From: a virus
Length of the DNA stretch: 64,000 nt
Reading direction: 5' to 3' (one strand)
Virus record (IMG/VR): IMGVR_UViG_3300007511_000001
Coordinates: 1-64,000 of that record
Part shown: piece after piece, positions 1 to 64,000 of the stretch
How the letters are laid out: each line of letters begins with the position of its first letter
Numbering within the stretch: the stretch's first letter is position 1
Notes under the pieces: model-generated
Seen by the model: the letters and a program-made list of their open reading frames with translations, nothing else
The model's database searches: none
What the model was told of the DNA's origin: nothing
Position numbers and translations under genes: made by a program

Positions 1-347
1 ACAAGATAATAGTATTGTTCTGTAGCGGCTAGGCTGCTATCATAGGTGATACCAGGTTCAAGATATTCCAGACCATGTATCTCCAAAAGATACTGAAGAG
101 TATCTTCGTAAGAAAAGGGATTATCCTTATTCTGTACAAAGAAAGAGTAGATCCACTTCTCATTTTCGGTTAGAGAAGAAGTTTCTACAAACCGATCAAG
201 AGCCTGTTGACACTGGATTGTGTTTTCAGCAACTGACTCAAGCTGGTGGGTAACAAGCATAGTAGGGTTTGGGGCTGTGGGGCTGGAGCGTTCTGAAGCA
301 CAATTGGCAAAGAAAAGTATTGCCATGAGGGGAATTAAAAGTTTCAT
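1..347 (-). CDS. Small lipoprotein, 3' end cut off by window edge
   Basis: The reading frame opens at an ATG (345-347) preceded by a strong AAAGGAG ribosome site and stays open to the left edge (115 complete codons). The N-terminus MKLLIPLMAILFFANCASE is a short charged start, a hydrophobic stretch and a Cys, as in a lipoprotein signal peptide. The -1 residue is Asn (FANC), which differs from the usual Gly/Ala/Ser but is tolerated in some phyla such as spirochaetes. The mature part is polar, with one more Cys. A TGGTATAAG-type promoter lies about 40 bp upstream. Phage lipoproteins can act in superinfection exclusion or as outer-membrane spanins; nothing here decides. Start and membrane export are well supported, function unknown. 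Confidence 0.75.
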   Translation of the reverse strand, partial: MKLLIPLMAILFFANCASERSSPTAPNPTMLVTHQLESVAENTIQCQQALDRFVETSSLTENEKWIYSFFVQNKDNPFSYEDTLQYLLEIHGLEYLEPGITYDSSLAATEQYYYL

Positions 348-385
348 GATTTACTCCTTTGTTTGTATTAATACCTCCTATGTTT

Positions 386-394
386 CTTATACCC
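386..394 (-). promoter_or_regulatory. Early promoter, extended -10 (GGGTATAAG)
   Basis: First of thirteen copies of the minus-strand motif. It lies next to the upstream terminator and about 40 bp before the lipoprotein start. Confidence 0.65.
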
Positions 395-396
395 TA

Positions 397-420
397 AAAA
401 AAGGGGACAGATGTCCCCTT
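397..420 (-). terminator. Rho-independent terminator
   Basis: On the minus strand AAGGGGACATCTGTCCCC followed by a run of T ends the small gene at 424-627. The T-run leads directly into the next promoter. Confidence 0.8.
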
Positions 421-423
421 GGT

Positions 424-627
424 TTACTTACTATCGACGGGTTTGGCAGACCACGCTGTAGGGTTGCCCTTTAATCCATCTTGACGCATTACCTGCTGAA
501 TGGCAGCGGTTTCCTGGGCATGAATAGCCCGGTGTACACACTGGTCCATAAGCACCGTTTTGCCCGCATGGCGAGCAGTGTGATGACGTTCCATCGGAGC
601 GCCATCGGATCCTGTCGGATTAGCCAC
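424..627 (-). CDS. Small protein of unknown function (67 aa)
   Basis: Polar protein with many His, Gln and Arg residues (ERHHTARHAGKT early, QETAAIQQVMRQ centrally). I place the start at GTG 625-627: it lies 8 nt after a perfect AGGAGG, while the in-frame ATG at 631-633 is only 2 nt from it. A single-gene unit, bounded by a terminator after the stop and the promoter at 744-752. No family recognised. Confidence 0.6.
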   Translation of the reverse strand: MANPTGSDGAPMERHHTARHAGKTVLMDQCVHRAIHAQETAAIQQVMRQDGLKGNPTAWSAKPVDSK

Positions 628-679
628 GATCATCACCTCCTAACACGGCTGTTAAATTGATGCTCTTTTACTAGTGAGC

Positions 680-691
680 CTAGTTTGCCAT
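680..691 (-). other. Three-codon minicistron (Met-Ala-Asn) in leader
   Basis: In the leader of the 67-aa gene, an AGGAGG stands 8 nt before ATG GCA AAC TAG. The following real gene also begins Met-Ala-Asn. It could be a leader peptide or a relic of a duplicated start region. Translation is not shown. Confidence 0.3.
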
Positions 692-743
692 GATTGGAGC
701 CTCCTATTCCTGCTTGTTATAGAAGTAATGATCCTCTATTTAT

Positions 744-752
744 CTTATGCCA
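744..752 (-). promoter_or_regulatory. Early promoter variant TGGCATAAG
   Basis: Same layout as the other copies: terminator T-run, then the motif, then a leader to the gene at 424-627. Confidence 0.55.
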
Positions 753-753
753 T

Positions 754-776
754 AAAAAAGGGCCGAAGCCCTTTGT
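754..776 (-). terminator. Terminator after the 318-aa gene
   Basis: Minus strand AAAGGGCTTCGGCCCTTTTTT: GGGC stem with a TTCG-type loop and a T-run, directly after the stop of the 776-1732 gene. Confidence 0.85.
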
Positions 777-1732
777 TATTCTACCACCGGCTCGAAGTCC
801 GGAAGGAAGATATTTAGGAACGTATCCTCTGAGGCAGCAATCACGTGATATTCCCCGTCATCTGGCAGATCATTTTTCTCAGCTACTATACCAACCAGAT
901 TGTAAGCCTGCTTGATTTTTTCCTGAGATTCTGGACTTAACCGTGCAGCTACGCCAGATTGCATATACCGATCTATAGGTATTATTTCGATCTCTGCATC
1001 TGGGGTTTTTTCCTCCTCTGCAGAGAACTCCACACTGACCGGACTTTCACCTTCCTTAATATTTTCAACAAACTGGGTTTTAAGGTGTTTGTTAAGAGCT
1101 TGTGCCCGGGCAGCTCCGCCTTTGGCTTTTAATTCTTTAACAGATTTGGCCGTGAATTTTAGCAGAAAAGCTGCTTTTTCATATACATCCTTAGGAAGTT
1201 CTTTGCATCCCACAGCCCGGTAACTGTCAAAAGCGACTCTTTCTTCTTCCCTGATATCGAATACCAAGGCAAGTTGCGTAGGTGAAAGATCATATTTTCC
1301 AAGTACCCTTTGCAGGGCATTCCGGTGTGGGGAGTGTTTTTTCCTCTCTTTACCGTTCTTTTCCTCTGTTGGCTCGGTCTTGTCTTTAGACTTTCTTTCA
1401 CCGATCATAAGACGCGGTATATTGTACGGACCTAACTTCTCTACTAAGTATGCCCATGCCGCAGTTAAGGTCATTCCCTGCATTTCTACACACCGCTCTC
1501 CCAGAATGGTCTCTAGGTGATTAAGAGCCATTGTAATTTCGGCAGGCATGGTACGTATACCATGTAAACAGTTGTTTACGAATTTCTTTTCTCGATTGCC
1601 ATAAGGCAGCCCCAGAAGTCGTACCAATTCAGTTTTGGCGACTTTACCGTCTTTCAGCCCAATGTCATTGTTAAGAATGTTAACTAACTTTTCCCACTGA
1701 AAGAATTCAGCTGGTTTTTCTTTGATAGACAT
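776..1732 (-). CDS. Unknown 318-aa protein, possibly DNA-binding
   Basis: The start ATG follows an AAAGGAG site and lies about 45 bp downstream of the promoter at 1777-1785. The protein is helical and charged. Residues 110-135 are a Lys/Glu-rich linker (KSKDKTEPTEEKNGKERKK). A second domain follows with LSPTQLALVFDI and VYEKAAFLLKF, spacing that resembles helix-turn-helix proteins but does not prove one. The C-terminus is acidic and ends in LPDFEPVVE. It is monocistronic with its own terminator. A regulatory role is a guess from size, position and possible HTH segments; no family recognised. Confidence 0.75.
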   Translation of the reverse strand: MSIKEKPAEFFQWEKLVNILNNDIGLKDGKVAKTELVRLLGLPYGNREKKFVNNCLHGIRTMPAEITMALNHLETILGERCVEMQGMTLTAAWAYLVEKLGPYNIPRLMIGERKSKDKTEPTEEKNGKERKKHSPHRNALQRVLGKYDLSPTQLALVFDIREEERVAFDSYRAVGCKELPKDVYEKAAFLLKFTAKSVKELKAKGGAARAQALNKHLKTQFVENIKEGESPVSVEFSAEEEKTPDAEIEIIPIDRYMQSGVAARLSPESQEKIKQAYNLVGIVAEKNDLPDDGEYHVIAASEDTFLNIFLPDFEPVVE

Positions 1733-1776
1733 GTCAGTCTCCTTTGTTGTGATGACGATGTATGCTCCATATAGTA

Positions 1777-1785
1777 CTTATACCA
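1777..1785 (-). promoter_or_regulatory. Early promoter TGGTATAAG
   Basis: Exact consensus copy, immediately after the hairpin at 1787-1812 on the minus strand, driving the 318-aa gene. Confidence 0.7.
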
Positions 1786-1786
1786 T

Positions 1787-1812
1787 AAAAAAGGGAACCG
1801 TTAGGTTCCCTT
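1787..1812 (-). terminator. Terminator closing a gene-free unit
   Basis: Minus strand GGGAACCTAACGGTTCCC followed by T6. No open frame ends here; it closes the transcript that starts at the promoter at 1922-1930. Confidence 0.85.
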
Positions 1813-1915
1813 CGATCATGATAACACATAGACACACTGGGAGCATAGTAAACACAACATCGGGAGTCAAACCCCAGAAAGCTAGGTACTAATGGAAGTG
1901 TGTATAGTTATCCTT
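1788..1915 (-). ncRNA. Candidate small RNA (about 125 nt)
   Basis: Between the promoter at 1922-1930 and the terminator at 1787-1812 there is no reading frame worth calling. The stretch contains a GGGGTTTGACTCCC element that looks like a tRNA T-arm, but the rest does not fold into a tRNA cloverleaf that I can see. Transcript boundaries are inferred from the promoter and terminator only. Confidence 0.45.
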
Positions 1916-1921
1916 ATATTA

Positions 1922-1930
1922 CTTATGCCA
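1922..1930 (-). promoter_or_regulatory. Early promoter variant TGGCATAAG
   Basis: Thirteenth-family copy with C in place of T, located just after the stop of the 72-aa gene and before the gene-free unit. Confidence 0.55.
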
Positions 1931-1940
1931 TAAAGCAGCT

Positions 1941-2159
1941 CTACTTTTGATCGTACTCTGCTGTTTTATCATCGCCGTGTTCTACCTGTGAACGTAGCAC
2001 AGCACTTAGTAAATTACTGCGCCATTCCGTATCTAAATACTGTCTGTATACATACCCCATTACACGAGCTACCATGCCTATAGGTGTATCCGACTGTTCT
2101 GCTATCTCTATATTAAAATCTGTAAGATCTGGTAATTTTTTCTTCTCTTCTTCACTCAT
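1941..2159 (-). CDS. Unknown acidic 72-aa protein
   Basis: Last gene of a coupled group. Its ATG overlaps the end of the gene upstream by 8 nt. It begins MSEEEKKKLPDLTDF and is helical with one aromatic patch (MGYVYRQYLDTEW). No motif recognised. Confidence 0.65.
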   Translation of the reverse strand: MSEEEKKKLPDLTDFNIEIAEQSDTPIGMVARVMGYVYRQYLDTEWRSNLLSAVLRSQVEHGDDKTAEYDQK

Positions 2160-2391
2160 CTTTCAATATTCCTTCTTTAATTAAATGTGCTTTAAACTGC
2201 TCTAAGAGTTTAGCTTTGACCCGTGTCTTTACGCCCAATATTTGGCGCACCTGCACGCTTGGTGCCTGTCTCCATCTTGGCCCATCCGGGTACTTTACTT
2301 CCATTTCTAATTTCTTGTATAAAGCTTTAAGCCCGAATGTCTGTATCTGTTCCGGGGTATCCAGAATTGCTACTTTGTCTTTGTCAGTCAT
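2152..2391 (-). CDS. Unknown 79-aa protein
   Basis: Start at ATG 2389-2391, which overlaps the stop of the upstream gene as ATGA; a GAAGGAAG site lies upstream. A longer in-frame extension exists but lies inside the neighbour. Lys-rich helical C-terminus (GVKTRVKAKLLEQF). Function unknown. Confidence 0.7.
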   Translation of the reverse strand: MTDKDKVAILDTPEQIQTFGLKALYKKLEMEVKYPDGPRWRQAPSVQVRQILGVKTRVKAKLLEQFKAHLIKEGILKDE

Positions 2392-3134
2392 TTGTCTTCC
2401 TTCGGTGTTTGTTTCAAATTCTCTGGCAGAGGAGGAGGATGCTCGTTGGCGTCTTGTGGGTGACACCATGTCTGTGTATACGTGCAACTATCGCAAATCC
2501 AGCCTTGCTTGGTTGGAATAAGCAATTCGCCACATTCGCACGTATATGGGTGTAGATGATCTGCTGCTTGTCTTAATTCAAGGTTTTTTACCTGTTTGTC
2601 AGTCCAGGGAGCATAACACGATCTTACACTGTCTAAAATATTGGCAATGCGCTGAGCTGCTATTTTACGCTGCTCTTCATTACCATATGTTGCGCAACGA
2701 CTACATCCCCCAGACATAAGTGGATTAGCACAAGAACATGCATAGCTGCAAGGTTCCGTAAACAAACATGGACAGCCTGGGTGTGTAGTATGGGTATGAT
2801 TTTGTTCATAATCATGATCATTTCCATCATAAAGTACCAATGCTTCTCGTACTTCTTCGATAGCCGCTCTATAATCACCCGCCACGTGTGGCGACATTAA
2901 CCCTTCATCGCGTTCCAACTCTTTGCTGCCCGCGACTCCATTTAGTACGCTCCACACTCGTTGCTTTGGAAAAGTGTTCTGTTTTTCAACCATCTTATCT
3001 GTATTATCGGTAGCAGTGATTCGCCTATTAGGAAAAACTGATTTGTTTAACGCGTTTTCAATGATCTCCATAGCAGGTATGCCATCTTCTGATTCTAAGG
3101 AAACAATTGCGCGGTCATGGTGTTTGCTTTTCAT
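2388..3134 (-). CDS. Cys-rich double zinc-module protein (248 aa)
   Basis: An N-terminal polar half is followed by a central Cys cluster (CPCLFTEPCSYACSC, then SGGCSRC) and a C-terminal zinc ribbon (CECGELL ... WICDSC). The eight or more Cys pairs imply structural zinc. The central cluster with its GGCSRCATYG block is of a type seen in phage small-protein islands, but I can name no activity. The protein is translationally coupled to the 79-aa gene downstream (ATGA). Its own ribosome site is weak. Confidence 0.8.
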   Translation of the reverse strand: MKSKHHDRAIVSLESEDGIPAMEIIENALNKSVFPNRRITATDNTDKMVEKQNTFPKQRVWSVLNGVAGSKELERDEGLMSPHVAGDYRAAIEEVREALVLYDGNDHDYEQNHTHTTHPGCPCLFTEPCSYACSCANPLMSGGCSRCATYGNEEQRKIAAQRIANILDSVRSCYAPWTDKQVKNLELRQAADHLHPYTCECGELLIPTKQGWICDSCTYTQTWCHPQDANEHPPPLPENLKQTPKEDK

Positions 3135-3143
3135 GATTCTTTA

Positions 3144-3347
3144 TTATCCTCCTCCGCTTACAGCTTTAGCTACACGCCAATCAAGGCGTCGTATCTCTAG
3201 GTCGCCCCACGTATTGGGCTCGTATCCTATTTCTTTTAAGACTAATTCTTTTGCTTCTTCCTCAGATGAAGCTATAGCAAAAGCAAGCCCATCTGACCAA
3301 TCTGGAGCAAAGCCTGTCCAGATGTATAGTTTTAACGATTTTTTCAT
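3144..3347 (-). CDS. Small conserved-looking phage protein (67 aa)
   Basis: Compact sequence with YIWTGFAPDWSDGLAFAIA followed by a Glu-rich helix (SSEEEAKELVLKEI). This arrangement is typical of a small alpha/beta phage protein whose function is unknown. The start overlaps the preceding stop as TAATG, so it is coupled to the 102-aa gene. Confidence 0.75.
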   Translation of the reverse strand: MKKSLKLYIWTGFAPDWSDGLAFAIASSEEEAKELVLKEIGYEPNTWGDLEIRRLDWRVAKAVSGGG

Positions 3348-3655
3348 TACTTAAGTTCCTCTAGTTCCGGATACGCTTCATACATTCTTTTTGTGTAGTC
3401 TTTGAAGTTTTTGAGTAACACGCCACCGTGGGATGATATCGAGTATAGCCCATATGATAACTCCGGCCCCATTTGCTCAAGTGGAAAATGTTCCAAAAAC
3501 TTATCGTTCATCATAATAGCAACTTTGTTATTACTACTAAAACGTTCATCAACTACATCAAATATATAATCCAGAGCATGGTCTATATCACCATGTTTTT
3601 TTCGTAGTAGTATTTCATCTATATCAGCTTGGATGCTTGGAATTATATAACTCAT
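3347..3655 (-). CDS. Unknown 102-aa protein
   Basis: I choose ATG 3653-3655 because it overlaps the stop of the Cys-rich gene upstream (TAATG). A start 14 codons earlier would lie inside that gene. The protein is mostly helical (QADIDEILLRKK) with acidic loops and ends in YPELEELK. No domain recognised. Confidence 0.7.
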   Translation of the reverse strand: MSYIIPSIQADIDEILLRKKHGDIDHALDYIFDVVDERFSSNNKVAIMMNDKFLEHFPLEQMGPELSYGLYSISSHGGVLLKNFKDYTKRMYEAYPELEELK

Positions 3656-3837
3656 TATACTTTCTTTCGCTTGATTTTCTTTGGTGCTTTTACGCACTTG
3701 ACTGCACTCGTATGAGATCTTGCTTTACATTCGCCAGTCTTCTTACACCCTTGTTCTTGCCGATGGCGACCACCGTGAATACACTCCTGACAGACTTTTG
3801 ATGTCACAGATTTTTGATTGCATATAAGTAGAGTCAT
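3655..3837 (-). CDS. Cys-rich basic 60-aa protein
   Basis: Contains CQECIHGGRHRQEQGC and a further CKARSHTSAVKC before a basic tail (KKIKRKK). Four to six Cys and His residues are spaced as in a small zinc-binding or nucleic-acid-binding protein. Coupled to both neighbours. Function unknown. Confidence 0.65.
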   Translation of the reverse strand: MTLLICNQKSVTSKVCQECIHGGRHRQEQGCKKTGECKARSHTSAVKCVKAPKKIKRKKV

Positions 3838-3838
3838 T

Positions 3839-4120
3839 CTACCTTCCTTCGTATTGCCACATAACTGCGTTGCAATAGTTGTGTACTGCTCCTTCAGTCA
3901 TGCCTGTTTTGTGGTCATGTTGTAAATGGATCGGTGCTTTTAGGAAGTTAGGTGGGAATAGTTTCCAGTTTATCTTTTGATCTGTAATATGTTTCGGTGC
4001 AGGCTTTGAAAGCGATTCAGTACAAAACATACACTTATTATTCTGTTCTTTTATGTACTGTTCCCTGACTTCTCTTTTCTGTGATGGGGTGAGGTCGTGA
4101 TATTTTGTTGGTCGTTTCAT
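3839..4120 (-). CDS. HNH endonuclease, endonuclease VII-like
   Basis: The 93-aa protein has a C30-x2-C33 pair, then HLQHDHKTG (His65, His68, Asp69, His70), and VHNYCNAVMW with Asn81 and Cys83. This is the order of the HNH/recombination endonuclease VII family: a zinc site plus the metal-binding HDHxTG catalytic loop. Family members cut branched or double-stranded DNA. In a phage it could resolve recombination intermediates or nick host DNA. The start ATG overlaps the stop of a 51-aa gene. The catalytic residues are intact. Confidence 0.85.
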   Translation of the reverse strand: MKRPTKYHDLTPSQKREVREQYIKEQNNKCMFCTESLSKPAPKHITDQKINWKLFPPNFLKAPIHLQHDHKTGMTEGAVHNYCNAVMWQYEGR

Positions 4121-4272
4121 TTATCTGCCTTCATCCCGCGTATTACTGGGCATGTATCCTGATTACACTTATCATTTCCATTATAGTATTTACAAGCATT
4201 CACAAGATTGGAAATTGGATTATAGTGCCTGCAGTGCTTAAACCAGTGTGCCCATATTCTTAGTATGTTCAT
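4117..4272 (-). CDS. Four-Cys 51-aa protein coupled to the HNH gene
   Basis: Short frame with GGGAGA before ATG 4270-4272 and its stop overlapping the HNH start as ATGA. It contains Cys14, Cys27, Cys36 and Cys41, aromatic and His residues at the N-terminus (WAHWFKHCRHY), and the end CPVIRGMKADK. Four Cys suggest a small zinc knuckle. It overlaps the preceding gene by 35 nt. Confidence 0.65.
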   Translation of the reverse strand: MNILRIWAHWFKHCRHYNPISNLVNACKYYNGNDKCNQDTCPVIRGMKADK

Positions 4273-4456
4273 TTCTCTCCCAAACAATTTTACAGCAGGA
4301 AAGATCTTTAAGTTCCTTTAAACCATCTCGCGCAAAAAGCTCTTCTAGATTTTCCCATGCCTCTTCTTCTGTACTGCCTGTTGCAGCTATAACACCACAA
4401 TCACCTAATATTAGCTTTGGGTTAAGTATTGCCCAAGTTTTGTTTTCTTCTTTCAT
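4238..4456 (-). CDS. Unknown 72-aa protein
   Basis: Start ATG 4454-4456 overlaps the stop of the 45-aa gene upstream (ATGA), which decides it over starts further upstream. A GDCGVIAATGSTEEEAWENL segment gives a beta-turn-helix feel like a small alpha/beta protein. No family recognised. Confidence 0.6.
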   Translation of the reverse strand: MKEENKTWAILNPKLILGDCGVIAATGSTEEEAWENLEELFARDGLKELKDLSCCKIVWERNEHTKNMGTLV

Positions 4457-4590
4457 CGGTACCATCCAAACCATCCTTCCGGTAATCCTTTGTGATAGCG
4501 GTTATATGAAAATCTTACACTATACCAGTGTGGTTCTCCACATTGTAAGTGAATGCACCATACTCTGATGTTAAGCCATAGACTACTCAT
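4453..4590 (-). CDS. Trp/Tyr-rich 45-aa protein
   Basis: Very short frame with a perfect AGGAGG before ATG 4588-4590 and an ATGA junction with the next gene. Strikingly aromatic (five Trp), ending LPEGWFGWYR, with Cys12 and Cys17. Coding is supported by the ribosome site and the coupling, not by homology. Confidence 0.55.
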   Translation of the reverse strand: MSSLWLNIRVWCIHLQCGEPHWYSVRFSYNRYHKGLPEGWFGWYR

Positions 4591-4600
4591 CGTTGGCCTC

Positions 4601-5026
4601 CTATTGTTGCGCTGGTGGGTTCAGTGAATCAAGTGCTGCTTGCTTTGAGTAAACCGTTGTCCCCCGCTTACAACATACAGGGCATTTCCAGTACCAGTGA
4701 TTGCTAAGTGGCGTGTTGATAATATCAACTACAGCATCACAGCCGTAAGGACAGTTCGGCTCCCGTTGTTGCGCTGGGGTGAGTAATTCGTTGCTGACAT
4801 GACGAGCGCAATCACGCCAGCCATTTTGATAACTGTCGTTATCGTTGCCCCCTACAAGGGAGCATTTCCTTAGCAGCATCTCAACCTCACTCCTCTTCAC
4901 ATATTGCGACAGGTCGATCTCGGTGCAACCACCATAGCCGCAATCATCAAGCAGATTGACAATAAACTCTGGTGTTTCGTCTGGCTCTATGGGTATCTCC
5001 ATGACCAGCGTTTTGTTGTTGCTCAT
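4601..5026 (-). CDS. Lar-like zinc-ribbon protein (141 aa)
   Basis: The C-terminal third carries Cys92-x3-Cys96 and Cys115-x2-Cys118 followed by KRGTTVYSKQAALDSLN. This matches the layout of restriction-alleviation Lar-type zinc ribbons, where a Cys pair, an aromatic strand, a second Cys pair and an AI/AL...WN-like helix follow each other. Lar proteins reduce type I restriction. The N-terminal 90 residues are acidic and unfamiliar. An anti-restriction role is inferred from the ribbon alone. Coupled to the 74-aa gene upstream by ATGA. Confidence 0.6.
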   Translation of the reverse strand: MSNNKTLVMEIPIEPDETPEFIVNLLDDCGYGGCTEIDLSQYVKRSEVEMLLRKCSLVGGNDNDSYQNGWRDCARHVSNELLTPAQQREPNCPYGCDAVVDIINTPLSNHWYWKCPVCCKRGTTVYSKQAALDSLNPPAQQ

Positions 5027-5247
5027 AAATTCTCCCTTCTGATGCGTACTGGTAACAAGCCTTTGTTCAAAAACCCTGCTACCTTTTCACCCCATTCTTC
5101 AGGTGTTAATTCGGTAAGGGATAAAGTTTCATACTTGCCGTCACGAAGTTGCCGTACAAATATCTCATTTTCATATTCACGCAAACGCCAGAACCATTCA
5201 GCGAGATTTTGAGGCTCTTCTGGTGGCAGCGTTTTGTTGTCAGGCAT
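5023..5247 (-). CDS. Unknown 74-aa protein
   Basis: Two adjacent ATG codons follow a GGGAGGTG site; the second (5245-5247) has the better spacing. Acidic and aromatic (AEWFWRLREYENEIF), with basic residues at the end (VRIRREN). Overlaps the gene downstream as ATGA. Confidence 0.65.
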   Translation of the reverse strand: MPDNKTLPPEEPQNLAEWFWRLREYENEIFVRQLRDGKYETLSLTELTPEEWGEKVAGFLNKGLLPVRIRRENL

Positions 5248-5524
5248 CATTCACCTCCCGTTGTGTCGGTGTTGGCAAGTTCGGCATCAATATATGCAGC
5301 CATCTCAGCCATGTTGTCGTGGCATCCTTTATGTTCGCAGCCCAAGCAGTCCTTTCATTGTTTATCGTCTTCTTACTAAATATCTTAGGCTTAGTTGGCA
5401 CCGGTCTCGGTATTGCTGGCAGTATTACATGATGCCCTTTTACTATGGGATCATACTTACCAGCGTCTATTTCCTTGTTGGTTTTTATTACGTGGTCTGC
5501 TATTTGTTTGGCTGTTAGCTTCAT
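5240..5524 (-). CDS. Unknown 94-aa protein
   Basis: Begins MKLTAKQIADHVIKTNKEID, an amphipathic helix, followed by a Pro-rich middle (AIPRPVPTKPK) and a Trp-containing helix. No motif recognised. Start lies 1 nt after the previous stop. Confidence 0.65.
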   Translation of the reverse strand: MKLTAKQIADHVIKTNKEIDAGKYDPIVKGHHVILPAIPRPVPTKPKIFSKKTINNERTAWAANIKDATTTWLRWLHILMPNLPTPTQREVNDA

Positions 5525-5525
5525 A

Positions 5526-5696
5526 TCATGCTCCAGTGTCTTTGACTTTTTCTAGAAACCGCTCTGTTTCACAACAGGGACAGCTTCCTGTATCTAAAGC
5601 ACAAATACATTCAGCGCTCTCCAGGTGTTCTTCCAATAATTCAATTGCTTCTTCCAGTAAGGGAAGAGCTTCCATAACTATTTCAGGTTTAATCAT
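5526..5696 (-). CDS. Acidic CxC/CxCC 56-aa protein
   Basis: Short frame that begins at ATG 5694-5696, overlapping the upstream stop as ATGA, and ends just before the next ATG. An acidic helix (EALPLLEEAIELLEEHLE) is followed by CICALDTGSCPCCETE, a compact metal-binding cluster. Real by coupling; function unknown. Confidence 0.65.
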   Translation of the reverse strand: MIKPEIVMEALPLLEEAIELLEEHLESAECICALDTGSCPCCETERFLEKVKDTGA

Positions 5697-6097
5697 GCCA
5701 ATACCTTTCCGAATAGTAGTCTTTTAGTTCCCACTATTAAGACTACGATACCGTTTAAGACGCCTAGGAGCCACGTGACGAGCTCTTTTATAGCTGGTGG
5801 TGGTATAAACGTACCTTCGTACGTTTTAGTCTCGCAGGAGGTGTGTTTGTAGTCCGTTAAGTCTATGAGCGGAGACTCTTCTTCCTCTCCGTTTTCATAG
5901 ACTTCTTCGCCATGCTCTTCCATCGATCTTTCCATATCCATGTTTATTTCGATGGGAATAGTTGATTGCTCCAACGTCCAATGCTTTTCTTGTGGTGGTT
6001 TATTATACTGCAGCGCATTGTAATAGCTGGTGCCCCATATCGTTGCTAATGTTAGCATTGATATGATAAATATAAAAATAAAAAAATATTTACTCAT
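5693..6097 (-). CDS. Two-pass membrane protein (134 aa)
   Basis: Membrane segments lie at about residues 4-23 (FFIFIFIISMLTLATIWG) and 108-128 (WLLGVLNGIVVLIVG). Between them is a strongly acidic soluble loop (MEEHGEEVYENGEEEE). The start ATG 6095-6097 has AAGGA eight bases before it, better than the ATG three codons earlier. Probably an inner-membrane protein. A holin or exclusion role cannot be told apart. Confidence 0.7.
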   Translation of the reverse strand: MSKYFFIFIFIISMLTLATIWGTSYYNALQYNKPPQEKHWTLEQSTIPIEINMDMERSMEEHGEEVYENGEEEESPLIDLTDYKHTSCETKTYEGTFIPPPAIKELVTWLLGVLNGIVVLIVGTKRLLFGKVLA

Positions 6098-6260
6098 AAT
6101 CGTCATCCTTCAGAGGCTCTTTTCGCCTATGTTTGTGTAGTCTATTATTGCGGCAGTGCGGACAGGACCCGTGATTTCTGCAGGTCCTGTCTACTGCTTT
6201 GCTATCGCTGTATTGTCTACGCCAATCTTTTCGGTTAGGATAGCTATTATCGAAAGTCAT
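6090..6260 (-). CDS. Small zinc-finger phage protein (56 aa)
   Basis: Contains CRNHGSCPHCRNNRLHKHRRK, a short zinc finger of a kind found in many phage accessory islands, between a Tyr/Pro start (SYPNRKDWRRQYSD) and an acidic tail. The start ATG 6258-6260 overlaps the upstream stop as ATGA; the stop overlaps the next start by 8 nt. Nucleic-acid binding is plausible, unproven. Confidence 0.7.
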   Translation of the reverse strand: MTFDNSYPNRKDWRRQYSDSKAVDRTCRNHGSCPHCRNNRLHKHRRKEPLKDDDYE

Positions 6261-6508
6261 TTTTGATCCGCCTTAGTCCATTGGTGGTTTATCAACTGCG
6301 TGGAGATATAAGATGTTATATCTTCCACGCGACTTTCTTCTAGTAAGCTTGCTCCGAACGAACATGCCTTAATTGCGTATTCGTCTCTCATTTGTGTTAA
6401 GGCGTACGAATATAGGACAACCTCTGGAATCTTCTGCTTATCGTCTGCCAGTGCTGATATTTCGCTTAGGAGGGAACTAACTGTAGTATATAATTCAGCA
6501 TATGTCAT
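6257..6508 (-). CDS. Unknown 83-aa helical protein
   Basis: All-helical composition (YTTVSSLLSEISALADD) with no motif. ATGA overlap with the zinc-finger gene downstream. An AAAGGAG site precedes the start. Confidence 0.65.
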   Translation of the reverse strand: MTYAELYTTVSSLLSEISALADDKQKIPEVVLYSYALTQMRDEYAIKACSFGASLLEESRVEDITSYISTQLINHQWTKADQK

Positions 6509-6513
6509 TATTT

Positions 6514-6882
6514 TTACTCCTTTTTATATAAAACCTGTAGCCAGATCGGCCCAGAGCCTATTATCCAGAATACCATTAGAGCTGTGTGCAAATAGTATGC
6601 TGATAATATACAAAATATACTAACCAATGTAAACGGCATAATGCTACCAGTTACTTTTACAAGGTATCGGTGAATAGTATATGTGTAATCAACATGGTCG
6701 TCATGCTCTGTTAGGTAGTATAATACTTGTAAAGTTGAGAATACGCCTAAGGCAAATACCGCAGAGGATACTATCCAAAATAGTACGTATGCTTGCGGTA
6801 GCACGAAAGCCGCTAACAGTAAAATGATAGGTACGCCCAAAGTTAGGCGTACCCATATGTTTGTGTTGTTTGTGTTGTTCAT
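6514..6882 (-). CDS. Four-pass membrane protein A (122 aa)
   Basis: Four hydrophobic segments in two pairs (about 12-30, 32-52, 78-96, 98-115) with a charged loop between the pairs (EHDDHVDYTYTIHRYLVK). First-listed of three adjacent membrane proteins of the same size and pair-loop-pair plan. Acts in a membrane; function unknown. Confidence 0.75.
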   Translation of the reverse strand: MNNTNNTNIWVRLTLGVPIILLLAAFVLPQAYVLFWIVSSAVFALGVFSTLQVLYYLTEHDDHVDYTYTIHRYLVKVTGSIMPFTLVSIFCILSAYYLHTALMVFWIIGSGPIWLQVLYKKE

Positions 6883-6883
6883 T

Positions 6884-7276
6884 TTATCTATTCCTGTTGT
6901 TTTTGTGCCTTTTATACTGCGCTGAAATTATGTCGGCTAGTAACCATAATACCCAAGTCACCGTCATGACAAACATGCATAATCCCTGTGCTATAGGATC
7001 TGGTAAAAAGGGTACAGATATTAGCCCTCCTATCCACCAGGTTATGTATGCGTACCAAGGTGGGTGTATGTCATAGTAGTTCTTGAAGGTATAGCTGCAC
7101 GTTGCACCAGCCTTGGTCTCTACTGTGCATGTCAAGTTAATCGCGCCAAGTATTCCAACTGCTAAAAACAACGTAAATACTACTACCATCATTGACCAAT
7201 GAAAAAGCATGGTAAGTGGAAACAGGATTGGTCCCGCTGCTATGCCCAGATTGATAAGCATTTGTTTATTGTTCAT
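6884..7276 (-). CDS. Four-pass membrane protein B (130 aa)
   Basis: Start ATG 7274-7276 overlaps the previous stop (ATGA). Same pair-loop-pair plan as its neighbours; the loop has TYTFKNYYDIHPPWYAYITWW. One Cys lies at the membrane edge (LTCTVETKAGATC). Likely a diverged paralogue of the two neighbouring membrane proteins. Confidence 0.75.
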   Translation of the reverse strand: MNNKQMLINLGIAAGPILFPLTMLFHWSMMVVVFTLFLAVGILGAINLTCTVETKAGATCSYTFKNYYDIHPPWYAYITWWIGGLISVPFLPDPIAQGLCMFVMTVTWVLWLLADIISAQYKRHKNNRNR

Positions 7277-7653
7277 TTTATATACCTGGTTACATACAAA
7301 ATAACCGCAGATGGTATTGTGAGGATGATCAACGGGGCCACACCAAAGCATAGCGCTATTGTAGTAAGAACTATCATTTTGATTACGGCGTCTCGGTGTG
7401 CATCCAAGTTATCTACTACGTAGGCTAATATACCTGTTGGAGCTGTGTAGGCGTGGTAAGCCCAATGTACTGATTCCACTTTCTCTTTGGTTTTTATGAG
7501 GTAGTAACTGCTAGCGACCAACATTAATAAGCTTCCTGCGAGTATTAGACCAAGTAAAAACCCTATTCCCGTAATCGTGGCGAAAAGCGCAACCGCTGGT
7601 ATGCCCCAGGTTAACTTATCCATTAAACCTTGACTGATTACTTTATCGTTCAT
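7273..7653 (-). CDS. Four-pass membrane protein C (126 aa)
   Basis: Two hydrophobic pairs (about 14-48 and 94-124) flank a loop with HWAYHAYTAPTGILAY. This loop echoes DYTYTIHRYLV and TYTFKNYYDIH in the other two, which supports a common origin. The start ATG overlaps the stop of the interrupted gene upstream. Confidence 0.75.
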   Translation of the reverse strand: MNDKVISQGLMDKLTWGIPAVALFATITGIGFLLGLILAGSLLMLVASSYYLIKTKEKVESVHWAYHAYTAPTGILAYVVDNLDAHRDAVIKMIVLTTIALCFGVAPLIILTIPSAVILYVTRYIK

Positions 7654-7907
7654 TTCTTCTCCTTTGTTGTGTCATGAAGCCATATGTCGGCTGCATTTTT
7701 GATGACTCTTTGAAGTTTTGTATATGTTTTCTCTGTTACCAGTATTCCGGTATCTTCACCATTCATTTCTACGCTATAGCTTTTGCTTCCGTCATCTTCG
7801 TATTATTCCTCTAAAAGGGATATGTTCTCAGCGTTCGCTGTTATTACTGCTGCTAGCTTACCCTCGTCATCAATTGCTTCGAACTTGATAAACAGTACTG
7901 TTGACAT
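7650..7907 (-). pseudogene. 85-aa gene interrupted by an in-frame TAA
   Basis: The frame starts at ATG 7905-7907 with GGAG upstream and reads well for 34 codons (FIKFEAIDDEGKLAAVI). It hits TAA at 7803-7805, then continues open with normal composition (YEDDGSKSYSVEMNGEDTG) to a TGA that overlaps the next start as ATGA. That coupling argues that the full length was once, or still is, one gene. Nonsense mutation, sequence error and stop readthrough are all possible. TAA is a normal stop elsewhere, so general recoding is unlikely. Confidence 0.6.
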
Positions 7908-7917
7908 GGGGTCTCCT

Positions 7918-8286
7918 TTATTTGCGTTGTTTTGGAAGTTTTACCATGAGATATCTGTCGTATTCCCACTCATTGCTTACTTTCTTTGCTTTTGCAATCC
8001 AGCCTCGCTCTTCGTATAGTCTGGCGACTATAGTAAAGGCAACCCCTAATACCTTATCGTTAATTGGCATGGATACTTTTGTTTTTGCGTCATGGCCCAT
8101 TATACGTATTTTCTTACTGAATCCACACCTTATTCTACTACTTATCTCCTTGTTTGTTAACGAGATAATAGCTTCGATTAGCTCGTCTGGTGGATCGTGA
8201 GTATTTTTCATAAATAAGCCTCTTATATGATCTACGCTGCAGTCGTCCGGTATTAAAGATCTAAAATAATCTATACTCTTATTCAT
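7918..8286 (-). CDS. Unknown 122-aa protein
   Basis: Mixed alpha/beta protein with a Lys-rich end (YLMVKLPKQRK). The centre (IRCGFSKKIRIMGHDAKTKVSM) is basic. Weak AGGA site upstream. No family recognised; first gene of the 5.0-8.3 kb operon. Confidence 0.7.
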   Translation of the reverse strand: MNKSIDYFRSLIPDDCSVDHIRGLFMKNTHDPPDELIEAIISLTNKEISSRIRCGFSKKIRIMGHDAKTKVSMPINDKVLGVAFTIVARLYEERGWIAKAKKVSNEWEYDRYLMVKLPKQRK

Positions 8287-8315
8287 TTGACATTTATCCT
8301 ACTTTATTGTAAACT
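8287..8315 (+). promoter_or_regulatory. Sigma70-type promoter TTGACA-N17-TAAACT
   Basis: TTGACA at 8287-8292 and TAAACT at 8310-8315, 17 bp apart. A start about 7 bp downstream would coincide with the ATG at 8322. Confidence 0.65.
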
Positions 8316-8321
8316 ATTGTT

Positions 8322-8603
8322 ATGGCATACTTAGATAACATTCGATCAGGCTGGGGTTTAGCGCGTAGATATATAGGAGGAACTGGGAGGCCTATAGGCT
8401 CCAGAGATTTCCTAAACAGAGAGACTTTACGAGCGTTTCGGTCCGACATTATGTCGCAAAGAATGACGCGAGTGCAGCCAATTAAGATGTTGGGCGCCAA
8501 TAAAGGGCCTACCCCTATTAAACTAAAGAATGTTTTCAGTGAAGGCGCTTCTACTAACCCCCTAAAAACTTTACGCCCCTTACCCGAACTTCCAAAGCTT
8601 TAA
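8322..8603 (+). CDS. Lone plus-strand 93-aa basic protein, probably leaderless
   Basis: The only plus-strand gene in the first 19 kb. It begins 7 bp after the -10 of a good promoter and has no ribosome site, so the mRNA would start at or next to the ATG. The protein is basic, with RSGWGLARRYIGGTGRPIGS near the start and a Pro/Leu-rich end (LRPLPELPKL). A shorter minus-strand frame over the same DNA has only a TTG start. Late-type promoter and basic composition suggest a virion-associated protein; that is inference. Confidence 0.55.
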   Translation: MAYLDNIRSGWGLARRYIGGTGRPIGSRDFLNRETLRAFRSDIMSQRMTRVQPIKMLGANKGPTPIKLKNVFSEGASTNPLKTLRPLPELPKL

Positions 8604-8630
8604 CCGTTAATCCATAAATATTATTTAAAT

Positions 8631-8656
8631 AAAAAAAGGAGCCCTGAGGCTCCTTT
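8631..8656 (-). terminator. Terminator of the 215-aa membrane gene
   Basis: Minus strand AAAGGAGCCTCAGGGCTCCTTT plus T-run. Because the stem is symmetrical and flanked by A/T runs, it may also stop the plus-strand 8322 gene. Confidence 0.8.
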
Positions 8657-8668
8657 GTATATGCACTG

Positions 8669-9316
8669 CTAGGCAGCAGCGGCTTCGGTACGAGTCCGGA
8701 TATCCTGCGCAAGAGCTTTCAGCTGTTCGCGCTGCATGACCAGACCGGTAATCAGACAACCAGCAGTAATGGCAGCAGCCAGTCCCGGGCAATATACCAG
8801 GAGACCCAGAGCTGCAGCACCGGCCAGATACCATACCCAGTACTTCTTCAGATGTGCTAGAACCTTTCCAAGCCGGAACTTGAAAGTTCTCATTGCTTTG
8901 GAGGTCCAGGAACCGGTAGCATCCATTCCGAGTTTCTTTGCCAGGGCAGGCGGAAGAATACCGGCAGCATGCTGGAAAAGCTCAGCCAGTACAGAGTCCT
9001 GGTTCTTTGCGGAATCCTTCTCGATAATCTTGGAGATTTCCGCTACAACTCGCTTGTAAGCGACCCGAACATCATTCGGGAGATCTTCCGGAGCCAGGCC
9101 AAGGGAGAACTTGTCCCAGAGCTTTGTTTCTTCCAGAGTCTCGGCCAGGTTGATAAATTCCTTTTTCAGGCTGTTGGGAAAAGTGGTTCCCTTTTCCTTC
9201 TTTTTCTTGTCCTTGCCCTCTTCTTTGGTGGGCTCTTCGCTGGTTTCGTCGGCAGTTTTGTTGCTGCCATCTGGTTCGTCAGTATTCCAGAAAACGCGTG
9301 TCCAATGCTGTCTCAT
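8669..9316 (-). CDS. C-terminally anchored membrane protein (215 aa)
   Basis: Residues 15-50 are highly charged (EEPTKEEGKDKKKKEKG), 50-140 form a helical soluble domain, and a hydrophobic pair follows at about 163-195 (YLAGAAALGLLVYCPGLAAAITAGCLITGL). It ends in a polar tail. It would sit in a membrane with its N-terminal domain in the cytoplasm. Own promoter (9420-9428) and terminator. G+C-richer codon use than the neighbouring small genes. Function unknown. Confidence 0.75.
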   Translation of the reverse strand: MRQHWTRVFWNTDEPDGSNKTADETSEEPTKEEGKDKKKKEKGTTFPNSLKKEFINLAETLEETKLWDKFSLGLAPEDLPNDVRVAYKRVVAEISKIIEKDSAKNQDSVLAELFQHAAGILPPALAKKLGMDATGSWTSKAMRTFKFRLGKVLAHLKKYWVWYLAGAAALGLLVYCPGLAAAITAGCLITGLVMQREQLKALAQDIRTRTEAAAA

Positions 9317-9418
9317 TTTTACACCTCATGTAAATAGGGGTTGGACAAGCATTGTGCCCGCCCAACCGTGAATGGTTGTTATCAATATGTTAGCGGGCGT
9401 TAAACCCTACTTCATATA
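9317..9418 (-). promoter_or_regulatory. Structured 100-nt leader
   Basis: The leader of the 215-aa gene can form GGTTGG ... CCAACC with a G+C-rich interior. It may be a regulatory or stability element. Confidence 0.3.
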
Positions 9419-9419
9419 T

Positions 9420-9428
9420 CTTATACCA
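9420..9428 (-). promoter_or_regulatory. Early promoter TGGTATAAG
   Basis: Exact consensus copy; here preceded by an A+T-rich TTATGG/CCATAA inverted repeat rather than a classical terminator. Confidence 0.65.
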
Positions 9429-9489
9429 TATTATGGTCTATTTTTGGCCATAAAGAAGAGGTGTCGTTTAGGGTAAAGTTTCAACCCCC

Positions 9490-9828
9490 TTATAAGGGGG
9501 CGGGAACCAGAATTAATTCGTCTTTGTCGTCTGAAAACTTAAACCATACCTTGATTTTCTCTTGCCTCATTTTCTTAAAGAAATATGGAGCCATTATCGC
9601 TGTTCCGTTCATTGTTGGAGACAGCATGATTCCATTGATATCCCTGATCTGCCTTAACAAATCTATGATATCGTTAACCACTGCCTTTATATCGGCGTTG
9701 GTTTTATAGTTAGTAGGCCTTATCAATTTCTCGAGATTAGCCTTGAATTTTGCATGTTTTACGTTACACACACCAATTGTTTTCAATGATGGGTTTATAA
9801 AACTTGCTGTGGTTAAATTAACTATCAC
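9490..9828 (-). CDS. Unknown 112-aa protein, GTG start
   Basis: AGGAGG stands 5 nt before GTG 9826-9828. Basic helical protein (KHAKFKANLEKLIRPTNYK) followed by DIIDLLRQIRDINGIML and a beta-rich end. The stop codon sits inside the palindrome CCCCCTTATAAGGGGG, which may act as a weak terminator. No family recognised. Confidence 0.7.
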   Translation of the reverse strand: MIVNLTTASFINPSLKTIGVCNVKHAKFKANLEKLIRPTNYKTNADIKAVVNDIIDLLRQIRDINGIMLSPTMNGTAIMAPYFFKKMRQEKIKVWFKFSDDKDELILVPAPL

Positions 9829-9874
9829 CTTGGCCTCCTAAGTAATTTGTAAATAAAAATGTAAATATATAAAT

Positions 9875-9905
9875 AAAAAAAAGCTACAGAATGAACTGTA
9901 GCCTT
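9875..9905 (-). terminator. Terminator of the 10-kb small RNA
   Basis: Minus strand GGCTACAGTTCATTCTGTAGC followed by T8. Confidence 0.85.
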
Positions 9906-10062
9906 TTGTTTGTGTACACTAACCAGAATTCCCAACTGCATCTGGTGTTACCCCCGCCACAATACTGGGGTGCCCTATATTATAGGTATACGCCCCAGTC
10001 CGGGTCACCGTTGCTATCGCTGTAGCTGGTAATGCCGGAGAGGGCGCAGTGACCTTATATAT
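9876..10062 (-). ncRNA. Candidate structured small RNA (about 185 nt)
   Basis: Flanked by promoter TGGTATAAG (10069-10077) and a strong terminator, with no credible reading frame. The 5' part can close GGTCAC with GTGACC. Next, CTGGGG pairs with CCCCAG around an inner CCTATAATATAGG hairpin, then comes the terminator hairpin. The ordered, nested stems support an RNA gene. No known RNA family recognised. Confidence 0.55.
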
Positions 10063-10068
10063 AATCTA

Positions 10069-10077
10069 CTTATACCA
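10069..10077 (-). promoter_or_regulatory. Early promoter TGGTATAAG
   Basis: Exact consensus copy driving the candidate RNA gene at 9876-10062. Confidence 0.65.
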
Positions 10078-10093
10078 GAAAAGGCTAAACTTC

Positions 10094-10435
10094 TTACGTT
10101 TCCATGACGGCGTCTATAATCGGGTCCGCCCTCCTAATGTGGGCATATAGCTTTTTCCTGCCCCGAATGTTTAAGATTGTCCTATGCGTGTCCAAATAGA
10201 ATACCGTCTTCTTAACATATGGGCGTTCCTTTGGATCATTTATCTTATTCAATATACAATTAGGTTCGCTGCATCTATAGCCACCTTCCTCAAAAGTAAT
10301 AATATGCATTACTTGGCAAGGGCCAGAATTGACGTGTTTAACATATGTAGGATCAGAGATAGCCTGGACGCTTGGAACTACGCTAGGGTTCCCTTTTGGT
10401 ACATGAATTATATCCTCTGGTTTTAATCTGTTCAT
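10094..10435 (-). CDS. Unknown 113-aa protein with a Cys pair
   Basis: Begins MNRLKPEDIIHVPKG; the centre has GPCQVMHIITFEEGGYRCSEPNC and the end is basic (ILNIRGRKKLYAHIRR). Probably one small zinc site. Two nt separate it from the gene upstream, with which it forms an operon. Confidence 0.65.
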   Translation of the reverse strand: MNRLKPEDIIHVPKGNPSVVPSVQAISDPTYVKHVNSGPCQVMHIITFEEGGYRCSEPNCILNKINDPKERPYVKKTVFYLDTHRTILNIRGRKKLYAHIRRADPIIDAVMET

Positions 10436-10437
10436 GT

Positions 10438-10992
10438 TTACCTTCCGGTCACAAACCGAAATGGTTTGGTGACATTGTAGTTGGGATAAGGTTTTTTCGA
10501 AATCCTGTTCAGAAGATACATCGTTGGCCTGATACCAAATCCACCAACTAACTCCATGCTAGGGTCTTTGGCTGGAATTGTCACTATTGCATCCTTTTCA
10601 ATCAATATACGTAGCTCTTCCCCTACCGGGGAATTAGAAATTGGTACTACAAAGTGACTTTCGTCATCAAGCATAATATTCCCCACCAGGCACAGGTGCG
10701 CAGTTTGTAATGGAATAACATTGTTATAAAATGGCACTGCATGTACTACACCCGTGCCTTTATGCTTGTATACACGGGCATTATAGTGTTCTATGCTATC
10801 TGGCAAAACCGGTGCGTCGATTCTTGCATCAGACATGGCTACTTGCCTGCGCCTTTCTGCGCAGTCTGGACAATGATCACAATGATCTTCAATGGCTCTT
10901 TGTACCTCAGAGACATAACATCCAAGCATTGCTAACTGCATTACCTCAATGCATACGCAGTGAATGGTTTGCGTCTTTGTGTCGTTCGGCAT
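10438..10992 (-). CDS. Zinc-finger-start protein of unknown role (184 aa)
   Basis: I choose ATG 10990-10992 (AGAGGTAATT before it); the alternative ATG further upstream would almost touch the predicted transcript start. The first 50 residues hold HCVCIEVMQLAMLGC and HCDHCPDCAERRRQ, a His/Cys cluster like the zinc-binding helices of anti-sigma factors (HC2 type). The rest is beta-rich without a known motif. An anti-sigma role is speculative. Confidence 0.65.
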   Translation of the reverse strand: MPNDTKTQTIHCVCIEVMQLAMLGCYVSEVQRAIEDHCDHCPDCAERRRQVAMSDARIDAPVLPDSIEHYNARVYKHKGTGVVHAVPFYNNVIPLQTAHLCLVGNIMLDDESHFVVPISNSPVGEELRILIEKDAIVTIPAKDPSMELVGGFGIRPTMYLLNRISKKPYPNYNVTKPFRFVTGR

Positions 10993-11035
10993 AATTACCT
11001 CTGTTGTTGTGTTAAGAAACATGCTCCATATAGTA

Positions 11036-11044
11036 CTTATACCG
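11036..11044 (-). promoter_or_regulatory. Early promoter CGGTATAAG
   Basis: One-base variant, directly after the T-run of the terminator at 11045-11072, and about 45 bp before the 184-aa gene. Confidence 0.6.
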
Positions 11045-11072
11045 TAAAAAAAGAGCCCAGTGAAGGGCTCTT
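11045..11072 (-). terminator. Terminator of the 215-aa basic-tail gene
   Basis: Minus strand AAGAGCCCTTCACTGGGCTCTT followed by T-run. Confidence 0.85.
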
Positions 11073-11076
11073 GCTA

Positions 11077-11724
11077 TTAGTGGGTTGTTGTTTCATCGGG
11101 CCGTACACTTTCAGCCCGTTTCTTTCTCTTCTCTTCTCTCAACTTCTTGATTTCTTCATCAGAGGGTTTTTTCTTACGCTTGGGGAAGGTTTCCGGCTTG
11201 GGAGCAGGTATGAACAGCGTGTGAATTTTTCCCTTGATGGCTGGGTCGTTCTTACCGAAGTACGCCTTGGCACGTTCTACGAAATTCCCGATAATATCGA
11301 GTTTTTCGTCTTCGAGCCATACCGGTGCAACATACATCTTATTTTCCAGAGCCCGCGTAGCTGCATAGCGTACACCGTTATGCTTGTTGAACTTATCTTT
11401 CTTGTGATGATAAGCAGTGATGGCAATGTTGACATGATCGTCAATGCGTACAGCTACCATAGTAACGTGTGGGCGTGCTTTATAACCAGACCATCTGATT
11501 CGCATGTCTTCAAAGTTATTGATAGCTTCTTCTGATCGAAGCTCCTGGTAGATTTGCTCTTCCTCGTCAGTGCGCACAGGTGGTAGCTTTCTTGGAATGC
11601 GGTGTACCATAATCCGGTGGTTGTCGAACAATTTCTGGAGCTCCTCTTCCGAGATCACGTCCATTTCATCTTTGTTCGTAAGTGTGGTATCCGGCAGGTT
11701 TAGTGCCGTTTCTTTTTCACTCAT
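11077..11724 (-). CDS. Unknown 215-aa protein with charged tail
   Basis: Acidic N-terminal third, a central alpha/beta region (ARPHVTMVAVRIDDHVNIAI), and a Lys/Arg/Glu-rich C-terminal helix (KKKPSDEEIKKLREEKRKKR). AAAGGA-type site upstream. The composition suggests a soluble protein that may touch nucleic acid through its tail. No family recognised. Confidence 0.7.
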   Translation of the reverse strand: MSEKETALNLPDTTLTNKDEMDVISEEELQKLFDNHRIMVHRIPRKLPPVRTDEEEQIYQELRSEEAINNFEDMRIRWSGYKARPHVTMVAVRIDDHVNIAITAYHHKKDKFNKHNGVRYAATRALENKMYVAPVWLEDEKLDIIGNFVERAKAYFGKNDPAIKGKIHTLFIPAPKPETFPKRKKKPSDEEIKKLREEKRKKRAESVRPDETTTH

Positions 11725-11749
11725 GATTTTTCCTTTGTTTTGAGTTAAT

Positions 11750-12040
11750 TCATTCTTTTTGTCCTACTTCAAATAGTTCCTCGGTACCGTCGTCGTAGGT
11801 TACTTTCAGTACACGAGCTGTGACAGTCTTTGCGTTCTTTGCATCTTTTGTTTCCAAGTGGTTCAAACGTAAACCCACATGATTTTCAACGTTGTTTACG
11901 TCGATATGATTATCCCACCATGTTTGGTCTGAGTCGAACCAGTGTTCGTTTGGTTTCCCGGCAAGATAGTTAAAATATTCTTCGTCCTCTTCCCTGATCA
12001 GGTAGAAGTTTTCATTCAGGTCCGTCACCAATACCAGCAT
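11750..12040 (-). CDS. Unknown acidic 96-aa protein
   Basis: Acidic and aromatic (YFNYLAGKPNEHWF, QTWWDNHIDV), ending in a beta hairpin-like VLKVTYDDGTEELFEVG. AGGGAGG site before the start. Function unknown. Confidence 0.65.
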   Translation of the reverse strand: MLVLVTDLNENFYLIREEDEEYFNYLAGKPNEHWFDSDQTWWDNHIDVNNVENHVGLRLNHLETKDAKNAKTVTARVLKVTYDDGTEELFEVGQKE

Positions 12041-12108
12041 GTTTCCTCCCTCGTTTGCATGTTCTTTTTTCGAAATAGCGCTTTAGCCATTTGCCTATCC
12101 AGGGACTT

Positions 12109-12414
12109 TTAGTTTTTTGCTTCCGGTAACCTTTCCTCGCTTTCATTTTCTGTTCCATCGTTAAAGCATGCATGATCTTTGCACGCACTGCATATTCCTA
12201 GGCCACCTGGGTCTGATACCCATTTATGCGCATCATGGTCATAGTAGCCAGTACACTTAAAGCCCATTTCGTCTTTTATTAATACGCGATCTGAAAGAAG
12301 CTCCATATCATTATCTTCGTCACATATGCTAGGTATTACAACATCTGCCTGTATCCACCCTACATGATAATCGTTAACTAATTCATAGAGAGATCTTATT
12401 GTTGATCCTATCAT
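12109..12414 (-). CDS. Cys-containing 101-aa protein
   Basis: Start overlaps the upstream stop as TAATG. The C-terminal half has GGLGICSACKDHACFNDG, a small Cys cluster. The N-terminal half resembles a mixed fold (YELVNDYHVGWIQADVV). No family recognised. Confidence 0.6.
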   Translation of the reverse strand: MIGSTIRSLYELVNDYHVGWIQADVVIPSICDEDNDMELLSDRVLIKDEMGFKCTGYYDHDAHKWVSDPGGLGICSACKDHACFNDGTENESEERLPEAKN

Positions 12415-12614
12415 TATTTCTCCTTTTTCTTTTTAGGTGGATATAGAGCTTCCAGCTGTTTTTTGACTTTCTTGATGTCCTTTTGAATTGTATCTGCTGT
12501 GCTGCGCGCGCCACGTCGTGCGAATAGCCAGTACTTACGTCGTAGTTCTTCTAGCTTTAGTTCTAGACGTTTCTTTTCTTTGCGCTTTTCGCGCCACTCT
12601 TTAAACTTCCCCAT
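12414..12614 (-). CDS. Basic coiled-coil 66-aa protein
   Basis: Nearly all charged helix: KEWREKRKEKKRLELKLEEL then DTIQKDIKKVKKQLEALYPP, ending in a Lys run. Probably a short coiled coil that binds nucleic acid or a partner. Confidence 0.65.
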   Translation of the reverse strand: MGKFKEWREKRKEKKRLELKLEELRRKYWLFARRGARSTADTIQKDIKKVKKQLEALYPPKKKKEK

Positions 12615-12630
12615 GCTATCTCCTCATCAA

Positions 12631-12942
12631 TTATATAACATCTATTTTGCTACCATCTATATGTGTTGACCCGGTAATTTCTCCTTTGAGATTAGTTAAT
12701 AAATTATTAAGCATATCGTTCATTTCTAATAATCGTTTTGGTTCTTCTATCCCCGGGTATTCTTCAAGCTCTGCTGATAACTTAGCCGCTATTAGCTGTA
12801 TATCAACTTCTATGCTTTTCAAATACTGTTTTGTTGAGAAAGGCATAGGTTCTGTTTCTGCTGTTTGTTCGGGTGCTATTACCCCTGATTTACCTGTAGA
12901 GCATAAATCAGCTAAATCTATCACTTTCAAATCTAATGCCAT
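12631..12942 (-). CDS. Unknown 103-aa helical protein
   Basis: Begins MALDLKVIDLADLC; long helix around residues 40-85 (LKSIEVDIQLIAAKLSAELEE). No motif recognised. Confidence 0.6.
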   Translation of the reverse strand: MALDLKVIDLADLCSTGKSGVIAPEQTAETEPMPFSTKQYLKSIEVDIQLIAAKLSAELEEYPGIEEPKRLLEMNDMLNNLLTNLKGEITGSTHIDGSKIDVI

Positions 12943-12950
12943 AATTTACC

Positions 12951-13520
12951 TCAACTGTGGTAGTCAATGGTTATTAAATAACCAGAGGTTATACCGTATT
13001 CTTTTAATATTTGTTTTACTGTTCTATCTTCTTGTTCGTGCCACACCTCGTCATCTACTATTAATGTGCAGCACTTTAAATCATCCGCCGCTTTTTCAAC
13101 AGATATAATATCACCATGAAATCGTGCCCACTGAGTTGGCCATTTTAATACCTTGCCCTTATTATTACAATGTGGGCAAGAAGCTGCTATTTCTGTGTTG
13201 GATTCATCTTCTAGGGAGTCTGTATCAACAATCAGCGGTTCGTCTATTGAATTAGTTCCATCGCAATGTTGACAGTCTTCTAAATTGTTTTCGTCATCTG
13301 ATGGTTTAAAGTTTTTATCATGTGCGCCGGTCCAGCGACCGCCTATTTGATACCAATCGTAAAAACCTTCAGGGTTATACCAGTAACTATTACCATCCTC
13401 GTCATAACCTTGTTCTACTTCTTTTTCATAGTAGAAAGGTTCCATTATCTCATCTACAACTGATTCTATGTCCGCGTCGTCTGGTAATTTATGTACGTGT
13501 AATTCTAAGTGACAATGCAT
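12951..13520 (-). CDS. DWYQIGGRW-type protein with two zinc knuckles (189 aa)
   Basis: An N-terminal alpha/beta start (MHCHLELHVHKLPDDADIES) leads into GFYDWYQIGGRWTGAHD, a signature I associate with an uncharacterised phage family. CQHCDGTN and CPHCNNKGK follow, like the zinc knuckles of DnaJ. It ends in EYGITSGYLITIDYHS. Function unknown; zinc binding likely. Confidence 0.7.
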   Translation of the reverse strand: MHCHLELHVHKLPDDADIESVVDEIMEPFYYEKEVEQGYDEDGNSYWYNPEGFYDWYQIGGRWTGAHDKNFKPSDDENNLEDCQHCDGTNSIDEPLIVDTDSLEDESNTEIAASCPHCNNKGKVLKWPTQWARFHGDIISVEKAADDLKCCTLIVDDEVWHEQEDRTVKQILKEYGITSGYLITIDYHS

Positions 13521-13683
13521 TTATTATTCCTATGTTATTATAAAAAGAGCACGGGGGTGTGCTCTTTAGGGAGTTCGTTATATTTAATATTACATATATG
13601 TGGAGGGAATTTAACCCGGTCACTGTGAGCTCCTTTTTCATTCTCCTCCTTATACGCCTAGTGACGCCTTTGATATCGTCCAT
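13489..13683 (-). CDS. Doubtful 64-aa frame over a terminator
   Basis: An ATG sits right after the preceding gene and opens with MDDIKGVTRRIRRRMKKEL, which looks coding. The frame then runs through the terminator at 13542-13568 and into the next gene. Either only the first part was once coding or it is chance. Confidence 0.25.
   Translation of the reverse strand: MDDIKGVTRRIRRRMKKELTVTGLNSLHIYVILNITNSLKSTPPCSFYNNIGIINALSLRITRT
13542..13568 (-). terminator. Terminator upstream of the 189-aa gene
   Basis: Minus strand AAAGAGCACACCCCCGTGCTCTTTTT. It is followed by TATAATAACAT, a possible -10 for the 189-aa gene. Confidence 0.8.
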
Positions 13684-13685
13684 TG

Positions 13686-14045
13686 CTACTTGTCCTTCTT
13701 TTCGTCTGTCGTTGATTTGGGAGTACTGCGTGCCTGGCGCTCTTTGACGTCATGTTCGATTGCTGATCTCAGCAGCTTGATTTTAGCTACCCAGTATGCA
13801 TCACCATGATTCGTCGCTGCCTGGTCCAGCATGGACAATCCTTCTACTATGTCCACAACTCCTTCGAGTTGTAATATGTTGTCGGGCCCTTCTGGTTCAT
13901 AGTAATGTATACGAAGCCGGTAATCATGCATTCCTTGTACAGGAGCATGATACGCCACAGTCACCGGAGGAAAATTGAAAGTTTCCACGGTTTTATGTCC
14001 ACGCAGTATCACCGGTATCGTCGTCACTTTTATTTTCACTGGCAT
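13686..14045 (-). CDS. Unknown 119-aa protein
   Basis: Beta-rich first half (KIKVTTIPVILRGHK, VTVAYHAPVQGMHDYRLRIHYY) and helical, charged end. Possibly a small beta-sandwich. No family recognised. Confidence 0.65.
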   Translation of the reverse strand: MPVKIKVTTIPVILRGHKTVETFNFPPVTVAYHAPVQGMHDYRLRIHYYEPEGPDNILQLEGVVDIVEGLSMLDQAATNHGDAYWVAKIKLLRSAIEHDVKERQARSTPKSTTDEKKDK

Positions 14046-14046
14046 T

Positions 14047-14340
14047 TTATACCTCCACCTGAATTAAACCTCGTGAGAACATGTTGTTCCATGTATTTTT
14101 CCATTCGTCCTCTGTACGAATTACAGAGTACTTCACGTCAAACAGTTCACGTACTACGTCTTTCATTTCCCTGCGTAAATCTACCTTAGGTAACTTACAG
14201 TTAATGACCGCGACACAATTACCATCGATTAACTCACCCTTAATCATATGCGCATCTTTGCGGCCGAAGGTAACGTAGATCTTAGTGACTTCAGGTTTCG
14301 GTTTCGTTTGGGACTTTTTCTCCTTGCTCTTCAACTTCAT
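14047..14340 (-). CDS. Unknown basic 97-aa protein
   Basis: Start ATG 14338-14340 has AGAGGT upstream; a start 14 codons earlier would overlap the neighbour by more than 90 nt. Lys-rich start, then strand-forming VTKIYVTFGRKDAHMIKG. Overlaps the gene upstream by 50 nt. Confidence 0.55.
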   Translation of the reverse strand: MKLKSKEKKSQTKPKPEVTKIYVTFGRKDAHMIKGELIDGNCVAVINCKLPKVDLRREMKDVVRELFDVKYSVIRTEDEWKNTWNNMFSRGLIQVEV

Positions 14341-14515
14341 GTTGTACCTCTCTTTGCTTATCAAGGTGTTTTGTGATTTCATGATCTATTGTGCGTTGTA
14401 TGGTCTTTGAATCTTCTATGGTCCACAAATCTGGATCCTTAAGTACAAGGTCATAACAATCAGGAATAGAACTAACTTCCAGTATACATGCAATTACAGG
14501 ATAATTCATAAACAT
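14291..14515 (-). CDS. Unknown 74-aa protein
   Basis: Begins MFMNYPVIACILEVSSIPDC; the C-terminus is acidic (EVQHEVEEQGEKV). No motif recognised. Confidence 0.55.
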   Translation of the reverse strand: MFMNYPVIACILEVSSIPDCYDLVLKDPDLWTIEDSKTIQRTIDHEITKHLDKQREVQHEVEEQGEKVPNETET

Positions 14516-14569
14516 GTATTTAGGTGTTTTGTAATCCCCAACAATACATCTCTCAGTAAATAATTTATA

Positions 14570-14830
14570 TTATTTTCCATCGATCATCTCCCCTATCCCA
14601 ATCTCTGTAGCGTGCGCTACCACAAGTTTAGAGGCGATAATAATATCTTCTTTAGTCCATGCGCTGTGTGGTTTGATCTGATGATCATCAGCAAAGATGA
14701 GCCCGTTATCCAGGAACTCATCATGCATTAACCTGTATGCAGCCAAGATGCTCCATTCCAGATTATTCATCAGCGCTACGAGAGCGGGGCGTAGAAAGCG
14801 TACATCTGCTTTCTTGATTTCTTCTTCCAT
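14570..14830 (-). CDS. Unknown 86-aa helical protein
   Basis: Helical with aromatic residues (LEWSILAAYRLMHDEF). Located 3 nt after the next gene upstream, same operon. Function unknown. Confidence 0.65.
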   Translation of the reverse strand: MEEEIKKADVRFLRPALVALMNNLEWSILAAYRLMHDEFLDNGLIFADDHQIKPHSAWTKEDIIIASKLVVAHATEIGIGEMIDGK

Positions 14831-14833
14831 ATT

Positions 14834-15034
14834 TTATTCCTCCTCTATATAACTGATTATTCTGTAGCTGCGTATCCGTCCGCTATGAAAGTTAACGAAC
14901 GAATTCAGCGCAGCTGCTGCTTCTGTTTTGGTAATGCCGAATAACGACATTCGTAAAGGTTTTATGGTGTGGGAGACCTCCGGGCTCTCGATGCGGGTTT
15001 GTACCATGAATTCAAGCAGAGTTATTATCGTCAT
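14834..15034 (-). CDS. Unknown 66-aa protein
   Basis: Start ATG 15032-15034 has a strong TTTGGAGG six bases upstream, better than the ATG eight codons earlier. Contains GITKTEAAAALNSFVNFHSGR. Overlaps the previous gene. Confidence 0.6.
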   Translation of the reverse strand: MTIITLLEFMVQTRIESPEVSHTIKPLRMSLFGITKTEAAAALNSFVNFHSGRIRSYRIISYIEEE

Positions 15035-15440
15035 AAATTCCTCCAAAGTCTTGTTCACACTGAAGTACTATCTTTGAAAACATATTCACATGCGTAAGCC
15101 TGTTATCTATTTTAATGCCGGGTATAAGACGGGCATCTGCCACGCGGTAAAACACATAACTGCCGAATAGGCAATCAACCTGCGCCATTAAGCCTATCAT
15201 TAGCAATAGGGGAACCGCTTGGCTCGGGTTGCGTTCCCCGTCTAGCCACTCTGAGCACGCGCTAAGTAGGCTGCCAGGAAATATGTGATCATAGCGTTCG
15301 TCATCCCAATCTTCACGATATTGCATATAAGTTTCTATGCAGCTCACAATCCAATCTTCCATAGTTTCCCCCATTTGTCGTTCCCTGCGCTCCGGTTCTA
15401 GTGGATGCAGTGTAAACCTTAAAATTTCATCATTAGCCAT
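15012..15440 (-). CDS. Unknown 142-aa protein
   Basis: Charged N-terminus (LEPERRERQMGETMEDWI), helical middle with two Cys, acidic tail. No family recognised. Confidence 0.65.
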   Translation of the reverse strand: MANDEILRFTLHPLEPERRERQMGETMEDWIVSCIETYMQYREDWDDERYDHIFPGSLLSACSEWLDGERNPSQAVPLLLMIGLMAQVDCLFGSYVFYRVADARLIPGIKIDNRLTHVNMFSKIVLQCEQDFGGIYDDNNSA

Positions 15441-15452
15441 TAGTTATCCCCG

Positions 15453-15752
15453 TCATACTTTTATCCTCCACGTATGGCCCATGGGGCCGCTGAATGTGAG
15501 ATAACCTTCATCACCTGCGGCGATCCCACCATACTTAACATCGAATCCGCATGTAAAGTCTTTACCTACTACTCTAAAGAAGGCTGAGCTGTCTCCGTTT
15601 GGTTCCAGGGTTACGTCTGTGATTGTAGTGCTTAACGGTATTGTAGACATGCTATCATGGTCTTCAAGTGTTTTGCCTATGAAATCGTCCTTCTTCTCAA
15701 CGAATTGGGACCACATAGGATATTCTCTTCCATTAACTACTAGAGGTTTCAT
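15453..15752 (-). CDS. Unknown 99-aa beta-rich protein
   Basis: Short polar start (VNGREYPMWSQFVEKK) then repeated strand-like segments (TTITDVTLEPNGDSSAFF, YLTFSGPMGHTWRIKV). Start overlaps the end of the membrane gene upstream by 4 nt. Confidence 0.65.
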   Translation of the reverse strand: MKPLVVNGREYPMWSQFVEKKDDFIGKTLEDHDSMSTIPLSTTITDVTLEPNGDSSAFFRVVGKDFTCGFDVKYGGIAAGDEGYLTFSGPMGHTWRIKV

Positions 15753-15946
15753 GTGTTAGCTCCTTTTTCGTTACCATTGTTAATCTCCGCGCATTTTTTT
15801 TCTTTTCTTAATGATATAAATCCTTTTATGAGCAATGACCAGCCGACTATCATACAGATACCCCAGCCAATACTGCTTAAGAAGAATGATATCAAAAATA
15901 CAACCGCTGCCACTAAAGGCAGTATAACGTAGTCAGGCATAGGCAT
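15749..15946 (-). CDS. Small membrane protein beside a 9-bp repeat tract
   Basis: From ATG 15944-15946 (AAAGGAA upstream) the 65-aa product has one long hydrophobic region (ILPLVAAVVFLISFFLSS, then a second GWGICMIVGWSLLIKG). The same frame stays open upstream through the repeat tract to an ATG at 16061-16063, without a ribosome site. That longer form would add a hydrophobic Ala-Ile-Ile array. Confidence 0.65.
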   Translation of the reverse strand: MPMPDYVILPLVAAVVFLISFFLSSIGWGICMIVGWSLLIKGFISLRKEKKCAEINNGNEKGANT

Positions 15947-15972
15947 AATGTTTCCTTTCTGTTTAATAATAG

Positions 15973-16026
15973 CTATTATTGCTATTATTGCTATTATTGC
16001 TATTATTGCTATTATTGCTATTATTG
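15973..16026. repeat. Six perfect 9-bp tandem repeats (ctattattg)
   Basis: Six identical, in-phase copies. On the minus strand each codes Ala-Ile-Ile in the frame of the small membrane gene just downstream. Copy-number change would lengthen or shorten a hydrophobic segment, or alter spacing before the start, without shifting the frame. Confidence 0.9.
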
Positions 16027-16066
16027 CGCTTCGCGGCATGTGAGGGGCATAAATAGGTGCCATTGA

Positions 16067-16690
16067 TCAGTCTCTTGGGTTCTCTTCTTCCCAGCGTCTA
16101 CGACGCTCAGCGGCGTCCTTTCTGGTCTTTTCTAATAAGTCTTCGTAGGGTATAACGTCTGGTCGGTTTTGGTTTTCCTGCGACTTATGAGTCGTTGGTA
16201 ATCCTAACCGCCAACGTTCGATGGCGAGTTGGTTGCCCCCGGGTCCATCGTCCCTGGAATTGGTGCTCCAAATGCAATTTATTTTGCTATATGGCTCGTC
16301 AATATCTATGCGATATAGCATATGTTTGATGGTTGGCGGATCGCCCATTTCTTCGTAAAATATATCGAAATCATCCCAACTCGGATCCATGGGCGCTGCG
16401 TTCCTTCCAAACCCACGAATTCTTTTCCAAATAATATAACTTTTTTTGCTTTTGCGTTCATCTAGTTTATTAACGAATGTACGTCCATGCGCCTTTACTT
16501 GTTTATAGTGTTTATTACAATAACCTAATGCCCGTGAAGTATTGTTACAATTTGTCACTTTGCAGGACTTTTTGGGCTTTTTTGCGAGTGTAACGAATTC
16601 TGTCGAACGACGCAATATCTGATAATGGCGTAAGCATAAATTTCTTGCATGGACTGGTTTACTACAGCCCGCCTTTTCACAAATTTTCAT
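16067..16690 (-). CDS. HNH homing-endonuclease-like protein with two zinc knuckles
   Basis: The N-terminus has two similar zinc motifs: Cys4, Cys9, Cys19, His22 and Cys43, Cys48, Cys58, His61 (GYCNKHYKQVKAHG). The central block DPSWDDFDIFYEEMGDPP, YRIDIDEPYSKINCIWST matches the W..F..F..DMG.P / LDRID...Y...NCRW pattern of phage HNH-type homing endonucleases. Free-standing enzymes of this kind cut DNA at intron-less alleles. The His usually before the DRID block is unclear here, so activity is not certain. Single-gene unit with promoter at 16727-16735. Confidence 0.75.
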   Translation of the reverse strand: MKICEKAGCSKPVHARNLCLRHYQILRRSTEFVTLAKKPKKSCKVTNCNNTSRALGYCNKHYKQVKAHGRTFVNKLDERKSKKSYIIWKRIRGFGRNAAPMDPSWDDFDIFYEEMGDPPTIKHMLYRIDIDEPYSKINCIWSTNSRDDGPGGNQLAIERWRLGLPTTHKSQENQNRPDVIPYEDLLEKTRKDAAERRRRWEEENPRD

Positions 16691-16726
16691 TATGTAGTCC
16701 TTTTAGTTAAGTTTACACATATGTTA

Positions 16727-16735
16727 CTTATACCA
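16727..16735 (-). promoter_or_regulatory. Early promoter TGGTATAAG
   Basis: Exact consensus copy about 37 bp before the HNH gene. Confidence 0.65.
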
Positions 16736-16801
16736 TTAAAATATATTTAAACTTTGTCTAAAAAGTGGGTTGCAAAACCATTTTGAGATTAGCGTTTGCT
16801 G

Positions 16802-16831
16802 TTTAAAAATAGTTTAGGTCTGCAACTTTGG
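16802..16831 (+). repeat. Iteron-like repeat, copy 1
   Basis: 30 bp, core GTTTAGGTCTGCAACTTTGG. Identical to copy 2, 31 bp apart start to start. Confidence 0.9.
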
Positions 16832-16832
16832 C

Positions 16833-16862
16833 TTTAAAAATAGTTTAGGTCTGCAACTTTGG
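16833..16862 (+). repeat. Iteron-like repeat, copy 2
   Basis: Perfect second copy. A diverged third (AATAGTTTAGTTCTGTAACC) follows at 16881-16900. Confidence 0.9.
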
Positions 16863-17205
16863 AACTAATTATTGTGTAACAATAGTTTAGTTCTGTAACC
16901 ATAAAAATATATAAATATATATAAATAAATAACTTAATTGAGTGGGTTGCATTTTTTAAGAAAAGTCTGCCTCGCCTGCGCGCGCATATGTGGAAGGGGT
17001 ACATTTCCGTTACAAAAGTGTAGCCTTACCACATAGGGAGCATATATATATCACTGTTTTTGCGAAAAAAATGCAACTTTGCAACCGAAGGCATTTAAAT
17101 CGTTTATTTACAATGTCTTCACCGGTTGCATTTTGGGTTACAGTACGGTTACACTTTTGTTAAGTACTTGTTTTTCCTCGTTCGTTTTGCAACCCGTTAT
17201 TGTGT

Positions 17206-17214
17206 TGGTATAAT
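17206..17214 (+). promoter_or_regulatory. Extended -10 TGGTATAAT, plus strand
   Basis: Perfect extended -10. It faces the minus-strand copy at 17232-17240, 17 bp away. Confidence 0.4.
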
Positions 17215-17231
17215 AATTATTGTGTGCTATG

Positions 17232-17240
17232 ATTATACCA
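17232..17240 (-). promoter_or_regulatory. Extended -10 TGGTATAAT, minus strand
   Basis: Perfect extended -10 pointing into the iteron region; no gene is reached for over 500 bp. Confidence 0.4.
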
Positions 17241-17286
17241 TGTACGTGAAAAATAGTTAAATAAATAAAAAAAATAAAAATAAAAT

Positions 17287-17315
17287 AAAAAAAAGGCTCA
17301 CTTATGTGTGAACCG
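17287..17315 (-). terminator. Terminator overlapping the stop codon of the 102-aa gene
   Basis: Minus strand GGTTCACACATAAGTGAGCC then T8. The stop TAA lies in the loop. Confidence 0.75.
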
Positions 17316-17610
17316 ATTTCGTTGGATATCGAGTTGTTTCATTGGTTTTCCTTTGTTTAGTGTATGTATATAAAAAAGAGCTCGTTAAAGCTCTTTTGGG
17401 CATGCCCACCAGTAACCTGATCGCCTTTTTCTTAAGGAGGTCAAGAACCATTACTACTTGCTTCATGTATTTTTCTCTATTCAGATTGCTTCTATTGGAT
17501 ACGAAGAAGTATGTAATTGTCGATCCAATGATCAGTCCTGCCCCTGCAGCAATAGCAATGACAGCAATTAGTGGAAGTGGCATTTCAAAGCTCCAGCTTA
17601 TTGTTTCCAT
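17302..17610 (-). CDS. Single-pass membrane protein (102 aa)
   Basis: Start ATG 17608-17610 follows AAAGGAGT. Residues 10-37 form a membrane segment (LPLIAVIAIAAGAGLIIGSTITYFFV), followed by a basic cytoplasmic tail. A second hairpin with a T-run (17372-17397) lies inside the last third, where the frame codes PKRALTSSFLYTY. Either transcription often stops there, or the true 3' end was altered by an indel. Confidence 0.6.
   Translation of the reverse strand: METISWSFEMPLPLIAVIAIAAGAGLIIGSTITYFFVSNRSNLNREKYMKQVVMVLDLLKKKAIRLLVGMPKRALTSSFLYTYTKQRKTNETTRYPTKSVHT
17372..17397 (-). terminator. Hairpin with T-run inside the membrane gene
   Basis: Minus strand AAAAGAGCTTTAACGAGCTCTTTTTT. Looks like a full terminator but lies within an open frame. 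Confidence 0.5.
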
Positions 17611-17896
17611 TAGTGACTCCTTTGAGTTTCCATTGGGGTAATGCTCGGCTAGTGAGCATTTCAGCGGTGATTTCATAGCCTGGCACATGTAGTTGGCTGA
17701 TAAGCTCTGTAGTTAGTTTTGCTTTTGCTATATCAGCGGTGTTCCAGTCTAGAGTAGACTTGTATAGCCACTCAGCTTCGGTACCGTCGTCGATTAGACG
17801 ATTTATGCGCTGGAAGCGGAAGTCTTTAGAATATGACATGCTTTCATACCAACGCATCAGTAGTTGTTGCATTTGCCACATGACCATTTGTTCCAT
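17585..17896 (-). CDS. Unknown 103-aa protein
   Basis: Met/Gln-rich start (EQMVMWQMQQLLMRWYESM), helical, overlapping the next gene by 26 nt. Own promoter at 17933-17941. No motif recognised. Confidence 0.65.
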   Translation of the reverse strand: MEQMVMWQMQQLLMRWYESMSYSKDFRFQRINRLIDDGTEAEWLYKSTLDWNTADIAKAKLTTELISQLHVPGYEITAEMLTSRALPQWKLKGVTNGNNKLEL

Positions 17897-17932
17897 GATT
17901 GCCTCTTTTGTGAAAGTTAACTCTACATAGTT

Positions 17933-17941
17933 CTTATACCA
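17933..17941 (-). promoter_or_regulatory. Early promoter TGGTATAAG
   Basis: Exact consensus copy about 37 bp before the 103-aa gene; it abuts the end of the 220-aa gene without a clear terminator. Confidence 0.65.
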
Positions 17942-18604
17942 TTAAAGCTTAAGTATTGATTTAAAGAATTCTACCGCTTTTTGAGCTTCTTGCTCATCAT
18001 GGTCATAGTCATCTGTTTGCAGCGGGGGTAGCTTGGCTGTTCGACACAAACGCCCAAACATGGTATATATTTCTTTGAAGTGTTTAAAATGTCGTAGATA
18101 CTCTTCTTCTGTCCAGTTTTTTGTATCATTGGCGTCTTTATACTCATGTAGTTCTTTCACCACACTAGGAAAGGCGCCCTTTGGTATTTTATCAGCAACT
18201 GTTTTTTCTTCTACCTCAAGCATCATATCTAAAAGCCTACAATGATGCTCGTGCATCCATTGCTTCATGACTTGACCCGCAGTTATATCGCGTACTACTT
18301 CCATGGATATTTCATCAAGTAGATCAAACCCTTCTACTGCCAGTTTATGTAATGCGTGTTGAAACTCTGGCTCTTCTTCAAGTTCCACGTAATCTGGGCT
18401 ATCTATTAGCGGTGTTATTTTCTCTATTACAAACTTTTGAAGTTCTTCTGCAAAGTCTATAGTTTTTAGCATCAGAACCCCGGTTTTATCGCTGATAGAG
18501 GCTGTATATGGGTCTGTCTCTACTACACTGCTTGCCCAATCAGTTACTGCCTTGGATATCCAAAAGAATACATCTGGATTTACACCTATTCTTTTACTTT
18601 TCAT
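17942..18604 (-). CDS. Unknown 220-aa helical protein
   Basis: Almost all helical and acidic, with His-rich short stretches (MKQWMHEHHCRLLDMM). Ends FFKSILKL. Same operon as the 111-aa gene. No family recognised. Confidence 0.7.
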   Translation of the reverse strand: MKSKRIGVNPDVFFWISKAVTDWASSVVETDPYTASISDKTGVLMLKTIDFAEELQKFVIEKITPLIDSPDYVELEEEPEFQHALHKLAVEGFDLLDEISMEVVRDITAGQVMKQWMHEHHCRLLDMMLEVEEKTVADKIPKGAFPSVVKELHEYKDANDTKNWTEEEYLRHFKHFKEIYTMFGRLCRTAKLPPLQTDDYDHDEQEAQKAVEFFKSILKL

Positions 18605-18613
18605 GTTAGTACC

Positions 18614-18949
18614 TCATGCATTAGGGTCAAATTCGACACAATTGTCTCTTACTGTTTCTTTACTTTGCTCTTCTGCCAAGTAGTTCATTAGATTTCTCAG
18701 GGATCCATTAAGTATGATAACTACTCCTATAGAGTCCTCGTTGTTTAGTTCTTCTCCTTTCTCTATTCTATTGCTTAACTCCTCTATAATTTTCTTTCCC
18801 TCTTTATTCATGGCACGCTCTTCTGGTGTTGTGGAATCGTTTAGAACTGCTTCGCTTTCTCTGGATACGATCTTCCACATGCTAAGTAAGCATTGGCGGC
18901 TCCAGGCTAACATGTCTTCAATTACAACTTCCTCTTTCTGCTCACTCAT
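18614..18949 (-). CDS. Unknown acidic 111-aa protein
   Basis: First minus-strand gene next to the strand switch. Acidic helices (EEVVIEDMLAWSRQCLLSMW; NRIEKGEELNNEDS). Function unknown. Confidence 0.65.
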   Translation of the reverse strand: MSEQKEEVVIEDMLAWSRQCLLSMWKIVSRESEAVLNDSTTPEERAMNKEGKKIIEELSNRIEKGEELNNEDSIGVVIILNGSLRNLMNYLAEEQSKETVRDNCVEFDPNA

Positions 18950-18995
18950 ACTTCGACCTTTATGTATCTTTATGTATATGCTATAAACTACTTTA

Positions 18996-19004
18996 CTTAT
19001 ACCA
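18996..19004 (-). promoter_or_regulatory. Early promoter TGGTATAAG at the strand switch
   Basis: Exact consensus copy between the divergent minus and plus gene blocks. Confidence 0.65.
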
Positions 19005-19008
19005 TCAA

Positions 19009-20235
19009 ATGCATTATATTTCTTTTATGATTAGTATAGCACAAATGAAAGTTAAATACCATGATATAGACACTGGTATTGTAATGCTATCTACTTTGGG
19101 CGCTGGGCTAGACTTCCCCATGCCGGATGAGGTAGAGGGTATAATGATTGGTAATTCTCCAGCTACTGCATTTAGACCGGGTGATGTACAAGCGCTATCG
19201 CCTGATGATATAGTAGCATGTTTGGTAGAGAAGACGGGCACTGCGGTTAAGTATCCTTTATATATAATAGGATTTCCACCACTACGCAATTCAGCTGGTA
19301 AGTATGGTGCTAGCCAGATCATGGCTGTGCCTGCCAAAGAAGGAGAAAGGTACGAATTTGGCCAGGGCGGTACCTTTATGGCTTGGCTAAAGCGCGGGCT
19401 TAAGTTATTTACTCACCCGTGGACATATTTTGAACTATCTGGTGCAAATCAGACGTTTACCGCTCTATTTTCGCGTATATCATTAAAAACACGCGCTGGA
19501 TGGCTTAAATCCAGGTGGATTAGGCCTGATTCAGACTCTAGCGGTAGTGGTAGCACTGAAGTTGCGCTAGAGATCAATGAAAGAGAGCAAAATCCATTAA
19601 ATGATGATTTTGACATAGAAAACTACGCAGATGTGGTAGATAACAACACTGATGAGTATGTGAATAAGACCATGATGCGATTTAAAGGCAAATACAGCGT
19701 CATAGAGCAACGATCTGCATTAAATGGTACACGAACCCCCGATACTCTAATTAAACGCGTTATTGGGCGTAAAAATGAAGATGAAGGTCCATTAGAAGAG
19801 ACCATATACGAGGAAAAGCGGGAAGGCGCAGATCACACTGTTAATATCAAATGGTTAGACCATGATCTTGGTAAGCTATTTTCATGGAAGCTAGATGATA
19901 AAGCTAATGTAGTGATTGATAATAATTATCAACTAAGCATTAGTATAGAATATGATACACATACCGACACTATTTTGGTCAATGATGCCGGCATCAGGTT
20001 AAATGATGGTAGAGATAATGACATATTACTCAGTGAAGATGGCATAACAGTAGAGGATAAAGACTCAAACAAGATAATAATGGCAGATGGGGAAATCACG
20101 GTGCAGTCAACAGGGGTATTACACTTGGAGGGTAATGGTAGCCCGGCGATACCAACCTGTGGCCCAACAACCTTACCTAATTGCCCATTTACAGGCGCCC
20201 CTCACGTGTCAACAAGCGTGGATAGTAGTACATAA
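19009..20235 (+). CDS. Probable tail spike / baseplate puncturing protein (408 aa)
   Basis: Residues 1-110 resemble the OB-like start of gp5/VgrG-type spike proteins (GIVMLSTLGAGLDFPMPDEVEG). Residues 290-380 contain short repeated strands (ILVNDAGIRLNDGRDNDILLS, GITVEDKDSNKIIMADGEITV), typical of the intertwined triple beta-helix of a membrane-piercing spike. The end is Pro/Cys/Thr-rich (AIPTCGPTTLPNCPF), like a tip. No lysozyme domain is seen. There is no ribosome site before any of the first three Met codons (19009, 19027, 19045), so the start is uncertain. Confidence 0.65.
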   Translation: MHYISFMISIAQMKVKYHDIDTGIVMLSTLGAGLDFPMPDEVEGIMIGNSPATAFRPGDVQALSPDDIVACLVEKTGTAVKYPLYIIGFPPLRNSAGKYGASQIMAVPAKEGERYEFGQGGTFMAWLKRGLKLFTHPWTYFELSGANQTFTALFSRISLKTRAGWLKSRWIRPDSDSSGSGSTEVALEINEREQNPLNDDFDIENYADVVDNNTDEYVNKTMMRFKGKYSVIEQRSALNGTRTPDTLIKRVIGRKNEDEGPLEETIYEEKREGADHTVNIKWLDHDLGKLFSWKLDDKANVVIDNNYQLSISIEYDTHTDTILVNDAGIRLNDGRDNDILLSEDGITVEDKDSNKIIMADGEITVQSTGVLHLEGNGSPAIPTCGPTTLPNCPFTGAPHVSTSVDSST

Positions 20236-21041
20236 TGCCTATTGATTGGAATGATTTCCCAGATAGCCTGTCTGCTAATATAAAAAGTTTCATGGGCTCT
20301 ACGTTTGAACAGTACCCCGATGAGCATGGCAATAATGTTATGCACGGTGGGCTTTCTTCGTTTATAGATAGTGTGGCTGTTGCTATGACGCCTGTGTGGC
20401 AAGATTACTTCAATGGTTTATCTATCTTACCACTTACAACACTAGGTGGCAGGGGGGCGGCCAATGGCGCAGATCTAAATGGTGTAATTAGTTTATTAAC
20501 CCCCGGCTGTTTGTTGACAGCCACCCCCTTCTTTGGTATACGAAGTGCATACAATAACCCTTTTGACGATGCCACTACAGACTATGTAGCAGCTTTGTTG
20601 TCTGCGCTAGACCAAGCTATGTCACTGATAGGCACTATGTATGCCACCACATATTTGAAAATGCCACTTAGAATGGATGGCATATCAGGCTGGGTATCGG
20701 GATCACCCCCAGCTCCTGGACCATATACACAAGGACCTGCTACAAGTGGTCAAGCACTATCGAGTGGTATATCGACATCTTTACCTGTTCAGATAGCTAT
20801 GGCTGTAACGATTAAGAATTATATGGTGTCATTCTTACCTGCTCCTTTTAGCGCTGCTTTATGGTATACCTCTAACTCTAACCTAGAAATGTTTATGTTT
20901 AATATGGCACGTGGCATAGCTAAGCAGTGGTTCGATGTATTTATACCAGGCGTAGTATTCTCTGGTGGAACTCCAGTTGGTATATGTTATCCCGGCGGCA
21001 GTGTTACCGCAGTAACTTCGGGGGTACAATTAGATGATTGA
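20235..21041 (+). CDS. Probable baseplate/tail protein (268 aa)
   Basis: Starts one base into the previous stop (TAATG) and overlaps the next gene by 8 nt. Gly/Ala/Ser-rich, with hydrophobic stretches (LPLTTLGGRGAANGADL, VTIKNYMVSFLPAPF). Role inferred only from its place between the spike and a large structural protein. Confidence 0.5.
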   Translation: MPIDWNDFPDSLSANIKSFMGSTFEQYPDEHGNNVMHGGLSSFIDSVAVAMTPVWQDYFNGLSILPLTTLGGRGAANGADLNGVISLLTPGCLLTATPFFGIRSAYNNPFDDATTDYVAALLSALDQAMSLIGTMYATTYLKMPLRMDGISGWVSGSPPAPGPYTQGPATSGQALSSGISTSLPVQIAMAVTIKNYMVSFLPAPFSAALWYTSNSNLEMFMFNMARGIAKQWFDVFIPGVVFSGGTPVGICYPGGSVTAVTSGVQLDD

Positions 21042-22521
21042 TTATCTTAATGATGTAGATGTAGGCTTTAATACATTTGAAACTTATTGCGAAAGTCGAG
21101 GCATGGGGCTTCAGCTAAGTGAGGACGATGAGCTGGATACCGGTTACCGTCGTGCTCTGCGAGTTTGGATGCCTGTTATAGTTAATTGGGATTATGCCCC
21201 CGCCGAGCGGATAATGAAATGGGTAGGAAGACAAATATTACGTGCCTATTTTAGACAAGTATCTCATTTATTACAGGGCATATATCATGGCGCTGTGCCT
21301 ATATACTATAATGCAACACATGGTATTGGGGTGGGCGTGCCTACACCGTGGACAGGGGAAATAAACAGGACAGGAGATATAGGACTTACTTCTGTGCACA
21401 TAGAGAATGGCATTAAATTAGGGTTGGATGAATACGAGTTTGATGACGCGGATGAAGTTGTAATGGAGTTTGACTATGTTGTAGTTAATGACCAAGATGA
21501 TGAATATTTAGGATATTCAGGTGTCGTTGATTCTTTGCCTGTATTTGAATATGGGGTACACCAAGTAGATGATTTAGTTAGAACTGGGCGGGTAGAGGCA
21601 ATAGTGGAAACCCCAAGTAGAACGTTTGAAGCTATAGGCACCTCTACGCCCAGTGGTCAGCTTAACTTTACAATACCGCAACTACTGCAGTACAATGGAA
21701 CAGATTACCCAGTAATTAAAATTTATGATGGTGATCCTGAAAATACTTTAGCCTATCATTATAGGCTAGATCATTCTCACTATTTCATGTTAGATGATAC
21801 TCAGTACACAGATGCGCCAGGACACCCTGAAACTCTGCTACTTGAACACACCCTTATACGCGGCGGTGTAACCACTACAGTTTTACCTTTCGTAAGAAGT
21901 TTAAACGACACTATTACGGGCGATGCTTTTAAAAACTACGTAGATGGCTGGGGTTCTTCTCCTTATGGGGAAAATACTGGCATAGCTTTGTGGAGCGAGC
22001 GGTATGTACCAGATCCCTCTGTGATATATAAACAAGGTAACATAGACACTATTGATGGTAATACTATAACGCTTAGTGGTATATTAGCAGAAAATACTGA
22101 TGTTAACCGCATGATATTGCTACGCGGTGACACTTATACTATAGAAACTGTTAGCTCTGGGGCATTTATATTAGATCGTGAGGTAAATGTTAGCGGTGTT
22201 GCTAGTGTAGTGGATAGAAAAGCGGTATTTATACCAGGAACGTGGGAGAATAATGTTACATTTGATGCTAGTTTACATAATTTTCAATCATCGTCTCCGT
22301 TTCCGTCCGCAGATTCTATGAAGAATGCTATGGGTGGATATTGGGGCACAGATCAACATGCTAATATACTTGAAGAGGCTGTTTATCATGGTATTGTTGC
22401 GATATGGGATCATTTAATACATAGTGTGAGTATTTCACAAATACAAGGACTCAACGCCAGGGGTATGTTTTTCGAAGGCGGTGGGTTTGTTGGATCTCTA
22501 GATGGATTGCAATTAACTTGA
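21034..22521 (+). CDS. Structural protein, tail/baseplate region (495 aa)
   Basis: Acidic, beta-rich protein. N-terminal 100 residues are helical (RRALRVWMPVIVNWDY). Later parts alternate strands and loops, with GNIDTIDGNTITLSGI, a beta-sandwich type repeat found in tail proteins. Ends the first plus-strand operon, just before a strong promoter. No family recognised. Confidence 0.55.
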   Translation: MIDYLNDVDVGFNTFETYCESRGMGLQLSEDDELDTGYRRALRVWMPVIVNWDYAPAERIMKWVGRQILRAYFRQVSHLLQGIYHGAVPIYYNATHGIGVGVPTPWTGEINRTGDIGLTSVHIENGIKLGLDEYEFDDADEVVMEFDYVVVNDQDDEYLGYSGVVDSLPVFEYGVHQVDDLVRTGRVEAIVETPSRTFEAIGTSTPSGQLNFTIPQLLQYNGTDYPVIKIYDGDPENTLAYHYRLDHSHYFMLDDTQYTDAPGHPETLLLEHTLIRGGVTTTVLPFVRSLNDTITGDAFKNYVDGWGSSPYGENTGIALWSERYVPDPSVIYKQGNIDTIDGNTITLSGILAENTDVNRMILLRGDTYTIETVSSGAFILDREVNVSGVASVVDRKAVFIPGTWENNVTFDASLHNFQSSSPFPSADSMKNAMGGYWGTDQHANILEEAVYHGIVAIWDHLIHSVSISQIQGLNARGMFFEGGGFVGSLDGLQLT

Positions 22522-22546
22522 CTTTAGCTTTTTAATTTTATATACT
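22518..22546 (+). promoter_or_regulatory. Sigma70-type promoter TTGACT-N17-TATACT
   Basis: TTGACT at 22518-22523 and TATACT at 22541-22546. The only gap of size between plus-strand structural genes here. Confidence 0.8.
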
Positions 22547-22578
22547 TGTGTGTAAGTTTATAACTATAGGGAACACAT

Positions 22579-24294
22579 ATGGATAAAATTGCTAATATAA
22601 GAGTATCTGATCGTGCTGGAGAATGGGCGAAAGATATTCTTGAACATTTTTATACAATGTACCCAGAATTGATGAATGTAGACGCTCGTGTGCTTTTTAA
22701 GAAAAAAGAACCTAATAAGGGTTATGGCATAGGCGGTCTTGATTTAGGCGCTGTTACAGTGCCTGTTGTTATTAGAAACTTTCATCTTGCTCCGTTGGAT
22801 GTAGCGGTTTCTCAAGAAGGTAATATACTACCTTTTAACCGCCATGTTGTAGTTGCACTAACTAATGATACATCTGCGTTTAAGAGCGCTCCACTATTAA
22901 AAGATTCGCAATCGTTCAAATTACTATTCGGACGTAATGCCTTATCACAGAGAGAAGATATGATTGATGCTAGTAAGGGTGTAGAAAAGACAGCTTCTGC
23001 CAAGAAATATATACAAGACAACTGGTCTAGTGAGTACAATGTTACAAATCTTATTGAAGATTGGTTCAATAAGCAGGCTGGTATAGTAGAGGCAGATGAG
23101 GACGGGGTTAGAGACAAATTACCAAGAGATGTATGTTTACTGGTAAAAAATGCCTCAGCAGATCACTCCTATAGTGGTTATTTCGGTAGTTCACATTTAC
23201 ATGACGTGGTAGAAGAGCGTGTCAATGCTGAACAGTTGCCAGAGGAGTTACGTGATCGTAAGATCATAGTGAAAACTGCAGCTAATGATGAAATCACTAA
23301 ATATGCTGAAACGGGGGATTTTACCCTAATCACTACATCTGATATGCGTACACTGGGTATAGATGGAGATGGTAATTATAAAGAATTTCCGTATATAGGC
23401 CATAATGTTAATAAAGAAGAGGAAGAGGCACTAGTTGAGAAATTAGCTGCTGCCCCCGGTTCTGGTGATTATGGCATGTGGTATGTCAACGGGCATTTTA
23501 CAGAACCTATGACAATATTAAACATAGAAACTAGTACAGAACCTGAAATGATGAAGATTGCTACCTTCGGGGGTACTTATAAGAAGAATTATCAGGTTAT
23601 TCGTCCTATTAAAGATATCGTAGAAGGCGAAAAACGTGGCGAGTACTACCTACCTACTAGCGCTTCGTGGGTCAAGCTAGCAAACTCTAGCGATGAGCTA
23701 GATAAATCTTATATGGGCGTGGCTACGCCTAAAATTGTCAAATTAGCGGAAAATAGCTACACATGGAAGGGTCAAGAGCTTAATAAGTATGCAGAAACAC
23801 GATTAAATGATTCTGGACCTTATACAAGTAAGGACACAATGTTGGCTCTTCTTAATATGGGCGCTAGTGAAAATGATATTTTGAAGATAGCGGAGCTTAA
23901 AGTGGGGGAAGTTGCTAATGTTAATAGTAAATTAGAACTTAAACCTACTATAGAGGAGTTCATAAAAGAAGCTGAACTCGCTGATAAAGAGTTTAAGCCT
24001 ATTTTCAAAATGGGTGAACTTGTTAAGATAGCTGCACCTATTAAAGACAAGAATACAGTTGATGCTGTTTTAGGGCTTGGTTATCTTAATGCAAATGTTA
24101 ATGAAGAAGAATATTTCGAATATATACCTCAATTAGAGGATGTTGCGCAGCGGTTATCAAAAATGCTATTGGATATTCGCCTTGGCGCACTTGATATGGA
24201 TGAAAAAATAGTATCGGAGGCGTTAGAAAGCTTATCAGAGCTTATTGTTACGCTAAAACGGTTAAAACAAACGAAAGTTAATAGGAGAAAGTAA
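22579..24294 (+). CDS. Virion-like protein with many K-x-A sites (571 aa)
   Basis: First gene after a consensus promoter. An N-terminal alpha/beta domain (SDRAGEWAKDILEHFYTMYPEL) is followed by a long acidic part. The motif Lys-x-Ala recurs at least ten times (VEKTASAKK, FNKQAGIVE, IVKTAAND, ITKYAETG, VEKLAAAP, MMKIATFG, WVKLANSS, IVKLAENS, LNKYAETR, LKIAELK). The same motif marks the tags and the capsid proteins. If it is the maturation cleavage signal, this protein would be cut into pieces. Family unknown. Confidence 0.7.
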   Translation: MDKIANIRVSDRAGEWAKDILEHFYTMYPELMNVDARVLFKKKEPNKGYGIGGLDLGAVTVPVVIRNFHLAPLDVAVSQEGNILPFNRHVVVALTNDTSAFKSAPLLKDSQSFKLLFGRNALSQREDMIDASKGVEKTASAKKYIQDNWSSEYNVTNLIEDWFNKQAGIVEADEDGVRDKLPRDVCLLVKNASADHSYSGYFGSSHLHDVVEERVNAEQLPEELRDRKIIVKTAANDEITKYAETGDFTLITTSDMRTLGIDGDGNYKEFPYIGHNVNKEEEEALVEKLAAAPGSGDYGMWYVNGHFTEPMTILNIETSTEPEMMKIATFGGTYKKNYQVIRPIKDIVEGEKRGEYYLPTSASWVKLANSSDELDKSYMGVATPKIVKLAENSYTWKGQELNKYAETRLNDSGPYTSKDTMLALLNMGASENDILKIAELKVGEVANVNSKLELKPTIEEFIKEAELADKEFKPIFKMGELVKIAAPIKDKNTVDAVLGLGYLNANVNEEEYFEYIPQLEDVAQRLSKMLLDIRLGALDMDEKIVSEALESLSELIVTLKRLKQTKVNRRK

Positions 24295-24887
24295 TGGAAG
24301 AAAAAGTTCTGTTCGAAGCCTTCCAGCGTGGTCTTAATGCAGAGTTAACTAAGGTAGCTGACTATCTAGGCTCTGATTTAGATAAAGAAGTCGCTTTTGA
24401 GGCTTTCCAACGTGGATTCAATGAGGAATTAGAGAAAAATGCTGCTAATATCGGCACGGCTGTTGGTCTTTTAGGCGCTGAGATTAAAGCCGGAGCTAAA
24501 GCTGGTATTGAGGCTACAAAGGTTGTAGCGAGTAAAGCAGTAAATGCTACTAAAGCTGGTGTCACCAAGGCTACTAAGTCTACAGGTGATGCGGTTACTA
24601 GCGCTGCTAAGGCTACTAGAGACTCTGCTGTAAATGCTGCTCATGCTACTGGTGGAGCAACAGTTGCTGCTACTAAGACAGTTGGCGCTGTTCCCGGCAA
24701 GGTAAATAGAAAAGTCAGGCAGGTAGCATACGGAGCTGGTGAGAAAGTAGAGGGTAAGGGCGCTACTCGTCTAGGTCGCTTTATTCAAACCCATCCAGGT
24801 GCAGTGGGTTATGGTGTATTAGGCACAGGCGCTGCAGGTGTTGGCTATGGTGGCTATGAAGCTGGCAAGCGTATCTTCGGTGACTAA
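24294..24887 (+). CDS. Tagged Lys/Ala-rich histone-like protein with membrane end (197 aa)
   Basis: Two copies of a 16-residue tag stand at the N-terminus: FEAFQRGLNAELTKVA and FEAFQRGFNEELEKNA. A Lys/Ala/Thr-rich region follows (KVVASKAVNATKAGVTKATK, residues 75-130), like histone H1 tails or LEA proteins, then a Gly/Ala hydrophobic hairpin near the end (VGYGVLGTGAAGVGYGGYEAG). It could condense DNA in the head or enter membranes on ejection. Terminator follows. Confidence 0.7.
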   Translation: MEEKVLFEAFQRGLNAELTKVADYLGSDLDKEVAFEAFQRGFNEELEKNAANIGTAVGLLGAEIKAGAKAGIEATKVVASKAVNATKAGVTKATKSTGDAVTSAAKATRDSAVNAAHATGGATVAATKTVGAVPGKVNRKVRQVAYGAGEKVEGKGATRLGRFIQTHPGAVGYGVLGTGAAGVGYGGYEAGKRIFGD

Positions 24888-25028
24888 AACTGGGTCTGCA
24901 ACCTTACTTTATTTTTTAATAAATTTACCCAAATTCGGGCAAAATATTAGGGGGCCCTCGTTTTGAGGCTATTTCCCACAAATAAAAAAATAATAAAATA
25001 CCTAAAAGATAATGCACGTTTAGATGGA

Positions 25029-25065
25029 GGCCTTGGTATCAGACGGTGCTAAGGCCTTTATTTTT
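25029..25065 (+). terminator. Terminator after the histone-like gene
   Basis: GGCCTTGGTATCAGACGGTGCTAAGGCC with a TTTATTTTT run. Confidence 0.75.
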
Positions 25066-25092
25066 AATAATTTAACTAAATGAGTGATATGC

Positions 25093-25410
25093 ATGGTTAA
25101 GACATATTGGGAACTAATAGAGAAGAATGCCGGAGTGGTAAGTGGTACTAAGCGCTACTTACACCTACTACGGGGTGGGCATGCTAAAACATTAAATAGA
25201 GAAATAAATAAAAATTTAATATCCGGTATGCGCGCGAAAGGTATGGCTGATTTGCGAAGGAAGCAGTTTGTAAGGGGTCTTGCAGCATCTAGTAAAATTA
25301 ATGCCAGGGCAGCAGAGAAAGTTCGTGTCAAAGCAGCACGCGGTTTGACAGCTATGGGAATAACTGGCACTAGTACTACACTACTAGCACATAAAAAGCG
25401 TAAAAAATAA
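25093..25410 (+). CDS. TYWELIEK-tagged basic protein (105 aa)
   Basis: Start at ATG 25093-25095. The first residues MVKTYWELIEKNA are a tag shared with five other proteins of the window. The rest is very basic (GMRAKGMADLRRKQFVRGL) and ends LLAHKKRKK. Probable DNA-associated internal virion protein by tag and charge. A gap of about 175 bp without genes follows, with A/T runs and a weak GAG/CTC hairpin. Confidence 0.7.
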   Translation: MVKTYWELIEKNAGVVSGTKRYLHLLRGGHAKTLNREINKNLISGMRAKGMADLRRKQFVRGLAASSKINARAAEKVRVKAARGLTAMGITGTSTTLLAHKKRKK

Positions 25411-25586
25411 AAAAAAGCATGATTAAAATAAAAAAATCATTTTGAGAGAAGCCGACGGGGTATATATAAACGGCCCAATACAAAGGGAAAATATAGAGAC
25501 TCCTTTTTCGAGACAGGGAACCGAGGCTCTTTTTAAATTTATTTTTTTTATTTTTTTTCACCAATAACACAAGGAAACAAAGTATA

Positions 25587-25772
25587 ATGTTAAAAGAATT
25601 AGGATTTCAAAAACGAGCTGCATTGCCCCTTGTACCATTAGCTATAGGTGCTGCTGGTGCAATAGGTGCGGGAATAGGAGTAAAAAAGTTTCTAAAAAAG
25701 AAAAAAGAAAAGAAACTAATGACGAATACATCGGATTCACCTAAACCGCGAACAGTTAATGTTAATTTATAA
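25587..25772 (+). CDS. LGF-tagged small membrane peptide (61 aa)
   Basis: MLKELGFQKRAALP tag, then one hydrophobic Gly/Ala segment (LVPLAIGAAGAIGAGIGV), then a Lys run (KKFLKKKKEKK). Looks like a membrane-inserting virion peptide. Confidence 0.7.
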   Translation: MLKELGFQKRAALPLVPLAIGAAGAIGAGIGVKKFLKKKKEKKLMTNTSDSPKPRTVNVNL

Positions 25773-25814
25773 AGTAAATATTTTTTTATTTTTATTTTTT
25801 TTACTTACTTACAC

Positions 25815-26630
25815 ATGACTAAACAAAGTTTAACTCAGCTATTCAAAGGAGCTAGCGTATCTTACGGTAGATTATCCTCGTTTGTAAAAGGTGAAAAACC
25901 ATTAGTTCATATGGTAAATAAAGCGAATCTACCAGGATTTAATAAAACAAATAAATTATTATCTCCTGCAGAGGCTAAAGCCCGGGGATTATTAAGCAGT
26001 ATTGAAGGAGCAGTAAATATCGGGAGAGTTGGCAAAGAAGCACTTAAACCGGGACATAGCATAAAGCTTTCCCCAAATGTTGCAAGGTTTAATATGCTAA
26101 AACCAATGGCAGGAATGCAAGTGGGAAATCCACCTAAAGCTATAGCAGAGGCAAGTTTAAAGGTTAAAAATCCGGCTCATTTTTTAAAATATATTAATAC
26201 AGGTGCTGGAAAAACTTGGAGTAGTATATCTTTTGCAGATAAACCGATGAGAGCTTATGGAGATGTTGGCATGTTAACGGTTCCAAGCAAGGTAAAAGGA
26301 ACAGTTAGAAAATTAACTAACGAATACATAGCTGAGCCTCGAGTATTTAATAGAAAAGGGATGGTTCACCATGCTGTTCTACCCCAAGCAAGAGGTCTTA
26401 AAATATATGACCCAAAAGCGGTAAGCAGGGAAGAAGCCTTGAGGTATAAGTCGGAGGGTGCTATACCGATCAATAGAAGATTCAAAGCAATTCTTAAGAA
26501 TTTAAGCAAAAACAGAGAAGTGCCCGGATCACAAAATGCTCTAGAACCAAAAAATATAAATAAAAAAACGGACAATATAAGGAGAATTCTAGAAAAACGA
26601 AACACTCCTATTGGACCGTTTTCGATTTAA
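25815..26630 (+). CDS. Basic internal-type protein, possible ADP-ribosyltransferase fold (271 aa)
   Basis: No standard tag, but the same basic composition and position as the tagged set. Residues 135-200 read TWSSISFADKPMRAYGDVG, MLTVPSKVKGTVRK, NEYIAEPRVF, MVHHAVLPQARGLKIYDP. This order of a Ser-containing strand, a loop and an E-rich strand before a final strand is reminiscent of the R-S-E layout of ADP-ribosyltransferases such as T4 Alt, itself an internal protein. The catalytic ExE is not clean, so this is a weak suggestion. Confidence 0.55.
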   Translation: MTKQSLTQLFKGASVSYGRLSSFVKGEKPLVHMVNKANLPGFNKTNKLLSPAEAKARGLLSSIEGAVNIGRVGKEALKPGHSIKLSPNVARFNMLKPMAGMQVGNPPKAIAEASLKVKNPAHFLKYINTGAGKTWSSISFADKPMRAYGDVGMLTVPSKVKGTVRKLTNEYIAEPRVFNRKGMVHHAVLPQARGLKIYDPKAVSREEALRYKSEGAIPINRRFKAILKNLSKNREVPGSQNALEPKNINKKTDNIRRILEKRNTPIGPFSI

Positions 26631-26663
26631 TTAACACAAGGTTAAACAAAGTATAGGAACACT

Positions 26664-27509
26664 ATGAACACTTATTGGGAATTAATAGAACAACACGAAC
26701 TTGAAAAACAAGCTAAGCTTGGTAAAGGTTTACAAACTATATTAAAAGGAAAAGCTCTTTTTTCACCAACAGCTTCACAGCAGATGCGCGGGCTAGCACA
26801 TACACATGGGCGAGAAGCAGCTAAACTTATGGCCAAGGGAGAGAAGAAGAAGGGCATTAGGATGGCACTTAAAGGCAAGCGAGCAAAAGGCATAAGTGGT
26901 GAACTCGGATTTCAAAAACAAGCTTACAGCCTGGAATCAACTCGGGAACATAACTACTTAGCGACCCATAAAGATGCATCAAACATAGATGCATTTTATG
27001 CAAATAAAACCAGCACTATGGCACAGCGTAACGCTAAAAGAATGTCTACCCCAAGGCTTCAAAAAGTTATAGCGGATATGGAATATTCTAAATCTATTGG
27101 AAAGCCGACCGCTAAGATTGCCCCCAGAAATAAGAAAGCTAAGGGCATAAATCCAAAAGATTCAAAGGCTTACAATAGATATATAGATGCTTTAAAGCTA
27201 GAACTGAAGCATCGACAGCATGGAATGTCTAAAACAGCAGGCGAAGCTGCAACGGCCTATAAAGTATTAAAACCTAAAGTATTAGAAATACTTAACGCAA
27301 GAAATTTTGCAGATGCAGATAGAATAGCCAGAAGTATACCGGTATTTTCCAAAAAACTGGAAAAGGTAACAAGAGGTAAAAAAGATAAACTAATATCAAA
27401 GTGGAAGACTGATGTAGGCAACACTATGGAAAAATCAGTTTCTGGTAATACCGAAAACCTGGCAGAGCATTATTTAAATAGAAGATTTAGAATATTTGAC
27501 GATATATGA
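26664..27509 (+). CDS. Mosaic protein with three tag-like modules (281 aa)
   Basis: Starts MNTYWELIEQHELEKQAKLG. A second tag lies inside (ISGELGFQKQAYSLE, about residue 80). A third junction, SKTAGEAATAYK near residue 190, is followed by a block paralogous to the 103-aa protein at 27749 (KPKVLEILNARNFADA versus KPVVLDALNVRSVRDA). All parts are very basic. It reads like a head-to-tail fusion of three internal proteins that a protease could separate. Confidence 0.75.
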   Translation: MNTYWELIEQHELEKQAKLGKGLQTILKGKALFSPTASQQMRGLAHTHGREAAKLMAKGEKKKGIRMALKGKRAKGISGELGFQKQAYSLESTREHNYLATHKDASNIDAFYANKTSTMAQRNAKRMSTPRLQKVIADMEYSKSIGKPTAKIAPRNKKAKGINPKDSKAYNRYIDALKLELKHRQHGMSKTAGEAATAYKVLKPKVLEILNARNFADADRIARSIPVFSKKLEKVTRGKKDKLISKWKTDVGNTMEKSVSGNTENLAEHYLNRRFRIFDDI

Positions 27510-27581
27510 TAACTTGATAAATGCTTACAGACCCATTTTCGCACCAAATAGGCTAAAAAAGTTAAACGAGGATAACATAAT

Positions 27582-27611
27582 ATGAGTACAAACTTGATCA
27601 TCCGATCATGA
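27582..27611 (+). other. Nine-codon leader ORF coupled to the zinc peptide
   Basis: ATG with GAGGA upstream encodes MSTNLIIRS and stops in an ATGA overlap with the next frame, which itself lacks a ribosome site. Confidence 0.4.
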
Positions 27612-27748
27612 TGTCTGGTGGTTGTACTCATACGGCATACGATGAAGAATGTCCTGAGTGTGGTTATAGATTTATTGTATCATGTGATAATCTAACCTAT
27701 CAATACTCGGTAGGGCCAAGCCTGGACAAAATGGAAGAAATTAATTAA
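27608..27748 (+). CDS. Zinc-ribbon peptide (46 aa)
   Basis: MMSGGCTHTAYDEECPECG, then RFIVSC: four or five Cys as in a zinc ribbon. It is unlike its basic neighbours. Stop is directly next to the ATG of the tagged gene. Confidence 0.55.
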   Translation: MMSGGCTHTAYDEECPECGYRFIVSCDNLTYQYSVGPSLDKMEEIN

Positions 27749-28060
27749 ATGAACACATTCTGGGAAATAATTAAACAACACGAATTAGAAAAAACGGGTT
27801 CTGTAGGAACCGAAATGTATAGAACAATGAAACCGGTAGTGCTGGATGCTTTAAATGTAAGATCTGTAAGAGACGCTGCAAATGTTTCAAAAAGACTATT
27901 CGGTAAGGCGAACATTGCAGGAAAACATGAAGCGCTTGCAAAACTTCCTGACGCTCCTAAAAAATTAATATCTGCGCAAGGAGCCAGGATGGGATCAGCA
28001 AAAGATTTTTCCAAGAATACTGAGGAAATATATAAAAGATATTTTGATAAATTATTTTAG
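27749..28060 (+). CDS. TFWEIIKQ-tagged basic protein (103 aa)
   Basis: MNTFWEIIKQHELEKTGSVG is a clear tag. The body (YRTMKPVVLDALNVRSVRDA ...) is paralogous to the last third of the mosaic protein at 26664. Small, basic, probably internal. Confidence 0.7.
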   Translation: MNTFWEIIKQHELEKTGSVGTEMYRTMKPVVLDALNVRSVRDAANVSKRLFGKANIAGKHEALAKLPDAPKKLISAQGARMGSAKDFSKNTEEIYKRYFDKLF

Positions 28061-28074
28061 CCAAAAACGATAAA

Positions 28075-28521
28075 ATGCTCAAAAAACAAGCCAGTCTGCC
28101 TAAGGGTTTAAAAAAGCTGCATCAGCTAAAACGATCTGGGAAGATTAAGCATTATGCGGATACCGATACGCTTGAGTACGTGCAGCGGGCAAGAAGTGCT
28201 AACTGGCATGGTCGTCAGGCAGCAGAATCAATGGCTTATCACAAAGCGCAGGGCGAAACATGGCTGGGTTTATATGGCCGCCAGCATTATTTAGAGCCAT
28301 CGATTATAAGGCGAATGAGGGCTAAAGCAAAACCAGACCCATTTAAGTCAACCGCCCAGAGGCTACAGGAAAGAAGAATAAAAATACTGAGAAGAGATAT
28401 AAAGAGTAAAAGAAAACCGACACCAGGAAAAGTAATAATTGGATATCCGGAGCAAAGCCGGGCACAACGCCAACTTAGAGACCTGGGCTTTAAAGAATCC
28501 AGAATATCTAAAATCATTTAG
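28075..28521 (+). CDS. Basic protein starting MLKKQASLP (148 aa)
   Basis: MLKKQASLPKGLKKLHQLKR start, very high Arg/Lys content throughout, and an LGF motif near the end (QRQLRDLGFKESRISKII). The start resembles the protein at 32151 (HKQASLPSSLNRL). The last codons lie in a 44-bp repeat shared with 30532-30575. Confidence 0.65.
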   Translation: MLKKQASLPKGLKKLHQLKRSGKIKHYADTDTLEYVQRARSANWHGRQAAESMAYHKAQGETWLGLYGRQHYLEPSIIRRMRAKAKPDPFKSTAQRLQERRIKILRRDIKSKRKPTPGKVIIGYPEQSRAQRQLRDLGFKESRISKII

Positions 28522-28534
28522 TAGGAATTAAAAT
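28491..28534 (+). repeat. 44-bp perfect direct repeat, copy 1
   Basis: Identical to 30532-30575. Here it encodes KESRISKII-stop; the other copy is read in a different frame. Confidence 0.9.
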
Positions 28535-28537
28535 TAA

Positions 28538-28576
28538 ATGCTTAAAAAACTCGGGTTTCAACAAGATGAAATATAG
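28538..28576 (+). pseudogene. Orphan tag MLKKLGFQQDEI followed by stop
   Basis: A complete LGF tag ends in a stop after 12 codons; the downstream frame at 28566 overlaps it in another phase. Looks like a tagged gene split by a frameshift. Confidence 0.5.
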
Positions 28577-28691
28577 AGATAAAGCTCTAAAGACCTATGA
28601 GAATCAACAGGGCGCATTAAAACCGTATTTAGCCTCCCTTGCTATTCTTGGAGCCGGAACAGTATTAGGAAAGAAATTAAAAATTAAATAA
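28566..28691 (+). CDS. Small membrane peptide (41 aa)
   Basis: MKYRDKALKTYENQQG, then a hydrophobic segment (YLASLAILGAGTVLG) and a Lys end. Possibly the body belonging to the orphan tag. Confidence 0.5.
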   Translation: MKYRDKALKTYENQQGALKPYLASLAILGAGTVLGKKLKIK

Positions 28692-28700
28692 TTAAAAATT

Positions 28701-29471
28701 ATGAAAGAATCTACTTATCTAAAAGATTTCGCAGCTGGCGCCGAGCCAACAGGTATTTATACCTTCCGCAATGCTTACAGAAATAAGGGCAAACACGGCC
28801 GCCACAAAACGTTTGGCAATGTTGGTGGATTTGCTGGTGGAGCAATACTCTCGACAGGTATGACGGCGGGCGGACTTGCAGCAGGCGGAGCCCTGCTTAA
28901 ACGTACCAAATGGGGCGGTATAAGTAGACATTTAGTAGAAGGTGCAAAAGATTCTTTAACTCTGTTTAATCCTGTCAAAACTGTCAGGGTTATGAAAGCT
29001 TTTCCCAAGGGGATGGGTATTTCAATGCGGCAGAAAAAGCTATTTGAGAATGTGGAGCGCACGACTCAGCGGGCTGAGAGATATGTAAAAGGCAAGAAGA
29101 AAATAGATATTACAACAGGACTGCCCGAAAGAAGTCGACAGGCTTTAGAAAAAGAAGTTTATAAACCATATAAAAAACTTGAGGCAGATAAAATACAGTT
29201 TAGACAAAAGCATAAAATGGATCCTTTTGTCGCTGTAAGAAAAGGCATGGCAGTTATAGGAGGGGCTACAACCGGTACTCTCGGTGGAGGTTTAAATGCC
29301 TTATCTGCGCATGCACAATATGATTCTGGAGTAAAAGCACGTAAAGGTACATTACTCCCTAAGCAAGAACAAAAGAAATTTTTAAAGAAATTAGGATTTA
29401 AATCGGACAAAATATGGGCGGAACGCAATATTATGCCTAAATTAATTTACAAGGAAATTAATTATGCTTAA
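28701..29471 (+). CDS. Basic Gly/Ala-hairpin protein, LGF motif at the end (256 aa)
   Basis: A Gly/Ala hydrophobic hairpin (GGFAGGAILSTGMTAGGLAAGGALL) lies at about 40-68 and a second one at about 180-210. Between them is a very basic helical part. KKFLKKLGFKSDKIWAERN near the C-terminus is the N-terminal tag motif placed at the other end. Overlaps the next gene by 8 nt. Confidence 0.65.
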   Translation: MKESTYLKDFAAGAEPTGIYTFRNAYRNKGKHGRHKTFGNVGGFAGGAILSTGMTAGGLAAGGALLKRTKWGGISRHLVEGAKDSLTLFNPVKTVRVMKAFPKGMGISMRQKKLFENVERTTQRAERYVKGKKKIDITTGLPERSRQALEKEVYKPYKKLEADKIQFRQKHKMDPFVAVRKGMAVIGGATTGTLGGGLNALSAHAQYDSGVKARKGTLLPKQEQKKFLKKLGFKSDKIWAERNIMPKLIYKEINYA

Positions 29472-30135
29472 AAAACTAGGCTTCGAAAAACAAGCTAAAG
29501 CAAGTTATAGCCATATAAGCACTGACAAGAAAAAAGGTACTTATCGCTATCGCGACGGCGAATCTGGCAGATTAGTAGATGTCAAGAAAAAACAACATAA
29601 AAAATACCAAAAAAGTATTGGTAAACCAGGCAGCTTGATCACAAAAACAGCAAAAGCCTACTCAAAAGAACCGGGTTACTGGAACGATGTAAAAGAGGTT
29701 AACAAGGGTATCCGCTGGTTACCTGCAGTAGGACTAGCTGCAGGTATGTTGGGCGGAGCTGCGCTCGCCAATAAAATTATAAATAGAGGTGCTGCTTCTA
29801 TTCCTAGTGCTATTGGGGGAGGAGCGGCAATGGCTGGTACAACTGTTGGGGGTCTTGTAGCTACTGCTATACCTCAAACGCATATCAGAGCTAAACGTAT
29901 TAAACGTTTACCAGAATCAAGTCCGCTCAGACAGCAATACTTATATACCCGAGCAAACCAGGCCAGGCAAACAGAAAAGCTACTTGAAGCAAACAAAGTT
30001 TATACCGAAGAGTGGAAACAGGTACCTCGCAGCACGGGTAGTCGCCAGAAAAGACACGACGAAACCATGAAGCGTATCCGCTCTAGATATGACACTGAAT
30101 ACGATGATGTTCTAGCACAGGTAGGATTAACATAA
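29464..30135 (+). CDS. LGF-tagged protein with glycine hairpins (223 aa)
   Basis: MLKKLGFEKQAKASYSH tag; a second tag-like site ITKTAKAYSKEPG follows at about 60. Hydrophobic Gly/Ala segments (VGLAAGMLGGAALAN; GGAAMAGTTVGGLVATAI) span about 87-140, then a basic coiled tail. A membrane-inserting, protease-processed virion protein is the simplest reading. Confidence 0.7.
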   Translation: MLKKLGFEKQAKASYSHISTDKKKGTYRYRDGESGRLVDVKKKQHKKYQKSIGKPGSLITKTAKAYSKEPGYWNDVKEVNKGIRWLPAVGLAAGMLGGAALANKIINRGAASIPSAIGGGAAMAGTTVGGLVATAIPQTHIRAKRIKRLPESSPLRQQYLYTRANQARQTEKLLEANKVYTEEWKQVPRSTGSRQKRHDETMKRIRSRYDTEYDDVLAQVGLT

Positions 30136-30572
30136 TGACATCCCTCAAAAAACTAGGCTTTCAATCAAGCACAATTAATCACAAAAGTGATCAATTAACA
30201 AAAACAGCAAAACTTTCTGCAAAAATAAGAAGCGTTATTAAAGGAAGACGAGTAAAAACACCCGAGCAAGATATAGCCATGACGAAAGCATTTGGAAATA
30301 AAAAACTTACAGCAAAAGAGCTTGCTAAGGCAGAACAAAATATGTATGGCTACGAAGCGGCTAAGGCCCTAAATAAAGCCCAAGGAAAAGTAACAGGCGA
30401 TGTTACATATAATATCAGACAAGGTATAGCTTCTAAATGGGCTCCAGCAAAAAAGATTTTTGGGGAAGAAACACTAGGCCACGCGGTAGCAAACCAAACT
30501 AGATTAACCATTTTAAAAGATATTGCAAAAGTAAAGAATCCAGAATATCTAAAATCATTTAGTAGGAATTAA
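30135..30572 (+). CDS. LGF-tagged basic protein (145 aa)
   Basis: MTSLKKLGFQSSTINHK start, followed by a KTAKLSAK site. Very basic body without membrane segments (KGRRVKTPEQDIAMTKAF). The C-terminus lies in repeat copy 2. Confidence 0.7.
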   Translation: MTSLKKLGFQSSTINHKSDQLTKTAKLSAKIRSVIKGRRVKTPEQDIAMTKAFGNKKLTAKELAKAEQNMYGYEAAKALNKAQGKVTGDVTYNIRQGIASKWAPAKKIFGEETLGHAVANQTRLTILKDIAKVKNPEYLKSFSRN

Positions 30573-30575
30573 AAT
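30532..30575 (+). repeat. 44-bp perfect direct repeat, copy 2
   Basis: Here the repeat encodes KNPEYLKSFSRN-stop. Both copies lead into ATGCTTAAAAAACT, the start of a tag. Confidence 0.9.
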
Positions 30576-30577
30576 AA

Positions 30578-30985
30578 ATGCTTAAAAAACTAGCTTTAAG
30601 AGCTGCGTATAGAAATATGTTTAGCAAAGGGCTTAATAAAGAAATTAAAGCCGGAACGTTAGACTACAAAATAGCCGATAGCCTTATTAAGAGCTTACAA
30701 AAAGAAAAAAAATTGAAGCGTATACAAATTAGAGAAATTCATAAATACATATTGGGACGCAGAGCAGCCTTTCAAAAGGCAACAGATCTACAATATGTTA
30801 ATATGGGAAAAGCGTATAAGGGAACGATAGAGGACGCCAAAATAGTAGCATTAAGGCACCATAAAAAAAGGGTTGGGCATAAGCCGAAATTCCCTAGACA
30901 GTACTCCAAAGAAGAGACTCTAAAGCGAGCAATAAAAAAACGAATAAACTTACGGACGGTAAAGAAACGAGAGGTATTTAATTAA
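30578..30985 (+). CDS. Basic protein with altered tag MLKKLALR (135 aa)
   Basis: The tag is recognisable but the GF is lost (MLKKLALRAAYRNMF). Body strongly basic (RHHKKRVGHKPKFPRQYSK). No known family. Confidence 0.65.
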   Translation: MLKKLALRAAYRNMFSKGLNKEIKAGTLDYKIADSLIKSLQKEKKLKRIQIREIHKYILGRRAAFQKATDLQYVNMGKAYKGTIEDAKIVALRHHKKRVGHKPKFPRQYSKEETLKRAIKKRINLRTVKKREVFN

Positions 30986-30990
30986 ATAAA

Positions 30991-31344
30991 ATGCTTAAAA
31001 AACTAGGCTTCGAATTACGCAAGGAAGCGCAATTCACCAAAACAGCAATAGCCTGGGGCGGTAGAGGTGAAGACATAGGAAAAGGGAAAGTTCAACTGTC
31101 TACAGGATATAGTAATCTTTTAGGTATTATACCTTTTCCATATGCAGGAGTCAGGTTTGGGAGTAGGAATAAACCAGGCGCTTCATTATTATTACCGGGC
31201 ATCATAGGCATTGATACGGGAGCCCGGGATTCTTACAAGACAAGGTCCAATTTGAAAGGTCTAACGGATCTTATAGTAGAAGCAGTAGAAAACAAACGCG
31301 GAACAGCAGTCAATCGTGGCAAAAAAGATAAATTTAATGTTTAA
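30991..31344 (+). CDS. LGF-tagged protein (117 aa)
   Basis: MLKKLGFELRKEAQFTKTAIAWGG holds the tag and two K-x-A sites. The body is glycine-rich and beta-like (SNLLGIIPFPYAGVRFGS). Function unknown. Confidence 0.65.
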   Translation: MLKKLGFELRKEAQFTKTAIAWGGRGEDIGKGKVQLSTGYSNLLGIIPFPYAGVRFGSRNKPGASLLLPGIIGIDTGARDSYKTRSNLKGLTDLIVEAVENKRGTAVNRGKKDKFNV

Positions 31345-31939
31345 ACAAGCAGTCTCCATATCAGCTCTTAGAAAAGCAGACAAAGCTTTACCAGTATTAA
31401 GGGCTGGATTTGATGTTAAAAATCCTACTGCTGCCTTATTTGGGGCAAAAACCCAGATTAATGTTTTTAGAAAACCTAAATCACATTTTACGGCTATGGC
31501 AGACACCAAAGCTACGAAAGGTATAATTGCTCCTAACATTGTTGGAAATATAATGGCTAAAGGAGACGTAGTTAAACATTTTAAAGAAGTAATGCCTGGT
31601 TTTAAAGTAAAGTCGATGAATCCTGTAAATAGAGAAGCTACGAACAGGATCGCCAGGCTACATGAGGGGATGGAATTAAGAGTAGGAAAAAAACTAAAAA
31701 ATAAAGCTCCCAAAATGTTTCATGGCCATTTGTCACCAGAGGTGGTACTACGTGAAAGTAATATTATGGCTACGCTACCAAAAGAGCTAAAACAAACTAG
31801 ACAAACATTTGTAAAGCTAAGAGGAGCATCCGGGGAAATAAGAGCATTAAGGGATGTTATTCCTGATTTCAAATATGGTAAAGAAAGATTATCACGCCAT
31901 CAAATCAAGAACTTAACTAGAATAATGGAAAAACAATAA
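31337..31939 (+). CDS. Basic protein with HEGME and GHLSPEV blocks (200 aa)
   Basis: I place the start at ATG 31337 (MFKQAVSISALRK), overlapping the previous gene; a GTG seven codons earlier is the alternative. The centre carries NRIARLHEGMELRVG and GHLSPEVVLRESNIMATLP, which look like a conserved domain; the end is GKERLSRHQIKNL. A His-Glu pair could bind metal, but no HExxH is present. Family not identified. Confidence 0.6.
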   Translation: MFKQAVSISALRKADKALPVLRAGFDVKNPTAALFGAKTQINVFRKPKSHFTAMADTKATKGIIAPNIVGNIMAKGDVVKHFKEVMPGFKVKSMNPVNREATNRIARLHEGMELRVGKKLKNKAPKMFHGHLSPEVVLRESNIMATLPKELKQTRQTFVKLRGASGEIRALRDVIPDFKYGKERLSRHQIKNLTRIMEKQ

Positions 31940-31977
31940 AACAACGCGATAAAAACAAGCAATTCAAGCCTCCTACA

Positions 31978-32118
31978 ATGGATGAGCTCAAAAAGGCATG
32001 GAAACGGAACGGACGCGGGAAAAGAATCAATCACAAGCGTGACAAGCTTCGCCTCAAGCATGAAAAAGAAGAAGCGATAGAATATTATAATTTAAAAAAT
32101 ATTTTAAATAAAGACTAA
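31978..32118 (+). CDS. Very basic 46-aa peptide
   Basis: MDELKKAWKRNGRGKRINHK, more than a third Lys/Arg in the first 30 residues. No ribosome site is obvious. DNA binding plausible. Confidence 0.45.
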   Translation: MDELKKAWKRNGRGKRINHKRDKLRLKHEKEEAIEYYNLKNILNKD

Positions 32119-32150
32119 GGTATAAATTAATTTACAAGGGAATTAATTAA

Positions 32151-32417
32151 TTGCACAAACAAGCGTCTCTGCCCAGCTCTCTTAACAGGTTGTCTTTAAA
32201 GCACTTAACAACACACAAGGCTTTAAAGCGCCTTGCTAATATGAACGAATACCAAAGCGCTAGGTTCAGAGCACATTTCAAAGGCAAAGATGCAGCTACA
32301 CATATTGCTGCTGCAAGGAATCTTAAACGCAACAACAGTAAAGCAGACCCAACTTACTTCTACAGAGAAGCGGCCAAACTGATCAATCAGGGTAAAAAGA
32401 TAAAAAGGATAACATGA
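32151..32417 (+). CDS. Basic protein, TTG start (88 aa)
   Basis: TTG start with AAGGGA upstream. HKQASLPSSLNRLSLKHL resembles the start of the 28075 protein. Ends KLINQGKKIKRIT, overlapping the next start by 4 nt. Confidence 0.55.
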   Translation: MHKQASLPSSLNRLSLKHLTTHKALKRLANMNEYQSARFRAHFKGKDAATHIAAARNLKRNNSKADPTYFYREAAKLINQGKKIKRIT

Positions 32418-32686
32418 AACTAACAACACCAAAAACATTTAAAAGGTTTTCTGATCTTTTAAAAGGCGGGGATAAAAAGGTTTTAAAAGAATCTTATCGC
32501 GAAGCTATTAAAAAAGATGTTAGTTCTGAAACTTTGCTTAAAGGTTATAAGGCCAAGAAAGAAGCTAGAACTGTCGCCGCTGCGCGGGCTATAACGGTCG
32601 GAGTTCCCACAACTGCCGCAACTGTTGGTGGAATACATTTATACGACAAGCACCACGAGAAGAAATTACGTGACTTAGGATTTTAA
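32414..32686 (+). CDS. Small membrane protein ending in LRDLGF (90 aa)
   Basis: Basic N-terminal 55 residues, a hydrophobic segment (AITVGVPTTAATVGGIHLY), and the end HHEKKLRDLGF, the tag motif at the extreme C-terminus. Confidence 0.6.
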   Translation: MKLTTPKTFKRFSDLLKGGDKKVLKESYREAIKKDVSSETLLKGYKAKKEARTVAAARAITVGVPTTAATVGGIHLYDKHHEKKLRDLGF

Positions 32687-32689
32687 ACA

Positions 32690-33204
32690 ATGCCTATACA
32701 CCCTGTAGCAAGTATGTCAATCGGAGCAGGTCTTGGTCTTGGTTTAACCGGGGTAGGCACAGGTATAAAGTGGTCTACGTATAAGGAAAAAACAAAAAAT
32801 CCAACCTTTAAAGACTTTTTTAAGAAAAATAAAGCGCATATCATAGGCTCGGCTGCTATAAATTCTACTCTCGGCGCTAGCCTTTTTATACCATCTAGTT
32901 CTACCCGATATCGGGCAAATTATAAGTATGAAAGAGCCTATACTAACAACTACAGTAGACCAACAACTTCTTTCAGTGATCACATGAAAGACATAGGCGG
33001 CGTTAATATAAAAACTAAGGCGGACGCTAAAAGGGCGTATATAGACGCAGCTAAAAAATATCATCCGGATATTAACAAAGATCCAAATGCAACAAAGAAA
33101 ATGCAAAAAATAAATGATGCTTGGAAAAAGCACAAGAGCATCCGGAGTTTAGCAAGCTTGCTTTTTTATTTAATAATAACCTTAAAACTTTAGGATTCAA
33201 ATAA
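32690..33204 (+). CDS. J-domain (DnaJ-like) membrane protein, frameshifted
   Basis: Residues 8-30 are a Gly-rich hydrophobic segment. A J-domain stands at about 110-155 with the HPD signature at His125-Pro126-Asp127 in AKKYHPDINKDPNATKKMQKINDAW. J-domains stimulate Hsp70 (DnaK). The annotated frame leaves at 33193 with an unlikely hydrophobic end. A shift to the -1 frame at the A5 run (33125-33129) gives AQEHPEFSKLAFLFNNNLKTLGFK and a stop overlapping the next ATG (TAATG). The shifted version fits both the J-domain helix and the LGF end better. Confidence 0.7.
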
Positions 33205-33887
33205 TGTGGGCTCCAGTAAAATCTAAAACGCCAGAAGAGCATTATTCCCTGAAGGGGTACGGCAAAGAAACTGTCAATAGAGCCCTAGCCGCGGGTGCAG
33301 GAGCTCTAGCAGGAGGCTTGCCGATAGGGTTAGCTGCTAGAGTAATAACCAGTAAAATGAAGAATCCAGGACTTCGGGTAGCTTATACGACACTGGGAGC
33401 TACCATTGCAGGCGCTGCTGCGGGATTAGGAATAGCGGAATACAAGGCTACTAAAAAAGGTAATGAGGCCTCCAATTCCAAACCCTATACAAAAACTACC
33501 CATGCTTTAAGAGCTGCTGGAACCTTAGCAGCTGGTACCCCGGGTGCTTTACTAACAAAACATTATTTAAAACATAGACCCAAGACCTTCAAACCATTTT
33601 TACTTTCTTCAGCTGCTACTTTAGCTCCGGCCTTAGCCGCGGACTACTATATAAGAAAACACGCTGCTTACTTTAATTCACAAAATATAGCAGCGCTTAA
33701 AGGCAGTAGAATATTTAAAGGGTTTGAAAAGATTCCGCATACAACAAAAGATCCAAATTTAATAAGGTCGCGATCCCGCGCCGCTTCGGCTGGAAAATTT
33801 ACTAATTTATATTCTACACGTAAATTAACCGGAAATGCGCCGCTAGGGGTAGAGGCTTTGAACTTGACAGCTATATTTAAGAAATAA
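33204..33887 (+). CDS. Gly/Ala-rich multi-segment membrane protein (227 aa)
   Basis: Hydrophobic hairpins at about 26-45, 60-78, 105-122 and 130-150 (AAGAGALAGGLPIGLAARV; GATIAGAAAGLGIAEY). Basic C-terminal 75 residues (RSRSRAASAGKF). Suited to membrane insertion during ejection. Confidence 0.65.
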   Translation: MWAPVKSKTPEEHYSLKGYGKETVNRALAAGAGALAGGLPIGLAARVITSKMKNPGLRVAYTTLGATIAGAAAGLGIAEYKATKKGNEASNSKPYTKTTHALRAAGTLAAGTPGALLTKHYLKHRPKTFKPFLLSSAATLAPALAADYYIRKHAAYFNSQNIAALKGSRIFKGFEKIPHTTKDPNLIRSRSRAASAGKFTNLYSTRKLTGNAPLGVEALNLTAIFKK

Positions 33888-33898
33888 TAGGACAAAAT

Positions 33899-34303
33899 AT
33901 GTTAAAAGAACTAGGATTTGAAAAGACGGCTCGATTACAAATGAGTGATATAGAGCGTAATATTGGTACTTACTTTTCGGATAAGCAAGAGCCTCTTGTG
34001 CGCAGACTAATACAAGAGCAGCGCGACAAACGAGTTGCTTTGAAACACCCGGTAGCCACGGGTATAGCTACACTTGGTATTGCTCCTGCTGTTGCAAAGT
34101 CAAAGGCAGTAAATGAAGTAACCAGAAAGCTTTTGAGAAATGACGTAGTGCTCAGGAATTATTATGGAAAAAGAAAAGAGACTAGACGAAATAGGGAACT
34201 AGAATTATATCGTCTACGAACAGAGCGAGACAGGGCAAATCAATATAGACATGCCGCCTCACAGCTGGGCCAGGCATATGTGGCAGGTAAATTATGGCAT
34301 TAG
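33899..34303 (+). CDS. LGF-tagged basic protein (134 aa)
   Basis: MLKELGFEKTARLQMSD is one of the cleanest tags. Long basic helix at the C-terminus (ETRRNRELELYRLRTERDR), one short hydrophobic stretch (GIATLGIAPAVAK). Confidence 0.7.
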   Translation: MLKELGFEKTARLQMSDIERNIGTYFSDKQEPLVRRLIQEQRDKRVALKHPVATGIATLGIAPAVAKSKAVNEVTRKLLRNDVVLRNYYGKRKETRRNRELELYRLRTERDRANQYRHAASQLGQAYVAGKLWH

Positions 34304-34314
34304 AATACCGATAG

Positions 34315-34821
34315 ATGAGTACTATGCCAACTAAAGATTTGTTAGACAAACTAGAAGATATTTTGAAGGTTGTTGGTAAGTTACACGAAGGACAACAGGC
34401 ACACTCTGCCCAGTTGGCCTCAAACGAAGCCGCTATCCAGGCTACTTCTCAAAAGGTGGAAGCAACTAAAAAAGAACTAAAAGAAGTTGTAGAGAATAAA
34501 ACCGGGATATTGGAAGGAAAGCTCGAAACAACTAACGAGCGAGTAGAGTTATATAAGAATGACGGGCGTAATAAAGTTAAAGGTCTCTGGGCTCTTTTAA
34601 TTATTATATTATCTACAATTGGTACTTTATGGGCGTACTCGCTGAGTACAAGCGATCACACACATAATAATACCGCGGTATTGGCAGGTATTCAAGCTAC
34701 GATTGATTCAGAACACGAAGCCATTAGAAATGAAATTGGCATAGGCACCAAACTAGACACTCTTATTAGTTTAACCAGGGAAAATCCAAATGTCACAGAT
34801 GAAGACTTGTCTACTGATTGA
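34315..34821 (+). CDS. Coiled-coil protein with one membrane segment (168 aa)
   Basis: Residues 8-85 form a coiled coil, 90-110 a membrane helix (LWALLIIILSTIGTLWAYSL), 111-168 a polar outer part. No tag. Start could also be ATG 34324. The layout fits a holin-like, spanin-like or ejection protein; none is favoured. Overlaps the next gene by 32 nt. Confidence 0.65.
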   Translation: MSTMPTKDLLDKLEDILKVVGKLHEGQQAHSAQLASNEAAIQATSQKVEATKKELKEVVENKTGILEGKLETTNERVELYKNDGRNKVKGLWALLIIILSTIGTLWAYSLSTSDHTHNNTAVLAGIQATIDSEHEAIRNEIGIGTKLDTLISLTRENPNVTDEDLSTD

Positions 34822-35386
34822 AATCGTTGACTTTACAAAGTTATGCGAGGAGAATATAGACAACGCCAGACATGCACAGGAGTTTTTATTTGGGGAAGAA
34901 GAAGGTTTGGTAGTTTCTATGTGCGTCGATAAAAGCGTACCTTCAACTGCTCCCGGGAATGCGCACTTGTACTTATTTGATAAGCCATTATGTGCGGTAC
35001 ATTGTGCCATAGATTTATTGTCAGATATTCGCAAGCACAATGCTAAAGATATCAACAAAGAATTTTTAGTGCATATAGCGCTTACGTATGGCGAGGTTTT
35101 TGAAGCTTCTGAAGGGGTCTGGACAGGCGCTTGTATAGATAACGCTTTTTCTATTATGAAAGATGCTTTACCAAATTATATTTTAGTAGATCATATGGTT
35201 TATTTGAATCTTAAGAACCAACCAATAGATTTTAGACTTGTTACGCCTGATAATGGCGCACCACAAGAGTACCCAGACGCTATTTACAGTATACGGACAA
35301 ATGAGGTCATAAATGGAAGACTATCCCGCCGAATAGATGAGCTCGGCATAAAAATTAATTCCCTTAGCGAAAAGATTAATATATAA
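34790..35386 (+). CDS. Degenerate class III nucleotidyl cyclase-fold protein (198 aa)
   Basis: CLLIEIVDFTKL (Glu11 where catalytic Asp is usual), GNAHLYLFDKPLCAV (Gly56-Asn57 where GD is usual), and VHIALTYGEVFEASEGVWTG followed by IDNAFSIMKDALPNYILVD match the order of class III adenylate/guanylate cyclases. Both metal-binding Asp and the late Asn/Arg pair are replaced (Glu, Asn, Asp, Ser), so cyclase activity is unlikely. A nucleotide-binding or decoy role is open. The C-terminus adds a short coiled coil (RRIDELGIKINSLSEKI). Start could be ATG 34799. Confidence 0.65.
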   Translation: MSQMKTCLLIEIVDFTKLCEENIDNARHAQEFLFGEEEGLVVSMCVDKSVPSTAPGNAHLYLFDKPLCAVHCAIDLLSDIRKHNAKDINKEFLVHIALTYGEVFEASEGVWTGACIDNAFSIMKDALPNYILVDHMVYLNLKNQPIDFRLVTPDNGAPQEYPDAIYSIRTNEVINGRLSRRIDELGIKINSLSEKINI

Positions 35387-35853
35387 TGAGCAGTGACAAC
35401 ACTATGGACTATTTGAAAGACCTGCAGAGACTAGATGAGTTAACCAAGCATATCGATGAGTTAACAACCAAGGTTGATCGTGGACCAGACGGCTGGATTT
35501 ATTATAAAGATGTTAATGGAAATGAAGATGGTACACGTAGCCGCACTCTTTTTCTTGACCCCCTATTTAAGGTTAGGGTTATGCTGATAGAAGGTAAAAA
35601 AGGATTTGTATCTAATTTCCATGATTATAGAGATTCCAGGGCTATAGGTATACTATTTGAAGGTATACAAAGAATAGAGTATTTACAGGAAGATCGTGAA
35701 GGTGAGGTTTACAGATCTCCGTCGTATGTGTACTTGAGCCCGGGGGTATCGCATAGAAATATTGTAGAAGAAGATATGAGGGGTGTAGTGGTTACTATGC
35801 CAGCTATACTTGGTTACCACGCTGACCCAAAACCGCCTCAACAAGAAAATTAA
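35386..35853 (+). CDS. Cupin-like protein with N-terminal coiled coil (155 aa)
   Basis: Residues 8-35 are a short coil (LQRLDELTKHIDELTTKV), similar in style to the end of the cyclase-fold protein. Residues 60-145 look like a cupin barrel: RVMLIEGKKGFVSNFHDY, GILFEGIQRIEYL, SYVYLSPGVSHRNIVEED. Cupins bind metals or small molecules; the ligand is unknown. TAATG coupling links it to the cyclase-fold gene. Confidence 0.6.
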   Translation: MSSDNTMDYLKDLQRLDELTKHIDELTTKVDRGPDGWIYYKDVNGNEDGTRSRTLFLDPLFKVRVMLIEGKKGFVSNFHDYRDSRAIGILFEGIQRIEYLQEDREGEVYRSPSYVYLSPGVSHRNIVEEDMRGVVVTMPAILGYHADPKPPQQEN

Positions 35854-35864
35854 GGACGAGAACG

Positions 35865-36365
35865 ATGAGCAGATTTAAGACACCGCCCGTAGATATAAAT
35901 ACTGTTGACCTTTATCACATCAAGGGGAATATAGTATTTTATAGACCTAATGGCGTAGCTGGAAAAGCTATACTATTATTTGCAAAAAAATACAGCCACA
36001 CAGCTCTAATTCTGGACAAGGATCACGAGCTGGACGCCGAATGGAAGCGCGGAGTAACAATCAATGCTCCAGATTGGTCACGCAAGATTGACATGGTCAA
36101 GCTTCCGTTTGATAAGGTAGCGTATGACCTTACCTGGAAAAAGTACAAAGACGGCGGCTATGGCAAGCGCCAACTCTTTGGTATGGCATTCCGTAGGTGG
36201 CGTATTATTAGTACCAAGGGTGCGGTCTGCTCAGAGCTAATGGCCTTTTACCTGATGAATCATAGATGGATTAAAGAAAAGGGCATTAAACTTGACGAGA
36301 AGGATCCTAACTATTATACTCCATATATGGTTTACAAGTTAGCAAGAAAAATGAGAGATGCTTAA
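35865..36365 (+). CDS. Permuted papain-like hydrolase (YiiX/NlpC-P60 type), 166 aa
   Basis: GNIVFYRPNG, KKYSHTALILD (His45) and AVCSELMAFYL (Cys122) occur in the order His then Cys, as in circularly permuted papain-fold enzymes of the YiiX/NlpC-P60 superfamily. These hydrolyse peptide or amide bonds, in phages often of peptidoglycan. A role in wall crossing at entry is plausible. Confidence 0.65.
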   Translation: MSRFKTPPVDINTVDLYHIKGNIVFYRPNGVAGKAILLFAKKYSHTALILDKDHELDAEWKRGVTINAPDWSRKIDMVKLPFDKVAYDLTWKKYKDGGYGKRQLFGMAFRRWRIISTKGAVCSELMAFYLMNHRWIKEKGIKLDEKDPNYYTPYMVYKLARKMRDA

Positions 36366-36366
36366 A

Positions 36367-36594
36367 ATGAATACATTTTTAGAATTATCGGAAACAAATC
36401 CGACCAAGGAACAGCTAAAGAAAAATGCTGCTCAATACCACGATACCTATCCAGAAGCTAGTCACGGGTTTGCTCACTTGACAACCTTTGATTTAATGGA
36501 TGAAGCTGACCGCGATCACATGAGACTCGCGGCTAACAGGAAAGCTTCGGCTGGTCCAATAAGAAATCTAAAGGAGATCTTTAGAAATGGCTAA
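36367..36594 (+). CDS. MNTFLEL-tagged 75-aa protein
   Basis: Start at ATG 36367 matches the tag family better than the ATG 9 nt earlier. MNTFLELSETNPTKEQ leads to LKKNAAQYH; body acidic-His mixed, overlapping the next gene by 8 nt. Confidence 0.6.
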   Translation: MNTFLELSETNPTKEQLKKNAAQYHDTYPEASHGFAHLTTFDLMDEADRDHMRLAANRKASAGPIRNLKEIFRNG

Positions 36595-36898
36595 CACATA
36601 TTGGGAGTTAATGACCAAGGAAGCCGCTCCTGTCGGTCACCCCTTTTCCAAGACCTTTAGCGAAGAAGCTCGTGGAGCTTTCGGAAAAGCTACCACTACA
36701 GCAAAGCCGGGGGTACATCCATTTAGAGCAGCTGTTCCAAATCCAAATCTAAGTGATTTGTTCGGAAAAGCAAAACCGCGAAAATGGAAAGGTAAGCTAG
36801 GACTTGCAGGCCTCGGTTTGGGTATTGGAGCAGGCTTAATTGGCTTAAATAGTTATGCAAAGGGACAGCGTGAAGACTATAATAAGAGAGTTTTCTGA
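36587..36898 (+). CDS. TYWELMTK-tagged membrane protein (103 aa)
   Basis: MANTYWELMTKEAAPVG tag, Pro/Lys-rich middle, then one Gly-rich membrane segment (LGLAGLGLGIGAGLIGLNSY). Confidence 0.7.
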   Translation: MANTYWELMTKEAAPVGHPFSKTFSEEARGAFGKATTTAKPGVHPFRAAVPNPNLSDLFGKAKPRKWKGKLGLAGLGLGIGAGLIGLNSYAKGQREDYNKRVF

Positions 36899-37238
36899 TT
36901 CCAAACAAACGCTTACTAAGTTAGGATTCTTGGGTATGCCTAATCCTATCTTTGGTAATTCTCGTTATCAGGTTAAGAGTCATCTTGACCTGATAACAGA
37001 ATTTAAAACCCAAAGACGCATGGCAATGGATGATGGTAGATTCAGGGATGTTGGAAAAATAGACAAAAACATAGCCAAGACTCGTAAGAAATATGTGCGT
37101 AAATTAGAAGGCTGGAGACGAAGTAAGAGGCTAATGAAAAGTTGGGCCCCATGGACTGCTGGTATTGAAGCACCAATGGCTGTTCATGAAATAGGTAAAG
37201 CTATGAAAGCATCTAGATTAGGAGCAATAAGGTTATGA
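36855..37238 (+). CDS. Basic protein with internal LTKLGF (127 aa)
   Basis: Overlaps the previous gene by 44 nt. LTKLGFLGMP occurs at about residue 20, so a tag with a prefix. Body strongly basic (KKYVRKLEGWRRSKRLMK). Confidence 0.6.
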   Translation: MQRDSVKTIIREFSDSKQTLTKLGFLGMPNPIFGNSRYQVKSHLDLITEFKTQRRMAMDDGRFRDVGKIDKNIAKTRKKYVRKLEGWRRSKRLMKSWAPWTAGIEAPMAVHEIGKAMKASRLGAIRL

Positions 37239-37558
37239 TATATTATCAACCACAAGTAGTGCAAGAATATCAAAGAGCACTGCCGCCTCATTACGAGACA
37301 GTATTATCTAAATTGGCTTCTAACCCGGTACTAATGACTCTTTTAGGAGCATTAATTGGGCAGTACAAAATGGATAGGCACCCCGTAAAAGGCGGCATGG
37401 CCGGTCTAGCTACAAGTCTTTTCTGGAATATAATAAAAAAGAAACAAGAGTCACAACCAGAGCAAGTACCACCTCAACCTGTGATATATAATCCACAAGC
37501 GCAAATGCCCGTAAGTATTTTTCCACAACCGCCACAACATCGTAGGTACGGTAGATAA
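37235..37558 (+). CDS. Pro/Gln-tailed small protein (107 aa)
   Basis: ATGA coupled. One hydrophobic stretch (PVLMTLLGALIGQYK), a Gly/Ala stretch, and a Pro/Gln-rich C-terminus (PPQPVIYNPQAQMPVSIFPQ). Contains VLSKLASNP, a K-x-A site. Confidence 0.6.
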   Translation: MIYYQPQVVQEYQRALPPHYETVLSKLASNPVLMTLLGALIGQYKMDRHPVKGGMAGLATSLFWNIIKKKQESQPEQVPPQPVIYNPQAQMPVSIFPQPPQHRRYGR

Positions 37559-38280
37559 TGTTAAAGAAACTTGGATTTTCTAGCAAAGCAGGGTATATAA
37601 TTGGAGGAGCTGTAGGCGCTCCTGCACTTCTTAGTGGCTTTAATAAAGTTACTGGCGGTGGTAAAGAATTAACGAGGTATGTACAGAAAGCAGATCCAGA
37701 ATTCTCAACCTCTGCTTATGCACCGATAAATTATGTCAACAAGAAATATACAGAGAAACCTAAATCAGCTTTAATTGCTTCAGCTATTACTGGCGGTCTT
37801 TTGGGTTCTGCGCTGGATAAGCACATCAAAGCTACAGCTGCCGGCGAGGTTTTGGTAAATCCAAATACTATATTAAGAATTAGAAATAAGAAGATCACAA
37901 AGGATTACTTAAAACGTATAAATAAGCTTTCTGGGCCAAAAGGATATATGAGAGGAGTAGGAGCTCTAGCTACATTAGGAGTATTAGCTGGGGTAGGAAC
38001 TGGCATTGAAGACAAACCCAATAAAAAGAATTTAGCTTTAGCATCCGTAGGTGCGGGTACTGCAGTGGGCGGATTATATGCAGCCAACCTAAGAAAATCT
38101 CATACATTTAGTAAGCTTAAATTACGCCCTAGAGTATTGGCCTCAAAACTTAAATATCGCCCAGTGCTGGTCGGCGCTACAGCCGCGGCCGGTGCTCTAA
38201 TGCCTATATTGGGGCATAGTGTACCAAAACTAGAAAGAGCATTGAAGAGCAATGGAAAAAAAATTACTAATACCACATAA
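37558..38280 (+). CDS. LGF-tagged multi-segment membrane protein (240 aa)
   Basis: MLKKLGFSSKAGYIIGG tag, then at least four Gly/Ala hydrophobic segments (AGYIIGGAVGAPALLSG; ALIASAITGGLLGSAL; GVGALATLGVLAGVGTG; NLALASVGAGTAVGGLYAA), one more near the C-terminus, and basic loops. A candidate pore or ejection protein. Overlaps the next gene by 29 nt. Confidence 0.7.
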   Translation: MLKKLGFSSKAGYIIGGAVGAPALLSGFNKVTGGGKELTRYVQKADPEFSTSAYAPINYVNKKYTEKPKSALIASAITGGLLGSALDKHIKATAAGEVLVNPNTILRIRNKKITKDYLKRINKLSGPKGYMRGVGALATLGVLAGVGTGIEDKPNKKNLALASVGAGTAVGGLYAANLRKSHTFSKLKLRPRVLASKLKYRPVLVGATAAAGALMPILGHSVPKLERALKSNGKKITNTT

Positions 38281-39169
38281 GCGCTACATTCAAGTTTTGA
38301 TGGTTGGAGGTTTATCTTCTCAGGCCATAATCTATGATCTAAATCAAATGAACTTGCCTATACCCCACCCGGCAGGTTTAATCCAAAATTTATATAAAGA
38401 CTTGTATAATACCAACCCTGATCATTTTGATGAGGGGGACAAAGATAAGCCAGATATGAGCTGGCTAGAAAAACTGGGACTTGATTCTTTGTTCGCTTAT
38501 AAGTTTAATAAGGGGTGTAAAAAAATGGACCCGGGAATAAAGGGAGCTTTTAAGATCCTGGAAGATCCACTGATGCGCCGGGCTATTCAATCACTTGCGT
38601 TCGCGAAGGTTACGAACGAAGACATCGAACTTATCGTCAACGGTAAGTTTGACATAGGCTATGCCACTGAAGATTTTGAAGCCTTCCTCAAATACTTCTT
38701 CGATGTGCATGATTGGAACTACAACGAGCGTGTAGAATTTATCCAATTTGAGCAGTCTTCGGACAATAAACGTTTTTACAAGCTCGCCCTAGATGGCGAT
38801 AAACCCTACCTCATGTGGAAATTAGGTCTCTCCCCAAGCCGAAGTTTTGACGACATGTTAAGGGAAATGTTCAATGATTCGTTCTATAATTTTAAAGAAC
38901 GTTCACGACATGACCCAGAACTTGCCCAGAGGTGGGGCACCCTCGCCGTTAAACTATCTGACAAGCTAGATAAACTAGACAAGGACGATCTAGACAGGGA
39001 AGAACTTTTCCAGAATTTAGAATTTGATACTGATTCATTTGAAAATAGGGAACAAACTTTCCCAGGCGCCGAAGAAATAGAAGGAGCACCTACTTCGGAT
39101 GATTTAGAAATAGACGATAGTATTAGTATAGAAGATTTAATAGAACGAGGGCAGCTGCCGGATGAGTAA
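38252..39169 (+). CDS. Unknown acidic protein upstream of terminase (305 aa)
   Basis: Helical and acidic; the C-terminal 70 residues are very acidic (EEIEGAPTSDDLEIDDS). Its place two genes before the terminase large subunit and its acidic tail would suit a packaging or head-assembly factor. No small-terminase signature is visible. Codon use in 38600-38900 is G+C richer than neighbours. Confidence 0.6.
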   Translation: MEKKLLIPHKRYIQVLMVGGLSSQAIIYDLNQMNLPIPHPAGLIQNLYKDLYNTNPDHFDEGDKDKPDMSWLEKLGLDSLFAYKFNKGCKKMDPGIKGAFKILEDPLMRRAIQSLAFAKVTNEDIELIVNGKFDIGYATEDFEAFLKYFFDVHDWNYNERVEFIQFEQSSDNKRFYKLALDGDKPYLMWKLGLSPSRSFDDMLREMFNDSFYNFKERSRHDPELAQRWGTLAVKLSDKLDKLDKDDLDREELFQNLEFDTDSFENREQTFPGAEEIEGAPTSDDLEIDDSISIEDLIERGQLPDE

Positions 39170-40085
39170 AATTATTTTACCTTCTGCGGCTATTTTAGGA
39201 ACCGGTGTTGGAACTGCACTGGGGAATAGGTTTTTTGTTGACAGGTATAACAAGAAGCACGGTCCGAAGTCTTTCACTGAATTACAGAAACAGTATAAAG
39301 ACGTTAAACCGGGCGATGTTTTAATGGTGCGTGATTCTCATATGAGAGGGCCATCACACACCGCCGTGGTTTCTAGTAAGAATAGAATCACGGAAGTATT
39401 AGTCCCACAAAGGCATAAAGAGGTAGTTAGGTCTACAACACTTAATAAGTTCCTTAAAGATAGAGCGATTAAAGATGGTCAATTTATTCCTGATCAGGCT
39501 ATCAAATTTTCAGATGCTTTTCGTCCAGAAAAAGTGAATAAGTCTAAACTCAAGCGCTTGTCGGATAGTATGGTATCAAAAGGCAAGGAGTTCAAAGTTA
39601 AATATGACCCTTTGGCTAACATAGTATACAATACTACCCTGGAAGGGGTTGAAAAGGCTAAAGCGACTTGTGTATCTTTTACTAATAGTTTATTGCGAGA
39701 AGCGGGCGCTAAGACGCCAAAGAAAGCTCCAGTGTTTCCAAGGTCTTCTGTAAAGGGCTTGAACAAAATAACAAAAATTAAGGCAAGAGAAGCTTATACT
39801 GCGCCTCTTGGTATGATGACTGCGGCAGCAGGAGTGATAGCCTTAGCTAAAGGCAAAAAGAAAATAGGATTACCCCTTATGGCCGCAGGCGTATTAGCCA
39901 ATGCTGTTCCTGTTACTAGGGATGCAGATAATTATATATCCAGTACAGCCACCAGGATGGTAGGCCGTAACCTAAAACATACATTTTCTACTAATAAAAA
40001 GGACCAGCCTAATCTAGATATGGGCATAGGCGCTACTGCGCTTGGTGTTCCTTCTGCTTTAGGGATAGCAAAGTTACTAAAATGA
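39162..40085 (+). CDS. Permuted papain-like hydrolase with membrane tail (307 aa)
   Basis: KPGDVLMVRDSHMRGPSHTAVV (His66 in the conserved SHT) and KATCVSFTNSLL (Cys170) give the same His-then-Cys order as the protein at 35865. Residues 215-260 contain two Gly/Ala hydrophobic segments. Compared with the shorter paralogue it adds a membrane-interacting C-terminus. Probably a virion-associated amidase or peptidase used at entry. Confidence 0.65.
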   Translation: MSKIILPSAAILGTGVGTALGNRFFVDRYNKKHGPKSFTELQKQYKDVKPGDVLMVRDSHMRGPSHTAVVSSKNRITEVLVPQRHKEVVRSTTLNKFLKDRAIKDGQFIPDQAIKFSDAFRPEKVNKSKLKRLSDSMVSKGKEFKVKYDPLANIVYNTTLEGVEKAKATCVSFTNSLLREAGAKTPKKAPVFPRSSVKGLNKITKIKAREAYTAPLGMMTAAAGVIALAKGKKKIGLPLMAAGVLANAVPVTRDADNYISSTATRMVGRNLKHTFSTNKKDQPNLDMGIGATALGVPSALGIAKLLK

Positions 40086-41632
40086 GATCACCGCAGACGA
40101 TTAAATTAAAAAAATCTCAACTAGTTGAGAGGTTATTTTACCTCAATGGCAATCCTTTGTCCTTGAAGGATTATCGTCATATGCGTCCCATTTACGACAT
40201 GGATGATTCTAAACTAGTTATGCAGTTTGGAAGGCAGACTACGAAATCTTCTACTATGGCTAATATCATGTTGGCTAATAGTATTATAAAAAACGGGTTT
40301 CACTCCATGTATGTATCTCCTACAGTGGACCAGACTAAGGTATTTTCAAATGATAGGCTAGCGCCGCTCATTGAAAGTTCCCCGTGGATTAAGAAAATGT
40401 ATATTAGTTCCAAATTGGAGCAAAACGTTTTTCGTAAAAAACTATTGAATCAGTCAACAATGTATCTTAGATACGCACTTTTAAGTGCGGACAGGCTTCG
40501 TGGTTATTCGAACGACATGATTTTATATGATGAGGCACAGGATTTACTGCAGGACATAGTACCAATTGCAAACCAGTCCATGTCACGTTCTTTATACAAA
40601 CGCGTAATGTTTGCTGGCACCCCTAAAAGAACTGTGGGTACTTTAGCATTCTATTGGGGCAAATCCAGTAAGAATGAGTGGATGCCAAAGTGTAGTCATT
40701 GTAATAAATACAACTATTTAGACGAAAAGAACATTGGTACTAAAGGTTTAATTTGTCGACACTGCGGCGGAGCTTTAAACCCAAATGATGGTTTGTGGGT
40801 TCGCACGGGCAAAAAAGATGCTGAGTATCAAGGTTTTAGAGTATCACAGCTTCAGTTCTTTGGCGCTCCTTGGGTTGATTGGAAAAATGATATCATAATC
40901 CCAATGGAGGATTATGGCGCTGCTCAATTCTATAACGAGGTTTTGGGCATTGCGCATGATGAAGGTGTAGCTCCTATTACAGAAGCTGAAATAAAAGCAT
41001 GCTGCACCGGTGGACCAATGACAGACAAGCCTAATCAAGCTGATAAGAGTTACAAATATGCACTTGGTCTTGATTATGGTCCTGTTAACTCCAATGCCTC
41101 TTTTACATTACTTTCTGTAATGCATAAAATTCCAGGTAAAACAGATGTTGTTAAGGTTAGGTATTTAAAGAAATACGATGGCAAAGAAGCAGATTTTTCT
41201 TATATACATCAGGATATACCTAGACAATTTAATACTTGGAGAGCGACTATAGCCGGTACAGACTATGGTCTGGGCGAGGCGTCTAATTCAGAACTGCGAG
41301 ACCGCCTGGGTGATGATAAGATTATAGCTTACCAACACTTAGGTACACAAAAAGACCGTATAAGATGGAACCAGCGTATGCGTGCTTATACACTTTCACG
41401 CAATACAGTAATGACACAGTTCTTTAACAAAATTAAAAAGAAGAAAATTATTTTTCCCCAATGGGAAGATTTTAAACCATTTGCCAGAGATATCTTAGCA
41501 GTATCTATTGATTATGATGAAGATAAGGGCAAAATGGCATACATAAACTCAGAACCAGATGACGCTCTACATTCTATGTTATACGGGGCTTTAGCGCTCG
41601 AGCTAGTGGAAGGAATGTCAGATGAGTACTAG
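40082..41632 (+). CDS. terL: Terminase large subunit (516 aa)
   Basis: Packages DNA into proheads with an ATPase motor and a headful or sequence-specific nuclease. Walker A is GRQTTKSS (residues 50-57), Walker B is MILYDEAQ (Asp150, Glu151). A zinc ribbon (Cys204, Cys207, Cys225, Cys228) is inserted after the ATPase part. The RNase H-like nuclease has ALGLDYGPVN (Asp331), a second acidic loop AGTDYGLGE (Asp394), and a third near DDALHSMLYG. All key residues are present and length is normal. ATGA overlap with the gene before. Confidence 0.95.
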   Translation: MRSPQTIKLKKSQLVERLFYLNGNPLSLKDYRHMRPIYDMDDSKLVMQFGRQTTKSSTMANIMLANSIIKNGFHSMYVSPTVDQTKVFSNDRLAPLIESSPWIKKMYISSKLEQNVFRKKLLNQSTMYLRYALLSADRLRGYSNDMILYDEAQDLLQDIVPIANQSMSRSLYKRVMFAGTPKRTVGTLAFYWGKSSKNEWMPKCSHCNKYNYLDEKNIGTKGLICRHCGGALNPNDGLWVRTGKKDAEYQGFRVSQLQFFGAPWVDWKNDIIIPMEDYGAAQFYNEVLGIAHDEGVAPITEAEIKACCTGGPMTDKPNQADKSYKYALGLDYGPVNSNASFTLLSVMHKIPGKTDVVKVRYLKKYDGKEADFSYIHQDIPRQFNTWRATIAGTDYGLGEASNSELRDRLGDDKIIAYQHLGTQKDRIRWNQRMRAYTLSRNTVMTQFFNKIKKKKIIFPQWEDFKPFARDILAVSIDYDEDKGKMAYINSEPDDALHSMLYGALALELVEGMSDEY

Positions 41633-42158
41633 AACATATTGGGAGCTTATGACGAAGAGAGCAGCTTACGACGATAAACGTGGTAGGTACTTTATAGCAA
41701 TCCCCACCATATCAGGTGGACCAGAACACATGACAATAAAATTTTTGGGGGACTTAACTGGCAGTCAAGTAGACAAAGTTAAACTCCAAATGGAAGATAT
41801 AAACAAAATACAAAAAATGCCATTGGTTAGTGAAGGCGTTGGGATACTTGGTAGAAAAAATTTATTTATGGTTAATTTTATTGAAGATAAGGACAAACGT
41901 CTAAAAGATCTTTTTAATATTTTTAATAATAAAAAATCACCTATCACGCCACACGTAACTTCGTTCAAGGTAAAAACACCTACACCGCCTTCAGGATATA
42001 ATTCTGGCGGTATGCGACCAATGGATACTATATTAGCAGATAAAGTGGTACTATATAAGACATTAGGTGCCTACAAATACAAATCGGTACATGAAGTTGT
42101 GCTTAAAAAAAGAACCCCCTGGACTTGGATAAAGGACAGATTTGCAAATTGGGTGTAA
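41622..42158 (+). CDS. Tagged 2H phosphoesterase (178 aa)
   Basis: Residues 1-15 are the tag MSTRTYWELMTKRAA. The body has the two HxT motifs of the 2H phosphoesterase (LigT) superfamily: HMTIKFLGD (His36, Thr38) and PHVTSFKV (His111, Thr113), 75 residues apart as expected. The superfamily hydrolyses 2'-5' or cyclic phosphodiesters; T4 Acb1, which destroys CBASS cyclic oligonucleotides, belongs to it. The tag suggests packaging into the capsid. Anti-CBASS activity is inference. Confidence 0.8.
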   Translation: MSTRTYWELMTKRAAYDDKRGRYFIAIPTISGGPEHMTIKFLGDLTGSQVDKVKLQMEDINKIQKMPLVSEGVGILGRKNLFMVNFIEDKDKRLKDLFNIFNNKKSPITPHVTSFKVKTPTPPSGYNSGGMRPMDTILADKVVLYKTLGAYKYKSVHEVVLKKRTPWTWIKDRFANWV

Positions 42159-42170
42159 AACTATTATAAT
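42142..42170 (+). promoter_or_regulatory. Promoter TTGCAA-N17-TATAAT
   Basis: TTGCAA at 42142-42147, TATAAT at 42165-42170; drives the head-assembly genes. Confidence 0.65.
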
Positions 42171-42202
42171 CTATTTGTAATATTTTAATTCGAGGAAAAA
42201 CA

Positions 42203-42940
42203 ATGGTAACACAAGCAGAATATGCAGAGTATGGTAAAAAGGCTGCTCGTAGCTATATTGATGAACAGGTACCGCTACACGACTCCCTTGTGAAGGTAGC
42301 TGAGGATTTGCAATTAAATAGACACGAGATTGACAGGCTTGTAGAGGAGGCCAACACAGCTACATATGTCAAGTTATTCGAGAATACTGTTGAGGATGAT
42401 AAGTATATTGAGTTTCCTGTAGCAGAGGCGGAAAAGGTAGCAGAAGCTATTGAGCCTAAAATAGTATTTTCTAAAGTGGCTAGTTTTTCCGAGGATTATA
42501 ATTCTCCGCCAGAGGAAGACGGACCTACCGATGATGAGACTATAAAAGCTATATTTGGTAATCCAGAATCTCAGGAAATAGAAAAAACCGCAGAGATTAT
42601 AGATCATGTTTCTATTGATAAGAAACGAGCTCTTAGAACTCAAATGCATGAGTTAACTTATCATTTTGATGACAAGTCAGAGCAATTTATAGACTTTGTT
42701 AAGAAGGCCGCTTTCAACGGTGTTGATCCCGATTCATTAGGAGCTGCTATCAAAACACATGTTGATAGTAATATTATTGATTCTCTTATTGATCAGGCTA
42801 AACAACGCATTAATCCTTCGGACAGTTTAGATAAGGTTGCGTCTTTGCCAGAGACAACCGGCGTAGTCTTGTTAGCTTCAGAGCTTGTAAGTGTAGCAAA
42901 AAAATACGTTAACTTGAGGGGTAGCCAGAATGACAACTAA
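42203..42940 (+). CDS. Acidic head-core/scaffold-like protein (245 aa)
   Basis: Acidic, helical, and with at least seven K-x-A sites (YGKKAARS, LVKVAEDL, AEKVAEAI, FSKVASFS, IEKTAEII, VKKAAFNG, LDKVASLP). Placed between terminase and protease, where core proteins are found. Core proteins of T4-type heads are acidic, helical and shredded by the prohead protease, which fits. Confidence 0.6.
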   Translation: MVTQAEYAEYGKKAARSYIDEQVPLHDSLVKVAEDLQLNRHEIDRLVEEANTATYVKLFENTVEDDKYIEFPVAEAEKVAEAIEPKIVFSKVASFSEDYNSPPEEDGPTDDETIKAIFGNPESQEIEKTAEIIDHVSIDKKRALRTQMHELTYHFDDKSEQFIDFVKKAAFNGVDPDSLGAAIKTHVDSNIIDSLIDQAKQRINPSDSLDKVASLPETTGVVLLASELVSVAKKYVNLRGSQNDN

Positions 42941-43547
42941 CGATTTTATAGAACAGTATAAGCAAGGAAATATACCTAAAAGCACCATAATTAAAATGGC
43001 TGCTCTTAAGGGCGAAATTGAAAAGCTGGCTGAAGACTCAAGGATGCCTAAAAGTTGGGGAGGGTTTAAAGGTTCGGCTAAACAGCTTGGGTACATAGCT
43101 TTAATCTCTGCTTTAGCTGGCGGTGTAATGACGGCCGGAGCCAAAGGATTAGAGAAGCTTGACGAGAAGTTGTTTGATGACAAACGCAAATTAAAAGCGT
43201 TTAAAGATATGACATCTAAATTTCCAGAGTTACTAAGAGATAACGATAAGAAAGCTGTTGTTGATTATTTCTCTTCTTTATGGCATTTTTCACCTCATAT
43301 AGCTAATGACCCCATGGCGGCGAGATCATATATTAAGCATGCACTTACCTTACATGAAGTGGGCGGTCCTACTTATATGACTTATAAAGATTTGATTTCT
43401 GCCCAAGAAAAAGCAGGGAAAACAAAAGACGCCGGACCTCTTAATACAGCAATGCAGTTTCCGCTTGCACAAGTACAGCAATTCAGCGGACCTTTTGATA
43501 AATATGATTATTATGGACAACCAAACGTTAGTCTATCAGGCTCATAA
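42930..43547 (+). CDS. Head-module protein with one membrane-like segment (205 aa)
   Basis: N-terminal tag-like part IIKMAALKGEIEKLAEDS with two K-x-A sites, then a hydrophobic segment (YIALISALAGGVMTAGAKG), then a polar helical domain. Ends one base into the protease start (TAATG). Function unknown. Confidence 0.6.
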   Translation: MTTNDFIEQYKQGNIPKSTIIKMAALKGEIEKLAEDSRMPKSWGGFKGSAKQLGYIALISALAGGVMTAGAKGLEKLDEKLFDDKRKLKAFKDMTSKFPELLRDNDKKAVVDYFSSLWHFSPHIANDPMAARSYIKHALTLHEVGGPTYMTYKDLISAQEKAGKTKDAGPLNTAMQFPLAQVQQFSGPFDKYDYYGQPNVSLSGS

Positions 43548-45259
43548 TGTTAAAACAACCAGAATATGAATTACATGACTTAGGTGTAAGCGTTGAGCTT
43601 CTCGACGTAGGCGGAATTGCGCCTTTGGAGAAAACGGCCGAGATGTCAACCGATCTTCAAACCGCTATTTCTGCTATAAAGCCTACTTCTGGTAAAGTAT
43701 ATATTTTAGTTAACGCTCTGGGTGCTGGTGAATACTATGGCAGTAATAGAAACGGTGATTACTTTCCGGAAAGAGTTCTTAAACAATATCATAAAACATT
43801 TGAAGCCTTAGCCAGAGTATACAAGCACCATAAAAACAAAGATCCTCTTAGAAGTTATGGTAAACCTGTATTTAGCCATTACAATGACAGCATGCACCGT
43901 GTAGAGCTTATACTTGAAATAGACAAGGGCAAAGATCCTAGAATAGAACAAAAAATCAAAGATGGAGACATTAAGGTTTCCATGGGAGCCAAGGTGCCGT
44001 TTGATATTTGTTCTATATGCGGTCATAAGTCCAGAAAGATGTCTGAATACTGTGAGCATTTACGCAGGCCGGTTCTTAATAGCACATTGTCTGACGGGCG
44101 TAAAGCGTACGCCATAAATACACAACCTAAATTTTTTGATATTTCTATTGTAACCATCCCAGCCGATAAAACAGCTTTCATGATGAAGAAGGTTGCATCT
44201 GCTGAGGTAGCTATGCCTTCAGTTGAAATTGCTCATGAACTATTTAAACGGGCTAGAGTTAAAGAAGCGGAAATAGAAAAAGAGATAGAAGGCGAACCAA
44301 TTGCCGTAGACACAGATCCTAAAAAATTGGTATATGAATCACAAGACGAAATACCGAAAAAAGAATTACTTGCTCTTGTAGATAAGTATGGTGCAGAGAA
44401 TTTATTACGCGGATTGGCAGAGCTCCACATAATGCCAAAGCCTGTTGATTTTCAGCGCATAGTATTACATAAGAACAAGATGTTTGATTTGCTAGAGCAG
44501 CTTGAAAACGCAAAAAGAGTATTTCCTGTATTACCAGATATGGAAGAATCTCCATTCGAGTGTTCTAGAGATTCTTTACCCCATAGTTTATATAATGATA
44601 TAGCCCCGTATGTACCAGATCGCGCGCTGTCCAAGCCATTAATAATTATTCGTATAATGAAAAAATATGCGCAATATGGCCCTCAGATGCCGGAAAATGT
44701 ATTTACACCGTATTCTAAGAATGAGCTTGCACAGATGGAGAGAGGTTCTCATGTGCGCACGCCTATATATAAAAACCCGGCTCTACCGTTGATAGGTTTG
44801 GGTGCTATGTATTTGGGGTATTCAAAATATTTTAAGAAAGCTATCAACCGCGGGAAGCTTGAAAAAAAGTTTCTTTCTAAGCCGTGGATGTTTCCATTAG
44901 TTGCTTTTGGTATCGGCGCCGGTGCAATAGGTGCCCAAAAATTACATGAGGCCAGGCTCAGTGAGATGGCTAATATGAAAAAATATGCCGCAACTAATTA
45001 TTTGACTGGTCTGTTAGTATCTTTACCCGCTACGTATTATACGTCTTACAATGTCGGGGCCAAGAAAAGATATGGCCAACCTGTTGGAACTATAGAAAAT
45101 ACAGTGGCTAAGCATCCACTAATAACCGGCGCAATGGTCGGAACGGGAGCAGCAGCTCTTATGAAAAGGCTTACAAAAGTGGCTTCAGCTTCGCATCTGA
45201 CAGAGCTAGAACCACACGAATTAGACGAATTGTATAAAAAACTTGTACTTAGAACTTGA
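43547..45259 (+). CDS. Prohead maturation protease with zinc site and membrane-like C-terminus (570 aa)
   Basis: Residues 50-210 carry the prohead protease fold: NRNGDYFPE, KPVFSHYNDSMHRVELI (catalytic His probably 111 or 117), DIKVSMGAKV (Ser145) and FFDISIVTIPADKTA, close to the DISxV..PA..A end of gp21/HK97-type serine proteases. A zinc cluster (Cys155, Cys158, Cys169, His171) is inserted. Residues 400-540 hold three hydrophobic Gly-rich segments, unusual for the family. K-x-A sites at LEKTAEMS (residue 31) and elsewhere could be self-cleavage sites. Confidence 0.8.
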   Translation: MLKQPEYELHDLGVSVELLDVGGIAPLEKTAEMSTDLQTAISAIKPTSGKVYILVNALGAGEYYGSNRNGDYFPERVLKQYHKTFEALARVYKHHKNKDPLRSYGKPVFSHYNDSMHRVELILEIDKGKDPRIEQKIKDGDIKVSMGAKVPFDICSICGHKSRKMSEYCEHLRRPVLNSTLSDGRKAYAINTQPKFFDISIVTIPADKTAFMMKKVASAEVAMPSVEIAHELFKRARVKEAEIEKEIEGEPIAVDTDPKKLVYESQDEIPKKELLALVDKYGAENLLRGLAELHIMPKPVDFQRIVLHKNKMFDLLEQLENAKRVFPVLPDMEESPFECSRDSLPHSLYNDIAPYVPDRALSKPLIIIRIMKKYAQYGPQMPENVFTPYSKNELAQMERGSHVRTPIYKNPALPLIGLGAMYLGYSKYFKKAINRGKLEKKFLSKPWMFPLVAFGIGAGAIGAQKLHEARLSEMANMKKYAATNYLTGLLVSLPATYYTSYNVGAKKRYGQPVGTIENTVAKHPLITGAMVGTGAAALMKRLTKVASASHLTELEPHELDELYKKLVLRT

Positions 45260-45283
45260 CAATATACATATACATATTACATT
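45256..45283 (+). promoter_or_regulatory. Promoter TTGACA-N16-TACATT
   Basis: TTGACA at 45256-45261, TACATT at 45278-45283. Precedes the scaffold-capsid genes. Confidence 0.55.
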
Positions 45284-45301
45284 ACTAATGTTAAACGTTA
45301 A

Positions 45302-45321
45302 TTAAATAACTGTTTATTTAA
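45302..45321 (+). promoter_or_regulatory. Perfect hairpin next to the ribosome site
   Basis: TTAAATAA-CTGT-TTATTTAA, directly before AGGAGG. May protect the 5' end of the capsid mRNA or set translation rate. Confidence 0.4.
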
Positions 45322-45336
45322 CAGGAGGTTTTTAAA

Positions 45337-45861
45337 ATGGCTTTAGATTTACAAGAAGTTCTATCTAGTTTATCGTCAAAAACTAATCCAGAAGATAATT
45401 TTTTCGCCAAGCTTGCTGAAGATAATGAAGCTGCAGCAGAGCCGGTACAAGAACAAGATTTGGAAAAAATTGCTGAGTTAGAGAATTTAGGACGTGAATT
45501 TGGAAGAGCTTTTGCAGAGGACCTGGAAAAGGTTGCTGTTGGTAAGGTTGGCATGACACCAGAAACTGGTGCTCCAATGAACCCAGCGGTAGCAATGCCA
45601 GCAAACAATGCGGATGTTAATCCTGAAGTATTAGCTCAAGTTATGGCACTGATTAACCAAGCAGCAAGCGGTGTTGGACAAACAGGTTCATTAGTCGCAG
45701 GGTCTGTAGGTGGGGTAGGGGCAGCAACTCCTCAAGCACCGGCAGCTCCGGACCAGTATCCGATTGCAGCTGACGCCATAGGAACTGTTGGACGTGAAAA
45801 AACGGCCGCGGATCGTGTAGTTGGTACCATTTGGGAAAATTACTTCGGAGGTGAAGAATAA
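45337..45861 (+). CDS. Scaffold-like acidic protein (174 aa)
   Basis: Acidic and helical with FFAKLAED, DLEKIAELE, AEDLEKVAVG and REKTAADR. Residues 95-150 are Ala/Pro/Gly-rich. The piece LGREFGRAFAEDLEKVA resembles the FEAFQRGxNxEL tags at 24294. Strong AGGAGG. Likely a prohead core protein. Confidence 0.6.
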   Translation: MALDLQEVLSSLSSKTNPEDNFFAKLAEDNEAAAEPVQEQDLEKIAELENLGREFGRAFAEDLEKVAVGKVGMTPETGAPMNPAVAMPANNADVNPEVLAQVMALINQAASGVGQTGSLVAGSVGGVGAATPQAPAAPDQYPIAADAIGTVGREKTAADRVVGTIWENYFGGEE

Positions 45862-46151
45862 TGACTGGACTATTAGACCTTTACGAAAACATGACGAAAG
45901 AAGCAGAAGTTTCTCAAGAGCAAGTTGTTGCTGACCAAGAACGCGTTGAGGTTATTGAGAAGTATGCGAGTTTCGCGGAAGATGCTTTGGTAGAAAATGG
46001 CGAACAATACACAGAGGATGACGTAATTAAGCTTGCCTGTGCGATGATTGACCATGATCTCGAAGTAGAAGACAATATGGAAAAAGTGGCCGAATTAGAC
46101 GAAGCGGGAAGAATTATGGCGCGTGCTTTTCTATCCGAATTACAGGGATAA
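45861..46151 (+). CDS. Small acidic core-type protein (96 aa)
   Basis: TAATG coupled, GGAGG upstream. Contains NMTKEAEVS, IEKYASFAED, NMEKVAELD and the end EAGRIMARAFLSELQG, similar to FGRAFAEDLEK in its neighbour. Confidence 0.6.
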   Translation: MTGLLDLYENMTKEAEVSQEQVVADQERVEVIEKYASFAEDALVENGEQYTEDDVIKLACAMIDHDLEVEDNMEKVAELDEAGRIMARAFLSELQG

Positions 46152-46180
46152 GAAAAAGCTGAATAATTCTGAGGTATAAG

Positions 46181-46561
46181 ATGGCCAATTTACAAGAGAT
46201 ATTAGAGGCATCCGACATTCAAACCAATCTTGACTTTGGTGATGGCCATGTTAAGGTTGCAGAGGAGTCTGCTGATACTTCTGTGAATTTAGATAAGGAT
46301 TCGATAGAGAAATTAGCCGAAGTTTTGGATGCTTTGGGCGAAGAGGATTCTATCATTGATGAGATGGCTAAAATAGCTGTTTTAAAAGATATGTTAGATG
46401 TATCGGAGCTTACAGAAGATGATAAAACAATGCTGAAAGAAGCTGGGTTAATTTTACCTCCTTTTGCCGATAGAGAGCCAGATCTTAATCGTTTTAAGTA
46501 TCTAGCCGAAAGGCTGGCTGATGGCGAAGCACTTTTACCTGCGGGGGAAAGTAATGAATAA
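46181..46561 (+). CDS. Acidic core-type protein (126 aa)
   Basis: Acidic helices with VKVAEESA, IEKLAEVLD, MAKIAVLKD. Same design as the two genes before it. Confidence 0.6.
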   Translation: MANLQEILEASDIQTNLDFGDGHVKVAEESADTSVNLDKDSIEKLAEVLDALGEEDSIIDEMAKIAVLKDMLDVSELTEDDKTMLKEAGLILPPFADREPDLNRFKYLAERLADGEALLPAGESNE

Positions 46562-46880
46562 TCGTGAAATCCTTAAACAGGCAGCTGCTACTCTTCGTGG
46601 ACTTTCAGGTAGAGTAGAACAGTTAGAGGCAGAGAAACATGTTTTTGACAAAGCACTTTCTCTTACTTCTAAGCTTATAGACGAGGGTCAAATATCTTCG
46701 GGTAAAGCTCTTGAAAAATTAGCTGAACTTAGAGACGAGACCTTAGATGATTTGGTTACGTTGGGCAAGGCAATCGAACTTACTAAAAACTCCGACTTTC
46801 AGGTAAAACTGGGAGAAGTTGCGGATGAAAACAGTAAAGATGGCAATGATCCTCTAACCAGTTTTTTACTAGGCGACTAA
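46554..46880 (+). CDS. Coiled-coil core-type protein (108 aa)
   Basis: Start ATG 46554-46556 (GGGGGA upstream) gives MNNREILKQAAATLRG, a tag with K-Q-A. Coiled coil follows; LEKLAELRD and a C-terminal FLLGD. Probably scaffold or core. Confidence 0.6.
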   Translation: MNNREILKQAAATLRGLSGRVEQLEAEKHVFDKALSLTSKLIDEGQISSGKALEKLAELRDETLDDLVTLGKAIELTKNSDFQVKLGEVADENSKDGNDPLTSFLLGD

Positions 46881-46908
46881 ACTAAAATAATATTTTGGAG
46901 GTTAAAAA

Positions 46909-47352
46909 ATGTTAAAACTTCAAACTGATCTAAATTTAATAGATCGTTTTGATGCGACTGTTATTGCAGCAGGTTCGGGTTATGACATTCTTACCAGCGG
47001 TTATCAAGGTATGTGGGCTACTCCTGCCGCAACGGGGTGGGATCTTGCTCAACAGGGCGAACATCCGGCATACTTAATTTGGACCGAAGGTAATTATGAT
47101 GGAACAACCGAGTCAATCGGGTTTACCCCAGATGCTACAAATACAACTAAACTTACTTTCTTAGGTGGTAAGTTCCGTATTAAAACAAACATGTTTACGG
47201 GAACACCAACAGCTGGTCAACCTTTACAGGTTGGGGCGACTGGTGGTAAATTAACTGTTGTTTCAGATGTAGAAACCTTAGCTAGTGGCCTTGTAGCCCA
47301 TTGCTTAGAGACTACAGATGCTGATGGTTACATAACAATTCAAACACTTTAA
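46909..47352 (+). CDS. Probable capsid decoration protein (147 aa)
   Basis: Beta-rich and Thr/Gly-rich (FKIKT-like strands, KFRIKTNMFTGTPTAGQP, GGKLTVVSDVETLASG), no K-x-A sites, strong GGAGG, directly before the major capsid gene with one promoter. Position and fold-like composition match head decoration or stabilising proteins. Confidence 0.65.
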   Translation: MLKLQTDLNLIDRFDATVIAAGSGYDILTSGYQGMWATPAATGWDLAQQGEHPAYLIWTEGNYDGTTESIGFTPDATNTTKLTFLGGKFRIKTNMFTGTPTAGQPLQVGATGGKLTVVSDVETLASGLVAHCLETTDADGYITIQTL

Positions 47353-47367
47353 TAGGAGGTACATAAT

Positions 47368-48294
47368 ATGTCTTATGATGTTGATCCTAAAGTCCTTACT
47401 GAGTTATTCTTAACTAAGATGGACACAGACATGGAAAAGACAGCTGCAGAGGCTGGTGCCTTCGTACGTATGAGATTACGTGAACTTTCGTTCATGCGTA
47501 AAATCATGCAACCGGAGTATGTGACCGCAGCGGACTGTCAACGTTCCGTGAACCATGACCAATTGGTCAAAATCGTGGATAAGGAACCCAATTCAACAGC
47601 GCAGGCGTTGAATTTCCGTGGTAAACCAAATGCCAATTATGTAACAGGCGAACGTTACGAGATTTCTTTCTATATGATCAGCTCGGATGATTTCCAGAAG
47701 ACCGAGGAAGAATTACTTGCATACGAAATGCCTATTACAGACGTTATCGAAAGAAACTCTGTAAAAGATATCCAGAAAATTGAAGACACCAAATTCATGG
47801 AAACTATTTCTGGTATTTGCTCAGGGACAGGCGGAAAAGAAGACACAATTGCTGTAGCATCTGGCACAGCTCTTAATCCTATTCCACCTAGTGTATTTAG
47901 ACAAGGATTTAACTTGTTAGAAGAAACAAGTGGATCCTCACCTCACTACACTGATTTGATTCTTATGAATCAATCCGATTACAATAAACTTATTGAGTGG
48001 AACAGTTCTCAGGTTGGCGATTCAATTGCTAACGAGATCACTATCAATGGTTTTACTTACCCAACACTGTTTGGTAAAAAAGTAATCTCTACCATTAAGG
48101 GAGAACTAGTACCAGAAAACGATCTTTACTTCTTCGCTCCAAAAGAATACTTAGGGCACGCTTATATTCTAGGCGATACTAAATTCTGGATCAAGAAAGA
48201 AAAGAATCTAGTCACCTGGGCTGCTTACGAGTTCATTGGTGTAGGTATTGGTAACATTAATGGAGTTGCAAGAATAACATATTCTGTAACATAA
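47368..48294 (+). CDS. Major capsid protein (308 aa)
   Basis: Perfect AGGAGG. The N-terminus DMEKTAAEAGAFV holds a K-x-A site and could be a short propeptide. The body shows features of HK97-fold capsids: an N-terminal arm, an extended E-loop region around residues 60-110 (VDKEPNSTAQALNFRGKPNAN), a helix-rich P domain, and an A-domain end with LVTWAAYEFIGVGIGNINGVARITYS. Followed by a strong terminator, as usual for the most expressed gene. Confidence 0.85.
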   Translation: MSYDVDPKVLTELFLTKMDTDMEKTAAEAGAFVRMRLRELSFMRKIMQPEYVTAADCQRSVNHDQLVKIVDKEPNSTAQALNFRGKPNANYVTGERYEISFYMISSDDFQKTEEELLAYEMPITDVIERNSVKDIQKIEDTKFMETISGICSGTGGKEDTIAVASGTALNPIPPSVFRQGFNLLEETSGSSPHYTDLILMNQSDYNKLIEWNSSQVGDSIANEITINGFTYPTLFGKKVISTIKGELVPENDLYFFAPKEYLGHAYILGDTKFWIKKEKNLVTWAAYEFIGVGIGNINGVARITYSVT

Positions 48295-48338
48295 TAATAA
48301 ATCCCCGATCCGTCGGTTTATATACATTCACTCCCTTT

Positions 48339-48368
48339 AAAAACCCCGGGCATATGTCTGGGGTTTTT
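48339..48368. terminator. Bidirectional terminator after the capsid gene
   Basis: AAAAACCCCGGGCATATGTCTGGGGTTTTT: U-tracts on both strands, ending capsid transcripts and the minus-strand RNA unit. Confidence 0.9.
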
Positions 48369-48675
48369 ATGGTAAAAATGGAATCCGAGGATTCCTTTTG
48401 GTCGCCAACCTAAGCCTTCTGCTACTGAGGCTTACCCGTAGGGCCTTACGGGGAGTGTCCTTAACCTGCAGGACTAGGTGCCGCCAAAGACGGCAAATGC
48501 TGGCGTGCGTATTACTTGCCCCGGCAGTAGCTTTTAATACCGGAGGGTTTGCATGAGTCTAGGTACATACAAACCAATTGTTTTGTTAAACTATGAGGCC
48601 TTCCTAGAATACCACATAACCACCGTTTTCATACCTGTCAGCAGCGCAGGTAGAAAATAGCCTAAACTATCCTCT
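48340..48675 (-). ncRNA. Candidate large structured RNA (about 335 nt)
   Basis: From promoter 48682-48690 to the bidirectional terminator. On the minus strand it shows consecutive strong hairpins: GCCGTCTTTGGCGGC, CCCGTAAGGCCCTACGGG, AAGCCTCAGTAGCAGAAGGCTT, GGAATCCTCGGATTCC. No reading frame of note. Family not recognised; it could be a regulatory, packaging or structural RNA. Confidence 0.55.
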
Positions 48676-48681
48676 ATTCTT

Positions 48682-48690
48682 CTTATACCA
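48682..48690 (-). promoter_or_regulatory. Early promoter TGGTATAAG
   Basis: Exact consensus, next to the T-run of 48701-48730. Confidence 0.65.
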
Positions 48691-48700
48691 CAAATAGGGT

Positions 48701-48730
48701 AAAAAAGAGCACCTAACTAGCGTGCTCTTA
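48701..48730 (-). terminator. Terminator in RNA array
   Basis: Minus strand AAGAGCACGCTAGTTAGGTGCTCTT then T-run. Confidence 0.85.
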
Positions 48731-48774
48731 TACCTGCGCGAAGCCCCCTAACGGCTGGACTCATGCCCGGGCTC
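48702..48774 (-). ncRNA. Candidate small RNA (about 75 nt)
   Basis: Short unit between TGGTATTAC (48781-48789) and the terminator at 48701. GAGCCC can pair with GGGCTT ahead of the terminator stem. Confidence 0.4.
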
Positions 48775-48788
48775 GTTACGGTAATACC

Positions 48789-48821
48789 AAAAAAAAGGGC
48801 CAACTATGGAGCTTGGCCCTT
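48789..48821 (-). terminator. Terminator in RNA array
   Basis: Minus strand AGGGCCAAGCTCCATAGTTGGCCCT then T8. Confidence 0.85.
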
Positions 48822-49035
48822 GTCGAGCGCCAGATGGAAGTGGCACTTTCCATGCAGGAAGGTTTCTCTGTGCAATGAAATATGAAAAGAATAAATTGAA
48901 CCCAGCCTTTATATGGCTGTTCTCTGCCTAGAGGCGATCTAGGCTTACCGGGACTTAGAGTCGTATATGGCCAGTATTCGCGGGGGTCGTTCCCTCTTCC
49001 GCTCAACGACTGCTCAATCTATTCCTATTGTTTAT
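48790..49035 (-). ncRNA. Candidate RNA unit (about 245 nt)
   Basis: Between the terminators at 49050 and 48789. An open frame exists (48776-49006) but has only a TTG start, no ribosome site, and runs through the terminator. Stems such as CCTAGATCGCCTCTAGG and GCCATATAAAGGC are visible. Its promoter is not clear (TTATAAACAATAG near 49025). Confidence 0.4.
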
Positions 49036-49049
49036 AAAAACTAATCAAC

Positions 49050-49080
49050 AAAAAAAAGAACCGCCCGTTAAGGCGGTTCA
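49050..49080 (-). terminator. Terminator in RNA array
   Basis: Minus strand GAACCGCCTTAACGGGCGGTTC then T8. Confidence 0.85.
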
Positions 49081-49210
49081 TAGGAGTACTTAAAGCAACG
49101 AATCCACAATCAGAAACCAGCAGATCAACGAGCGAAGAGGCAAACGGTTAAGAGGTACAAGAAAAGGATCTTATATGTATGGAAAAGACGTCATGTATAA
49201 CCTGTTTTAC
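49051..49210 (-). ncRNA. Candidate small RNA (about 160 nt)
   Basis: From promoter 49217-49225 to the terminator at 49050-49080, without a reading frame. First unit of the array. Confidence 0.45.
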
Positions 49211-49216
49211 ATACTT

Positions 49217-49225
49217 CTTATACCA
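49217..49225 (-). promoter_or_regulatory. Early promoter TGGTATAAG, back to back with a late promoter
   Basis: Exact copy on the minus strand; the plus-strand promoter at 49233 begins 7 bp away, so both could compete for polymerase. Confidence 0.65.
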
Positions 49226-49232
49226 TAAAACC

Positions 49233-49261
49233 TTGACTTTTGTACCCCATTTTTGTATATT
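49233..49261 (+). promoter_or_regulatory. Sigma70-type promoter TTGACT-N17-TATATT
   Basis: TTGACT at 49233-49238, TATATT at 49256-49261. Leads into a leader of about 100 nt with hairpins (GAGGGTCTCG ... GGGGCCCTC; CACTTTCGTAAAGTG) before the HSP20 gene. Confidence 0.75.
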
Positions 49262-49370
49262 ATATGTGTACTGTGGTTTTCATGGTTGCCTCCTTTCGGT
49301 TTGAGGGTCTCGTTGGTGGGGCCCTCTTTCACTTTCGTAAAGTGTGAATAAATAATAAGTTAAGGAAATT

Positions 49371-49791
49371 ATGAGTGAATTATTAACAGTTGGCTATTGT
49401 TCAATTACTTACCCAGACACCAACCCGATGAAGCCCCGGACGGATCATACAGAAGGATGGAAATGGGAACCTATAAATGCTACGGATTACTATACTGCAA
49501 GTTATCCCTGCGCTCATGAATTGGTCGAAACAAATGAATCCTTCAAAATATGGGTTAAATTACCCGGCTATCAAAAAAAAGGACATTAAGGTAAATTGCG
49601 ATGGCGAATCGATTGAAATTAAGGGCGAAGTTAAATTCCCATGGGGAAGTGAAGATACCCTTAACCTCCAACTTCGCCTTACTTCTCACGTATCGAGGAA
49701 AGAAGTAAAAGCAGAACTAACCGACGGGATTTTATACATAGTCCTACCTAAGGTCCCAGAAGACAGACCACATTCGGTCACCATTAAATAA
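49371..49791 (+). CDS. Small heat shock protein (HSP20), split by a frameshift
   Basis: Frame 1 (49371-49589) ends FKIWVKLPGYQKKGH-stop. A second frame carries on IKVNCDGESIEIKGEVKF to VKAELTDGILYIVLPKVPE at 49791. Together they form a complete alpha-crystallin domain with LPGY and the AxxxDGxLxIxxPK signature, about 139 residues. The break is at an A8 run (49573-49580); seven A would restore one protein. HSP20 chaperones occur in T4-type phages near head genes and may aid virion assembly. Slippage, mutation or sequence error are all possible. Confidence 0.8.
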
Positions 49792-49812
49792 GCCTTAATT
49801 GACTTTTACAAG

Positions 49813-49839
49813 GAGCCTCGCGATTGCGGGGCTTTTTTG
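49813..49839 (+). terminator. Terminator of the HSP20 gene
   Basis: AGCCTCGCGATTGCGGGGCT followed by T6. Confidence 0.85.
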
Positions 49840-49844
49840 TAGGT

Positions 49845-49870
49845 AAAAAAAATCGGCCCTTAAGCCGATT
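49845..49870 (-). terminator. Terminator containing the stop codon of the zinc gene
   Basis: Minus strand AATCGGCTTAAGGGCCGATT then T-run; TAA lies in the loop. Confidence 0.8.
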
Positions 49871-50054
49871 CATATTTTTTAGTTTTCTCTCGACCTCGAA
49901 CTATTTCATGTCCGAGTTCACAGCGAACTACTGGAGTGAACATGCACTTAGTGCCGTTGTGCTCCTCTGGAACATGGTCATGCTCACATTTTAGGTAGCT
50001 AGCACATCCTCTCTGTAAACATTCGGGACACAGCAACGCAGTTTGGATAGTCAT
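49860..50054 (-). CDS. Zinc-binding 64-aa protein, early-type gene in late region
   Basis: Strong AAAGGAGG before the ATG and promoter GGGTATAAG at 50078-50086. Contains CPECLQRGCASYLKCEHDH and later Cys/His residues (CMFTPVVRCELGHE), enough for two zinc sites. A single early cassette inserted between late genes on the opposite strand. Confidence 0.75.
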   Translation of the reverse strand: MTIQTALLCPECLQRGCASYLKCEHDHVPEEHNGTKCMFTPVVRCELGHEIVRGREKTKKYESA

Positions 50055-50077
50055 AGTACCTCCTTTATACTACTATT

Positions 50078-50086
50078 CTTATACCC
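50078..50086 (-). promoter_or_regulatory. Early promoter GGGTATAAG
   Basis: Variant copy, back to back with the late promoter at 50101. Confidence 0.6.
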
Positions 50087-50100
50087 TATTTCTTCTTATA

Positions 50101-50129
50101 TTGACTTTGCCTCTTGTATACCTTATAAT
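50101..50129 (+). promoter_or_regulatory. Sigma70-type promoter TTGACT-N17-TATAAT
   Basis: TTGACT at 50101-50106, TATAAT at 50124-50129; near-perfect. Drives the tail/fibre operon. Confidence 0.85.
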
Positions 50130-50158
50130 TTAATTATAACAATTACAAGGGGTTTTTT

Positions 50159-50629
50159 ATGTCCGTTCCAACAGAATATCAAAACACTGTAGATAGATTT
50201 CGCAGGTGGTTAAATGATACCCCGGCGCTAAATCAGTTGCTTGGCGTAGAAGAGAGCTCAGACGAGTATTTGTATGAAGCTCTAGAAGACGCCATTGATG
50301 AGGTAAACAATGAGTGGGGCTTTGAATCTAGCTATACGATAGGTAATTTTCCTAATTATAGTTTACTTAAATATGGAGCAGCTTTACAAGTGCTGATGGG
50401 TAAAGGTATTTTATCTGCCAGAAATACTCTGACATACAGAGATGCTGGTGGAATTCAAATATCCGATCTGGATACCTATGCACGCTATATGCCTATTTTT
50501 AATCAAATTATGCAGAAATGGGTTACTGGTATGCAGAAGACAATACGTAAAATAAACGTAGAAGGTGCATACGGCGGTGTTGGTACAGAGCTTGAACAAG
50601 AAAGCTGGGATGGAAGAACGTGGTACTAA
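50159..50629 (+). CDS. Connector-like structural protein (156 aa)
   Basis: First gene after the strong promoter. Helical N-terminal half (RFRRWLNDTPALNQLLGVEE, EALEDAIDEVNNEWGF), as in head-tail connector or adaptor proteins. Position after the head genes supports this; no signature seen. Confidence 0.5.
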   Translation: MSVPTEYQNTVDRFRRWLNDTPALNQLLGVEESSDEYLYEALEDAIDEVNNEWGFESSYTIGNFPNYSLLKYGAALQVLMGKGILSARNTLTYRDAGGIQISDLDTYARYMPIFNQIMQKWVTGMQKTIRKINVEGAYGGVGTELEQESWDGRTWY

Positions 50630-51390
50630 TAGAGGATCTGACTGTTCATGCCATAGGTGCTGACAGTTTATATTTAACTTTTACTCCTATAGCGGTAAAT
50701 GGGGAAGATTTAGACGCATGGGACCTCTATGTACAGCGAAGCGAAATTAACACACCCAGCGGCCTCTATTGGACCACTATAGCCACTATAAGTGGTAGTT
50801 GTACAGATTATACGGACACCAGCATATCTGGAGTGAATTTTAACCAGTTTAGAGACATTTGGTATAGGCTTCAGCCTAGCGGTTTTGATGCATGTGATCA
50901 TGATGCTATTGCGTACGATCCTGACAAATATGCACTCGAGATAATCAGGCGAGAAGCTATTGCGCTTAGAGCGGATTATGCGGGACAGCCTATTTGCGTT
51001 CTTAGGAAAAGAACTCTAGAACCTACGCGATGCACATCTTGTTGGGACGCTATACTACGACGTGTAAATGATCCTGACTGCCCGGATTGTTATGGCACTG
51101 GTTTTGTTTCTGGTTATTATTCTGCTATTAGCGGGCTTGCTACTATAACTGCGGCTTCTAGAGTAAAACAGATGACACAGTTTGGTGAATTTGATCAATC
51201 TTATAAAGTTTTATATATGGGACCTTATCCGTTTATCTACCCGAGAGATATATTTGAAGACCAGATGGGCAGGCGCTGGAGAATAAATAAAGTTAATACA
51301 GTAGAGAAGAATGGACAGATTATTAACCAGTCTGCACAAGTTTCTGAGATAGACAGAGAAGACATAGTTTATACGATTGATATTCCGTAA
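50620..51390 (+). CDS. Structural protein with zinc cluster (256 aa)
   Basis: GTG start overlapping the previous gene. An N-terminal fibronectin-type III-like domain (about 1-95: LYLTFTPIAVNGED, WDLYVQRSE) is followed by CTSCWDAILRRVNDPDCPDCYGTGF, a four-Cys cluster. The last part is a beta domain with MGRRWRINKVNTVE. Likely a neck or head-closure component; zinc binding likely. Confidence 0.6.
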   Translation: MVLIEDLTVHAIGADSLYLTFTPIAVNGEDLDAWDLYVQRSEINTPSGLYWTTIATISGSCTDYTDTSISGVNFNQFRDIWYRLQPSGFDACDHDAIAYDPDKYALEIIRREAIALRADYAGQPICVLRKRTLEPTRCTSCWDAILRRVNDPDCPDCYGTGFVSGYYSAISGLATITAASRVKQMTQFGEFDQSYKVLYMGPYPFIYPRDIFEDQMGRRWRINKVNTVEKNGQIINQSAQVSEIDREDIVYTIDIP

Positions 51391-52796
51391 TGGGCGCAGT
51401 AAAATCAGGTAATAATATATATGTCGAGGGTACTGGAAATACTCTTTCTGGTATTGTAGCCGATATAAATGATACTGATTTTTTGGTAGAGACCAGTGCA
51501 GCTCCTTCTGGCGTGTATACAGTTAATTGTTCTACAACTAATAGATCCCTATACGTTCGTCCAAACGCAGAACTAATAATAGGTAGTGGGGAAGACTATT
51601 CCTTTAACGAAACATTAGAATATGATATAGGTGCAGCTAGTCGTGGACGCTTTTATGTTCAAGCCGGAGCCCATCTTAAAATGTATGGTGATACTACCAT
51701 AGATTTTTCTAAAGATGGTACCGCTCCTTATTATGCCTATTTCTGGGGCGGGTTAACTGTAAGGGGAAATGAAACTTATAAGCCTACTTGGAAAAATTTT
51801 TCCCGTGTTTATTTTTACGAGCAATCAGATACAGGCACTTATACCGATGATATCTGGGATGTAGATGGTATGAAGGTCGGTACGGGCTGTGCGTCTACTA
51901 ACTATTTTGGTTTATTATATGGTATGGGTAAGGTAAGAGCTCATAGTTTTAAGAACATAGAATGCGATAAAAATATAGGCCATACAACAGGCAATACCCA
52001 TTATTTTTATTTAAATTATACTAGTCCATTTTGGCACAATGTTGTTTTCTCTGGCCTGACTTTTACTGATGTATATTATGCTTTTCAGAATCTAACAGGC
52101 ATTCCTATAAAACTGGAAGACTGCACTTGGACTAATACCGCTAGTTGGATAACCTATAATCATAGTTCTCCTGGTATGAGTCCATGGATAACTCAAAATG
52201 ATTTTGACGGCACGGAGCCCAGGCAGCATGGTCAGCATTTTCAATTATTTAAAGGTTGCAATTTTGACGATGCCGGTATTGGAAATTATGTAGAATGGGG
52301 GGCAGTTTGTGCTTTCGTAGACTGCACCTGGACTAACACAACATCTCCTGCGGCTGAAATTAGATATGATGGTCGTATGATTATTTGGTCTGGTAATACC
52401 TGGAACGACGCCTCTAATCTTAACGCTAATTATGACGGGGCTGTTCTTTGGGTTAAATCTCTGAATTTAACAGTTGAAGACTCTCTGGGTACGCCAGTAG
52501 AAGGAGCAACCGTAGTAATAGAACAGAGTGACGGGCGAGAGTACTGGACATTTAAAACTAAGGCAAATGGTAAATTAGATAATATATATGATATAGAGTG
52601 CGCATTACTAACGCACGAATATTATTATAGTGCTACGTCGTCTTATTTTTGGTCGAGTAGTGGTAACAGTACATATCATGATGTATCGGTATATAAAGAT
52701 GGCTATATTCCAGTAACAAAACCTTACGCTATGGATATAGATAGAGAAGTTACTATTAAGCTGAGAAAAGTTAATAGCTTAAAGGTAGAGATGTAA
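51390..52796 (+). CDS. Beta-helical tail protein with carbohydrate-regulatory end (468 aa)
   Basis: TAATG coupled. Residues 20-350 show repeating short strands and Asn/Thr/Ser turns typical of a right-handed parallel beta-helix. From about residue 370, SLNLTVEDSLGTPVEGATVVIEQ and SVYKDGYIPV look like a carboxypeptidase-regulatory/Ig-like domain. Probably a tail fibre or spike that recognises the host surface. Confidence 0.65.
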   Translation: MGAVKSGNNIYVEGTGNTLSGIVADINDTDFLVETSAAPSGVYTVNCSTTNRSLYVRPNAELIIGSGEDYSFNETLEYDIGAASRGRFYVQAGAHLKMYGDTTIDFSKDGTAPYYAYFWGGLTVRGNETYKPTWKNFSRVYFYEQSDTGTYTDDIWDVDGMKVGTGCASTNYFGLLYGMGKVRAHSFKNIECDKNIGHTTGNTHYFYLNYTSPFWHNVVFSGLTFTDVYYAFQNLTGIPIKLEDCTWTNTASWITYNHSSPGMSPWITQNDFDGTEPRQHGQHFQLFKGCNFDDAGIGNYVEWGAVCAFVDCTWTNTTSPAAEIRYDGRMIIWSGNTWNDASNLNANYDGAVLWVKSLNLTVEDSLGTPVEGATVVIEQSDGREYWTFKTKANGKLDNIYDIECALLTHEYYYSATSSYFWSSSGNSTYHDVSVYKDGYIPVTKPYAMDIDREVTIKLRKVNSLKVEM

Positions 52797-55700
52797 ATGA
52801 GATATCAAACAATAGGCGCAGGCGAATCTACTACTTTACTGGGCGAGTTAAGTACAGGCGATTCTCCGGAAATCACCATATATAATCTAGCTACAAGAAC
52901 CGCTATAGCGCTTACACAAAGTGGGTGTGATGAACTTGAATCTACGGGTTGGTATTGCTATGATAGTTCAGGTATAGTAACCGCAGCCACCGAAAAGACA
53001 GAGTATCTATACTTAATGTCCGGTGACGCAGGAACATACCCAGGAAAATTTGTTGTGGGCGGTTACCCGGATACAATAAATACTTTAGCTACTTCAGGTG
53101 TAGTTGGGCAAATTCTCGAAGATACGGGCACTACCATCCCGGCTTTAATATCAGTTGTTGATGGAGTGGTAGACACTATTCTTGTTGATACCAACGCGCT
53201 AAATGATACAAAGATCCCTGATACTATATCTCTTGCTAATATCAATGCAGAGGTTGACACAGCTCTTACCGATATACACCTTGATCACTTAATTGCGGCT
53301 GCACACGGGGATACTCCTGTGACTGGTTCTATTATAGCAAGTATGGTTGGAAATAATGGGGTCTGGGCTGGTTTTAGTACTAAGACTGATTCTTTGGAAA
53401 TGATAGCTGAGGATACCCAGAATATAAAAACCAGATTACCTGCTGCCCTAACAATAGCCGGTAAAATGAATTCTGATGCAACAGCTATTTCAGGAGATTC
53501 TACGGCAGCTGCTAACCTTGAAGCTACCTATGACGGAACAGGCTACGCTGATTCATACGCACCTGCGCAACAGCAACAGTTAGAAAATATTGCTAACACA
53601 GGTGCAGCTATTAATACGGTTGCTGATAGTTTTACTCTAACGTCTGGAACAGTTATTGCTGGTACTTATGAAGATACAGTAACATTGGATGGAACTTATC
53701 ATCAAATAGAGGATGAGTCTGGTGACATAGAAGCCTACTATGAATTTGATGTAGGAGTTGATGGGGTTCCAACCTCTGTAACCTTTGTGGGAAGAGCAAA
53801 CGGTAATAATGATGATATTAATATAAAGGCTTATCATTGGGATGATACTGACTGGGATCAGTGCGGGGTTATGTACGGTACATCCTTATCTTCGGATGAT
53901 ACACATACTTATACACTATTTACACGACATGTAGGCACGGGTGCGAATGTAGGAAAAGTTAGAGTTCAGGTGCAGGCTACTAGTCTTGTGTCAGCAGATC
54001 TTTATATTGATCAATTATTTTTATCTTATGCGGTTGTAAACAGATCGGTAGGTTACGCAGATGGTGCCATCTGGGTTGATACTAATAATGGAACAGCTGG
54101 AACGACGGCTTTTATTCATGGCACAGCTGATAAGCCATGTTTAACTTGGCCCGATGCTCTTACTTTAAACGCTACTTTGGGGTTCAATAGATTCCATGTT
54201 GCTAGTCAATCTTTTGTTCTTTTAACTGCCAACTCAGACGGGTATTATATAGATGCAGCAGAGGCTACTATAGATCTTGGTGGGCAGTCTATAGCAGGAG
54301 CTTATATTTTTGGTGCTCTAATCAGCGGTGTTGCAACAGGCGATAACGCAAGATTTATAGACTGTAAAATTGGAGAACTTACGGTTCCTCCTTGCGGTAT
54401 GGGAAGATGCGGGTTTGGATATAATTCAGCAACCTTTACAGCAGCTAGTGCTGGACAATTTGTGTTTGTAGAATGCTTTTCAATGGTACCCGGGAGTGGA
54501 ACACCTAACTTTAATTTTAGCGGTTTAGGAAGTACTACTGGTATCAATAATAGGGCATACACAGGAGGCTCGGCTTGGATACTAGACGACGACTGTACTA
54601 TTTCAAACGAACCTCTTGCAGGCGGGGGTCAGACATTTACTACAAACGGAGCAAATGTAGAACTTCGTGGTATTTTTCGGTCAGCCACTTATCATGTTGA
54701 TGGTGCTGCAGGAACTATTCAGCAAGTAGGTGTTACTGGTCCTATAACTATAGATGGAACTGGTACAACAACTATTAATCTATATGGGGTGTCAGCAAGT
54801 GTTACAGATACAAGTATAGGTACAACGGTTAATGACGAAACTGTAAATAATACACTTATAGCTGCATCTGGTGAGTACACTGCAGCCCTGACTACTATCC
54901 AAGCTGATCTGGATAATCCTGATCAATACAAAGCCGATGTATCTGCTTTAGCTGCTTCAGGAGTTGTAGGACAAATCCTGGAAGATACAGGAACAACTCT
55001 ACCGGCCAGTCTATCTGATATAGAGACTGATACTCAGGATATTCAGAATAGTCAGATCAGTATTTCCGGAATGGTTGATGCAATAGATATCAGTTCTCTG
55101 GAATCAGATGTAACTGCTATCCTGGAAGATACAGGAACAACTCTACCGGCCAGTCTAGTAGCAATTCAGGCTGATCTGGATAATCCTGATCAATACAAAG
55201 CCGATGTATCTGCTTTAGCAGAAGAGGCTAGTATTTCAGGTATTATAGTATACGAACACGAAACAACAAAGACTTATTTATCTGGTGTAACCGCAAATGA
55301 AGGCGGTGGCAGTGCGCCAACTGCGGGGGAAGTAGCAGATGCTGTTTGGGTAGATCCAGAGGCCGTGATTGTAATATCAGGTGTAGTTTATAGCGGAATC
55401 GACAATGCTAATTTAGCGCCAGCTAGTGAATACGATTCAGAGCTAACAGCTATTCAAGCAGATTTGGATAATCCGGGTCAGTATAAGGCAGATATAACAG
55501 CCCTAGCTACTTCAGGAGTTGTAGGGCTTATACAAGAAGATACAGAATATATACAAACTGTTGTCGATAATATTGAGACAGATACGCAAGATCTACAAAG
55601 TACTCTAAGTACTCCAGACAGTTTTAAAGCGGATGTAACTGCTTTGGCTACTTCCGGTGTTGTAGGTCAAATTTTAGAAGATACGATAGATATTCAAAGC

Positions 55701-56255
55701 ACTGTAAACGACATAGAATCTGATATTATTACAGTTCAAGCAGACTTGGATAACCCCGATCAGTATAAGGCTGATGTGACAGCTTTAGCTACATCTGGTA
55801 TTTTAGGACAAGTACAAGAAGACACAGAAGATATTCAAAGCACTTTAAGCACCCCAAATAACTTCAAAGCTGATGTTTCTGCATTAGCCCTTGAGGCTAA
55901 TATTTCTGGCTATGTAGCAGATGCTATTAATGTATACGATCCGCCTACGCGCACGGAGGCCACATCTGATAAAGATGAAATTATTACAGATATATCAGAA
56001 CTTGAGACATCTCTTTCTGGGGTAATAACCATAGACAATGGTAGTTTAGAGACGACACTATCAGGAATTATGGTTACCAATACTAGCGGCATTGAAGGTA
56101 TGGTTATAGATCTTAGAGACGAGGCTCTGGGTAAATGGGTGCTAGATACCGGCGCTGGAACATTAACTTATTATAGAATGGATGGGGTCACAGTGCTAAA
56201 AACATTTACTTTGACAGGAGATGTTACCTTGTATACGGGAAGAACCCCACAATGA
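52797..56255 (+). CDS. Long tail fibre with internal repeats (1152 aa)
   Basis: Starts right after the previous stop. The first 90 residues look like a BppU-type N-terminal beta domain (TLLGELSTGDSPEITIYN). A long beta-rich middle follows (to about 700). From 700 to 1090 a repeated coil-like unit appears (IQADLDNPDQYKADVSALA, VVGQILEDTGTTLPASL, YKADITALATSGVVG), giving a fibrous shaft. The end is a small beta domain (GTLTYYRMDGVTVLKTFTL). Repeat units are near-identical in DNA as well. Confidence 0.7.
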   Translation: MRYQTIGAGESTTLLGELSTGDSPEITIYNLATRTAIALTQSGCDELESTGWYCYDSSGIVTAATEKTEYLYLMSGDAGTYPGKFVVGGYPDTINTLATSGVVGQILEDTGTTIPALISVVDGVVDTILVDTNALNDTKIPDTISLANINAEVDTALTDIHLDHLIAAAHGDTPVTGSIIASMVGNNGVWAGFSTKTDSLEMIAEDTQNIKTRLPAALTIAGKMNSDATAISGDSTAAANLEATYDGTGYADSYAPAQQQQLENIANTGAAINTVADSFTLTSGTVIAGTYEDTVTLDGTYHQIEDESGDIEAYYEFDVGVDGVPTSVTFVGRANGNNDDINIKAYHWDDTDWDQCGVMYGTSLSSDDTHTYTLFTRHVGTGANVGKVRVQVQATSLVSADLYIDQLFLSYAVVNRSVGYADGAIWVDTNNGTAGTTAFIHGTADKPCLTWPDALTLNATLGFNRFHVASQSFVLLTANSDGYYIDAAEATIDLGGQSIAGAYIFGALISGVATGDNARFIDCKIGELTVPPCGMGRCGFGYNSATFTAASAGQFVFVECFSMVPGSGTPNFNFSGLGSTTGINNRAYTGGSAWILDDDCTISNEPLAGGGQTFTTNGANVELRGIFRSATYHVDGAAGTIQQVGVTGPITIDGTGTTTINLYGVSASVTDTSIGTTVNDETVNNTLIAASGEYTAALTTIQADLDNPDQYKADVSALAASGVVGQILEDTGTTLPASLSDIETDTQDIQNSQISISGMVDAIDISSLESDVTAILEDTGTTLPASLVAIQADLDNPDQYKADVSALAEEASISGIIVYEHETTKTYLSGVTANEGGGSAPTAGEVADAVWVDPEAVIVISGVVYSGIDNANLAPASEYDSELTAIQADLDNPGQYKADITALATSGVVGLIQEDTEYIQTVVDNIETDTQDLQSTLSTPDSFKADVTALATSGVVGQILEDTIDIQSTVNDIESDIITVQADLDNPDQYKADVTALATSGILGQVQEDTEDIQSTLSTPNNFKADVSALALEANISGYVADAINVYDPPTRTEATSDKDEIITDISELETSLSGVITIDNGSLETTLSGIMVTNTSGIEGMVIDLRDEALGKWVLDTGAGTLTYYRMDGVTVLKTFTLTGDVTLYTGRTPQ
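54901..54953 (+). repeat. Fibre-shaft DNA repeat, copy 1
   Basis: Nearly identical to 55167-55219; encodes IQADLDNPDQYKADVSALA. A second pair (54974-55012 and 55119-55157) encodes ILEDTGTTLPASL. Confidence 0.8.
55167..55219 (+). repeat. Fibre-shaft DNA repeat, copy 2
   Basis: Second copy of the unit at 54901. More diverged copies lie at about 55450-55510 and 55735-55800. Confidence 0.8.
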
Positions 56256-56713
56256 TAATTACCAAGGGTTATGGAGTAAATACACTAATTACACAGGGCT
56301 ACGGAGGCTCTGCTAGTGAGTTTATACGAGAAGTTCTACGCTTAGCTTCTGTATTAACTCGTAATACTGTGAAGGTTGCTTCTTTAAAAATGTCAAACAC
56401 ACTGACTAGTGCAATGAAAAAAGTGGATACAATGACTAGCGCTATTTATAATGACGATGTTATGGCCCAATCATCTTTAAAACGTTTTTTTATTAATACT
56501 TCTTTTATTAAAGATGAAACCAGGCAAACCATTACAAGAGAATATACTGTTTCATTAATTACCAGTTCAATAATGGATGAGGTTTCAAAAACTTCATCTT
56601 TATCCAGAAGATCTATATTATCTTCTACCTTAGATAGAGAGCCTGCTGAAAGCTCTTCTACAGATACACGTTATATTACAAAGACTTCTGCGATAGACTT
56701 AGAGGAGATTTAA
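56252..56713 (+). CDS. Ser/Thr-rich tail-associated protein (153 aa)
   Basis: ATGA overlap with the fibre gene. MIITKGYGVNTLITQGYGG is a start often seen in small phage tail proteins. The body is Ser/Thr-rich with KVASLKMS. Perhaps a fibre adaptor. Confidence 0.5.
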   Translation: MIITKGYGVNTLITQGYGGSASEFIREVLRLASVLTRNTVKVASLKMSNTLTSAMKKVDTMTSAIYNDDVMAQSSLKRFFINTSFIKDETRQTITREYTVSLITSSIMDEVSKTSSLSRRSILSSTLDREPAESSSTDTRYITKTSAIDLEEI

Positions 56714-56998
56714 ATGAGTAAAATATATGTAGGCGATGTTGGAACAGTTATATTAGTTAATATGGGTGAAGATATATCGGGTGCTACTACTACTAATTTA
56801 ATAGTGCTTAAACCTGGGGACTCTACTGAATATACTTGGTCCGGCTCAGTATATAACGATAACTATTTGAAATATACAACGTTATCTGGTAATATTAGTG
56901 TAGAAGGTGAATATAAATTACAACCTTATATAGTCTTGTCAACTTGGTCTGGAAAAGGGGAAACGGTTACTATACGCGTTTACGATGAGTTCGAATAA
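56714..56998 (+). CDS. Small Ig-like/BppU-type fibre protein (94 aa)
   Basis: Short beta-sandwich-like sequence (VGTVILVNMGEDISGATTTN; EYKLQPYIVLSTWSGKGETV) resembling N-terminal domains of baseplate upper proteins. Between two fibre genes. Confidence 0.6.
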   Translation: MSKIYVGDVGTVILVNMGEDISGATTTNLIVLKPGDSTEYTWSGSVYNDNYLKYTTLSGNISVEGEYKLQPYIVLSTWSGKGETVTIRVYDEFE

Positions 56999-59900
56999 AT
57001 GAAAATAAAGAGTACACAATTATCTCAGACATGGAATCATCTTGGAGATTTCTGGGGCAAATTTGAAGATAGAGATATTGTAGACAATTGGTGGGAAGCC
57101 GCCATGTCAGCTATAACTGACATGTACAAAAAAAGTTACTGGACAAGCTACAGTAGAAGTATTAAATATTTAGATCCAATCATTAGTGGTTTGGATTATT
57201 ATTTTCCTGTTTATTATGGCGACACAATTCCTTCTATGTCTGGGTTACTTAACATTAATGTTAGCGGTGAATACAATCCTGGTATCGGTTCTATATTAAA
57301 CATAGATAGTCTTGTAAATGTATATTACCAGAACGAAGAGAATCCGTTTACTGAAGAAGTTATAGAAAGTGGAACACAATATAATTTAAGCACCAATAGA
57401 GAATACATAACTTTTGAAGACCACGAAACCGATTTAACCACCAATGCTAATCAGTCCAACATAAATTATTCCATGCTTTATGCATCTGGAACTTCTATAA
57501 TAAATCCTTTCTTATTTAATTATTGGGGTAGGTTAGTAGACGTTGATATAAATAATTATTTAGACGGAGATTATAATAGCTATTTAACAAGTATAAATAG
57601 CCGCCTTTGCACAACAAATGAAAAAGATTTAATTTTTTATAAATACTTTATATGGGCATTAATACATTTACGTAAAAAAGCCTATACTTTAGATACCATT
57701 GAAAACCTATTAGGCATTTCTTATGGCTTGCCGTTCGCATTCGAAAGCGGCGTAGTAACAGATATAAGTGCCAGCGGAGACGATACCGCTATTACAATCT
57801 CAGGCGAACTTGGTAACATTGTATATACCATCCCAAATATAGTAGATAATTATATCATCTTGGGAGAAGATGACGCAGTAGATACATTCCAATTATTGGT
57901 ATCTGGATTTATTTTGGACGATTATATTTCTGATTTATCTTTGATAGATACCTACGCTAGTGGTACTGCTAGGAAATTTAGTACATTAGTTTTAACCATA
58001 CCATCAGCGTTAAGCGGCTTGTCGTATAAAGAAACTATAGCAAGCGGTGTGGTGGAAGACGTTATTGGTGAAGGTGTTCAGTTATTTTATTATAACCCAT
58101 TAACTGCGTTTGAAGGTTTCCTAGAGGAAGAAAGTGCGCTGGATTTTGGAGCTACTTATTCCGGGGAAACTACCTTTAGACAAGCTTTGTACTTATCTAA
58201 TCTATCGTCTAATGCTTTAGATGATATAACGTACGAATTCTCTAATTCAGATTTCTCGTGTGAAGCAACTGTACCATCAGGTCTAGTAGCTAGCGGCGAA
58301 ATAGTAGTACCTGTAGTCTTTACTCCCTCTTCTTTGGGACGAAGTACGACAGATCTAACCGTAGAGTATACCACCGGTAGTGTTGATTATTATAATACAT
58401 TTACAGACGTGGCAGTTGGCAGCGGCATCTCCGCTGACACTCTTAGCGGCGTATTTGTAGCTACTACAGGGGATAATGATACCGGAGATGGTACAAAGGC
58501 CAATCCGTATGCTTCTGTTTGTACAGGTATATTTAATGCTAATTTAGGCGATACTGTTTATATTAGAGAAGGTACCTATGCGGAGGAAATAAGAGATATA
58601 TTACCTAACAGTGGCACCAGTTGGGGGAGCGGCTTATCGGTATGGGGGTACCCCGGCGAGACGGTGGAAATTAGACCAGATATAACGCCTACTGGTTATG
58701 CAGTATTAGTTGATAGTGGTTGTGCTTATATAGACTTTTATAATATTCATTTTAACGCAGTAAACATGCAAGATTACGGAAGAGCGGCCTCTAATAATGG
58801 TTATGCTCATCATATAACCTATTCAGGTTGTATTTTTGAGGGCAGCTTAGTGGCGAGCGGCTCGGTATTCTCTAGCTATGCTCACCACCTGAATCTTATT
58901 GACTGCGAACTATATAATGCTACTAGCCATGCTATTTATCTAGCAGGTTCTAGAACAGTAGGTTATGCCGCTTCTAGCGGGTTAATTGATAATTGCTATA
59001 TTCACAATGTTGGAAAATATGGGATTCATTGTAATAATGAAGATCGCCCTGCTGAAGGTTCTCATCCTGACGAGAGTTGGGAACATACAGTTACGATGAA
59101 TGACAATATATTCCGAAATAACAGAATAGAGTATTGCGCAAGTGGAAGTGCAATCATATTTGCGGGGGCTAGGCGCGCACAAGCATATAACAATGTTATC
59201 AACAACTGTTATGGCGGTGTATATTTTACATGGAGTAGAAATTATGATTGTGAGGTTTATAATAATACCATTGCCCCTACCGGGAGGGCAGGTATCTATA
59301 TAGATAATTACCGCACTAATGGTGCTATTATATACAATAATATAATAGGCTCTGGTTATACTGACGATGGCTTCGGATCAATATCCGAATATAATGTATC
59401 GGGGGCATTAGACGCAGATATAAAAAATAATTTACTGCAAACCGACTATAGAGTAGATGGAGTAATATCCGGGGTAGATGCTTCCAATATTATAGAAGCA
59501 GATCTTGGGGTTGCTGAAGAGGAGAGCAATGTTTATACTCTTAATCCTACCTCCTCTGGCATAGATGCAGGATATAATGTAAGTACGGTCCGTATACCTG
59601 ATTATTATGGCAGAGTGCCAAAAGGCGATGGTTACGACTTAGGAGCCTTTGAATTTGAGGCAGATTTAGTTTATATAACAGGAGCTACTTATGTTTTAAC
59701 TGTTGATGCTGAGCAAGACATAAGCCATACCAATGAGCACACAGCTAGTGGTGCTTTTAGATCCATAGATGCACGCTACGCCGACATAGTTGCTTCTGGC
59801 TATGAAACTATCAATATAACTTTCGCAAAAGAAGACTTTACCGGCGAAGATAATCTTAATCGAATACACCTTCCTTCGGGCGGTACAGTCCCCATAACTA

Positions 59901-62900
59901 TTCAGGGTACAGGCGCAGAGGCTGGGAATAGAACCAGATTAACAGCTGTGACAACTTTGTCCGGAATACAGGATTACTTTGATACTAATCATGCCGGGTG
60001 GCGTGATTATATGGCGACAGGAGTTATTTGGGATTGGGGTAAGTTCACATCCGATGATTACTCCCCCTTGGGCAGCGGTGAACGGTTTCGTCCATACCCT
60101 TATAAAACTGCTGATGAAATAGGCTTTATGCCCTATGTAGAATATTCTGGTGCTTACAGGTGGGATTTTGACGCGGAGGAACATGTTTGGGAAGCTTTTG
60201 ACGGGTATACAATTTTATTCTTCCCGGCTTTTTCATATTCGTCGCACCGAGCTTATACTCAGGTGGAGTCCCCTGTCGTAATCAATAAATCCACAGGCGA
60301 AGTTTTTGATCAATATTATTATTCGTCACTTCGGGTTGATAGTGGTTTAGTCTACCCACAATTACAACACCCCTGTTCTACTTTTTGGCAAGATGATGAA
60401 TACCAAGAAGTTACTCCTTGGATGTTTACTCCGCTGGGAAGTGGAGAAACTCATAAGTTAATTTATTATCATCCTGGGTCCACAAGCGTGGCTGCTTCTG
60501 GTATATTTAGTAATATCAATACCTACTCTTTATGGCTTTACTGGCGTGGCCAATATCTTAAAATATCAGGCGGAGTAGACCCAGATGACCATTATGATTT
60601 TGCTTGGAATGGAACCTCGGACGGCTATGATGCACCTGGCTCCGATGAAGAAAAGTATGCCGCGTATAGAGACGCTTGGATTATTTCTGGTAATGCTCAA
60701 AATTTAACAATACGTAATATAGATTTTTATGGACCGTTATCCGCTAATTTTCTTTCGTTAGGCAAGATAAACGATTGGGGCAATATATACGGATTTAATG
60801 CGGATGATGATTATCATAACTACCCCGGAGGGGGAACTGGGGATTCTCACGGTATTATAAGAATGGAGCCAGCGCGTACAGAATCAGGAAACACCCTTGA
60901 TAGTATAGCTATTCCTTCAGGAATTACTTTTAGCGATGTGTCTATTGCTGGTACATATGTAGGATTAGTTGGCTGGGCTACTGATCTTACAATAAATGAT
61001 TGTAATTTCAGTGGTGTAGTAAACTATGGTCTTAGAATTGGTAATACAGGCCCTGTTACCTACGGTAGTTACGATCCGGTAGGGGAAGAGTGGGAATACA
61101 ATCATGATATGTTAAGAAATTTAAATATGACTAATTGTAATTTCTTTAATATCGGTATTCATGGGTGTAGAATATCCGACTTTTCTGGGGGTGTTTTAGA
61201 TGGCCTAACCTTTAGTGGCATGCTCAGCTCTTGGGCACCTATAACCAGCCAATGGGGATTTCAGGGAGGTTTTCAAGCAATGCGCTGCTCCGGCGTGCAT
61301 ATACTTGATTCTTATTTTGAGGATGTTGCGTTTCAAATGGGTGGCGTCGATATGGTAATGAGTGGCTGTACTCTTCACGACACCTTGCCAGAATCAGTAC
61401 AACCTCTTGTTTTTCAAATTGGCGGTCCAGGTTTTCCTGGCGATCATTGGGGATCTGACCAGACTAGTTGGAGAATAAATACTAATCGTATAATCGATAG
61501 TTGTAATTTCTTAGATTGTATAGGAGATGTATTATTTGAAGGTAGTCCTGCTAGCAATTACCCAGATGGAGTAATAATAGATAATAGTGGTGTTACTTTT
61601 ATTAATAATTTCATAAGAGGAAAACAATGGAATGTAGAATCTGTCATAACAGGTAAAGGCACAAGTAGTCCAAGCGAACATGATTACACGGGTAAAGTAG
61701 ATACCGGAAATCCACCTCTATGGGTATCTGATACCCACGGATTTACAATGAGTGGTAATGTAATTGTAGGCGGTGACCCTATAGCCTGGGATGCTTATGA
61801 TAATACAAAATCACTATTTCCTACAATTGCGCTTTTTGATGGTGTGTCTGAATTTAAGATACAAGATAATAAATTCGCCTATGGTCTTGGAGCTATTAAT
61901 TTTACCCCTTATAGTGGCGCCAGGTACTTTGGCGGAATAGGACCTGGTATAATTGAGAATAACACATTCTATAATATGAGTTGGTATTATCTTGGTTTTA
62001 ATTTACGGCCTTGGGTGCATTTAACTAGAACAGGTAATAGCGGGTTTGTAGAGTATGATGACAGGCCTGATATCAGTCCTAATGATGTATTAGCCGGGGC
62101 GTATTTTGGTGTAAAAGGCCATGCTGGCGATCCTTATAATATGCTTAGTGGGTATGCTCACGATCAGTTACAAATAAGTAATAATAAGTTTATCTATCAA
62201 CCAGCCGATTGCCCCGAATGGTCAGGGCAGGCTCTTAACTACTATGGAACTGATTGGTCGTTGTATCCGAGAACATCAAATGTAGAAAACAGCGGATTAA
62301 CTCATCTACCTGTATTGTTCGATGTTAAAGCTTATGATAGTTCATTTAGTAGCAGCGTATCTGGTGTATTTGGTGATTTTCCTTATTATGACGAACTAAT
62401 TTGGGAATGCGGGGCAGCAGCGTTACAACCACTTGATCAATTAGCTAACAAAGATAGGCCTTATCCGATTAATAGTGGTTCTACATTTACAGATAATGTA
62501 ACTTATGGAATGAGTGGTAATTATTCTACCTGGATTGAATATAGACCATCTGGTTATTATTATACTCAAATTTCTGGTACATGGTATCCTCCATTTGATG
62601 GTTATGCAAGTAATTATGGCGGTGGAGTACATGCTTATACTTTTACTGTAGGTGAACCTTATGATGAGTTTTTGGCGTTAGCTAGTGGTAACGTGTATTG
62701 GTTTAGAGGACCAACTCCGTATCCTGATAGGTATCAGTTTGGTACGAGCGCATATTTAACTTATACTGGTACAGGAACTTATACAGCAATTCCGCAATAT
62801 GACAGGGTGAGAACAGATCCAAAAGATTTAACGACATACCCCTCAATGCCTACGGTTTCTGGTTTGTTCTATTACCTGGACAATGAAAACGAAGGGGACT

Positions 62901-62986
62901 TTGTAGGGACAGGGAATACTGTATCTGGAACTATAACATTTACAAGCACAGATGTTAACAACGCAAGTTTCTTGGATGAGGCTTAA
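56999..62986 (+). CDS. Giant beta-helical tail spike (1995 aa)
   Basis: Residues 1-340 are an anchor domain shared with the next gene (SQTWNHLGDFWGKFEDRD). From about 360-480 comes an Ig-like section (NLSSNALDDITYEFSNSDFS). Residues 485-900 form a pectate-lyase-like beta-helix opening with FVATTGDNDTGDGTKANPYAS and closing with YYGRVPKGDGYDLGAFEFE. A second beta-helix spans about 1230-1700. Such spikes bind or cleave surface polysaccharides. No catalytic residues can be assigned from sequence alone. Confidence 0.75.
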   Translation: MKIKSTQLSQTWNHLGDFWGKFEDRDIVDNWWEAAMSAITDMYKKSYWTSYSRSIKYLDPIISGLDYYFPVYYGDTIPSMSGLLNINVSGEYNPGIGSILNIDSLVNVYYQNEENPFTEEVIESGTQYNLSTNREYITFEDHETDLTTNANQSNINYSMLYASGTSIINPFLFNYWGRLVDVDINNYLDGDYNSYLTSINSRLCTTNEKDLIFYKYFIWALIHLRKKAYTLDTIENLLGISYGLPFAFESGVVTDISASGDDTAITISGELGNIVYTIPNIVDNYIILGEDDAVDTFQLLVSGFILDDYISDLSLIDTYASGTARKFSTLVLTIPSALSGLSYKETIASGVVEDVIGEGVQLFYYNPLTAFEGFLEEESALDFGATYSGETTFRQALYLSNLSSNALDDITYEFSNSDFSCEATVPSGLVASGEIVVPVVFTPSSLGRSTTDLTVEYTTGSVDYYNTFTDVAVGSGISADTLSGVFVATTGDNDTGDGTKANPYASVCTGIFNANLGDTVYIREGTYAEEIRDILPNSGTSWGSGLSVWGYPGETVEIRPDITPTGYAVLVDSGCAYIDFYNIHFNAVNMQDYGRAASNNGYAHHITYSGCIFEGSLVASGSVFSSYAHHLNLIDCELYNATSHAIYLAGSRTVGYAASSGLIDNCYIHNVGKYGIHCNNEDRPAEGSHPDESWEHTVTMNDNIFRNNRIEYCASGSAIIFAGARRAQAYNNVINNCYGGVYFTWSRNYDCEVYNNTIAPTGRAGIYIDNYRTNGAIIYNNIIGSGYTDDGFGSISEYNVSGALDADIKNNLLQTDYRVDGVISGVDASNIIEADLGVAEEESNVYTLNPTSSGIDAGYNVSTVRIPDYYGRVPKGDGYDLGAFEFEADLVYITGATYVLTVDAEQDISHTNEHTASGAFRSIDARYADIVASGYETINITFAKEDFTGEDNLNRIHLPSGGTVPITIQGTGAEAGNRTRLTAVTTLSGIQDYFDTNHAGWRDYMATGVIWDWGKFTSDDYSPLGSGERFRPYPYKTADEIGFMPYVEYSGAYRWDFDAEEHVWEAFDGYTILFFPAFSYSSHRAYTQVESPVVINKSTGEVFDQYYYSSLRVDSGLVYPQLQHPCSTFWQDDEYQEVTPWMFTPLGSGETHKLIYYHPGSTSVAASGIFSNINTYSLWLYWRGQYLKISGGVDPDDHYDFAWNGTSDGYDAPGSDEEKYAAYRDAWIISGNAQNLTIRNIDFYGPLSANFLSLGKINDWGNIYGFNADDDYHNYPGGGTGDSHGIIRMEPARTESGNTLDSIAIPSGITFSDVSIAGTYVGLVGWATDLTINDCNFSGVVNYGLRIGNTGPVTYGSYDPVGEEWEYNHDMLRNLNMTNCNFFNIGIHGCRISDFSGGVLDGLTFSGMLSSWAPITSQWGFQGGFQAMRCSGVHILDSYFEDVAFQMGGVDMVMSGCTLHDTLPESVQPLVFQIGGPGFPGDHWGSDQTSWRINTNRIIDSCNFLDCIGDVLFEGSPASNYPDGVIIDNSGVTFINNFIRGKQWNVESVITGKGTSSPSEHDYTGKVDTGNPPLWVSDTHGFTMSGNVIVGGDPIAWDAYDNTKSLFPTIALFDGVSEFKIQDNKFAYGLGAINFTPYSGARYFGGIGPGIIENNTFYNMSWYYLGFNLRPWVHLTRTGNSGFVEYDDRPDISPNDVLAGAYFGVKGHAGDPYNMLSGYAHDQLQISNNKFIYQPADCPEWSGQALNYYGTDWSLYPRTSNVENSGLTHLPVLFDVKAYDSSFSSSVSGVFGDFPYYDELIWECGAAALQPLDQLANKDRPYPINSGSTFTDNVTYGMSGNYSTWIEYRPSGYYYTQISGTWYPPFDGYASNYGGGVHAYTFTVGEPYDEFLALASGNVYWFRGPTPYPDRYQFGTSAYLTYTGTGTYTAIPQYDRVRTDPKDLTTYPSMPTVSGLFYYLDNENEGDFVGTGNTVSGTITFTSTDVNNASFLDEA

Positions 62987-62988
62987 TA

Positions 62989-64000
62989 ATGAAAATTAGG
63001 AATACCCAGCTATCTCAGATATGGAATCATCTTGGAGATTTCTGGGGTAAATTTGAAGATAAAGATACGATTGAGAATTGGTGGGAATCGTTTAATTCTT
63101 TGGTTTCAGATTTATATAAAAAAAGTTACTGGACACATTATAGCAAAAGTATTAAATATTTATCACCCATAATAAGTGGTTTAGATTTTTATTTGCCTGT
63201 ATACTATGGGGATACTATACCCAATTTATCGGGGCTATTAAACATTAACGTTAGTGGGGAATACAATCCACAGATAGGCGCTATAGCCGATATAGGAAAT
63301 TTAATAAATATTTATTATGAAAGTGAATCTGTTCCCTTTGCCGAAGAAGAATTAGTTGAAAATACCAATTATACTATTAGTGCTAATAAAGAATATATAA
63401 CCTTCGTTGATTACCCTGATACTGATCCTTTTACTGCCACGGCGAACCAGTCTAATGTGAACTATGGTTTACTGTATATGTCAGGCGTGTCAATTGTAAA
63501 CCCGTTTTTATTTAATTATTGGGGGCGAATAGCAAATGTGGATATTGATTTATATCTAGATTCTACATATAACAATTATGTAACTACTGTAAATGGTATA
63601 GAGTATACTCAAATTCAAAAAGATTTAACTTTTTATAAATATTTTATATGGTCTTTAATATATCTTCGTAAAAAAGCTTATACTTTTGATACTATTGAAA
63701 ACTTATTAGGTATAGTATACGGATTCCCCTTTGCTTATGAATCTGGCCTAGTAACCGATATTTCAGCATTGGGCATGGGGCATACTATAACTATATCCGG
63801 TGAAATAGGTGAAATAGTTTATTCACTTGATGAGCCGCTTGATAATTTTATAGCTGTTTCTGAAGCAGACGAAATTAGCTCTTTTCAACTACTTGTATCT
63901 GGCTTTGAGTACAATGATTATATTTCTGATTCTGGGTTAATCTGCACCTATGCCAGTGGGGAGGTTGATAGGTATAGTACTACAGTTATTACTATCCCAG
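62989..64000 (+). CDS. Second tail spike, partial (paralogue of the previous one)
   Basis: Runs off the right edge after 337 codons. MKIRNTQLSQIWNHLGDFWG and the following 330 residues align throughout with the anchor of the preceding spike (for example SGLLNINVSGEYNP and AYTFDTIENLLGI). The receptor-binding part lies outside the window. Confidence 0.8.
   Translation, partial: MKIRNTQLSQIWNHLGDFWGKFEDKDTIENWWESFNSLVSDLYKKSYWTHYSKSIKYLSPIISGLDFYLPVYYGDTIPNLSGLLNINVSGEYNPQIGAIADIGNLINIYYESESVPFAEEELVENTNYTISANKEYITFVDYPDTDPFTATANQSNVNYGLLYMSGVSIVNPFLFNYWGRIANVDIDLYLDSTYNNYVTTVNGIEYTQIQKDLTFYKYFIWSLIYLRKKAYTFDTIENLLGIVYGFPFAYESGLVTDISALGMGHTITISGEIGEIVYSLDEPLDNFIAVSEADEISSFQLLVSGFEYNDYISDSGLICTYASGEVDRYSTTVITIP

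Follow-up and report, generated by a model that had tools for sequence, protein, structure and literature searches.

The proteins considered here are encoded in a 64,000-nucleotide DNA of a large uncultivated phage (positions 1 to 64,000 of IMG/VR record IMGVR_UViG_3300007511_000001, hereafter the window), and their recurring N-terminal tags are, judging from sequence, highly likely to be capsid-targeting leaders that are removed by a prohead protease and load their cargo into the head. Within 24.3–42.2 kb, two main types of leader recur on otherwise unrelated proteins. The first, M-x-T-[YF]-[WL]-E-[LI] (TYWEL type), could be seen on all six genes for which a preliminary description had reported it (25093, 26664, 27749, 36367, 36587 and 41622; genes are named by their first position). 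The second, MLK[KE]LGF (LGF type), occurs in five clean copies (25587, 29464, 30991, 33899 and 37558) and one longer form (30135). Two other members of the earlier LGF list failed: 28538 is a 12-codon frame followed by a stop, and 30578, taken for an altered tag, reads MLKKLALRAAYR and has no LGF. Related leaders are carried by three further genes, namely 24294, in which the doubling of FEAFQRGxNxEL described earlier was recovered, and 28075 and 32151, which are added here; the total is about 14 tagged proteins compared to about 15 claimed. The leaders of the tagged genes have a common ending, [hydrophobic]-x-Lys-x-Ala. The genes of the tagged zone, in which small genes were predicted using a home-made caller, are listed below; a slash marks the proposed cut.

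24294..24887, + strand: basic protein, doubled leader FEAFQRGxNxELxKxA; LTKVA ends at residue 22, LEKNA at residue 50
25093..25410, + strand: tagged protein, TYWEL type, MVKTYWELIEKNA/G
25587..25772, + strand: tagged protein, LGF type, MLKELGFQKRA/A
26664..27509, + strand: tagged protein, MNTYWELIEQHELEKQA/K; internal ELGFQKQA as well
27749..28060, + strand: tagged protein, MNTFWEIIKQHELEKTG/S; cargo kin to 26664
28075..28521, + strand: short leader MLKKQA/SLP; LRDLGF near the C-terminus
28538..28576, + strand: tag-like 12-codon frame MLKKLGFQQDEI, then stop; no intact tagged gene, next frame begins at 28566
28701..29471, + strand: untagged member of a cargo family tagged in the related genomes G006 and G007; LKKLGF near the C-terminus
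29464..30135, + strand: tagged protein, MLKKLGFEKQA/K
30135..30572, + strand: longer LGF leader, MTSLKKLGFQSSTINHKSDQLTKTA/K (MTSLKKLGF...LTKTA)
30578..30985, + strand: protein without LGF motif, left out of the tagged count
30991..31344, + strand: tagged protein, MLKKLGFELRKEA/QFTKTA/I
32151..32417, + strand: short leader MHKQA/SLP, TTG start; N-terminus resembles that of 28075
32414..32686, + strand: protein with a C-terminal LRDLGF copy
33899..34303, + strand: tagged protein, MLKELGFEKTA/R; orthologues tagged in G001 and G007
36367..36594, + strand: tagged protein, MNTFLELSETNPTKEQLKKNA/A
36587..36898, + strand: tagged protein, MANTYWELMTKEA/A
36855..37238, + strand: degraded tag, LTKLGF without KxA; orthologue tagged in G001 (MLKTLGFTKKA/F)
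37558..38280, + strand: tagged protein, MLKKLGFSSKA/G; orthologue tagged in G001
41622..42158, + strand: tagged protein, weak LigT-like match, MSTRTYWELMTKRA/A; orthologue tagged in G001

Most cargo had no match in Pfam or PHROG, and weak GemA, RepB and CsmC matches were disregarded. The zone has a median pI of 10.2 compared to 5.8 for the rest of the genome, in agreement with the earlier remark that the tagged proteins are mostly basic. Tag-free proteins are also present within the zone. The untagged protein 28701, for which a scan of viral contigs returned no relatives, has its N-terminus at the proposed cut site of its tagged relatives in G006 and G007.

The recurrence of the tags was evaluated statistically. 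The zone contained 26 similar N-terminal pairs, against a mean of 0.4 in shuffled sequences and 0.4 in internal windows. Among the 28 zone genes that encode 60 or more amino acids, 14 have the motif [LIMFVY]xKxA within residues 2–25 (0.97 expected). None of the 16 tail genes has it there, and 3 of the remaining 164 genes do. A six-frame search of the 189-kb genome revealed genic LxxLGF between 25.5 and 37.6 kb only, all other matches being broken by stops. In 28075, 28701 and 32414, LRDLGF or LKKLGF is found at the C-terminal end or close to it; these copies had been missed in the preliminary description. They lack KxA and are unaccounted for by a simple N-terminal leader model.

The following genes, mostly head genes with the same Lys-x-Ala signature, lie beside or within the zone.

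22579..24294, + strand: 571-amino-acid protein, 13 [hydrophobic]xKxA sites compared to 1.25 expected
40082..41632, + strand: terminase large subunit
42203..42940, + strand: head-region protein, 7 KxA sites compared to 0.57 expected
42930..43547, + strand: head-region protein, 3 KxA sites
43547..45259, + strand: prohead protease (phrog_18299, head maturation protease), K29-x-A31 in the N-terminal arm
45337..45861, + strand: acidic scaffold/core candidate, 3 KxA sites
45861..46151, + strand: acidic scaffold/core candidate, 4 KxA sites
46181..46561, + strand: acidic scaffold/core candidate, 3 KxA sites
46554..46880, + strand: acidic scaffold/core candidate, 2 KxA sites
47368..48294, + strand: major capsid protein (phrog_2522), propeptide MSYDVDPKVLTELFLTKMDTDMEKTA/AEAGAFVR

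The 22579 product is probably an internal or core head protein that is cut many times. A total of 384 relatives of the capsid protein were found; K-x-A ends the N-terminal arm in all 49 distinct related major capsid proteins, and K24 and A26 were invariant among 11 aligned sequences. In the protease, K29 and A31 were invariant in nine aligned relatives and again in 11, as were H94/H95 and S145 among the aligned relatives; the alignment for the structure model was built without two rows from public phage records. Residues 1–30 of the model were disordered, the fold beginning at residue 35. A PDB sequence search with the protease profile gave no match; fold comparison alone gave one, the best being T4 gp21 (5jbl; E 1.4e-3, prob 1.00), followed by herpesvirus assemblins. 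As modelled, the product resembles a prohead serine protease of the gp21/assemblin fold. Since the leaders, the capsid protein arm and the protease arm end alike in Lys-x-Ala, the cargo is very probably head-bound and the leader cut off.

Motif counts across the genome were in line with this reading. [LIMFVY]xKxA occurred 30 times in head genes (4.4 expected) compared to 58 times in non-structural genes (59.9 expected); in phage Arash, the corresponding counts were 32 (5.8 expected) in head genes and 76 (72.6 expected) in the other comparison set. When every residue pair at four spacings was scanned in head genes without bias, KxA, not LxE, was the top enriched pair: it ranked first in the window, G009, G012 and G013 and second in Arash and G006, whereas it was not the top-enriched pair in the rest of the genome. 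The method recovered the T4 motif [LI]xE[AGS] in gp21 substrates (19 compared to 5.3 expected) and found no KxA excess in T4. The protease has a distant relative in mycobacteriophage Alice (cluster C1), but there the capsid protein lacks a K-x-A arm of the group's type and the head genes contain few strict motifs; thus, the K-x-A rule looks confined to this phage group.

At the corresponding place in their genomes, related phages have leaders of other types, including MKYFEKxA and MDKAxxVFxKYA, with the same ending. Their cargo includes SNF2 helicases and DNA ligase. The SNF2 helicase bears a different leader in each of three phages and is untagged in four other genomes. Where homologues of tagged proteins lack the tag, their start falls at the proposed cut or close to it. 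Recurring-leader groups did not exceed clustering noise in G009, G010, G012, G014, G016, G017 and G021–G023. Arash and Vibrio phages D69, D148 and D181 have homologous capsid protein, protease and terminase; K-x-A is present in both capsid protein and protease of Arash and D181, and the head genes of Arash are likewise rich in KxA. However, no large tag array was seen in these four phages, Arash having only single tag-like genes such as gp95 (MSLHKLA) and gp100 (MEKQA). Arash gp217, an untagged SNF2 relative, was abundant in purified phage particles, with 38 peptides and 1148 spectra, in a proteome where ribonucleotide reductase and primase are among the likely contaminants (PMC10585845), so that its detection is no proof of packaging. 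The earlier proposal of cleavable capsid-targeting leaders gains support from the adjacent gp21-like protease, the common K-x-A ending and the lineage-specific leaders of relatives.

Other explanations of the tags were weighed. The tags could be processing sites only, the proteins being prohead core or scaffold parts that are cut up rather than delivered. The core candidates and 22579 are indeed rich in KxA sites, and T4 core proteins are likewise degraded according to the literature. However, in most tagged proteins the strict motif occurs only one or two times, close to the N-terminus, and beyond residue 25 of the zone proteins no KxA signal emerged from the unbiased scan. Moreover, the core candidates are acidic, in contrast to the basic tagged proteins, and the cargo varies between phages, extending to the helicases and ligase; this explanation is considered unlikely. 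Still less probable is that the tags send proteins to another destination, such as a membrane, a host complex or a shell resembling a phage nucleus, and that the KxA ending is incidental. Other kinds of targeting tags exist in large phages, and membrane-like segments rich in Gly and Ala occur in several of the cargo proteins; yet such targeting leaves K-x-A at the arm ends of coat protein and protease unexplained. The tags lack the hydrophobic core of signal peptides, a reading that was likewise rejected. Descent from one paralogous family retaining only its start, which the kinship of 26664 and 27749 might suggest, is very improbable and was rejected: after trimming 20 residues this was the sole related pair, as the earlier statement of otherwise unrelated cargo implied, and in relatives a single tag type is found on a helicase, DUF5662 and other proteins. 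Repeats at the DNA level (recent duplications, recombination sites or translation-start elements) would suit tags placed at gene starts within a dense array of small genes, but can be practically dismissed, as tag copies vary at synonymous codons for Leu, Gly, Phe and Lys, which indicates conservation at the protein level, some motif copies are C-terminal, and the sequences upstream of the tags differ in G013 and G019.

The reading of the tags as cleavable capsid-targeting leaders can be compared with known systems. T4 IPI, IPII and IPIII are small basic internal proteins with a common N-terminal leader of about 10 residues that is cut by gp21; the protease of the window shares the gp21 fold by prediction, and its gene lies among the head genes. 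In T4, 10 residues are enough for capsid targeting (PMC9026906). The 25093 tag KTYWELI resembled KTYQEFI of the T4 leader MKTYQEFIAEA with a single-pair shuffle p of 0.002, and an untagged gene scored higher; LGF leaders showed no similarity to the T4 leader. Unlike T4, which cuts after [LI]xE, the group has leaders ending in K-x-A; some 14 tagged genes lie together in the window, leader types switch between lineages, and the cargo of relatives includes SNF2 helicases and ligase. A system that is T4-like in working and different in cut site and leader sequence is the best explanation. Herpesvirus assemblin, of related fold, also cuts after Ala, at [VLI]-x-Ala/Ser; it differs in cutting scaffold release and maturation sites, without cargo leaders. 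The ejection proteins of the giant phages phiKZ and SPN3US offer another parallel: a gp21-like protease (gp245 in SPN3US) removes N-terminal propeptides from many head proteins. The cuts there fall after S/A-x-E or A-x-E, in contrast to the KxA enriched here; the propeptides of SPN3US are mostly of 111–254 residues, the shortest 20–24 (PMC10052503), and the available text describes no common short tag. The first 30 residues of the P1 antirestriction head protein DarB take a reporter into the capsid; the available part of that source describes one cargo and no common leader family (PMC9024508).

A possible order of events can be proposed. The leader would dock on the prohead core with its first portion (LGF or YWEL), and the tagged protein would become enclosed as the prohead forms. 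The gp21-like protease would then cut after the Ala of K-x-A, which we infer to be the exact scissile bond, with loss of the leader; for MLKELGFEKTARLQ and MANTYWELMTKEAAPV, the cut is predicted after KTA and KEA, respectively. The mature basic protein would remain with the packaged DNA and may enter the host together with it, by analogy with T4 and P1. Each phage lineage would have its own leader sequence or sequences under a cut rule common to all, and cargo may be gained or lost through gain or loss of a leader.

On a wider scale, it seems fairly probable that a large, mostly uncultivated phage group combines a Lys-x-Ala prohead protease rule with lineage-specific labels loading changeable cargo, including SNF2 helicases and DNA ligase, such that injected proteins are predictable from sequence. 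If true, a sequence rule would list head-carried and probably injected proteins, most without a known domain. A K-x-A rule would be added to a protease family whose large-phage members, in the portions of the literature available, are described as cutting after Glu. Capsid-loading leaders would be swappable between cargoes and replaceable between lineages, and they could become tools for bringing proteins into capsids.

All ORFs between 20 and 48 kb were read, genes of the whole 189,182-bp record were called with a simple caller, and all 189 kb were scanned in six frames for the tag motifs. In genes and gene-like frames, LxxLGF was found at 11 places, every one of them on the + strand at 25.5–37.6 kb; six-frame matches outside this interval were interrupted by stops. 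The preliminary description had placed two main tags on 14 otherwise unrelated proteins and a doubled FEAFQRG at 24294. Twelve of the 14 and both FEAFQRG copies could be recovered, together with several further copies, while 28538 proved to be only a 12-codon frame and 30578 lacked LGF.

Leaders and tag copies in the zone of small genes (genes by start coordinate, + strand)
25587, 29464, 30991, 33899, 37558: N-terminal LGF leader
30135: LGF leader starting three residues in
25093, 26664, 27749, 36367, 36587, 41622: TYWEL leader
24294: FEAFQRG, two copies
28075: short leader MLKKQA (added here)
32151: short leader MHKQA (added here)
36855: degraded LGF copy (not listed before)
28075 (28474), 28701 (29382), 32414 (32666): LRDLGF/LKKLGF at or near the C-terminus, without K-x-A (not listed before)

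At 28538–28691, the tag frame MLKKLGFQQDEI meets a stop after 12 codons, and a different frame holds the next small gene, from 28566; this represents either a natural frameshift or an assembly error. An untagged zone protein (32690–33193) carries a C-terminal DnaJ domain (PF00226, E 4e-8), and an ORF at 15749–16063 contains a microsatellite-like run of tandem Ile-Ile-Ala repeats.

Similar N-terminal pairs numbered 26 in the zone compared to means of 0.4 for both shuffled N-termini and internal windows; the corresponding values were 6 against 0.08 and 11 against 0.1 in the related uncultivated phages G001 and G006. After removal of 20 residues, the sole related pair was 26664/27749, in agreement with the claim of otherwise unrelated proteins, and synonymous codons differed between tag copies. 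Within residues 2–25, the strict motif [LIMFVY]xKxA was present in 14 of 28 zone genes (0.97 expected); among tail genes it occurred in 0 of 16, and among the remaining genes in 3 of 164. The description of the proteins as mostly basic was borne out by a median pI of 10.2 in the zone compared to 5.8 elsewhere in the genome.

A capsid protein profile search of IMG/VR revealed 384 relatives, of which 80 were kept. G001, whose major capsid protein (MCP) is 79% identical, has LGF and TFWEL leaders in common with this phage, and G007 carries MQLTKLGFHKIA, MLHELGFHKMA and MLPFHKSA. Equivalent gene neighbourhoods carry MDKAxxVFxKYA on seven proteins in G006, MKYFEKxA on eight in G013, MKYFTKxA/MKYFEKxA on seven in G019 and MTDKAxxILxKxA on three in G020, and MDKA-type leaders are scattered in G015, G016, G018, G021 and G022. 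A third kind of leader in relatives, GFxDELxKLA, resembles FEAFQRG. The tag patterns matched one of 227 control proteins. No recurring leader was found in the more distant G009, G010 and G012, although these follow the K-x-A rule.

The leaders end in hydrophobic-x-Lys-x-Ala, with Gly or Ser sometimes replacing Ala; the counts understate Ala, as the script took an earlier K-L-G in a few rows. This motif occurred 30 times in eight head genes (42.2–48.3 kb; 4.4 expected), compared to 58 in non-structural genes (59.9 expected). The tail-gene set gave 17 (7.7 expected), including 13 (1.25 expected) from the probable head protein 22579 alone. As a guard against hindsight, every residue pair was ranked at four spacings; among head genes, KxA took first place in the window and in G009, G012 and G013; in G006 and the cultured Salmonella phage Arash it came second. 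The same ranking revealed a strong Ser-Gly excess in tail proteins at 50000–70000 (153 against 49 expected). In a calibration on T4, gp21 substrates contained the known [LI]xE[AGS] 19 times (5.3 expected), with no enrichment of KxA (6 against 4.3). A 370-aa protein far from the head genes (genome 164695–165807; L007:12695–13804) has nine KxA sites (0.8 expected) and is probably another processed head protein; Arash gp242, with eight, may be a similar one.

The MCP (47368; phrog_2522, E 7e-4) and head maturation protease (43547; phrog_18299, E 5e-11) carry the same signature. K24 and A26 were invariant in 11 MCPs (30–79% identity to 47368) behind a mostly variable arm, and K-x-A occupied this position in 49 of 49 distinct N-termini from fetched viral loci and cultured relatives, lying 2–6 residues from a conserved Phe in 46 and 7 in three. 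Protease K29 and A31 were invariant, together with H94/H95 and S145, in nine sequences and again in 11. In the protease model residues 1–30 are disordered and the fold starts at residue 35, in keeping with the proposed removal of the arm after A31. The top PDB matches of the protease were three T4 gp21 chains (5jbl, E 1.4e-3 to 2.1e-3, prob 1.00); herpesvirus proteases ranked lower. The G001 protease (L034:11110–13923) has an intein-like insertion ahead of its conserved CSIC motif, and the G001 terminase is unusually long (888 aa).

Tagged versions of an SNF2 helicase and a DNA ligase could be found in related phages. The helicase bears MDKALHVFNKYA in G006, MRYFEKNA in G013 and MKYFTKLA in G019, and no tag in this phage (66375), G001, G007 or Arash. 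Here the helicase gene is followed by a LigD-N/ATP-dependent DNA ligase and adjoins tail genes (genome 66375–69055; L002:4375–7055). The LigD-like ligase reads MGKYFTKTSMSKKQA/PGIPDR in G018 (slash, proposed cut) and elsewhere starts MPIGIPDR, MTPIGIPDR or MILGIPDK. The 28701 family reads MLPFHKSA/AKDSS in G007, MDKAQYIFEKLG/KDSS in G006 and MKESTY in this phage, and in G006 a pair of related proteins has a leader on one member but not on the other (MKDKATYIFEKIA/KTALVRAF against MIRAVKAR). In these cases, the untagged start lies at or near the proposed cut.

Mass spectrometry of Arash particles yielded gp217 with 38 unique peptides and 1148 spectra, as well as gp222, gp218, gp220, gp221, gp223 and gp242 (PMC10585845). 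gp217 is the untagged SNF2 helicase relative, gp222 the protease homologue, and the others are KxA-rich. The paper makes no mention of a protease or cleavage, and its particle list includes likely contaminants. Since gp217 also lacks a tag, these data support packaging but do not prove it.

The leader system works like the T4 capsid-targeting system, minus the LxE cut, one of the defining features of the latter; here the leaders end in K-x-A instead. The TYWEL leader is weakly similar to that of T4, whereas LGF leaders are not. The proteases of T4 (gp21), phiKZ and SPN3US all cleave after Glu. No description of K-x-A processing or such tags was found in the open literature searched, coverage of which was incomplete. 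The first 10 residues of T4 IPIII suffice for loading, and its targeting and cutting residues are separable (PMC9026906). By this analogy, the aromatic or LGF part of the leader would dock on acidic core proteins at 45.3–46.9 kb, the prohead would close around the docked cargo and the protease would cut after K-x-A; the C-terminal LGF copies might, as a guess, be docking sites left uncut. Judging from T4 and P1, the cargo would then be injected.

Follow-up and report, generated by a model that had tools for sequence, protein, structure and literature searches.

The gene directly behind the large terminase gene of this large uncultured phage raises two questions: whether its product, a 2H phosphoesterase with a short N-terminal tag, is carried to the host in the phage head, and on what it would act there. 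The window analyzed here is a 64,000-nt part of a virus record of 189,182 bases.

A 2H phosphoesterase encoded behind the terminase

The gene, its neighbor, and the segments of its product are located as follows:

40082 to 41632, + strand: large terminase subunit, whose stop is overlapped by 11 bases by the start of the 2H ORF
41622 to 42158, + strand: 2H phosphoesterase ORF, LigT/ThpR-like, 178 aa (TIGR02258, E = 2.9e-5; E. coli LigT in Foldseek, E = 8.7e-5)
41622 to 41666, + strand: N-terminal tag MSTRTYWELMTKRAA with the candidate prohead-protease site K-R-A (K12-R13-A14), common to five other cargo ORFs and the orthologue described below
41667 to 41681, + strand: YDDKR, a variable linker that joins the tag to the domain, with 0/5 residues identical to the orthologue
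41727 to 41735, + strand: first catalytic motif, H36-M-T38
41952 to 41960, + strand: second catalytic motif, H111-V-T113
42111 to 42155, + strand: C-terminal tail RTPWTWIKDRFANWV, outside the LigT fold, with 12/15 residues identical to the orthologue

The ORF starts with ATG, with GGAAGGAA upstream. The two HxT motifs that are the hallmark of the 2H superfamily were found exactly where the initial annotation had placed them (residues 36–38 and 111–113), in the ORF as it had been described, and they are retained in all four of the 2H relatives found. The assignment to the 2H phosphoesterases was backed by Pfam, NCBIfam, and Foldseek, and the product of this ORF is almost certainly a 2H enzyme. 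A promoter and terminator scan around the gene revealed nothing clearly above chance.

An orthologue with 55% identity occupies the same place after the terminase gene in IMGVR_UViG_3300035698_017294 (L004). Mismatches between the two genes at the first, second, and third codon positions were 0.31, 0.25, and 0.64, respectively, which indicates that the 2H gene is under coding constraint. By segment, the identity was 60% in the tag, 0% in the linker, and 54% in the domain. Conservation in the C-terminal tail (42111 to 42155) exceeds that in the enzyme domain, and LigT has no counterpart of the tail. The 2H domain is rare among 50 related records, where it was found in the window phage, in L004, and, as part of a fusion, in G011, of which G050 is a near copy. 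Searches of cultured phages gave no 2H relatives of significance, and bacterial and archaeal genomes scanned with 2H alignments gave no confirmed relatives.

Affiliation with LigT/ThpR and comparison with Acb1

The sequence profiles placed the protein near the cellular RNA-end-healing enzymes of the LigT/ThpR and PH0099/PF0027 type. With the NCBIfam profile TIGR02258 (RNA 2',3'-cyclic phosphodiesterase), the window copy scored 24.0 bits, the orthologue 27.6 bits (2.3e-6), and the domain of the fused relative 41.1 bits (1.7e-10), all three below the curated cut-off of 65.7 bits. For Pfam LigT_PEase (PF02834, cut-off 23.3), the window copy stayed below the cut-off with 18.1 bits, and the orthologue (24.8) and the fused domain (28.7) lay above it. 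The protein matched E. coli ThpR in blastp (2e-4), the 2H alignment matched LigT/ThpR in hhalign (1.7e-5), and a three-row 2H profile matched PH0099 and PF0027-type entries of the PDB at 1e-7. The AlphaFold model reached a pLDDT of 48 with a two-sequence input, and a pLDDT of 59 and a pTM of 0.57 with a four-row alignment, which is moderate. Foldseek with the latter model ranked E. coli LigT first. The VIA Z values were 10.9 for PH0099, 10.5 for LigT, 9.7 for the rotavirus VP3 phosphodiesterase, and 9.2 for Usb1; because LigT, VP3, and Usb1 are all among the fold matches, the fold does not settle the substrate.

Besides the best fold matches, the protein shares with LigT/ThpR and PH0099/PF0027 the two HxT motifs and the HMT-KFLG and PHVT signatures, and yet it is only ~15% identical to them in structural alignments. 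Of the LigT ligand residues R6, F8, F48, and R130 (PMC5283653), the first three align with R22, F24, and F41 of the 2H protein, and the place of R130 is held, by position, by K116. In contrast to LigT/ThpR, the stretch from strand 1 to the first HxT is shortened, and the tag and the C-terminal tail of the phage protein are additions to the cellular form. Hydrolysis of RNA 2',3'-cyclic phosphate is a candidate activity of the protein.

The gene had also been proposed to encode an anti-CBASS enzyme of the Acb1 type, and the Acb1 identity was not borne out. T4 Acb1 (gp57B, PF23474) is likewise a phage member of the 2H superfamily with an HxT/HxT tetrad, but it carries no packaging tag. PF23474 gave no match to the 2H protein at E ≤ 1, whereas T4 57B was detected at 2.7e-60 in the same test. 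In blastp against T4 Acb1, TPHVT alone aligned, and hhalign against an alignment of six Acb1 sequences gave a probability of 2% with PHxT alone aligned. The HSTIxYSR segment of Acb1 corresponds to HMTIKFLGD in the 2H protein, where YSR is missing and the LigT-like KFLG(D/E) stands instead. The base-stacking residues of Acb1 are Y12, W74, F107, and W147 (PMC9117128); these had no reliable alignment to the 2H protein. Acb1 was not among the PDB rows listed by VIA, an absence that is uninformative, and in the structure search of the 2H model a viral Acb1 model appeared at rank 43 (E = 0.82). The Acb1 profile also gave no match over the 50 related records, but there the controls were silent as well. 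We therefore rejected the Acb1 identity: profile, blastp, and profile-profile comparison gave no Acb1 relationship, and HMM, blastp, hhalign, and fold led to LigT/ThpR. The 2H protein is close to LigT and outside Acb1.

A true Acb1 was found elsewhere, in the Salmonella phage Arash, a cultured distant relative (capsid 32%, terminase 29%). Its gp143 (L155:34465-34917, − strand), annotated as RNA ligase, matched PF23474 at 1.3e-15; it has no tag and does not resemble the window 2H protein. The Arash particle proteome lists gp143 with 14 unique peptides and 204 spectra, along with many cytosolic enzymes, of which the authors warn that some may be carry-over (PMC10585845). With gp143 untagged and carry-over possible, the listing weakly supports a virion-borne Acb1, and it has no bearing on the 2H protein of the window.

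The N-terminal tag and the K-x-A motif

The tag of the 2H protein, TYWELMTKRAA, has K-x-A at its end, and the orthologue keeps it as MNTRTFWEYMSKHGA. A regex search in the first 60 residues of the 269 genome ORFs found the TYWEL-type tag in 6 ORFs. All matches were N-terminal, on the + strand, and confined to 25–42 kb, which argues against chance. The carriers are otherwise unrelated cargo ORFs of the late block that precedes the head genes; L004 has two carriers. The other five carriers in the window, all identified by the regex for the tag, and the head genes are:

25093 to 25410, + strand: tagged cargo ORF MVKTYWELIEKNAG
26664 to 27509, + strand: tagged cargo ORF MNTYWELIEQHELEKQA
27749 to 28060, + strand: tagged cargo ORF MNTFWEIIKQHELEKTG
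36367 to 36594, + strand: tagged cargo ORF MNTFLELSETNPTKEQLKKNAA
36587 to 36898, + strand: tagged cargo ORF MANTYWELMTKEAAP
43547 to 45259, + strand: head maturation (prohead) protease, likely the K-x-A protease (phrog_18299 head maturation protease, E = 5.1e-11)
45337 to 46880, + strand: core/scaffold-like ORFs, rich in K-x-A
47368 to 48294, + strand: major capsid protein, whose conserved N-terminal site reads K-T-A

Several other cargo ORFs of the same block, with no function assigned (window positions 25587, 29464, 30991, 33899, and 37558), carry a different N-terminal tag, MLK(K/E)LGF...K-x-A, which also occurs in wider relatives. K-x-A/G follows the tag in 7 of 8 cases for the TYWEL type and in 13 of 13 for MLK(K/E)LGF. 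Two further ORFs of the cargo block, 39162 to 40085 and 35865 to 36365, resemble permuted papain/NlpC-type hydrolases by eye; their database matches were weak or uninformative.

The K-x-A motif was enriched in the head proteins. The protease-core-capsid group contains 39 K-x-A against 14.9 expected (2.6-fold), and other K-to-A spacings were near expectation. In the cargo block, K-x-A/G was present within residues 6–30 of 24 of the 39 ORFs (13.6 expected; maximum of 23 in 1000 shuffles), whereas the rest of the genome showed no excess, with 36 of 215 N-termini against 40.8 expected. Of 50 distinct relatives, 49 have K-x-A directly before the conserved (E/A)GSAF(I/V)R-KLRE of the capsid protein, and one has K-V-S. 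The core proteins of Arash contain 44 K-x-A against 18.9 expected.

From these data, we infer that the prohead protease cleaves at K-x-A and that the tag serves to target proteins to the capsid. The 2H protein is quite probably packaged in the head, and its tag is likely cleaved by the prohead protease, because the tag is shared across the cargo block, the orthologue retains it, and K-x-A is enriched in head proteins. The initial annotation had called the N-terminus a capsid tag and had taken the position of the gene as support for packaging. The shared N-terminal cargo tag is real and the late head operon was confirmed; packaging is the best reading of this arrangement, with the word capsid resting on sequence.

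Such tags have precedents. In T4, the capsid targeting sequence of the internal proteins and Alt is a short N-terminal peptide on unrelated cargo and is probably removed by the prohead protease. The sequences of the T4 peptide and the window tag are unrelated, and the window site looks like K-x-A. In SPN3US, N-terminal propeptides of at least 20 residues are removed from head proteins by gp245 in the head, and many of the proteins are ejected; the SPN3US site is A-x-E, in contrast to the K-x-A proposed here (PMC10052503). The phage family is widespread and almost uncultured, and the tag together with the putative K-x-A site allows its head cargo to be listed by a simple rule.

Possible roles of a probably head-delivered 2H enzyme

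Injected 2H enzymes are, as a general idea and with a signaling role included, already known. Fusions of 2H domains to MuF or portal in polyvalent proteins were reported by Iyer et al. 2017 (PMC5512222), who did not see these domains alongside RNA ligases and suggested that, delivered by the virion, they act as RNases or degrade signaling nucleotides. Common to both cases are a phage 2H domain and its actual or presumed delivery by the virion alongside other proteins. Unlike the domains of that study, which are fused to MuF, portal, and others, the window protein is standalone with a short tag in front, and the fusion seen in a relative is to a LigD-phosphoesterase and a DNA ligase. The novelty lies in the 2H protein in its standalone tagged form, in the K-x-A rule, and in the 2H-LigD_N-ligase polyprotein, and the literature searched contained no paper that combines the three. 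A small, self-contained, separately tagged 2H protein makes the function of injected 2H enzymes directly testable.

Our preferred reading, which we hold tentatively, is that the enzyme is delivered by the head and heals nucleic-acid ends. A LigT/ThpR-type 2H phosphoesterase would be produced late in infection, enter the prohead by means of its N-terminal tag, and probably be freed from the tag at K-x-A by the prohead protease. Injected along with the genome, it could act on the host as the phage DNA enters; on broken nucleic acids it would open 2',3'-cyclic phosphates, or clear away comparable blocks at 3' ends, and the cleared ends would then be sealed by ligases. In this reading, packaging, cleavage, injection, and substrate alike are inferred. 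Clearing of cyclic ends for ligation is the role assigned to phage 2H enzymes in a jumbo-phage survey (PMC7824862), and the same role has been described for viral genomes (PMC9503650).

End healing is favored by the fusion of the related 2H domain to a LigD-phosphoesterase and a ligase. In G011 and G050, the domain lies within a virion-type protein of 917 residues, together with LigD_N (3'-phosphoesterase) and an ATP-dependent ligase, and is bounded by ILEKKA and LKKKAEYAPG. G043 encodes the same polyprotein without the 2H part, with KKILRKQAEYAPG, which suggests that a 2H module located between K-x-A sites was either gained by insertion or lost. In the relative, the 2H domain is thus one module of a repair polyprotein that looks packaged, with likely protease sites on either side of the module. 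The LigD_N-ligase gene is located a few genes before a tail sheath-like gene in both G050 and the window phage. The 917-aa polyprotein of 2H, LigD 3'-phosphoesterase, and ATP-dependent ligase is listed at L133:5755-8508 and in L134; it contains several K-x-A sites, at which it may be divided. The window phage genome also encodes PNKP, an Rnl1-type ligase, a second RNA ligase, a further DNA ligase, and a PE-ligase. These associations connect the 2H domain with the processing and sealing of ends.

Several points weigh against end healing. The fusion favors the link but does not prove it: the likely protease sites around the fused 2H domain could separate the parts, and the fusion may mean co-packaging and not a shared pathway. 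The ligase of the polyprotein is of the DNA-ligase type, whereas 2H enzymes classically work on RNA ends. The PNKP that the window phage already encodes has a phosphatase domain. KptA, which would remove the 2'-phosphate left by a 2H enzyme, was not found in the genome search, and Iyer et al. (PMC5512222) argue that virion-delivered 2H domains are not tied to RNA ligases.

The first alternative retains the function of Acb1 in another family: an injected 2H phosphodiesterase of LigT descent would destroy the cyclic oligonucleotides of CBASS, or 2'-5' nucleotides, from the start of infection. We consider this rather unlikely, though it is the best placed of the alternatives. 2H folds with such activities occur in rotavirus VP3 and in Acb1, early delivery would suit such an enzyme, and the idea was put forward for virion-delivered 2H domains (PMC5512222). 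Against this, similarity to Acb1 is absent by profile, blastp, and hhalign, the LigT-like segment takes the place of YSR behind HxT, and the related 2H domain is fused to a ligase and a phosphoesterase. The presence of the true Acb1 of Arash in a virion proteome list (PMC10585845) is in favor of this alternative, but that protein is untagged and the list is rich in cytosolic enzymes. The stronger form, in which the head-loaded enzyme erases cyclic or 2'-5' alarm nucleotides before any phage gene is expressed, is somewhat less likely still; if true, it would be a second 2H lineage of the anti-CBASS type, independent of the first, which forestalls the alarm rather than following it.

An injected Usb1-like RNase or RNA-trimming enzyme, or an Appr>p hydrolase, that hits host RNA or metabolites after entry is improbable. 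Usb1 and Arabidopsis CPDase are among the fold matches, RNases were preferred for the 2H domains fused to MuF or portal (PMC5512222), and NAD salvage enzymes are encoded in the phage genome; however, the sequence profiles favor LigT/ThpR instead, and neither KptA nor another source of Appr>p was found in the genome. It is equally hard to credit that the protein stays unpackaged and works late in the cell, for example in DNA packaging beside the terminase, whose stop its gene overlaps, with the N-terminal motif serving in head-assembly docking or as a shared regulatory peptide, since unrelated cargo ORFs share the tag with K-x-A, which also looks like the capsid protein N-terminus with its conserved K-x-A.

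Further loci were noted in the window phage and in other phages. On the minus strand at G000 121535-126349 (L008, L009), PNKP, a T4 Rnl1-like ligase, NUDIX, NAMPT, and a NUDIX-domain protein, perhaps an NMN adenylyltransferase, are encoded in a cluster, and RNA repair thus adjoins NAD salvage. At G000 80024-81096, neighboring E1/ThiF-like and JAB-like ORFs possibly form a ubiquitin-like processing pair, as judged by eye. No 2H gene was found in the relatives L005, L098, and L099, which encode standalone LigD-type phosphoesterases 2–3 kb upstream of the terminase (L005:6587-7003, L098 about 4879-5133, and L099:5133-5567); it is possible that these, which have no obvious tag, replace the 2H enzyme. 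In an unrelated phage, a 736-aa DUF2213-ChaB-2H ORF (L153:2831-5041) lies directly before a capsid-like gene, and the 2H domain is thus again in a head context.

Follow-up and report, generated by a model that had tools for sequence, protein, structure and literature searches.

The head genes of the phage represented by IMG/VR record IMGVR_UViG_3300007511_000001 raise the question of which signal marks its head proteins for trimming during maturation, and which enzyme reads that signal. In the window, the whole stretch of DNA analysed (64,000 nucleotides, positions 1–64,000 of a 189,182-bp record), the tripeptide Lys-x-Ala (KxA) recurs along the gene cluster that leads to the major capsid gene, and an earlier note on this DNA had read it as a maturation-protease cleavage code. 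Judged from sequence, K-x-A is very probably the cleavage signal of the predicted prohead protease encoded at 43547–45259, which would cut C-terminal to the alanine. We read it so because the motif gathers in the head cluster, is fixed both within the capsid propeptide and just ahead of the protease domain, recurs in core proteins that change fast, and stands close to the N-terminal end of many small ORFs lying upstream. The codes that T4 and giant phages are known to use end in Glu, unlike K-x-A, and no earlier report of a K-x-A code was found in the literature searched.

Sequences and counting

Genes of the window phage and of related loci were called as the longest ATG ORFs, so that some gene starts may be wrong. 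Capsid relatives were the best 80 of 298, which biases the sample to near relatives; 85 capsid matches gave 62 distinct N-termini, 57 representatives and 39 loci with at least 5 kb upstream. Because neither the related loci nor the homologous sites count as independent, p-values are overstated. Shuffle controls preserved composition, and the blind scan of the window head genes ranked every residue pair at gaps of 0–7 (2,723 pairs). Protease conservation was counted over 36 aligned rows, 10 of 46 being excluded because they started inside the domain, duplicated the window sequence or were too divergent. The count in the relative Arash, a cultured Salmonella phage, used 224 coding genes, excluding boundary-split genes and some short hypothetical genes (tRNA-rich stretch).

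Excess of Lys-x-Ala in head genes

Across the nine head genes from 42203 to 47368 there are 39 KxA, against 14.0±3.4 in shuffled sequences and a maximum of 29 among 2000 shuffles, and KxA ranks first in the blind scan. It is thus commoner in head proteins than composition predicts, in keeping with the abundance that the earlier note had reported for acidic core-like proteins, and it exceeds expectation in 39/39 related loci among the matches listed. LxE came fourth in the window head genes (31 vs 16.0) and is also raised genome-wide; a Glu-type code (L/I-x-E, S-x-E or A-x-E) was not found, the top pair of the head cluster being KxA. Over all 262 ORFs of the record the count is at chance level (300 vs 295.3 expected), the excess being confined to 22579, 42203–47368 and 164692, a protein outside the window (11 vs 2.7). 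For the early genes and fibres, where the earlier note called the motif rare, this is borne out only to the extent that KxA is not above chance there.

Glutamate is favoured before the lysine and E, S or A after the alanine, as first described, with Leu, Met, Phe or Ile now assigned to the position preceding the glutamate; x is preferably T, V, I, L or Q, with P, G and D avoided, and proline is strongly avoided both at x and directly after the alanine. The best reading of these preferences is a working consensus [ED][ED][LMFI]E-K-[TVILQ]-A, followed by the predicted cut and then [ESA]. A profile trained on relatives scores 27/53 KxA of the head set at 3 or more, 8/46 of those in the 24–42 kb island and 7/188 in the rest of the genome, where about 6.5 are expected per shuffled genome; some copies are therefore probably not sites.

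Upstream of the capsid gene in the 39 related loci, among the matches listed, KxA ranks first of 2,397 pairs (1354 vs 650), and it is depleted downstream. Observed-to-expected ratios in related loci were 2.08 for KxA, 0.84 for AxK, 1.06 for KxxA, 0.90 for RxA, 1.03 for KxS and 0.70 for KxG, and KxA exceeds AxK in 39/39 loci among the matches listed; the enrichment is limited to this residue pair in one order and spacing. Such a pattern bears on the proposal that the excess merely reflects composition, or helical, acidic, Lys/Ala-rich proteins. The core proteins do appear helical, with much E, K and A in them, and KxA is also mildly in excess in the core proteins of T4 (12 vs 7.1, rank 56), but the excess survives shuffles that preserve composition, the controls AxK, KxxA, KxxxA, RxA, QxA and ExA all lie at or below 1.06 of expectation, and K24 and A26 of the capsid protein are fixed amid varying neighbours. 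The direction, spacing and residue controls led us to reject this explanation, to which we allow practically no chance.

The identical scan applied to T4 gp67, gp68, gp21 and gp22 ranked 2,166 pairs, with IxE at the top and LxE next, which is the known T4 code; five other T4 genes gave no IxE/LxE signal. We rejected KxA as a rule for every structural protein: the 52 proteins labelled structural in Arash show no overall enrichment (119 vs 108.5). In the first 40 residues the refined motif occurs in 8/52 of them and in 4/129 hypothetical proteins (Fisher 0.005). These labels presumably derive from mass spectrometry, the record carrying no such statement, and the literature searched yielded no Arash paper. 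Most of the 52 look like tail proteins.

Table 1. Features of the window, with the motif count or match on which each rests.
Feature	Position	Strand	Evidence
571-aa protein, 15 KxA	22579..24294	+	15 vs 4.0; 0/5000 shuffles reach 15
197-aa protein, tandem N-terminal duplication FEAFQRGxNxELxKxA	24294..24887	+	sequence
Small ORF, N-terminal tag KTYWELIEKNA (K11)	25093..25410	+	
ORF, N-terminal tag NTYWELIEQHELEKQA (K15)	26664..27509	+	
ORF, N-terminal tag MLKKLGFEKQA (K9)	29464..30135	+	
Small ORF, N-terminal tag NTYWELMTKEA (K11)	36587..36898	+	
Terminase large subunit (context)	40082..41632	+	phrog_675 5e-62; PF05876
LigT/2H-phosphoesterase-like ORF, N-terminal tag RTYWELMTKRA (K12)	41622..42158	+	PF02834 E 0.003, below curated cut-off
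Acidic core-like protein, 10 KxA	42203..42940	+	10 vs 1.9 expected
Head-cluster protein, 5 KxA, one high-scoring (K32-L-A)	42930..43547	+	modest, 5 vs 2.3
Predicted prohead (head maturation) protease, 570 aa	43547..45259	+	phrog_18299 head maturation protease 5e-11; phrog_2774 6e-19
KxA, protease residues 29-31, end of disordered N-terminal extension	43631..43639	+	K 36/36, A 35/36 aligned relatives
KxA, protease residues 215-217, just past protease domain; candidate C-terminal self-processing site	44189..44197	+	
Core-like protein, 4 KxA	45337..45861	+	4 vs 1.0
Core-like protein, 4 KxA in 96 aa	45861..46151	+	4 vs 0.45
Core-like protein, 4 KxA in 126 aa	46181..46561	+	4 vs 0.9
Core-like protein, 2 KxA	46521..46880	+	2 vs 1.0
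Major capsid protein, HK97 fold	47368..48294	+	phrog_2522 7e-4; phage G capsid 6wkk phmmer 4e-5
KxA, capsid residues 24-26, predicted cut after Ala26	47437..47445	+	conservation; phage G mature-end alignment

Capsid protein

The capsid protein has no Pfam match, and its AF2 model matches HK97-fold shells (Foldseek). Both N-terminal sites named earlier, K24-T-A26 here and K29-T-A31 in the protease, are present. Among the matches listed, K24 is conserved in 64/64 distinct capsid sequences and A26 in 63/64, the sole exception (L036) having Ser in place of Ala, and the middle residue varies; KxA is the one strongly fixed site of an N-terminal extension whose neighbouring residues vary. The mature capsid bodies avoid the motif (36 vs 83.8 in 57 representatives, among the matches listed). 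In the AF2 model K24–A26 belong to a helix, at its first turn, rather than to a loop (fair confidence), which counts against a cut site. Bacillus phage G is the only relative for which we found a published mature end: Table 1 in the available part of PMC5646251 lists gp27 with 282 residues, 255 of them mature by N-terminal sequencing, so that the cut follows Ala27. This alanine aligns with Ala26 of the window protein, with which the distant phage G capsid protein shares 18% aligned identity.

Predicted prohead protease

The gene order, with terminase at 40082, then 42203–46521 and the capsid gene at 47368, places the predicted protease within the head cluster, and the order of protease, core and capsid genes is the same in Arash and in Vibrio phage D69. 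Pfam returned no match for the protease. The AF2 model of residues 1–250 (pLDDT 84) aligns with T4 gp21 (VIA-align Z 10.3, 128 residues, 2.9 A) and with herpesvirus assemblins at Z 9.6 and lower, MCE proteins reaching about 5; Foldseek by itself was weak (E 6e-3). The predicted structure thus points to a gp21/assemblin fold. H95 and S145 are invariant in 28 sequences. By hhalign (E 0.026) S145, the predicted nucleophile, lies opposite gp21 Ser140 and H95 does not lie opposite gp21 His85, two gp21 residues that we take to be catalytic in T4; a CxxC...CxxH insert follows S145 in the alignment. In the model, residues 27–29 have pLDDT below 50 and a helix begins at 35. A KxA is found near residues 215–217 in 29/36 relatives and is absent in 7, partly through an insertion that cuts the aligned fragment.

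The sites might instead be cut by another enzyme, either a host protease or a trypsin-like activity acting after Lys, and the lysine within the motif could point that way. We consider this very unlikely, since the cluster contains its own predicted protease of the gp21/assemblin type, which bears KxA as well, RxA is not enriched, Ala is as fixed as Lys, and the phage G protein, going by its tabulated lengths, is cut after the aligned alanine.

Core proteins and tagged ORFs

Homologs of the 42203 protein in Arash, D69, L003 and L004 likewise have numerous KxA, most of which do not align; KxA is missing from the small protein at 46909. The protein at 22579, to which the earlier note gave ten or more KxA, has 15 (Table 1). 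This protein has no Pfam match and a weak BLASTP match to the Arash structural protein gp218 (E 4e-4 over 79 residues), and neither it nor 164692 has homologs at E 1e-3 in the related loci searched. The relative-trained profile gives scores of 4.6 and 4.7 to two of the three KxA in the adjacent 24294 protein. The lysine of a KxA falls at residue 25 or before in 15/31 island ORFs, against 7.3±2.4 in shuffled sequences (5/2000 shuffles reach 15) and 16/218 ORFs in the rest of the genome. Tags that end in KxA, as the earlier note had described, are present on these ORFs, which may encode internal proteins. The TYWEL tag was not found outside the window phage in related loci; a set of 1,353 distinct proteins has 7 matches to the looser TYxEL pattern (5 from the window; 1.1 expected). 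Tags like that of the 29464 ORF also occur at 25587, 30991 and 33899.

Motifs beside short N-terminal tags that resemble targeting signals, and in multiple copies per core protein as multivalent binding would have, could also mean that KxA is an uncut binding motif drawing proteins into the prohead core by way of protease, scaffold or shell. We hold this to be improbable. Such a motif would not account for the avoidance of KxA in downstream proteins and in the body of the mature capsid protein, the strong avoidance of proline at x and right behind the alanine, the lone copy where the folded protease domain begins, the alignment with the published phage G mature N-terminus (as given in that table), or the recovery of the proven T4 cut code by the identical scan. 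The maturation-protease reading advanced in the earlier note is supported by capsid propeptide conservation, the T4 control, the phage G mature end, capsid-body avoidance and the protease model.

Proposed role

Under the cleavage reading, the protease would assemble within the prohead alongside the KxA-rich acidic core proteins and, on completion of the prohead, would cut itself at residues 29–31 and perhaps also at 215–217. It would remove 26 residues from the capsid protein, chop the core to small pieces that exit the shell, and trim short targeting tags off cargo proteins, all of which would make space for DNA. From these patterns, the tailed phages of a large group, most of it uncultured, appear to mark maturation-trimmed head proteins with Lys-any-Ala. 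If so, the code reads out which of their proteins are cut and probably packed in the head, so that cargo and injected proteins become predictable from sequence; and the blind residue-pair scan, having recovered the T4 code, may decode further phage proteases ahead of experiment.

Comparison with known systems

By analogy, the predicted scheme is the T4 plan with a different code. T4 combines a protease in the head cluster, core proteins with many sites, a capsid protein cut near its N-terminus and N-terminally tagged internal proteins, gp21 recognizing L/I-x-E (available part of PMC9026906). The window phage likewise has a protease in its head cluster, many-site core proteins, an N-terminal capsid site and short tags, some of which (KTYWELIEKNA, NTYWELMTKEA) recall the MKTYQEFIAEA that starts T4 IPII and IPIII. 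It differs in its predicted code, K-x-A, in the CxxC...CxxH insert, which gp21 lacks, and in a shorter capsid propeptide, predicted at 26 residues whereas that of T4 has 65. Giant phages cleave many head proteins with a self-cleaving protease and, as predicted for the window phage, use a three-residue P3-x-P1 code (phiKZ S/A/G-x-E, 201phi2-1 S/A/G/T-x-E, SPN3US A-x-E; accessible portions of PMC5694885 and PMC10052503), but they cut after Glu, whereas here P1 is predicted to be Ala and P3 Lys.

In phage G, gp19 ranks second among the BFVD structural matches of the protease and has the CxxC...CxxH insert too, and KxA ranks second of 2,400 pairs in gp1–27; the excess is weaker, however (57 vs 33), and Ala, not Lys, occupies P3 of the capsid site. 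In Bixzunavirus Alice KxA is weakly raised (gp90, 19 vs 8.8) and the capsid protein has Gly at the position aligned to the KxA site. Herpesvirus assemblins resemble the protease in predicted fold, but belong to animal viruses and are fused to a scaffold precursor. Pseudorabies virus assemblin ends at an Ala at its release site (PMC4498786), and the available part of that paper gives no Lys-x-Ala code for assemblin. A tentative extension, which we think somewhat less probable than its contrary, is that a widespread zinc-knuckle lineage of prohead proteases, taking in phage G and Bixzunavirus as well as the window clade, cleaves behind Ala in the manner of assemblins and not behind Glu as in T4, and that the window clade has sharpened this code to K-x-A and uses it to load a whole island of small ORFs into the head as cargo, with a TYxEL tag that is still T4-like despite the changed cut code. 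The cleavage reading itself would already set an Ala-cutting prohead protease among phages, between the Glu-cutting T4 kind and the herpesvirus assemblin.

Excess of Lys-x-Ala in the head proteins

The 189,182-bp record represents a tailed phage, the window being its first 64 kb; among cultured phages, its capsid protein is closest to those of Salmonella phage Arash and Vibrio phages D69, D148 and D181 (~31–32% identity). The claim that Lys-x-Ala (KxA) is commoner in head proteins than composition predicts was confirmed: the nine genes at 42203–47368 contain 39 occurrences, compared to 14.0±3.4 in shuffled sequences (maximum 29 in 2000), and KxA ranked first of 2,723 in a blind scan of every residue pair at gaps of 0 to 7, no pair being picked in advance. 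The 571-aa protein of gene 22579 has 15 KxA where 4.0 are expected, and a 371-aa protein encoded outside the window (164692–165807 of the record) has 11 against 2.7; neither number was reached in 5000 shuffles. Over all 262 called ORFs of the record KxA occurs at chance (300 vs 295.3), and the excess is therefore local.

KxA-rich proteins resembling the 371-aa protein are present in Arash (locus L017, 43646–44515) and D69 (locus L018, 34153–35004), and a 53-aa ORF at 168442–168603 of the record, also outside the window, contains EKTA. Arash has annotated RNA polymerase beta subunits in and near its head region (loci L017 and L019).

Principal features of the head region
Feature	Position
Terminase	40082
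Head cluster	42203–46880
Predicted head maturation protease	43547–45259
Major capsid protein	47368–48294

Conservation among relatives

A capsid-protein search of viral contigs supplied relatives, the best 80 of 298 being used. Among 64 distinct capsid sequences (the window, Arash, D69 and 61 loci), position 24 is Lys in all and position 26 is Ala in 63, with mostly V, I, L, T, Q or E between them. The capsid of locus L036 has KVS at the site and KVA seven residues upstream.

Thirty-nine representative loci together have 1354 KxA in the 7 kb preceding the capsid gene, where 650.5 are expected, which makes KxA the top-ranked of 2,397 pairs. All 39 loci have more than expected, and 38 have over 1.5 times the expected number, although these counts are not independent because the loci are kin and many sites homologous. 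Downstream of the capsid gene KxA is depleted (297 vs 361 expected). Observed/expected ratios for control pairs were 0.84 (AxK), 1.06 (KxxA), 0.90 (RxA), 1.03 (KxS) and 0.70 (KxG); the enrichment is limited to this order, spacing and residue pair. Core-protein homologs of 24–55% identity retain many KxA, mostly at non-matching places, which fits number mattering more than position.

Around upstream KxA, Glu is favoured immediately before Lys (3.4-fold), preceded by Met, Phe, Leu or Ile and, at the third and fourth positions before Lys, by acidic residues; T, V, I, L and Q are preferred at x and E, S and A after Ala, Pro being avoided at both. A profile trained on relatives other than the two nearest and applied to the window's phage, training and test proteins being partly homologous, gave scores of at least 3 to 27/53 head sites and the capsid site, 8/46 sites in the upstream island of small ORFs, 5/12 in a further pair of genes and 7 of the remaining 188, compared to 6.5 per shuffled genome.

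N-terminal tags

The island (24294–42158) comprises 31 small forward ORFs in which short N-terminal tags ending in KxA are frequent: 15 have KxA with Lys within the first 25 residues, against 7.3±2.4 in shuffles, of which 5/2000 reach 15. There are at least two kinds, TYWEL.. (e.g. KTYWELIEKNA) and MLKxLGF.. (e.g. MLKKLGFEKQA), and judged from its sequence the island looks like candidate head cargo. In T4, internal proteins II and III start with MKTYQEFIAEA, and the accessible text of PMC9026906 describes such tags as directing proteins into the head and being cut by gp21, the T4 head protease. The TYQEF and TYWEL tags are alike, a resemblance that is suggestive only; TYWEL was absent from the relatives' proteins scanned.

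At 24294–24887 a tag, FEAFQRGxNxELxKxA, is duplicated in tandem, and the island also encodes a J-domain (DnaJ, PF00226, 4e-8) at 32690–33193. The tagged LigT/2H-phosphoesterase-like protein at 41622–42158 (PF02834, 0.003, below cut-off) might be a head-delivered counter-defence enzyme.

The predicted protease

In the AF2 model (mean pLDDT 84) confidence is low for nearly all of residues 1–29, and the fold starts directly past K29-T-A31, of which Lys is conserved in 36/36 and Ala in 35/36 aligned relatives. T4 gp21 is the best structural match (Z 10.3), followed by herpesvirus assemblins; Foldseek on its own gave a weak match (E 6e-3). Across 28 sequences, H95 and S145 do not vary. Directly past the predicted nucleophile is a CxxC...CxxH insert (residues 155–172), which phage G gp19 and Alice gp90 also have, whereas T4 gp21 lacks it. 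A second KxA past the protease domain, present in 29/36 relatives, may mark self-processing at the C-terminus. In five loci (L003, L033, L039, L074 and L086) the protease ORF is 937 to 1,674 aa long and carries an insertion close to the domain end, perhaps an intein.

A candidate cleavage code

Three observations point to a protease code, supporting the earlier note's proposal for KxA. When the same blind scan was applied to T4 gp67, gp68, gp21 and gp22, the two top-ranked of 2,166 pairs were IxE and then LxE, matching the L/I-x-E code known for gp21 (PMC9026906, accessible text). The phage G capsid protein is listed with 282 encoded residues, of which the mature form has 255, an asterisk denoting N-terminal sequencing (Hua et al. 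2017, PMC5646251, Table 1 and its note); a 255-residue product would begin at Gln28, after ...VALA (computed 28.17 kDa, listed 28.2). In a MAFFT alignment Ala27 of phage G lies opposite Ala26 of the window's capsid, each with seven residues between it and a common conserved Arg (Arash, D69 and loci L006 and L009, with one extra residue, are shifted one column), although P3 is Ala in phage G and Lys in the window. Lastly, mature capsid bodies avoid KxA (36 vs 83.8 expected in 57 mutually homologous proteins).

No report of a K-x-A-type prohead code was found in the openly accessible literature, which misses most subscription papers. In the accessible text of PMC9026906, PMC5694885 and PMC10052503, the codes of T4, phiKZ, 201phi2-1 and SPN3US all end in Glu, whereas the candidate code ends in Ala; pseudorabies virus assemblin has a C-terminal Ala (PMC4498786, accessible text), as the window's protease would after a cut at its second KxA.
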